A stretch of DNA of 31,444 bases. Source: Saccoglossus kowalevskii (taxonomy: Eukaryota > Hemichordata > Enteropneusta > Harrimaniidae). The stretch spans positions 1 through 31,444 of the forward strand of contig NW_003155066.1 of the NCBI RefSeq assembly GCF_000003605.2, read 5' to 3'. The notes below the pieces were generated by a model, which made no database searches, had not been told where the DNA came from, and saw only the letters and a program-made list of their open reading frames with translations. The position numbers and the translations under genes were made by a program. This document shows positions 1 to 31,444 of the stretch, piece by piece (positions within the stretch are counted from its first letter, which is position 1; each line of letters starts with the position of its first letter).

Positions 1-198
1 TTCAATTTGGGCTCTGTAGTAAATATCTGATCTTGTACGTTTGTGGTACTGTGTGACTTGGGTATCTTACGGCAGTCTGTTTATTTCATAGATAGTCTTT
101 ACTGCTTCTTATTCAATTTTATGTTGCTGTAAGTTGTTTTTTCCACTTCTACATCTGGTGTGCATTTACAAAATTATGTATTGTTCTTTGTTACACAG
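1..198 (+). other. Downstream end of an intron, upstream of the Ig exon
   Basis: This unique, non-repetitive stretch is rich in T and has no sustained open frame that joins the exon. It ends in a T-rich tract followed by TTACACAG, a normal metazoan 3' splice site. A branch-point-like TTTAC lies with its A at about 168, 30 nt before the AG, which is a usual distance. I see no promoter, RNA gene or second exon here. The preceding exon of the gene must lie to the left of the window. Confidence 0.75.
180..198 (+). promoter_or_regulatory. 3' splice acceptor of the Ig exon
   Basis: The tract TTGTTCTTTGTTACACAG ends in AG at 197-198. The next bases begin a phase-1 exon whose first full codons are CCT CCT GAG. 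The split first codon, xAT with the previous exon supplying G, would give Asp, as in the D/Y-P-P junction common between Ig-domain exons. This is the only convincing acceptor in the window. Confidence 0.8.
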
Positions 199-465
199 AT
201 CCTCCTGAGTCTTTATCAATAACCCAAAGCAACAACGGTAAAGTTATTGAAGACAATACATTGACAGCAGCCTGTACAGCTGATAGTAATCCTGCATCTA
301 CATATACATGGAAATCACCAACAGATGATGAGATAACGACATCATCACAATTAACAATTAATAATATTCAGAGAGATAAATCTGGAGTATATACATGTAT
401 TGCTAAGAGTGCATTACATGATGGAGACAGAAGTGCATCAACTACAATTAGTATAGATGTACAAT
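199..465 (+). CDS. Ig-like domain exon (phase 1-1) of a multi-Ig cell-surface or matrix protein, partial gene
   Basis: This 267-bp exon encodes 89 residues and starts and ends in phase 1, the classic arrangement that lets single Ig domains be added or removed without changing frame. The order fits an I-set/C2-like fold: PPESLSIT (strand A), LTAACTAD with the strand-B Cys, TYTWKSP with the core Trp (strand C), SSQLTINNI (strand E), DKSGVYTC (the D-x-G-x-Y-x-C turn and strand-F Cys), and TTISIDVQ (strand G). The two cysteines would form the intradomain disulfide. The last codon is split after T (CAA T|GT), and a following exon starting AT CCx would restore the frequent Y-P junction. The translation stays open through the donor, so start and end are set by the splice sites, not by ATG or a stop. 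The gene cannot be named: hemicentin-, nephrin- and CD22-like proteins all share this domain type. Bases 355-465 match the commonest downstream monomer exactly, so this exon is the array's founder or is being homogenised with it. Confidence 0.85.
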
Positions 466-473
466 GTAAGTAT
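466..473 (+). promoter_or_regulatory. 5' splice donor of the Ig exon (first of ~250 copies)
   Basis: GTAAGTAT follows CAAT at the exon end. All eight intron bases can pair with the 5' end of U1 snRNA (AUACUUAC); the -1 base is T, not the preferred G. The site closes the exon in phase 1, matching its acceptor. It is the leftmost donor of an array in which the same site recurs about every 123 bp. Confidence 0.8.
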
Positions 474-869
474 ATCACAATTAATAATATTCAGAGAGAT
501 AAATCTGGAGTATTTACATGTATTGCTACGAGTGCATTACATGATGGAGACAGAAGTGCATCAACTACAATTAGTATAAATGTACAATGTAAGTATATCA
601 CAATTAATAATTTTCAGAGAGATAAATCTGGAGTATATACATGTATTGCTAAGAGTACATTACATGATGGAGACAGAAGTGTATCAACTACAATTAGTAT
701 AGATGTACAATGTAAGTATATCACAATTAATAATATTCAGAGAGATCAATCTGGAGTATATACATGTATTGCTAAGAGTGCATTACATGATGGAGACAGA
801 AGTGCATCAACTACAATTAGTATAGATGTACAATGTAAGTATATCACAATTAATAATTTTCAGAGATAA
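466..869 (+). other. In-frame extension of the Ig exon with three further usable donors
   Basis: If the donor at 466 is skipped, the exon frame continues through CKYITINNIQ and repeats the E-F-G half of the Ig domain. Donors at 589, 712 and 835 have the same phase, so use of each would lengthen the protein by 41, 82 or 123 residues and still splice correctly to the next exon. The frame closes at TAA 867-869, made by a 2-bp loss (CAGAGATAA for CAGAGAGATAA). No later donor can therefore give an uninterrupted product unless the broken unit is bypassed. Each added unit carries two Cys, one from the TGT formed over the donor and one from the YTC motif, but no strand-B Cys or core Trp. It would be a half domain. 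Whether this reading is ever used is unknown. Confidence 0.4.
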
Positions 870-955
870 ATCTGGAGTATATACATGTATTGCTAAGAGT
901 GCATTACATGATGGAGACAGAAGTGAGCAACTACAATTAGTATAGATGTACAATG
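861..955 (+). repeat. 120-bp unit: first frame-breaking monomer of the array
   Basis: This unit carries the recurrent AG loss at about 864 (TAA in the exon frame) and a second change, GTGAGCAAC for GTGCATCAAC (net -1). Its length is 120 bp, so the frame downstream returns to that of the exon although a stop has been introduced. The same pair of lesions recurs in the units ending at 2187, 7349 and 17180, which shows that this broken monomer type was itself copied within the array. Confidence 0.85.
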
Positions 956-1200
956 TAAGTATACCACAATTAATAATATTAAGATAGATAAATCTGGAGT
1001 ATATACATGTATTGCTAAGAGTGCATTACATGATGGAGACAGAAGTGCATCAAATACAATTAGTATGGATGTACAATGTAAGTATATCACAATTAATAAT
1101 ATTCAGAGAGATAAATCTGGAGTATATACATGTATTGCTAAGAGTGCATTACATGATGGAGATAGAAGTGCATCAACTGCAATTAGTATAGATGTACAAT

Positions 1201-2310
1201 GTAAGTATATCACAATTAATAATATTCAGAAAGATAAATCTGGAGTACCGGTATATACATGTATTCTAAGAGTGCATTACATGATGGAGATAGAAGTGCA
1301 TCAACTACAATTAGTATAGATGTACAATGTAAGTATATCACAATTAATAATATTCAGAGAGATAAATCTGGAGTATATACATGTATTGCTAAGAGTGTAT
1401 TACACGATGGAGACAGAAGTGCATCAACTACAATTAGTATAGATGTACAATGTAAGTATACCACAATTAATAATATTCAGATAGTTAAATCTGGAGTATA
1501 TACATGTATTACTAAGAGTGCATTACATGATGGAGATAGAAGTGCATCAACTACAATTAGTATAGATGTACAATGTAAGTATATCACAATTAATAATATT
1601 CAGAGAGATAAATCTGGAGTATATACATGTATTACTAAGAGTGCATTACATGATGGAGATAGAAGTGCATCAACTACAATTAGTATAGATGTACAATGTA
1701 AGTATATCACAATTAATAATATTCAGAGAGATAAATCTGGAGTATATACATGTATTGCTAAGAGTGTATTACACGATGGAGACAGAAGTGCATCAACTAC
1801 AATTAGTATAGATGTACAATGTAAGTATACCACAATTAATAATATTCAGATAGATAAATCTGGAGTATATACATGTATTACTAAGAGTGCATTACATGAT
1901 GGAGATAGAAGTGCATCAACTACAATTAGTATAGATGTACAATGTAAGTATATCACAATTAATAATATTCAGAGAGATAAATCTGGAGTATATACATGTA
2001 TTGCTAAGAGTGCATCACATGATGGAGACAGAAGTGCATCAACTACAATTAGTATAGATGTACAATGTAAGTATATCACAATTAATAATATTCAGAGATA
2101 AATCCGGAGTATATACATGTATTGCTAAGAGTACATTACATGATGGAGACAGAAGTGAGCAACTACGATTAGTATAGATGTACAATGTAAGTATATCACA
2201 ATTAATAATATTCAGAGAGATAAATCTGGAGTATAGACATGTATTGCTAAGAGTGTATTACACGATGGAGACAGAAGTGCATCAACTACAATTAGTATAG
2301 ATGTACAATG
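1201..2310 (+). repeat. Higher-order block A, copy 1 (nine units)
   Basis: The block is marked by a 6-bp insertion that makes ACCGGT (1247-1252), by CAGATAGTTAAATC at ~1480, by a run of ACTAAG variants (Ala to Thr) with GTATTACACG variants, by a GCATCACATG unit, and by a 120-bp unit followed by a unit with a nonsense TAG (2234-2236). The same markers recur in the same order at 16070-17303, where one additional ACTAAG unit is present. Shared rare changes in order imply copying of the whole ~1.1-kb block. Confidence 0.85.
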
Positions 2311-2431
2311 TAAGTATATCACAATTAATAATATTCAGAGATAAATCTGGTGTATATACATGTATTGCTAAGAGTGCATCACATGATGGAGACAGAAGTG
2401 TATCAACTACAATTAGTATAGATGTACAATG
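2067..2431 (+). repeat. Broken three-unit cassette, copy 1 (120 + 123 with TAG + 121)
   Basis: It consists of a 120-bp unit (AG loss plus GTGAGCAACTACG), a 123-bp unit with GTATAGACATG (in-frame TAG) and GTATTACACG, and a 121-bp unit with CTGGTGTATAT. The same trio is at 7229-7593. The first two units recur at 17060-17303. All three are non-coding in the exon frame, so their spread was not driven by a protein product. Confidence 0.85.
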
Positions 2432-4172
2432 TAAGTATATCACAATTAATAATATTCAGAGAGATAAATCTGGAGTATATACATGTATTGCTAAGAGTGC
2501 ATTACATGATGGTGACAGAAGTGCATCAACTACAATTAGTATAGATGTACAATGTAAGTATATCACAATTAATAATATTCAGAGAGATAAATCTGGAGTA
2601 TATACATGTATTGCTAAGAGTGTATTACACGATGGAGATAGAAGTGCATCAACAACAATTAGTATAGATGTACAATGCAAGTATATCACAATTAATAATA
2701 TTCAGAGAGATAAATCTGGAGTATATACATGTATTGCTAAGAGTGCATTACATGATGGAGACAGAAGTGTATCAACTACAATTAGTATAGATGTACAATG
2801 TAAGTATATCACAATTAATAATATTCAGAGAGATAAATCTGGAGTATATACATGTATTGCTAAGAGTGCATTACAGGATGGAGACAGAAGTGTATCAACT
2901 ACAATTAGTATAGATGTACAATGTAAGTATATCACAATTAATAATATTCAGAGAGATAGATCTGGAGTATATACATGTATTGCTAAGAGTGCATTACATG
3001 ATGGAGACAGAAGTGTATCAACTACAATTAGTATAGACGTACAATGTGAGTATATCACAATTAATAATATACAGAGAGATAAATCTGGAGTATATACATG
3101 TATTGCTAAGAGTGCATTACATGATGGAGACAGAAGTGCATCAACTACAATTAGTATAGATGTACAATGTAAGTATATCACATTTAATAATATTCAGAGA
3201 GATAAATCTGGAGTATATACATGTATTGCTAAAAGTGCATTACATGATGGAGACAGAAGTGCATCAACTACAATTAGTATAGATGTACAATGTAAGTATA
3301 TCACAATTAATAATATTCAGAGAGATAAATCTGGAGTATATACATGTATTGCTAAGAGTACATTACATGATGGAGACAGAAGTGCATCAACTACAATTAG
3401 TATAGATGTACAATGTAAGTATATCACAAATAATACTATTCAGAGAGATAAATCTGGAATATATACATGTATTGCTAAGAGTGCATTACATGATGGAGAC
3501 AGAAGTGCATCAACTACAATTAGTATAGATGTACAATGTAAGTATATCACAATTAATAATATTCAGAGAGATAAATCTGGAGTATATACATGTATTGCCA
3601 AGAGTGCATTACATGATGGAGACAGAAGTGCATCAACTACAATTAGTATAGATGTACAATGTAAGTATATCACAATTAATAATATTCAGAGAGATAAACC
3701 TGGAGTATATACATGTATTGCTAAGAGTACATTACATGATGGAGATAGAAGTGTATCAACTACAATTAGTATAGATGTACAATGTAAGTATATCACAATT
3801 AATAATATTCAGAGAGATAAATCTGGAGTATATACATGTAATGCTAAGAGTGCATTACATGATGGAGATAGAAGTGCATCAACTACAATTAGTATAGATG
3901 TACAGTGTAAGTATATCACATTTAATAATATTCAGAGAGATAAATCTGGAGTATATACATGTATTGCTAAAAGTGCATTACATGATGGAGACAGAAGTGC
4001 ATCAACTACAATTAGTATAGATGTACAATGTAAGTATATCACAATTAATAATATTCAGAGAGATAAATCTGGAGTATATACATGTATTGCTAAGAGTACA
4101 TTACATGATGGAGACAGAAGTGCATCAACTACAATTAGTATAGATGTACAATGTAAGTATATCAACAATTAA
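2339..4172 (+). other. Stop-free run of about 15 half-Ig units
   Basis: After the 121-bp unit the exon frame is open for about 610 codons and ends after a one-base gain near 4164 (ATCAACAATT). It has no ATG of its own in the exon frame, no splice acceptor and no unique sequence, so it is not an independent gene. Openness follows from a stop-free, multiple-of-three monomer. The run includes one GCAAGT (2677) and one GTGAGT (3046) donor variant. Confidence 0.6.
3292..4030 (+). repeat. Higher-order block B, copy 1: six-unit marker series
   Basis: Two three-unit modules lie side by side. The first is a GTACATTACATG unit, an AATACTATTCAG unit with GGAATATAT, and a unit with ATTGCCAAG. The second is an AAACCTGGAG unit, an ATGTAATGCTAAG unit ending in ACAGTGTAAG, and an ACATTTAAT unit with GCTAAAAGTG. 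The first module recurs at 9928-10297, 12261-12630 and 27893-28262. The second recurs at 9559-9928, 12753-13122 and 14595-14964. The modules are in a different relative order at 9559-10297. Confidence 0.85.
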
Positions 4173-4767
4173 TACTATTCAGAGAGATAATCTGGAGTAT
4201 ATACATGTATTGCTAGAGTGCATTACATGATGGAGACAGAAGTGCATCAACTACAATTAGTATAGATGTACAATGTAAGTATATCACAATTAATAATATT
4301 CAGAGAGATAAATCTGGAGTATATACATGTAATGCTAAGAGTGCATTACATGATGGAGACAGAAGTGCATCAACTACAATTAGTATATATGTACAATGTA
4401 AGTATATCACAATTAATAATATTCAGAGAGATAAATCTGGAGTATATACATGTAATGCTAAGAGTGCATTACATAATGGAGACAGAAGTGCATCAACTAC
4501 AATTAGTATAGATGTACAATGTAAGTATATCACAATTAATAATATTCAGAGAGATAAATCTGGAGTATATACATGTATTGCTAAGAGTGCATTACATGAT
4601 GGAGACAGAAGTGCATCAACTACAATTAGTATAGATGTACAATGTAAGTATATCACAATTAATAATATTCAGAGAGATAAATCTGGAGTATATACATGTA
4701 TTGCTAAGAGTGCATTACATGACGGAGACAGAAGTGCATCAACTACAATTAGTATAGATGTACAGTG
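4030..4767 (+). repeat. Higher-order block C, copy 1 (six units)
   Basis: A GTACATTACATG unit is followed by a corrupted AATACTATTCAG unit (122 bp, three one-base indels), a unit ending AGTATATATG (Asp to Tyr in the read-through frame), an ATGTAATGCTAAG unit with CATAATGG, a consensus unit, and a CATGACGG unit ending ACAGTG. The same order is found at 29000-29738, 203 units away. The middle pair is also at 25558-25804. Confidence 0.8.
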
Positions 4768-5662
4768 TAAGTATATCACAATTAATAATATTCAGAGAGA
4801 TAAATCTGGAGTATATACATGTATTGCTAAGAGTGCATTACATGATGGAGACAGAAGTGTATCAACTACAATTAGTATAGATGTACAATGTAAGTATATC
4901 ACAATTAATAATATACAGAGAGATAAATCTGAAGTATATACATGTATTGCTAAGAGTGCATTACATGATGGAGACAGAAGTACATCAACTACAATTAGTA
5001 TAGATGTACAATGTAAGTATATCACAATTAATAATATTCAGAGAGATAAATCTGGAGTATATACATGTATTGCTAAGAGTGCATTACATGATGGAGACAG
5101 AAGTGCATCAACTACAATTAGTATAGATGTACAATGTAAGTATATCACAATTAATAATATTCAGAGAGATAAACCTGGAGTATATACATGTATTGCTAAG
5201 AGTGCATTACATGATGGAGATAGAAGTGCATCAACTACAATTAGTATAGATGTACAGTGTAAGTATATCACATTTAATAATATTCAGAGAGATAAATCTG
5301 GAGTATATACATGTATTGCTAAAAGTGCATTACATGATGGAGACAGAAGTGCATCAACTACAATTAGTATAGATGTACAATGTAAGTATATCACAATTAA
5401 TAATATTCAGAGAGATAAATCTGGAGTATATACATGTATTGCTAAGAGTGGATTACATGATGGAGACAGAAGTGCATCAACTACAATTAGTATAGATGTA
5501 CAATGTAAGTATATCACAATTAATAATATTCAGAGAGATAAATCTGGAGTATATACAAGTATTGCTAAGAGTGCATTACATGATGGAGACAGAAGTGCAT
5601 CAACTACAATTAGTATAGATGTACAATGTAAGTATATCACAATTAATAATATTCAGAGATAA
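4215..5662 (+). other. Stop-free run of about 12 units without any ATG in the exon frame
   Basis: From the frame correction near 4215 the exon frame stays open to the TAA made by the AG loss at about 5657-5662. All donors from 4275 to 5628 are spaced exactly 123 bp. Start-codon-based ORF calling misses this stretch because the frame contains no ATG. It illustrates that openness is general across the array and is not evidence of a separate gene. Confidence 0.6.
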
Positions 5663-5998
5663 ATCTGGAGTATATACATGTATTGCTAAGAGTGCATTAC
5701 ATGATGGAGACAGAAGTGCATCAACTACAATTAGTATAGATGTACAATGTAAGTATATCACAATTAATAATATTCACAGAGATAAATCTGGAGTATATAC
5801 ATGTATTGCTAAGAGTGCATTTACATGATGGAGACAGAAGTGTATCAACTACAATTAGTATAGATGTACAATGTAAAGTATATCACAATTAATAATATTC
5901 AGAGAGATAAATCTGGAGTATATACATGTATTGCTAAGAGTACATTACATGATGGAGAGAGAAGTGCATCAACTACAATTTAGTATAGATGTACAATG
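5628..5998 (+). repeat. Indel-rich trio of units (121, 124, 125 bp)
   Basis: The units have, in order, loss of AG, a gain of T in GTGCATTTACATG, and gains in GTAAAGTATATC and CAATTTAGTATAG. The GTAAAG at 5873 also weakens that donor. Three one-base gains in homopolymers within about 180 bp stand out from an array in which most long runs have none. They may be real mutations or uncorrected long-read errors. Confidence 0.7.
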
Positions 5999-8117
5999 TA
6001 AGTGTATCACAATTAATAATATCCAGAGAGATAAATCTGGAGTATATACATGTATTGCTAAGAGTGCATTACATGATGGAGATAGAAGTGTATCAACTAC
6101 AATTAGTATAGATGTACAATGTAAGTATATCACAATTAATAATATTCAGAGAGATAAATCTGGAGTATATACATGTAATGCTAAGAGTGCATTACATGAT
6201 GGAGATAGAAGTGTATCAACTACAATTAGTATGGATGTACAATGTAAGTATATCACAATTAATAATATTCAAAGAGATAAATCTGGAGTATATACATGTA
6301 TTGCTAAGAGTGCATTACATGATGGAGATAGAAGTGCATCAACTACAATTAGTATAGATGTACAATGTAAGTATATCACAATTAATAATATTCAGAGAGA
6401 TAAATCTGGAGTATATACATGTAATGCTAAGAGTGCATTACATGATGGAGACAGAAGTGCATCAACTACAATTAGTATAGATGTACAATGTAAGTATATC
6501 ACAATTAATAATATTCAGAGAGATAAATCTGGAGTATATACATGTATTTCTAAGAGTGCATTACATGATGGAGACAGAAGTGCATCAACTACAATTAGTA
6601 TAGATGTACAATGTAAGTATATCACAATTAATATTATTCAGAGAGATAAATCTGGAGTATATACATGTATTGCTAAGAGTGCATTACATGATGGAGACAG
6701 AAGTGCATCAACTACAATTAGTATAGATGTACAATGTAAGTATATCACAATTAATAATATTCAGAGATAAATCTGGAGTATGTACATGTATTGCTAAGAA
6801 TGCATCACATGATGGACACAGAAGTGGATCAACTACAATTAGTATAGATGTACAATGTAAGTATATCACAATTAATAATAATCAGAGAGATAAATCTGGA
6901 GTATATACATGTATTACTAAGAGTGCATTACATGATGGAGACAAAAGTGCATCAACTACAATTATTATAGATGTACAATGTAAGTATATCACAATTAATA
7001 ATATTCAGAGAGATAAATCTGGAGTATATACATGTATTACTAAGAGTGCATTACATGATGGAGATAGAAGTGTATCAACTACAATTAGTATAGATGTACA
7101 ATGTAAGTATATCGCAATTAATAATATTCAGAGAGATAAATCTGGAGTATATACGTGTATTGCTAAGAGTGCATTACATAATTGAGATAGAAGTGTGTCA
7201 ACTATGTACATTAGTATAGATTTACGATGTAAGTATATCACAATTAATAATATTCAGAGATAAATCTGGAGTATATACATGTATTGCTAAGAGTACATTA
7301 CATGATGGAGACAGAAGTGAGCAACTACGATTAGTATAGATGTACAATGTAAGTATATCACAATTAATAATATTCAGAGAGATAAATCTGGAGTATAGAC
7401 ATGTATTGCTAAGAGTGTATTACACGATGGAGACAGAAGTGCATCAACTACAATTATTATAGATGTACAATGTAAGTATATCACAATTAATAATATTCAG
7501 AGATAAATCTGGTGTATATACATGTATTGCTAAGAGTGTATCACATGATGGAGACAGAAGTGTATCAACTACAATTAGTATAGATGTACAATGTAAGTAT
7601 ATCACAATTAATAATATTCAGAGAGATAAATCTGGAGTATATACATGTATTGCTAAGAGTGCATTACATAATGGAAACAGAAGTGCATCAACTACAATTA
7701 GTATAGATGTACAGTGTAAGTATATCACAATTAATAATATTCAGATAGATAAATCTGGAGTATATACATGTATTGCTAAGAGTGCATTACATGATGGAGA
7801 TAGAAGTGCATCAACTACAATTAGTATAGATGTACAATGTAAGTATACCACAATTAATAATATTCAGATAGATAAATCTGGAGTATATACATGTATTACT
7901 AAGAGTGCATTACATGATGGAGATAGAAGTGCATCAACTACAATTAGTATAGATGTACAATGTAAGTATATCACAATTAATAATATTCAGAGAGATAAAT
8001 CTGGAGTATATACATGTATTGCTAAGAGTGTATTACACGATGGAGACAGAAGTGCATCAACTACAATTAGTATAGATGTACAATGTAAGTATATCACAAT
8101 TAATAATATTCAGAGAT

Positions 8118-11069
8118 AAATCTGGAGTATATACATGTATTGCTAAGTGTGCATTACATGATGGAGATAGAAGTGCATCAACTACAATTAGTATAGATGT
8201 ACAATGTAAGTATATCACAATTAATAATATTCAGAGAGATAAATCTGGAGTATGTACATGTATTGCTAAGAGTGCATTACATGATGGAGATAGAAGTGAA
8301 TCAACTACAATTAGTATAGATGTACAATGTAAGTATATCACAATTAATAATATTCAGAGAGATAAATCTGGAATATATACATGTATTGCTAAGAGTGCAT
8401 TACATGATGGACACAGAAGTGGATCAACTACAATTAGTATAGATGTACAATGTAAGTATAACACAATTAATAATATTCAGAGAGATAAATCTGGAGTATA
8501 TACATGTATTGCTAAGAGTGCATTACATGATGGAGACAGAAGTGGATCAACTACAATTAGTATAGATGTACAATGTAAGTATATCACAATTAATAATATT
8601 CAGAGAGATAAATCTGGAGTATATACATATATTGCTAAGAGTGCATTACATGATGGAGACAGAAGTGCATCAACTACATTTAGTATAGATGTACAATGTA
8701 AGTATATCACAATTAATAATATTCAGAGAGATAAATCTGGAATATATACATGTATTGCTAAGAGTGCATTACACGATGGAGACAGAAGTGCATCAACTAC
8801 GATTAGTATAGATGTACAATGTAACTATATCACAATTAATAATATTCAGAGAGATAAATCTGGAGTATATACATGTATTGCTAAGAGTGCATTACATAAT
8901 GGAGACAGAAGTGCATCAACTACAATTAGTATAGATGTACAATGTAAGTATATCACAATTAATAATATTCAGAGAGATAAATCTGGAGTATATACATGTA
9001 TTGCTAAGAGTGCATTACATAATGGAGACAGAAGTGCATCAACTACAATTAGTATAGATGTACAATGTAAGTATATCACAATTAATAATATTCAGAGAGA
9101 TAAATCTGGAGTATATACATGTATTGCTAAGAGTGCATTACATGATGGAGACAGAAGTGCATCAACTACAATTAGTATAGATGTACAATGTAAGTATATC
9201 ACAATTAATAATATTCAGAGAGATAAATCTGGAGTATATACAAGTATTGCTAAGAGTGCATTACATGATGGAGACAGAAGTGCATCAACTACAATTAGTA
9301 TAGATGTACAATGTAAGTATATCACAATTAATAATATTCAGAGAGATAAATCTGGAGTATATACATGTATTGCTAAGAGTGCATTACATGATGGAGACAG
9401 AAGTGCATCAACTACAATTAGTATAGATGTACAATGTAAGTATATCACAATTAATAATATTCAGAGAGATAAATCTGGAGTATATACATGTATTGCTAAG
9501 AGTGCATTACATGATGAAGACAGAAGTGCATCAACTACAATTAGTATAGATGTACAATGTAAGTATATCACAATTAATAATATTCAGAGAGATAAACCTG
9601 GAGTATATACATGTATTGCTAAGAGTACATTACATGATGGAGATAGAAGTGTATCAACTACAATTAGTATAGATGTACAATGTAAGTATATCACAATTAA
9701 TAATATTCAGAGAGATAAATCTGGAGTATATACATGTAATGCTAAGAGTGCATTACATGATGGAGATAGAAGTGCATCAACTACAATTAGTATAGATGTA
9801 CAGTGTAAGTATATCACATTTAATAATATTCAGAGAGATAAATCTGGAGTATATACATGTATTGCTAAAAGTGCATTACATGATGGAGACAGAAGTGCAT
9901 CAACTACAATTAGTATAGATGTACAATGTAAGTATATCACAATTAATAATATTCAGAGAGATAAATCTGGAGTATATACATGTATTGCTAAGAGTACATT
10001 ACATGATGGAGACAGAAGTGCATCAACTACAATTAGTATAGATGTACAATGTAAGTATATCACAATTAATACTATTCAGAGAGATAAATCTGGAATATAT
10101 ACATGTATTGCTAAGAGTGCATTACATGATGGAGACAGAAGTGCATCAACTACAATTAGTATAGATGTACAATGTAAGTATATCACAATTAATAATATTC
10201 AGAGAGATAAATCTGGAGTATATACATGTATTGCCAAGAGTGCATTACATGATGGAGACAGAAGTGCATCAACTACAATTAGTATAGATGTACAATGTAA
10301 GTATATCACAATTAATAATATTCAGAGAGATAAATCTGGAGTATATACATGTATTGCTAAGAGTGCATTACATGATGGAGACAGAAGTGTATCAACTACA
10401 ATTAGTATAGATGTACAATGTAAGTATATCACAATTAATAATATTCAGAGAGATAAACCTGGAGTATATACATGTATTGCTAAGAGTGCATTACATGATG
10501 GAGACAGAAGTGTATCAACTACAATTAGTATAGATGTACAATGTAAGTATATCACAATTAATAATATTCAGAGAGATAAATCTGGAGTATATACATGTAT
10601 TGCTAAGAGTACATTACATGATGGAGACAGAAGTGCATCAACTACAATTAGTATAGATGTACAATGTAAGTATATCACAATTAATAATATACAGAGAGAT
10701 AAATCTGGAGTATATACATGTATTGCTAAGAGTACATTACATGATGGAGACAGAAGTATATCAACTACAATTAGTATAGATGTACAATGTCAGTATATCA
10801 CAATTAATAATATTCAGAGAGATAAATCTGGAGTATATACATGTATTGCTAAGAGTACATTACATGATGGAGACAGAAGTGCATCAACTACAATTAGTAT
10901 AGATGTACAATGTAAGTGTATCACAATTAATAATATCCAGAGAGATAAATCTGGAGTATATACATGTATTGCTAAGAGTGCATTACATGATGGAGACAGA
11001 AGTGCATCAACTACAATTAGTATAGATGTACAATGTAAGTATATCACAATTAATAATATTCAGAGATAA
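8118..11069 (+). other. Stop-free run of 24 units with perfect 123-bp spacing
   Basis: Donor sites from 8206 to 11035 are 23 x 123 bp apart without a single indel, giving about 980 open codons of half-Ig repeats. Amino-acid changes among the units (Ala/Thr/Val at KSA and SAS, Ile/Asn at CIA) are as common as silent ones by eye, which fits neutral drift better than protein constraint. The end is the TAA made by AG loss at 11067-11069. Donor variants GTAACT (8821) and GTCAGT (10789) lie inside. Confidence 0.6.
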
Positions 11070-11434
11070 ATCTGGAGTATATACATGTATTGCTAAGAGT
11101 GCATTACATGATGGAGATAGAAGTGCATCAACTACAATTAGTATAGATGTACAATGTAAGTATATCGCAATTAATAATATTCAGAGAGATAAATCTGGAG
11201 TATATACATGTATTGCTAAGAGTGCATTACATGATGGAGACAGAAGTGCATCAACTACAATTAGTATAGATGTACAATGTAAGTATATCACAATTAATAA
11301 TATTCAGAGAGATAAATCTGGAGTATATACATGTATTGCTAAGAGTGCATTACATGATGGAGACAGAAGTGCATCAACTACAATTAGTATAGATGTACAA
11401 TGTAAGTATATCACAATTAATAATATTCAGAGAT

Positions 11435-13525
11435 AAATCTGGAGTATATACATGTATTGCTAAGAGTGCATTACATGATGGAGATAGAAGTGCATCAACT
11501 ACAATTAGTATAGATGTACAATGTAAGTATATCGCAATTAATAATATTCAGAGAGATAAATCTGGAGTATATACATGTATTGCTAAGAGTGCATTACATG
11601 ATGGAGACAGAAGTGCATCAACTACAATTAGTATAGATGTACAATGTAAGTATATCGCAATTAATAATATTCAGAGAGATAAATCTGGAGTATATACATG
11701 TATTGCTAAGAGTGCATTACATGATGGAGACAGAAGTGCATCATCTACAATTAGTATAGATGTACAATGTAAGTATATCACAATTAATAATATTCAGAGA
11801 GATAAATCTGGAGTATATACATGTATTGCTAAGAGTGCATTACATGATGGAGACAGAAGTGCATCAACTACAATTAGTATAGATGTACAATGTAAGTATA
11901 TCACAATTAATAATATTCAGAGAGATAAATCTGGAGTATATACATGTATTGCTAAGAGTGCATTACATGATGGAGACAGAAGTGCATCAACTACAATTAG
12001 TATAGATGCACAATGTAAGTATATCACAATTAATAATATTCAGAGAGATAAATCTGGAGTATATACATGTATTGCTAAGAGTACATTACATGATGGAGAC
12101 AGAAGTGTATCAACTACAATTAGTATAGATGTACAATGTAAGTATATCACAATTAATAATATTCAGAGAGATAAATCTGGAGTATATACATGTATTGCTA
12201 AGAGTGCATTACATGATGGAGACAGAAGTGCATCAACTACAATTAGTATAGATGTACAATGTAAGTATATCACAATTAATAATATTCAGAGAGATAAATC
12301 TGGAGTATATACATGTATTGCTAAGAGTACATTACATGATGGAGACAGAAGTGCATCAACTACAATTAGTATAGATGTACAATGTAAGTATATCACAATT
12401 AATACTATTCAGAGAGATAAATCTGGAGTATATACATGTATTGCTAAGAGTGCATTACATGATGGAGACAGAAGTGCATCAACTACAATTAGTATAGATG
12501 TACAATGTAAGTATATCACAATTAATAATATTCAGAGAGATAAATCTGGAGTATATACATGTATTGCCAAGAGTGCATTACATGATGGAGACAGAAGTGC
12601 ATCAACTACAATTAGTATAGATGTACAATGTAAGTATATCACAATTAATAATATTCAGAGAGATAAATCTGGAGTATATACATGTATTGCTAAGAGTGCA
12701 TTACATGATGGAGACAGAAGTGCATCAACTACAATTAGTATAGATGTACAATGTAAGTATATCACAATTAATAATATTCAGAGAGATAAACCTGGAGTAT
12801 ATACATGTATTGCTAAGAGTACATTACATGATGGAGATAGAAGTGTATCAACTACAATTAGTATAGATGTACAATGTAAGTATATCACAATTAATAATAT
12901 TCAGAGAGATAAATCTGGAGTATATACATGTAATGCTAAGAGTGCATTACATGATGGAGATAGAAGTGCATCAACTACAATTAGTATAGATGTACAGTGT
13001 AAGTATATCACATTTAATAATATTCAGAGAGATAAATCTGGAGTATATACATGTATTGCTAAAAGTGCATTACATGATGGAGACAGAAGTGCATCAACTA
13101 CAATTAGTATAGATGTACAATGTAAGTATATCACAATTAATAATATTCAGAGAGATAAATCTGGAGTATATACATGTATTGCTAAGAGTGGATTACATGA
13201 TGGAGACAGAAGTGCATCAACTACAATTAGTATAGATGTACAATGTAAGTATATCACAATTAATAATATTCAGAGAGATAAATCTGGAGTATATACAAGT
13301 ATTGCTAAGAGTGCATTACATGATGGAGACAGAAGTGCATCAACTACAATTAGTATAGATGTACAATGTAAGTATATCACAATTAATAATATTCAGAGAG
13401 ATAAATCTGGAGTATATACAAGTATTGCTAAGAGTGCATTACATGATGGAGACAGAAGTGCATCAACTACAATTAGTATAGATGTACAATGTAAGTATAT
13501 CACAATTAATAATATTCAGAGATAA
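11435..13525 (+). other. Stop-free run of 17 units with perfect 123-bp spacing
   Basis: Donors from 11523 to 13491 are 16 x 123 bp apart, with no nonsense change. The run starts and ends at AG-loss units; two such units, ending at 11156 and 11523, are only three units apart. It contains block B modules at 12261-12630 and 12753-13122. Like the other runs it has no acceptor or unique sequence of its own. Confidence 0.6.
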
Positions 13526-13612
13526 ATCTGGAGTATATACATGTATTACTAAGAGTGCATTACATGATGGAGATAGAAGTGCATCAACTACAATTAGTAT
13601 AGATTTACAATG
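13122..13612 (+). repeat. Higher-order block D, copy 1 (490 bp)
   Basis: A GTGGATTACATG unit is followed by two ATACAAGTATTGC units (strand-F Cys changed to Ser in the exon frame) and a 121-bp unit with ACTAAG and GATTTACAATG. The four-unit block is repeated exactly in order at 21257-21747, and a shortened version is at 5382-5749. Confidence 0.85.
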
Positions 13613-14594
13613 TAAGTTTATCACAATTAATAATATTCAGAGAGATAATCTGGAGTATATACATGTATTGCTAAGAGTGCATTACATGATGGAGACAGAA
13701 GTGCATCAACTACAATTAGTATAGATGTACAATGTAAGTATATATCACAATTAATAATATTCAGAGAGATAAATCTGGAGTATATACATGTATTACTAAG
13801 AGTGCATTACATGATGGAGATAGAAGTGCATCAACTACAATTAGTATAGATGTACAATGTAAGTATATCACAATTAATAATATTCAGAGAGATAAATCTG
13901 GAGTATATACAAGTATTGCTAAGAGTGCATTACATGATGGAGACAGAAGTGCATCAACTACAATTAGTATAGATGTACAATGTAAGTATATCACAATTAA
14001 TAATATTCAGAGATAAATCTGGAGTATATACATGTATTACTAAGAGTGCATTACATGATGGAGATAGAAGTGCATCAACTACAATTAGTATAGATGTACA
14101 ATGTAAGTATATCACAATTAATAATATTCAGAGAGATAAATCTGGAGTATATACATGTATTGCTAAGAGTGCATTACATGATGGAGACAGAAGTGCATCA
14201 ACTACAATTAGTATAGATGTACAATGTAAGTATATCACAATTAATAATATTCAGAGAGATAAATCTGGAGTATATACATGTATTGCTAAGAGTGCATTAC
14301 ATGATGGAGACAGAAGTGTATCAACTACAATTAGTATAGATGTACAATGTAAGTATATCACAATTAATAATATTCAGAGAGATAAATCTGGAGTATATAC
14401 ATGTATTGCTAAGAGTGCATTACATGATGGAGACAGAAGTGCATCAACTACAATTAGTATAGATGTACAATGTAAGTATATCACAATTAATAATATTCAG
14501 AGAGATAAATCTGGAGTATATACATGTATTGCTAAGAGTGCATTACATGATGGAGACAGAAGTGCATCAACTACAATTAGTATAGATGTACAAT

Positions 14595-14623
14595 GTAAGT
14601 ATATCACAATTAATAATATTTAG
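14595..14623 (+). other. Point nonsense change TAG in the array frame
   Basis: ATATTTAGAGAGATAAACC replaces ATATTCAGAGAGATAAACC, so Gln becomes TAG at 14621-14623. It is one of few frame closures not caused by an indel. Others are TGA in CATAATTGAGAT near 7183, TGA over a mutated donor at 16813-16815, and TAG in GTATAGACATG at 2234, 7396 and 17227. Confidence 0.85.
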
Positions 14624-16069
14624 AGAGATAAACCTGGAGTATATACATGTATTGCTAAGAGTACATTACATGATGGAGATAGAAGTGTATCAACTACAAT
14701 TAGTATAGATGTACAATGTAAGTATATCACAATTAATAATATTCAGAGAGATAAATCTGGAGTATATACATGTAATGCTAAGAGTGCATTACATGATGGA
14801 GATAGAAGTGCATCAACTACAATTAGTATAGATGTACAGTGTAAGTATATCACATTTAATAATATTCAGAGAGATAAATCTGGAGTATATACATGTATTG
14901 CTAAAAGTGCATTACATGATGGAGACAGAAGTGCATCAACTACAATTAGTATAGATGTACAATGTAAGTATATCACAATTAATAATATTCAGAGAGATCA
15001 ATCTGGAGTATATACATGTAATGCTAAGAGTGCATTACATGATGGAGACAGAAGTGCATCAACTACAATTAGTATAGATGTACAATGTAAGTATATCACA
15101 ATTAATAATATTCAGAGAGATAAATCTGGAGTATATACATGTATTGCTAAGAGTGCATTACATGATGAAGACAGAAGTGCATCAACTACAATTAGTATAG
15201 ATGTACAATGTAAGTATATCACAATTTAATAATATTCAGAGATAAATCTGGAGTATATACATGTATTGCTAAGAGTGCATTACACGATGGAGATAGAAGT
15301 GCATCAACTACAATTAGTATAGATGTACAATGTAAGTATATCACAATTAATAATATTCAGAGAGATAAATCTGGAGTATATACATGTATTGCTAAGAGTG
15401 CATTACATGATGGAGATAGAAGTGCATCAACTACAATTAGTATAGATGTACAATGTAAGTATATCACAATTAATAATATTCAGAGAGATAAATCTGGAGT
15501 ATATACATGTATAGCTAAGAGTGCATTACATGATGGAGATAGAAGTGCATCAACTACAATTAGTATAGATGTACAATGTAAGTATATCACAATTAATAAT
15601 ATTCAGAGAGATAAATCTGGAGTATATACATGTATTGCTAAAAGTGCATCACATGATGGAGACAGAAGTGCATCAACTACAATTAGTATAGATGTACAAT
15701 GTAAGTATATAACAATTAATAATATTCAGAGAGATAAATCTGGAGTATATACATGTATTGCTAAGAGTGCATTACATGATGGAGACAGAAGTGCATCAAC
15801 TACAATTAGTATAGATGTACAATGTAAGTATATCACAATTAATAATATTCAGAGAGATAAATCTGGAGTATATACATGTATTGCTAAGAGTGCATTACAT
15901 GATGGAGATAGAAGTGCATCAACTACAATTAGTATAGATGTACAATGTAAGTATATCACAATTAATAATATTCAGAGAGATAAATCTGGAGTATATACAT
16001 GTATTGCTAAGAGTGCATTACATGATGGAGACAGAAGTGCATCAACTACAATTAGTATAGATGTACAAT

Positions 16070-17303
16070 GTAAGTATATCACAATTAATAATATACAGAG
16101 AGATAATCTGGAGTACCGGTATATACATGTATTGCTAAGAGTGCATTACATGATGGAGACAGAAGTGTATCAACTACAATTAGTATAGATGTACAATGTA
16201 AGTATATCACTATTAATTAATATACAGAAAGATAAATCTGGAGTATATACATGTATTGCTAATAGTGCATTACATGATGGAGACAGAAGTGCATTAACTA
16301 CAATTAGTATAGATGTACAATGTAAGTATACCACAATTAATAATATTCAGATAGTTAAATCTGGAGTATATACATGTATTACTAAGAGTGCATTACATGA
16401 TGGAGATAGAAGTGCATCAACTACAATTAGTATAGATGTACAATGTAAGTATATCACAATTAATAATATTCAGAGAGATAAATCTGGAGTATATACATGT
16501 ATTACTAAGAGTGCATTACATGATGGAGATAGAAGTGCATCAACTACAATTAGTATAGATGTACAATGTAAGTATATCACAATTAATAATATTCAGAGAG
16601 ATAAATCTGGAGTATATACATGTATTACTAAGAGTGCATTACATGATGGAGATAGAAGTGCATCAACTACAATTAGTATAGATGTACAATGTAAGTATAT
16701 CACAATTAATAATATTCAGAGAGATAAATCTGGAGTATATACATGTATTGCTAAGAGTGTATTACACGATGGAGACAGAAGTGCATCAACTACAATTAGT
16801 ATAGATGTACAATGAAAGTATACCACAATTAATAATATTCAGATAGATAAATCTGGAGTATATACATGTATTACTAAGAGTGCATTACATGATGGAGATA
16901 GAAGTGCATCAACTACAATTAGTATAGATGTACAATGTAAGTATATCACAATTAATAATATTCAGAGAGATAAATCTGGAGTATATACATGTATTGCTAA
17001 GAGTGCATCACATGATGGAGACAGAAGTGCATCAACTACAATTAGTATAGATGTACAATGTAAGTATATCACAATTAATAATATTCAGAGATAAATCTGG
17101 AGTATATACATGTATTGCTAAGAGTACATTACATGATGGAGACAGAAGTGAGCAACTACGATTAGTATAGATGTACAATGTAAGTATATCACAATTAATA
17201 ATATTCAGAGAGATAAATCTGGAGTATAGACATGTATTGCTAAGAGTGTATTACACGATGGAGACAGAAGTGCATCAACTACAATTATTATAGATGTACA
17301 ATG
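16070..17303 (+). repeat. Higher-order block A, copy 2 (ten units)
   Basis: This copy repeats the order seen at 1201-2310: the ACCGGT insertion (16115-16120), the CAGATAGTTAAATC unit, ACTAAG units, a GTATTACACG unit, a GCATCACATG unit, a 120-bp unit and a TAG unit. It has one additional ACTAAG unit and a donor mutated to GAAAGT at 16814. The two copies lie about 14.9 kb apart. They are the only places with ACCGGT. Confidence 0.85.
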
Positions 17304-17425
17304 TAAGTATATCACAATTAATAATATTCAGAGAGATAAATCTGGAGTATATACATGTATTGCTAAGAGTGCATTACATGATGGAGATAGAAGTGAATCA
17401 ACTACAATTAGTATAGATGTACAAT

Positions 17426-17676
17426 GTATAATTATATCACGATTAATAATATTCAGAGAGATAAATCTGGAGTATATACATGTATTGCTAAGAGTGCATT
17501 ACACGATGGAGACAGAAGTGCATCAACTACAATTAGTATAGATGTACAATGTATAATTATATCACGATTAATAATATTCAGAGAGATAAATCTGGAGTAT
17601 ATACATGTATTGCTAAGAGTGCATTACACGATGGAGACAGAAGTGCATCAACTACAATTAGTATAGATGTACAATG
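17426..17676 (+). repeat. Two adjacent 125-bp units with a destroyed donor
   Basis: Both units begin GTATAATTATATCACGATT in place of GTAAGTATATCACAATT (+2 bp), so the strong donor is replaced by GTATAA. They are nearly identical. The +2 shift sends the exon frame to a TAG within the same unit unless a later shift corrects it. This pair is the apparent source, or a relative, of the 248-bp dimers that follow. Confidence 0.9.
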
Positions 17677-18167
17677 TAAGTATATCACAATTAATATTAT
17701 TCAGAGAGATAAATCTGGAGTATATACATGTATTACTAAGAGTACATTACATGATGGAGATAGAAGTGTATCAACTACAATTAGTATAGATGTACAATGT
17801 AAGTATATCACAATTAATAATATACAGAGAGATAAATCTGGAGTATGTACATGTATTGCTAAGAGTGCATTACATGATGGAGATAGAAGTGCATCAACTA
17901 CAATTAGTATAGATGTACAATGTAAGTATATCACAATTAATAATATTCAGAGAGATAAATCTGGAGTATGTACATGTATTGCTAAGAGTGCATTACATGA
18001 TGGAGATAGAAGTGAATCAACTACAATTAGTATAGATGTACAATGTAAGTATATCACAATTAATAATATTCAGAGAGATAAATCTGGAGTACATACATGT
18101 ATTGCTAAGAGTGCATTACATGATGGAGACAGAAGTGTATCAACTACAATTAGTATAGATGTACAAT

Positions 18168-19160
18168 GTATAATTATATCACGATTAATAATATTCAGAG
18201 AGATAAATCTGGAGTATATACATGTATTGCTAAGAGTGCATTACACGATGGAGACAGAAGTGCATCAACTACAATTAGTATAGATGTACAATGTAAGTAT
18301 ATCACAATTAATATTATTCAGAGAGATAAATCTGGAGTATATACATGTATTGCTAAGAGTGCATTACATGATGGAGACAGAAGTGCATCAACTACAATTA
18401 GTATAGATGTACAATGTATAATTATATCACGATTAATAATATTCAGAGAGATAAATCTGGAGTATATACATGTATTGCTAAGAGTGCATTACACGATGGA
18501 GACAGAAGTGCATCAACTACAATTAGTATAGATGTACAATGTAAGTATATCACAATTAATATTATTCAGAGAGATAAATCTGGAGTATATACATGTATTG
18601 CTAAGAGTGCATTACATGATGGAGACAGAAGTGCATCAACTACAATTAGTATAGATGTACAATGTATAATTATATCACGATTAATAATATTCAGAGAGAT
18701 AAATCTGGAGTATATACATGTATTGCTAAGAGTGCATTACACGATGGAGACAGAAGTGCATCAACTACAATTAGTATAGATGTACAATGTAAGTATATCA
18801 CAATTAATAATATTCAGAGAGATAAATCTGGAGTATATACATGTATTGCTAAGAGTGCATTACATGATGGAGACAGAAGTGCATCAACTACAATTAGTAT
18901 AGATGTACAATGTATAATTATATCACGATTAATAATATTCAGAGAGATAAATCTGGAGTATATACATGTATTGCTAAGAGTGCATTACACGATGGAGACA
19001 GAAGTGCATCAACTACAATTAGTATAGATGTACAATGTAAGTATATCACAATTAATATTATTCAGAGAGATAAATCTGGAGTATATACATGTATTGCTAA
19101 GAGTGCATTACATGATGGAGACAGAAGTGCATCAACTACAATTAGTATAGATGTACAATG
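18168..19160 (+). repeat. 248-bp higher-order dimer, four copies
   Basis: Donor-equivalent sites at 18168, 18416, 18664, 18912 and 19160 are exactly 248 bp apart. Each dimer is a 125-bp unit (GTATAATTATATCACGATT, GCATTACACGATGG) followed by a 123-bp unit with a normal GTAAGT and, in three of four, AATATTATTCAG. Intact donors therefore occur only every second unit. The near identity of the copies marks this as one of the youngest amplifications in the window. Confidence 0.95.
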
Positions 19161-19280
19161 TAAGTATATCACAATTAATAATATTCAGAGATAAATCTGG
19201 AGTATGTACATGTATTGCTAAAAGTGCATCACATGATGGACACAGAAGTGGATCAACTACAATTAGTATAGATGTACAAT

Positions 19281-20265
19281 GTAAGTATATCACAATTAAT
19301 AATAATCAGAGAGATAAATCTGGAGTATGTACATGTGTTGCTAAGAGTGCATTACATGATGGAGACAGAAGTGCATCAACTACAATTAGTATAGATGTAC
19401 AATGTAAGTATATCACAATTAATAATATTCAGAGAGATAAATCTGGAGTATATACATGTATTGCTAAGAGTGCATTACATAATGGAGACAGAAGTGTATC
19501 AACTACAATTAGTATAGATGTACAGTGTAAGTATACCACAATTAATAATATTCAGAGAGATAAATCTGGAGTATGTACATGTATTGCTAAGAGTGCATTA
19601 CATGATGGAGATAGAAGTGGATCAACTACAATTAGTATAGATGTACAGTGTAAGTATATCACAATTAATAATATTCAGAGAGATAAATCTGGAGTATGTA
19701 CATGTATTGCTAAGAGTGCATTACATGATGGAGATAGAAGTGGATCAACTACAATTAGTATAGATGTACAATGTAAGTATATCACAATTAATAATAATCA
19801 GAGAGATAAATCTGGAGTATGTACATGTGTTGCTAAGAGTGCATTACATGATGGAGACAGAAGTGCATCAACTACAATTAGTATAGATGTACAATGTAAG
19901 TATATCACAATTAATAATATTCAGAGAGATAAATCTGGAGTATATACATGTATTGCTAAGAGTGCATTACATAATGGAGACAGAAGTGTATCAACTACAA
20001 TTAGTATAGATGTACAATGTAAGTATATCACAATTAATAATATTCAGAGAGATAAATCTGGAGTATGTACATGTGTTGCTAAGAGTGCATTACATGATGG
20101 AGACAGAAGTGTATCAACTACAATTAGTATAGATGTACAATGTAAGTATATCACAATTAATAATATTCAGAGAGATAAATCTGGAGTATATACATGTATT
20201 GCTAAGAGTGCATTACATAATGGAGACAGAAGTGTATCAACTACAATTAGTATAGATGTACAATG
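19281..20265 (+). repeat. Four-unit higher-order repeat (2 x 492 bp) rich in GTATGTACATG
   Basis: 19281-19773 and 19773-20265 share an AATAATCAG unit with GTATGTACATGTGTTGC, followed by a CATAATGG unit with GTATCAAC; the third unit of each copy also carries GTATGTACATG, while the fourth differs. GTATGT changes Tyr to Cys before the Ig Cys. All spacings are exactly 123 bp. The next unit, ending at 20396, is 131 bp because of an 8-bp tandem duplication (CAATTAGT) at about 20366-20381. Confidence 0.8.
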
Positions 20266-21256
20266 TAAGTATATCACAATTAATAATATTCAGAGAGATA
20301 AATCTGGAGTACATACATGTGTTGCTAAGAGTGCATTACATGATGGAGACAGAAGTGCATCAACTACAATTAGTCAATTAGTATAGATGTACAATGTAAG
20401 TATATCACAATTAATAATATTCAGAGTGATAAATCTGGAGTATATACATGTATTGCTAAGAGTGCATTACATAATGGAGACAGAAGTGCATCAACTACAA
20501 TTAGTATAGATGTACAGTGTAAGTATATCACAATTAATAATATTCAGAGAGATAAATCTGGAGTATGTACATGTATTGCTAAGAGTGCATTACATGATGG
20601 AGATAGAAGTGAATCAACTACAATTAGTATAGATGTACAATGTAAGTATATCACAATTAATAATATTCAGAGAGATAAATCTGGAGTACATACATGTATT
20701 GCTAAGAGCGCATTACATGATGGAGACAGAAGTGTATCAACTACAATTAGTATAGATGTACAATGTATGTATATCACAATTAATAATATTCAGAGAGATA
20801 AATCTGGAGTATATACATGTATTGCTAAGAGTGCATTACATGATGGAGATAGAAGTGCATCAACTACAATTAGTATAGATGTACAATGTAAGTATATCAC
20901 AATTAATAATATTCAGAGAGATAAATCTGGAGTATATACATGTATTGCTAAGAGTGCATTACATGATGGAGATAGAAGTGCATCAACTACAATTAGTATA
21001 GATGTACAATGTAAGTATACCACAATTAATAATATTCAGATAGATAAATCTGGAGTATATACATGTATTACTAAGAGTGCATTACATGATGGAGATAGAA
21101 GTGTATCAACTACAATTAGTATAGATGTACAATGTAAGTATATCACAATTAATAATATTCAGAGAGATAAATCTGGAGTATATACATGTAATGCTAAGAG
21201 TGCATTACATGATGGAGATAGAAGTGCATCAACTACAATTAGTATAGATGTACAAT

Positions 21257-21747
21257 GTAAGTATATCACAATTAATAATATTCAGAGAGATAAATCTGGA
21301 GTATATACATGTATTGCTAAGAGTGGATTACATGATGGAGACAGAAGTGCATCAACTACAATTAGTATAGATGTACAATGTAAGTATATCACAATTAATA
21401 ATATTCAGAGAGATAAATCTGGAGTATATACAAGTATTGCTAAGAGTGCATTACATGATGGAGACAGAAGTGCATCAACTACAATTAGTATAGATGTACA
21501 ATGTAAGTATATCACAATTAATAATATTCAGAGAGATAAATCTGGAGTATATACAAGTATTGCTAAGAGTGCATTACATGATGGAGACAGAAGTGCATCA
21601 ACTACAATTAGTATAGATGTACAATGTAAGTATATCACAATTAATAATATTCAGAGATAAATCTGGAGTATATACATGTATTACTAAGAGTGCATTACAT
21701 GATGGAGATAGAAGTGCATCAACTACAATTAGTATAGATTTACAATG
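21257..21747 (+). repeat. Higher-order block D, copy 2 (490 bp)
   Basis: It has the same order as 13122-13612: a GTGGATTACATG unit, two ATACAAGTATTGC units, and a 121-bp unit with ACTAAG and GATTTACAATG. The copies are 8,135 bp apart. The flanking units differ, so the duplicated segment is about this size. Confidence 0.85.
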
Positions 21748-23455
21748 TAAGTATATCACAATTAATAATATTCAGAGAGATAAATCTGGAGTATATACAT
21801 GTATTGCTAAGAGTGCATTACATGATGGAGACAGAAGTGCATCAACTACAATTAGTATAGATGTACAATGTAAGTATATCACAATTAATAATATTCAGAG
21901 AGATAAATCTGGAGTATATACATGTATTGCTAAGAGTGCATTACATGATGGAGACAGAAGTGTATCAACTACAATTAGTATAGATGTACAATGTAAGTAT
22001 ATCACAATTAATAATATTCAGAGAGATAAATCTGGAGTATATACATGTATTGCTAAGAGTGCATTACATGATGGAGACAGAAGTGTATCAACTACAATTA
22101 GTATAGATGTACAATGTAAGTATATCACAATTAATAATATTCAGAGAGATAAATCTGGAGTATATACATGTATTGCTAAGAGTACATTACATGATGGAGA
22201 CAGAAGTGTATCAACTACAATTAGTATAGATGTACAATGTAAGTATATCACAATTAATAATATTCAGAGAGATAAATCTGGAGTATGTACATGTATTGCT
22301 AAGAGTACATTACATGATGGAGATAGAAGTGCATCAACTACAATTAGTATAGATGTACAATGTAAGTATATCGCAATTAATAATATTCAGAGAGATAAAT
22401 CTGGAGTATATACATGTATTGCTAAGAGTGCATTACATGATGGAGACAGAAGTACATCAACTACAATTAGTATAGATGTACAATGTAAGTATATCACAAT
22501 TAATAATATTCAGAGAGATAAATCTGGAGTATATACATGTATTGCTAAGAGTGCATTACATAATGGAGACAGAAGTGCATCAACTACGATTAGTATAGAT
22601 GTACAATGTAAGTATATCACAATTAATAATATTCAGAGAGATAAATCTGGAGTATATACATGTATTGCTAAGAGTGCATTACATGATGGAGACAGAAGTG
22701 TATCAACTACAATTAGTATAGATGTACAATGTAAGTATATCACAATTAATAATATTCAGAGAGATAAATCTGGAGTATATACATGTATTGCTAAGATTGC
22801 ATTACATGATGGAGATAGAAGTGCATCAACTACAATTAGTATAGATGTACAATGTAAGTATATCACAATTAATAATATTAAGAGAGGTAAATCTGGAGTA
22901 TATACATGTATTGCTAAGAGTGCATCACATGATGGAGACAGAAGTGCATCAACTACATTTAGTATAGATGTACAATGTAAGTATATCACAATTAATAATA
23001 TTAAGAGAGATAAATCTGGAGTATATACATGTATTGCTAAGAGTGCATTACATGATGAAGACAAAAGTGCATCAACTACTATTAGTATAGATGTACAATG
23101 TAAGTATATCACAATTAATAATATTCAGATAGATAAATATGGAGTATATACATGCATTACTAAGAGTGCATTACATGATGGAGATAGAAGTGCATCAACT
23201 ACAATTAGTATAGATGTACAATGTAAGTATATCACAATTAATAATATTAAGAGAGATAAATCTGGAGTATATACACGTATTACTAAGAGTGCATTACATG
23301 ATGGAGATAGAAGTGCATCAACTACAATTAGTATAAATGTACAATGTAAGTATATCACAATTGATAATATTCAGAGAGATAAATCTGGAGTATGTACATG
23401 TATTGCTAAGAGTGCATTACATGATGGAGACAGAAGTGTATCAACTACTTTTTAG
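21659..23455 (+). other. Stop-free run of about 14 units
   Basis: Donors from 21747 to 23346 are 13 x 123 bp apart. The run ends where ACTACTTTTTAGTATAG (+1) closes the frame. Units from 22854 to 23346 carry AAGAG in place of CAGAG and other rare changes, so this part is older or less homogenised than its neighbours. Confidence 0.6.
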
Positions 23456-24576
23456 TATAGATGTACAATGTATGTATATCACAATTAATAATATTCAGAG
23501 AGATAAATCTGGAGTATATACATGTATTGCTAAGAGTGCATTACATGATGGTGATAGAAGTGCATCAACTACAATTAGTATAGATGTACAATGTAAGTAT
23601 ATCACAATTAATAATATTCAGAGAGATAAATCTGGAGTATATACATGTATTGCTAAGAGTGCATTACATGATGGAGATAGAAGTGCATCAACTACAATTA
23701 GTATAGATGTACAATGTAAGTATACCACAATTAATAATATTCAGATAGATAAATCTGGAGTATATACATGTATTACTAAGAGTGCATTACATGATGGAGA
23801 TAGAAGTGCATCAACTACAATTAGTATAGATGTACAATGTAAGTATATCACCATTAATAATATTCAGAGAGATAAATCTGGAGTATATACATGTATTGCT
23901 AAGAGTGTATTACACGATGGAGACAGAAGTGCATCAACTACAATTAGTATAGATGTACAATGTAAGTATACCACAATTAATAATATTCAGATAGATAAAT
24001 CTGGAGTATATACATGTATTACTAAGAGTGCATTACGTGATGGAGATAGAAGTGCATCAACTACAATTAGTATAGATGTACAATGTAAGTATATCACAAT
24101 TAATAATATTCAGAGAGATAAATCTGGAGTATATACATGTATTGCTAAGAGTGCATTACATAATGGAGACAGAAGTGCATCAACTACAATTAGTATAGAT
24201 GTACAGTGTAAGTATATCACAATTAATAATATTCAGAGAGATAAATCTGGAGTATATACATGTATTGCTAAGAGTGCATTACATGATGGAGATAGAAGTG
24301 GATCAACTACAATTAGTATAGATGTACAATGCAAGTATATCACAATTAATAATATTCAGAGAGATAAATCTGGAGTATATACATGTATTGCTAAGAGTGC
24401 ATTACATGATGGAGACAGAAGTGTATCAACTACAATTAGTATAGATGTACAATGTATGTATATCACAATTAATAATATTCAGAGAGATAAATCTGGAGTA
24501 TATACATGTATTGCTAAGAGTGCATTACATGATGGAGACAGAAGTGCATCAACTACAATTAGTATAGATGTACAAT

Positions 24577-26540
24577 GTAAGTATACCACAAATTAATAAT
24601 ATTCAGATAGATAAATCTGGAGTATATACATGTATTGCTAAGAGTGCATTACATGATGGAGACAGAAGTGCATCAACTACAATTAGTATAGATGTACAAT
24701 GTAAGTATATCACAATTAATAATATTCAGAGAGATAAATCTGGAGTATATACATGTATTACTAAGAGTGCATTACATGATGGAGACAGAAGTGCATCAAC
24801 TACAATTAGTATAGATGTACAATGTAAGTATATCACAAATAATAATATTCAGAGATAAATCTGGAGTATATACATGTATTGCTAAGAGTACATTACATGA
24901 TGGAGATAGAAGTGTATCAACTACAATTAGTATAGATGTACAATGTAAGTATATCACAATTAATAATATTCAGAGAGATAAATCTGGAGTATATACATGT
25001 ATTGCTAAGAGTACATTACATGATGGAGATAGAAGTGTATCAACTACAATTAGTATAGATGTACAATGTAAGTATATCACAATTAATAATATTCAGATAG
25101 ATAAATCTGGAGTATATACATGTATTGCTAAGAGTGCATTACATGATGGAGACAGAAGTGCATCAACTACAATTAGTATAGATGTACAATGTAAGTATAT
25201 CACAATTAATAATATTCAGAGAGATAAATCTGGAGTATATACATGTATTACTAAGAGTGCATTACATGATGGAGACAGAAGTGCATCAACTACAATTAGT
25301 ATAGATGTACAATGTAAGTATATCACAAATAATAATATTCAGAGATAAATCTGGAGTATATACATGTATTGCTAAGAGTGCATTACATGATAGAGACAGA
25401 AGTGTATCAACTACAATTAGTATAGATGTACAATGTAAGTATATCACAATTAATAATATTCAGAGAGATAAATCTGGAGTATATACATGTATTGCTAAGA
25501 GTACATTACATGATGGAGACAGAAGTGCATCAACTACAATTAGTATAGATGTACAATGTAAGTATATCACAATTAATAATATTCAGAGAGATAAATCTGG
25601 AGTATATACATGTAATGCTAAGAGTGCATTACATGATGGAGACAGAAGTGCATCAACTACAATTAGTATATATGTACAATGTAAGTATATCACAATTAAT
25701 AATATTCAGAGAGATAAATCTGGAGTATATACATGTAATGCTAAGAGTGCATTACATAATGGAGACAGAAGTGCATCAACTACAATTAGTATAGATGTAC
25801 AATGTAAGTATATCACAATTAATAATATTCAGAGAGATAAATCTGGAGTATATACATGTATTGCTAAGAGTGCATTACATGATGGAGACAGAAGTGCATC
25901 AACTACAATTAGTATAGATGTACAATGTAAGTATATCACAATTAATAATATTCAGAGAGATAAATCTGGAGTATATACATGTATTGCTAAGAGTACATTA
26001 CATGATGGAGACAGAAGTGCATCAACTACAATTAGTATAGATGTACAATGTAAGTATATCACAATTAATAATTTTCAGAGAGATAAATCTGGAGTATATA
26101 CATGTATTGCTAAGAGTACATTACATGATGGAGATAGAAGTGTATCAACTACAATTAGTATAGATGTACAATGTAAGTATATCACAATTAATAATATTCA
26201 GATAGATAAATCTGGAGTATATACATGTATTGCTAAGAGTGCATTACATGATGGAGACAGAAGTGCATCAACTACAATTAGTATAGATGTACAATGTAAG
26301 TATATCACAATTAATAATATTCAGAGAGATAAATCTGGAGTATATACATGTATTACTAAGAGTGCATTACATGATGGAGACAGAAGTGCATCAACTACAA
26401 TTAGTATAGATGTACAATGTAAGTATATCACAAATAATAATATTCAGAGATAAATCTGGAGTATATACATGTATTGCTAAGAGTGCATTACATGATAGAG
26501 ACAGAAGTGTATCAACTACAATTAGTATAGATGTACAATG
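24577..26540 (+). repeat. Higher-order block E: three copies of a module ending in ACAAATAATAATATTCAGAG
   Basis: A CAGATAGATAAATC unit, an ACTAAG unit and a 121-bp unit with CACAAATAATAAT occur in this order ending at 24945, 25435 and 26540. The first two are 490 bp apart and the last two 1,105 bp apart (9 units less 2 bp). In the last two the final unit also has CATGATAGAGAC. The copies show local expansion after the AG loss had occurred. Confidence 0.85.
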
Positions 26541-29500
26541 TAAGTATATCACAATTAATAATATTCAGAGAGATAAATCTGGAGTATATACATGTATTGC
26601 TAAGAGTACATTACATGATGGAGATAGAAGTGTATCAACTACAATTAGTATAGATGTACAATGTAAGTATATCACAATTAATAATATCCAGAGAGATAAA
26701 CCTGGAGTATATACATGTATTGCTAAGAGTGCATTACATGATGGAGACAGAAGTGCATCAACTACAATTAGTATAGATGTACAATGTAAGTATATCACAA
26801 TTAATAATATCCAGAGAGATAAATCTGGAGTATATACATGTATTGCTAAGAGTACATTACATGATGGAGACAGAAGTGTATCAACTACAATTAGTATAGA
26901 TGTACAATGTAAGTATATCACAATTAATAATATCCAGAGAGATAAATCTGGAGTATATACATGTATTGCTAAGAGTACATTACATGATGGAGATAGAAGT
27001 GTATCAACTACAATTAGTATAGATGTACAATGTAAGTATATCACAATTAATAATATTCAGAGAGATAAATCTGGAGTATATACATGTATTGCTAAGAGTA
27101 CATTACATGATGGAGATAGAAGTGTATCAACTACAATTAGTATAGATGTACAATGTAAGTATATCACAATTAATAATATCCAGAGAGATAAATCTGGAGT
27201 ATATACATGTATTGCTAAGAGTACATTACATGATGGAGACAGAAGTGTATCAAGTACAATTAGTATAGATGTACAATGTAAGTATATCACAATTAATAAT
27301 ATTCAGAGAGATAAATCTGGAGTATGTACATGTATTGCTAAGAGTACATTACTTGATGGAGATAGAAGTGCATCAACTACAATTAGTATAGATGTACAAT
27401 GTAAGTATATCGCAATTAATAATATTCAGAGAGATAAATCTGGAGTATATACATGTATTGCTAAGAGTGCATTACATGATGGAGACAGAAGTACATCAAC
27501 TACAATTAGTATAGATGTACAATGTAAGTATATCACAATTAATAATATTCAGAGAGATAAATCTGGAGTATATACATGTATTGCTAAGAGTGCATTACAT
27601 AATGGAGACAGAAGTGCATCAACTACGATTAGTATAGATGTACAATGTAACTATATCACAATTAATAATATTCAGAGAGATAAACCTGGAGTATATACAT
27701 GTATTGCTAAGAGTGCATTACATGATGGAGATAGAAGTGTATCAACTACAATTAGTATAGATGTACAATGTAAGTATATCACAATTAATAATATTCAGAG
27801 AGATAAATCTGGAGTATATACATGTATTGCTAAGAGTGCATTACATGATGGAGACAGAAGTGCATCAACTACAATTAGTATAGATGTACAATGTAAGTAT
27901 ATCACAATTAATAATATTCAGAGAGATAAATCTGGAGTATATACATGTATTGCTAAGAGTACATTACATGATGGAGACAGAAGTGCATCAACTACAATTA
28001 GTATAGATGTACAATGTAAGTATATCACAATTAATACTATTCAGAGAGATAAATCTGGAATATATACATGTATTGCTAAGAGTGCATTACATGATGGAGA
28101 CAGAAGTGCATCAACTACAATTAGTATAGATGTACAATGTAAGTATATCACAATTAATAATATTCAGAGAGATAAATCTGGAGTATATACATGTATTGCC
28201 AAGAGTGCATTACATGATGGAGACAGAAGTGTATCAACTACAATTAGTATAGATGTACAATGTAAGTATATCACAATTAATAATATTCAGAGAGATAAAT
28301 CTGGAGTATATACATGTATTGCTAAGAGTGCATTACATGATGGAGACAGAAGTACATCAACTACAATTAGTATAGATGTACAATGTAAGTATATCACAAT
28401 TAATAATATTCAGAGAGATAAATCTGGAGTATATACATGTATTGCTAAGAGTGCATTACATAATGGAGACAGAAGTGCATCAACTACGATTAGTATAGAT
28501 GTACAATGTAAGTATATCACAATTAATAATATTCAGAGAGATAAATCTGGAGTATATACATGTATTGCTAAGAGTGCATTACATAATGGAGACAGAAGTG
28601 CATCAACTACAATTAGTATAGATGTACAATGTAAGTATATCACAATTAATAATATTCTGAGAGATAAATCTGGAGTATATACATGTATTGCTAAGAGTGC
28701 ATTACATGATGGAGACAGAAGTGCATCAACTACAATTAGTATAGATGTACAATGTAAGTATATCACAATTAATAATATTCAGAGAGATAAATCTGGAGTA
28801 TATACATGTATTGCTAAGAGTACATTACATGATGGAGACAGAAGTGTATCAACTACAATTAGTATAGATGTACAATGTAAGTATATCACAATTAATAATA
28901 TTCAGAGAGATAAATCTGGAGTATATACATGTATTGCTAAGAGTGCATTACATGATGGAGACAGATGTGCATCAACTACAATTAGTATAGATGTACAATG
29001 TAAGTATATCACAATTAATAATATTCAGAGAGATAAATCTGGAGTATATACATGTATTGCTAAGAGTACATTACATGATGGAGACAGAAGTGCATCAACT
29101 ACAATTAGTATAGATGTACAATGTAAGTATATCACAATTATACTATTCAGAGAGATAAATCTGGAGTATATACATGTATTTGCTAAGAGTGCATTACATG
29201 ATGGAGACAGAAGTGTATCAACTACAATTAGTATAGATGTACAATGTAAGTATATCACAATTAATAATATTCAGAGAGATAAATCTGGAGTATATACATG
29301 TATTGCTAAGAGTACATTACATGATGGAGACAGAAGTGCATCAACTACAATTAGTATATATGTACAATGTAAGTATATCACAATTAATAATATTCAGAGA
29401 GATAAATCTGGAGTATATACATGTAATGCTAAGAGTGCATTACATAATGGAGACAGAAGTGCATCAACTACAATTAGTATAGATGTACAATGTAAGTATA

Positions 29501-29850
29501 TCACAATTAATAATATTCAGAGAGATAAATCTGGAGTATATACATGTATTGCTAAGAGTGCATTACATGATGGAGACAGAAGTGCATCAACTACAATTAG
29601 TATAGATGTACAATGTAAGTATATCACAATTAATAATATTCAGAGAGATAAATCTGGAGTATATACATGTATTGCTAAGAGTGCATTACATGACGGAGAC
29701 AGAAGTGCATCAACTACAATTAGTATAGATGTACAGTGTAAGTATATCACATTTAATAATATTCAGAGAGATAAATCTGGAGTATATACATGTATTGCTA
29801 AAAGTGCTTACATGATGGAGACAGAAGTGCATCAACTACAATTAGTATAG
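26452..29850 (+). other. Longest stop-free run (about 27 units) including one compensated frameshift
   Basis: From 26540 to 29123 donors are 21 x 123 bp apart. The unit ending at 29246 loses a base in CAATTATACTATT and regains one in TGTATTTGCTAAG, so about 13 codons are read in another frame before the exon frame resumes. A one-base loss in GTGCTTACATG near 29808 finally closes it. The total is about 1,100 codons. Known families offer no protein built from E-F-G half Ig units, and there is no acceptor, start context or unique region, so I treat it as satellite and not a gene. Confidence 0.6.
29000..29738 (+). repeat. Higher-order block C, copy 2 (six units)
   Basis: It has the same unit order as 4030-4767, including the AGTATATATG unit, the ATGTAATGCTAAG/CATAATGG unit and the CATGACGG unit ending ACAGTG. 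Its second unit is also corrupted by one-base indels, but at different bases from those in copy 1. Confidence 0.8.
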
Positions 29851-29859
29851 ATGTACAAT

Positions 29860-31335
29860 GTAAGTATATCACAATTAATAATATTCAGAGTGATAAATCT
29901 GGAGTATATACATATATTGCTAAGAGTGCATTACATGATGGAGACAGAAGTACATCAACTACAATTAGTACAGATGTACAATGTAAGTATATTACAATTA
30001 ATAATATTCAGAGAGATAAATCTGGAGTATATACATGTATTGCTAAGAGTGCATTACATAATGGAGACACAAGTGCATCAAATACAATTAGTATAGATGT
30101 ACAATGTAAGTATATCACAATTAATAATATTCAGAGAGATAAATCTGGAGTATATACATGTATTGCTAAGAGAGCATTACATGATGGAGACAGAAGTGCA
30201 TCAACTACAATTAGTATAGATGTACAATGTAAGTATATTACAATTAATAATATTCAGAGAGATAAATCTGCAGTATATACATGTATTGCTAAGAGTGCAT
30301 TACATGATGAGACAGAAGTGTATCAACTACAATTAGTATAGATGTACAATGTAAGTATGTCACAATTAATAATATTCAGAGTGATAAATCTGGAGTATAT
30401 ACATGTATTGCTAAGAGTGCATTACATGATGGAGACAGAAGTGCATCAACTACAATTAGTATAGATGTACAATGTAAGTATATTACAATTAATAATATTC
30501 AGAGAGATAAATCTGGAGTATATACATGTATTGCTAAGAGTGCATTACATAATGGAGATAGAAGTGTATCAACTACAATTAGTATAGATGTACAATGTAA
30601 GTATGTCACAATTAATAATATTCAGAGTGATAAATCTGGAGTATATACATGTATTGCTAAGAGTGCATTACATGATGGAGACAGAAGTGCATCAACTACA
30701 ATTAGTATAGATGTACAATGTAAGTATATCACAATTAATAATATTCAGAGTGATAAATCTGGAGTATATACATATATTGCTAAGAGTGCATTACATGATG
30801 GAGACAGAAGTACATCAACTACAATTAGTATAGATGTACAATGTAAGTATATTACAATTAATAATATTCAGAGAGATAAATCTGGAGTATATACATGTAT
30901 TGCTAAGAGTGCATTACATAATGGAGACACAAGTGCATCAAATACAATTAGTATAGATGTACAATGTAAGTATATCACAATTAATAATATACAGAGAGAT
31001 AAATCTGGAGTATGTACATGTATTGCTAAGAGTGCATTACATGATGGAGACAGAAGTGTATCAACTACAATTAGTATAGATGTACAATGTAAGTATATCA
31101 CAATTAATAATATTCAGAGAGATAAATCTGGAGTATATACATGTATTGCTAAGAGTGCATTACATGATGGAGACAGAAGTGTATCAACTACAATTAGTAT
31201 AGATGTACAATGTAAGTATATCACAATTAATAATATACAGAGAGATAAATCTGGAGTATGTACATGTATTGCTAAGAGTGCATTACATGATGGAGACAGA
31301 AGTGCATCAACTATAATTAGTATAGATGTACAATG
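29860..31335 (+). repeat. Right-end variant family (seven-unit spacing)
   Basis: Units here carry CAGAGTGATAAATC, TATGTCACAATT, TATATTACAATT, ACATATATTGC and GACACAAGTGCATCAAAT, which are rare or absent in the rest of the array. A two-unit marker (ACATATATTGC with GTACATC, then CATAATGGAGACACAAG) starts at 29860 and again at 30720, 7 units less 1 bp apart; the missing base is in CATGATGAGACAG near 30308. The family suggests a less homogenised flank near an array edge. Confidence 0.8.
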
Positions 31336-31444
31336 TAAGTATATCACAATTAATAATATTCAGAGAGATAAATCTGGAGTATATACATGTATTGTTAAGA
31401 GTGCATTACATGATGGAGACAGAAGTACGTCAAGTTCAAGTATT
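31336..31444 (+). repeat. Partial, diverged last monomer
   Basis: The unit follows consensus to AGACAGAAGT, then reads ACGTCAAGTTCAAGTATT where GCATCAACTACAATTAGTAT is expected: several substitutions and about one codon fewer, still in the exon frame. It also has ATTGTTAAG for ATTGCTAAG. This is the largest departure from the monomer in the window, and it lies at the cut edge. It may be the start of the native flank of the array or the 3' end of a diverged Ig exon. Confidence 0.6.

Follow-up and report, generated by a model that had tools for sequence, protein, structure and literature searches.

A single-locus tandem repeat apparently grown from half of an Ig exon and its splice donor in Saccoglossus kowalevskii

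Single-locus VNTRs, or minisatellites, inside introns are a known class of repeats, and tandem exon duplication is known to copy whole exons together with both of their splice sites. Some human tandem arrays are reported to sit within introns (PMC2588610), and the Drosophila genes kl-3 and kl-5 are reported to have satellite-containing introns (PMC6508621, PMC11207136). In Dscam, exons of an Ig gene have been duplicated head to tail within the gene and are alternatively spliced (PMC1397879, PMC4835542), and the local repeats of Firre are for the most part restricted to that locus, with one kind of them overlapping exons (PMC4820808). With regard to the manner of growth, the nearest precedent that we found is a 28-kb array at human 2q37.1, in which the last 89 bp of a MER20 have been amplified; the array begins with the full-length copy of this MER20, oriented like the repeats (Warburton et al., 2008; PMC2588610).

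Here, we analyzed a window that represents the whole of contig C4431 (31,444 bp) in the 572-Mb, 4,830-contig assembly of the hemichordate Saccoglossus kowalevskii. The contig opens with intron (198 bp), followed by a single Ig exon of 267 bp (199-465), which leads into an array of 123-bp units (354-31433). This array and the MER20 array are alike in that about 28 kb or more of units of roughly 0.1 kb correspond to the 3' part of a full-length parent, which is found at the array start in the same orientation; however, the parent is a transposon in the human case and a coding exon here, the passages on the MER20 unit mention no splice donor whereas the C4431 unit carries one, and the MER20 repeats are diverged (∼80% like the parent) whereas the present array has 96% matches (PMC2588610). 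Thus, the initial annotation, which knew of no described class for such a repeat, was too strong in this respect. The C4431 array also resembles intronic VNTRs, being composed of tandem units of high identity at one locus, apparently within a gene and with local duplication, but its unit is derived from the neighboring exon and carries the donor of that exon. Satellite-like tandem repeats in introns are likewise shared with kl-3 and kl-5, although those introns are megabases long and exon-derived units with donors are not described in the excerpts of these reports (PMC6508621, PMC11207136). In contrast with Dscam-type duplication of whole exons, only the donor half was copied here (PMC1397879, PMC4835542), and the label of tandem exon duplication fails because the unit contains neither the acceptor nor the first 155 bp of the exon. 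Firre, a gene for a long noncoding RNA, contains its repeats as discontinuous copies (PMC4820808), whereas the C4431 units are arranged head to tail. A search of the open-licence PMC literature, a scope outside which most subscription papers fall, found no description of an array made of an exon half and its own donor. The coordinates of the features are shown in Table 1.

Table 1. Features of the window (positions in contig C4431)
Feature	Position	Strand	Details	Basis
Upstream intron	1..198	+	Ends at pyrimidine-rich acceptor TTCTTTGTTACACAG	Sequence
Complete Ig-domain exon	199..465	+	267 nt, phase 1-1, 88 full codons	Pfam Ig_3 2.3e-11; boundaries matched in C55 and C4725 paralogous exons
Exonic part of the unit (3' 112 bp of Ig exon)	354..465	+		Identical to consensus
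Authentic donor and first 11 intron bases, within unit	466..476	+	GTAAGTATATC	Sequence, consensus
Array of 123-bp copies of exon half plus donor	477..31433	+	Contig ends at or in array	Tandem Repeats Finder, 354-31433
Second donor	589..594	+	Exon of 390 nt, open, in phase	Frame analysis
Third donor	712..717	+	Exon of 513 nt, open, in phase	Frame analysis
Fourth donor	835..840	+	Exon of 636 nt, open, in phase	Open frame 96-869
Start of fifth unit	846..869	+	2-bp AG deletion, first read-through stop	Sequence, frames, unit alignment
Diverged terminal 18 bases, contig end	31427..31444	+	Array edge or assembly error	Alignment

Tandem Repeats Finder identified one array in the window, with a period of 123, 252.7 copies, 96% matches and 0% indels. 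Wraparound alignment resolved it into 252 full units and one partial unit of 99 bases, and 213 of the full units were exactly 123 bp long. Each unit consists of the 3' 112 bp of the exon followed by 11 bp of the intron. The exon's own copy (354-476) was identical to the array consensus, which was also the commonest unit type (18 out of 252 units, the exon's own copy counted in), and the exonic 112 bp were matched identically by 19 of the 251 other units. The last of these counts gives no support to the idea that the exon has been conserved while the units drift. These results agree with the initial annotation, which had derived the monomer from the donor-side half of the neighboring Ig exon together with the beginning of the following intron, had equated bases of the exon with the commonest monomer and had counted 252 units in a single orientation; only its estimate of ∼12 bp of intron should be corrected to 11 bp. 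The copied part was also labeled the E-F-G half of the Ig domain, a putative assignment based on Ig sequence motifs. It should be noted that 252 is a lower bound on the copy number if the contig is right, as C4431 ends inside the array.

Similarity searches show that the exon has the sequence of an animal-type Ig domain, and the solved structures resembling it included carcinoembryonic antigen (3.6e-17), contactins, DSCAM and Roundabout. A search of its own genome with the exon protein counted 211 matches, and the comparison of paralogues covered those on C55 and C4725. Four Ig exons on C55 and one on C4725 had the same 3' end, GATGTACAAT directly followed by GTAAGT. An AG acceptor was present at the matching place in three of the C55 exons and in the C4725 exon (the exons starting with AT, AT, AT and AC, respectively), and the remaining C55 exon was truncated by the contig end. 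The boundaries of the window exon are therefore supported by the matching ends and acceptors of its paralogues. Outside its own genome, relatives were sought in prokaryotic and viral collections, which are silent on other animals: the exon protein gave 133 pattern stretches in prokaryotic genome contigs and 12 in viral contigs, with 0 confirmed relatives in either, and two exact patterns of the unit found nothing in viral contigs.

The exact 16-mer that joins the exon end to the donor occurred 227 times in the genome (220 forward and 7 reverse), a few of which may be chance matches considering that the reversed pattern gave 3. The window contained 214 of these sites, and the others were located at the array edge on C4725 (3), in the next Ig exon of C4725 (1), in the Ig exons of C55 (4) and, one each, on C446, C934, C1501, C1989 and C2730. 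Among the exons seen to share this donor on C4431, C4725 and C55, just one had an array beside it. Copying of a different kind is suggested on C55, where a paralogous stretch (C55:34843-44376, minus strand) carries these Ig exons: those at 44112 and 36380 (minus strand) were identical over 286 bp including ∼20 bp of intron and then diverged abruptly, and a third (41080, minus strand) was 94.8% like exon 44112 over 271 bp. These similarities would represent whole-exon copying or conversion.

We then examined the distribution of the repeat with a 34-base pattern across the unit junction, allowing at most 3 mismatches on both strands of the 572-Mb assembly. All 242 matches were in the forward direction and none in the reverse; 239 were located in the window (0.00 expected there by chance) and 3 at C4725:385370-385651, which makes the count complete. 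The pattern recovered 239 rather than all 252 of the window units, so that copies with more than 3 mismatches, or those lying in assembly gaps, are missed by it. Within these limits, no junction match was found in the assembled sequence beyond C4431 and the C4725 edge, and a search of the same assembly with window bases 1-353 (the upstream intron and the 5' half of the exon) found a single occurrence. The initial annotation had named a widespread satellite lacking the Ig exon as the finding that would overturn its view; what was observed is one contig and one scaffold gap edge. Classical satellite DNA, which is present at many sites, does not fit such a distribution. On the other hand, the units were found head to tail and their length lies within the range of the minisatellite or VNTR class, from tens of bp up to a few hundred (123 bp, 252.7 copies and 96% matches), and the array belongs to one locus provided that C4431 and the C4725 gap edge, as we infer, are the same place. 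Based on its sequence, the array thus looks like a single-locus repeat that would fill one intron of a multi-Ig gene, and not like a dispersed satellite.

The C4725 sites border a gap of 28,500 N (356864-385363); other gaps in the fetched stretch of this scaffold measured 3,510, 23,679 and 737. At the left edge of the gap, a different Ig exon opens, with 21 of 34 bases like the window exon, and the 60 bases preceding it matched at 18 positions. The right edge holds ∼2.5 copies of the unit, the last of which is shortened and decayed (alignment score of 68.5, whereas 1,000 composition shuffles reached at most 57.5). The next Ig exon, located near C4725:386,071, follows ∼0.4 kb beyond this decayed unit in the same direction. 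In the window, the array has an Ig exon on its 5' side, and on C4725 a decayed unit and then an Ig exon lie on the 3' side of the array edge. Most simply, C4431 would be placed inside this gap, and the array would fill the intron between two Ig exons. However, the two contigs are unjoined in the assembly, the 28.5-kb gap is ∼3 kb shorter than C4431, which implies an error in the estimated gap or in the length of the array, and a second, unassembled copy of the gene is also possible. An open frame of 9,596 codons that appeared at C4725:385380 in the protein search was a run of N in the gap and was not considered as a gene. Two features further along this scaffold were also observed. A 162-codon open frame (L007:916-1404) extends across the donor of the next Ig exon, from this exon into a possible further one, and ∼7 kb downstream of that Ig exon there is a 24-bp tandem repeat (L007:7735-8152; 17.4 copies, 71% matches), which overlaps a minus-strand open frame of 160 codons (L007:7609-8091).

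Considering that the contig ends at the array, that the scaffold gap is smaller than the contig and that the terminal 18 bases diverge, it might be argued that the array length was inflated or even invented by the assembler. We regard this as improbable: the 252 units fall into 156 types in irregular order, C4725 carries a decayed array edge followed by the next Ig exon, and the gap estimate and C4431 agree within ∼3 kb. In our opinion, the locus is likely to be a single-locus tandem repeat occupying one intron of a multi-Ig-domain gene, to have been founded by duplication of an exon half plus its donor and to be removable as an intron.

With regard to its origin, the array would go back to a small tandem duplication that took in the last 112 bp of the Ig exon together with the adjoining 11 bp of intron. 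A short AT-rich repeat was probably the site of slippage or unequal exchange. In the exon, the motif ACAATTA occurs twice in a row around the unit start (ATCACAATTAACAATTAAT), and it occurs once at the consensus unit junction, which reads ATCACAATTAAT. Judging from these motifs, slippage or unequal exchange at ACAATTA is a plausible founder. Further rounds of local duplication would then have produced an array of at least 252 copies. The gene can probably still splice to the next Ig exon with the donor of the exon itself or with that of an early copy, and the array would then be removed as an intron; the reason is that the true donor precedes all of its copies and that the duplicated segment included no good acceptor. 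A single contig displays how a non-coding tandem array can arise from a protein-coding exon with the intact parent alongside.

The units had a mean of 2.2 substitutions each, and differences were present at 3.3% of sites between random pairs of units and at 3.1% between neighbors. Rare variants were most often shared at lags of 4, 2, 121 and 7 units, which, together with the large number of unit types, is as expected from local duplication. Some length change or gap was present in 40 of the 252 units, and in 34 the net length breaks the frame; 5 units contain a stop and 207 are open in the Ig frame. In the exonic columns, we counted 24 synonymous, 75 missense and 3 nonsense changes as distinct variants, compared with 22.6, 74.8 and 4.6 expected for the same changes placed at random sites. 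Thus, no coding constraint could be detected in the unit variation, and growth of the array was most likely non-coding and neutral. Although recent copying would explain why 207 units are still open, this number is also compatible with coding use. One form of such use would be a coding domain array that is translated as one long exon, to which the 41-codon unit without a stop in the Ig frame and stop-to-stop frames of up to 1,146 codons might lend themselves. However, we consider it extremely unlikely and mostly refuted: 34 of the 252 units shift the frame, stops are present in five, read-through from the exon halts at 869 and the substitution classes fit neutrality. A domain-repeat array of the LPA or DMBT type was rejected on the same frame changes, stops and substitution counts.

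Two variants were found in more than one of the 252 units and are either recurrent or spread by local copying: a 2-bp AG deletion at unit columns 17-18, present in 19 units, and an insertion of TA at the donor (column 113), present in 6. In addition, among the matches listed for the exon protein, matches of 43 residues recurred every 248 bp (18163, 18411, 18659 and 18907) within 18163-19035 of the window, pointing to a local higher-order block of two units (125+123).

Donors deserve separate consideration. The dinucleotide GT was retained in 249 of the 252 units and the complete GTAAGT in 236. When distinct variants were counted, the GTAAGT columns varied at least as much as the exonic columns (1.17 and 0.91 per site, respectively), whereas the share of copies carrying a change was smaller for GTAAGT (1.1% per site) than for the exonic columns (1.8%). 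Thus, no clear constraint on the donor was observed, although the copy-weighted rates leave room for a weak one. With regard to acceptors, the best AG in the unit is preceded by 55% pyrimidines in 20 bases, compared with 70% at the real acceptor, so that, lacking a good acceptor, the units make poor cassette exons. It had initially been proposed that the units cannot behave as exons; this is right for cassette exons but not for extensions of the parent exon through tandem donors. Because the 41 codons of the unit are free of stops in the Ig frame, the exon would become longer if a downstream donor were used. The donors at 466, 589, 712 and 835 are all GTAAGT and give exons of 267, 390, 513 and 636 nt that are open and in phase, whereas an exon ending at the next donor (955) includes a stop, owing to the 2-bp deletion in the fifth unit. 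Among 222 exact donors of the form AAT/GTAAGT, phase is kept by 70 and the frame is open for only these 4.

Such an arrangement raises the possibility of a length switch, in which the first four donors would be interchangeable and the protein would contain one Ig domain plus zero to three extra half-Ig segments of 41 residues, whereas later donors would yield stop-containing, probably degraded transcripts. It is consistent with the open, in-phase exons of the first four donors and the stop before 955. On the other hand, no synonymous excess was found over the array as a whole, and half an Ig domain without its partner strands would be unlikely to fold; we therefore hold this possibility to be unlikely, a minority reading of what is most likely a clean, unusual and neutral case of exon-derived tandem growth. 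With a similarly small chance of being right, the array might be viewed as a natural tandem-donor device with ∼240 near-identical sense donors, in which the length of the isoforms with zero to three extra segments would depend on the reach of the spliceosome in its search for a donor and on the turnover of units close to the exon. Short exons are generally favored by exon definition, and for this reason splicing is likely to proceed from donor 466 or from one of the few that follow it. The locus would be a natural test of donor choice, since the gene would have hundreds of near-identical donors to choose from in cis; whether position (the first donor or an exon-length limit) or chance decides would be revealed by its transcripts.

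Finally, we considered whether the intronic array itself could be functional, with ∼240 U1-binding donor copies having an effect on the transcript, such as retention of U1 or suppression of early polyadenylation. GTAAGT is kept in most units and none is present on the reverse strand of the window, the sense strand of the array has neither AATAAA nor ATTAAA, and none of the five single changes that would create a polyadenylation signal was seen. Going by per-class rates, the last observation would occur by chance in ∼7% of cases, in a test that was chosen post hoc and is weak; for the absence of the two signals themselves, an iid expectation is invalid in a repeat. The lower copy-weighted rate of change in GTAAGT also points in this direction, but the number of distinct variants per site, which is at least equal to that of the exonic columns, does not. 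Overall, such a function appears very unlikely, and neutral growth of the array is still preferred. A search of Rfam with window bases 1-1500 gave no match. The RNA of two units, which is mostly exonic, folded better than most shuffled sequences (z of -2.66; 2 out of 200 shuffles were as good).
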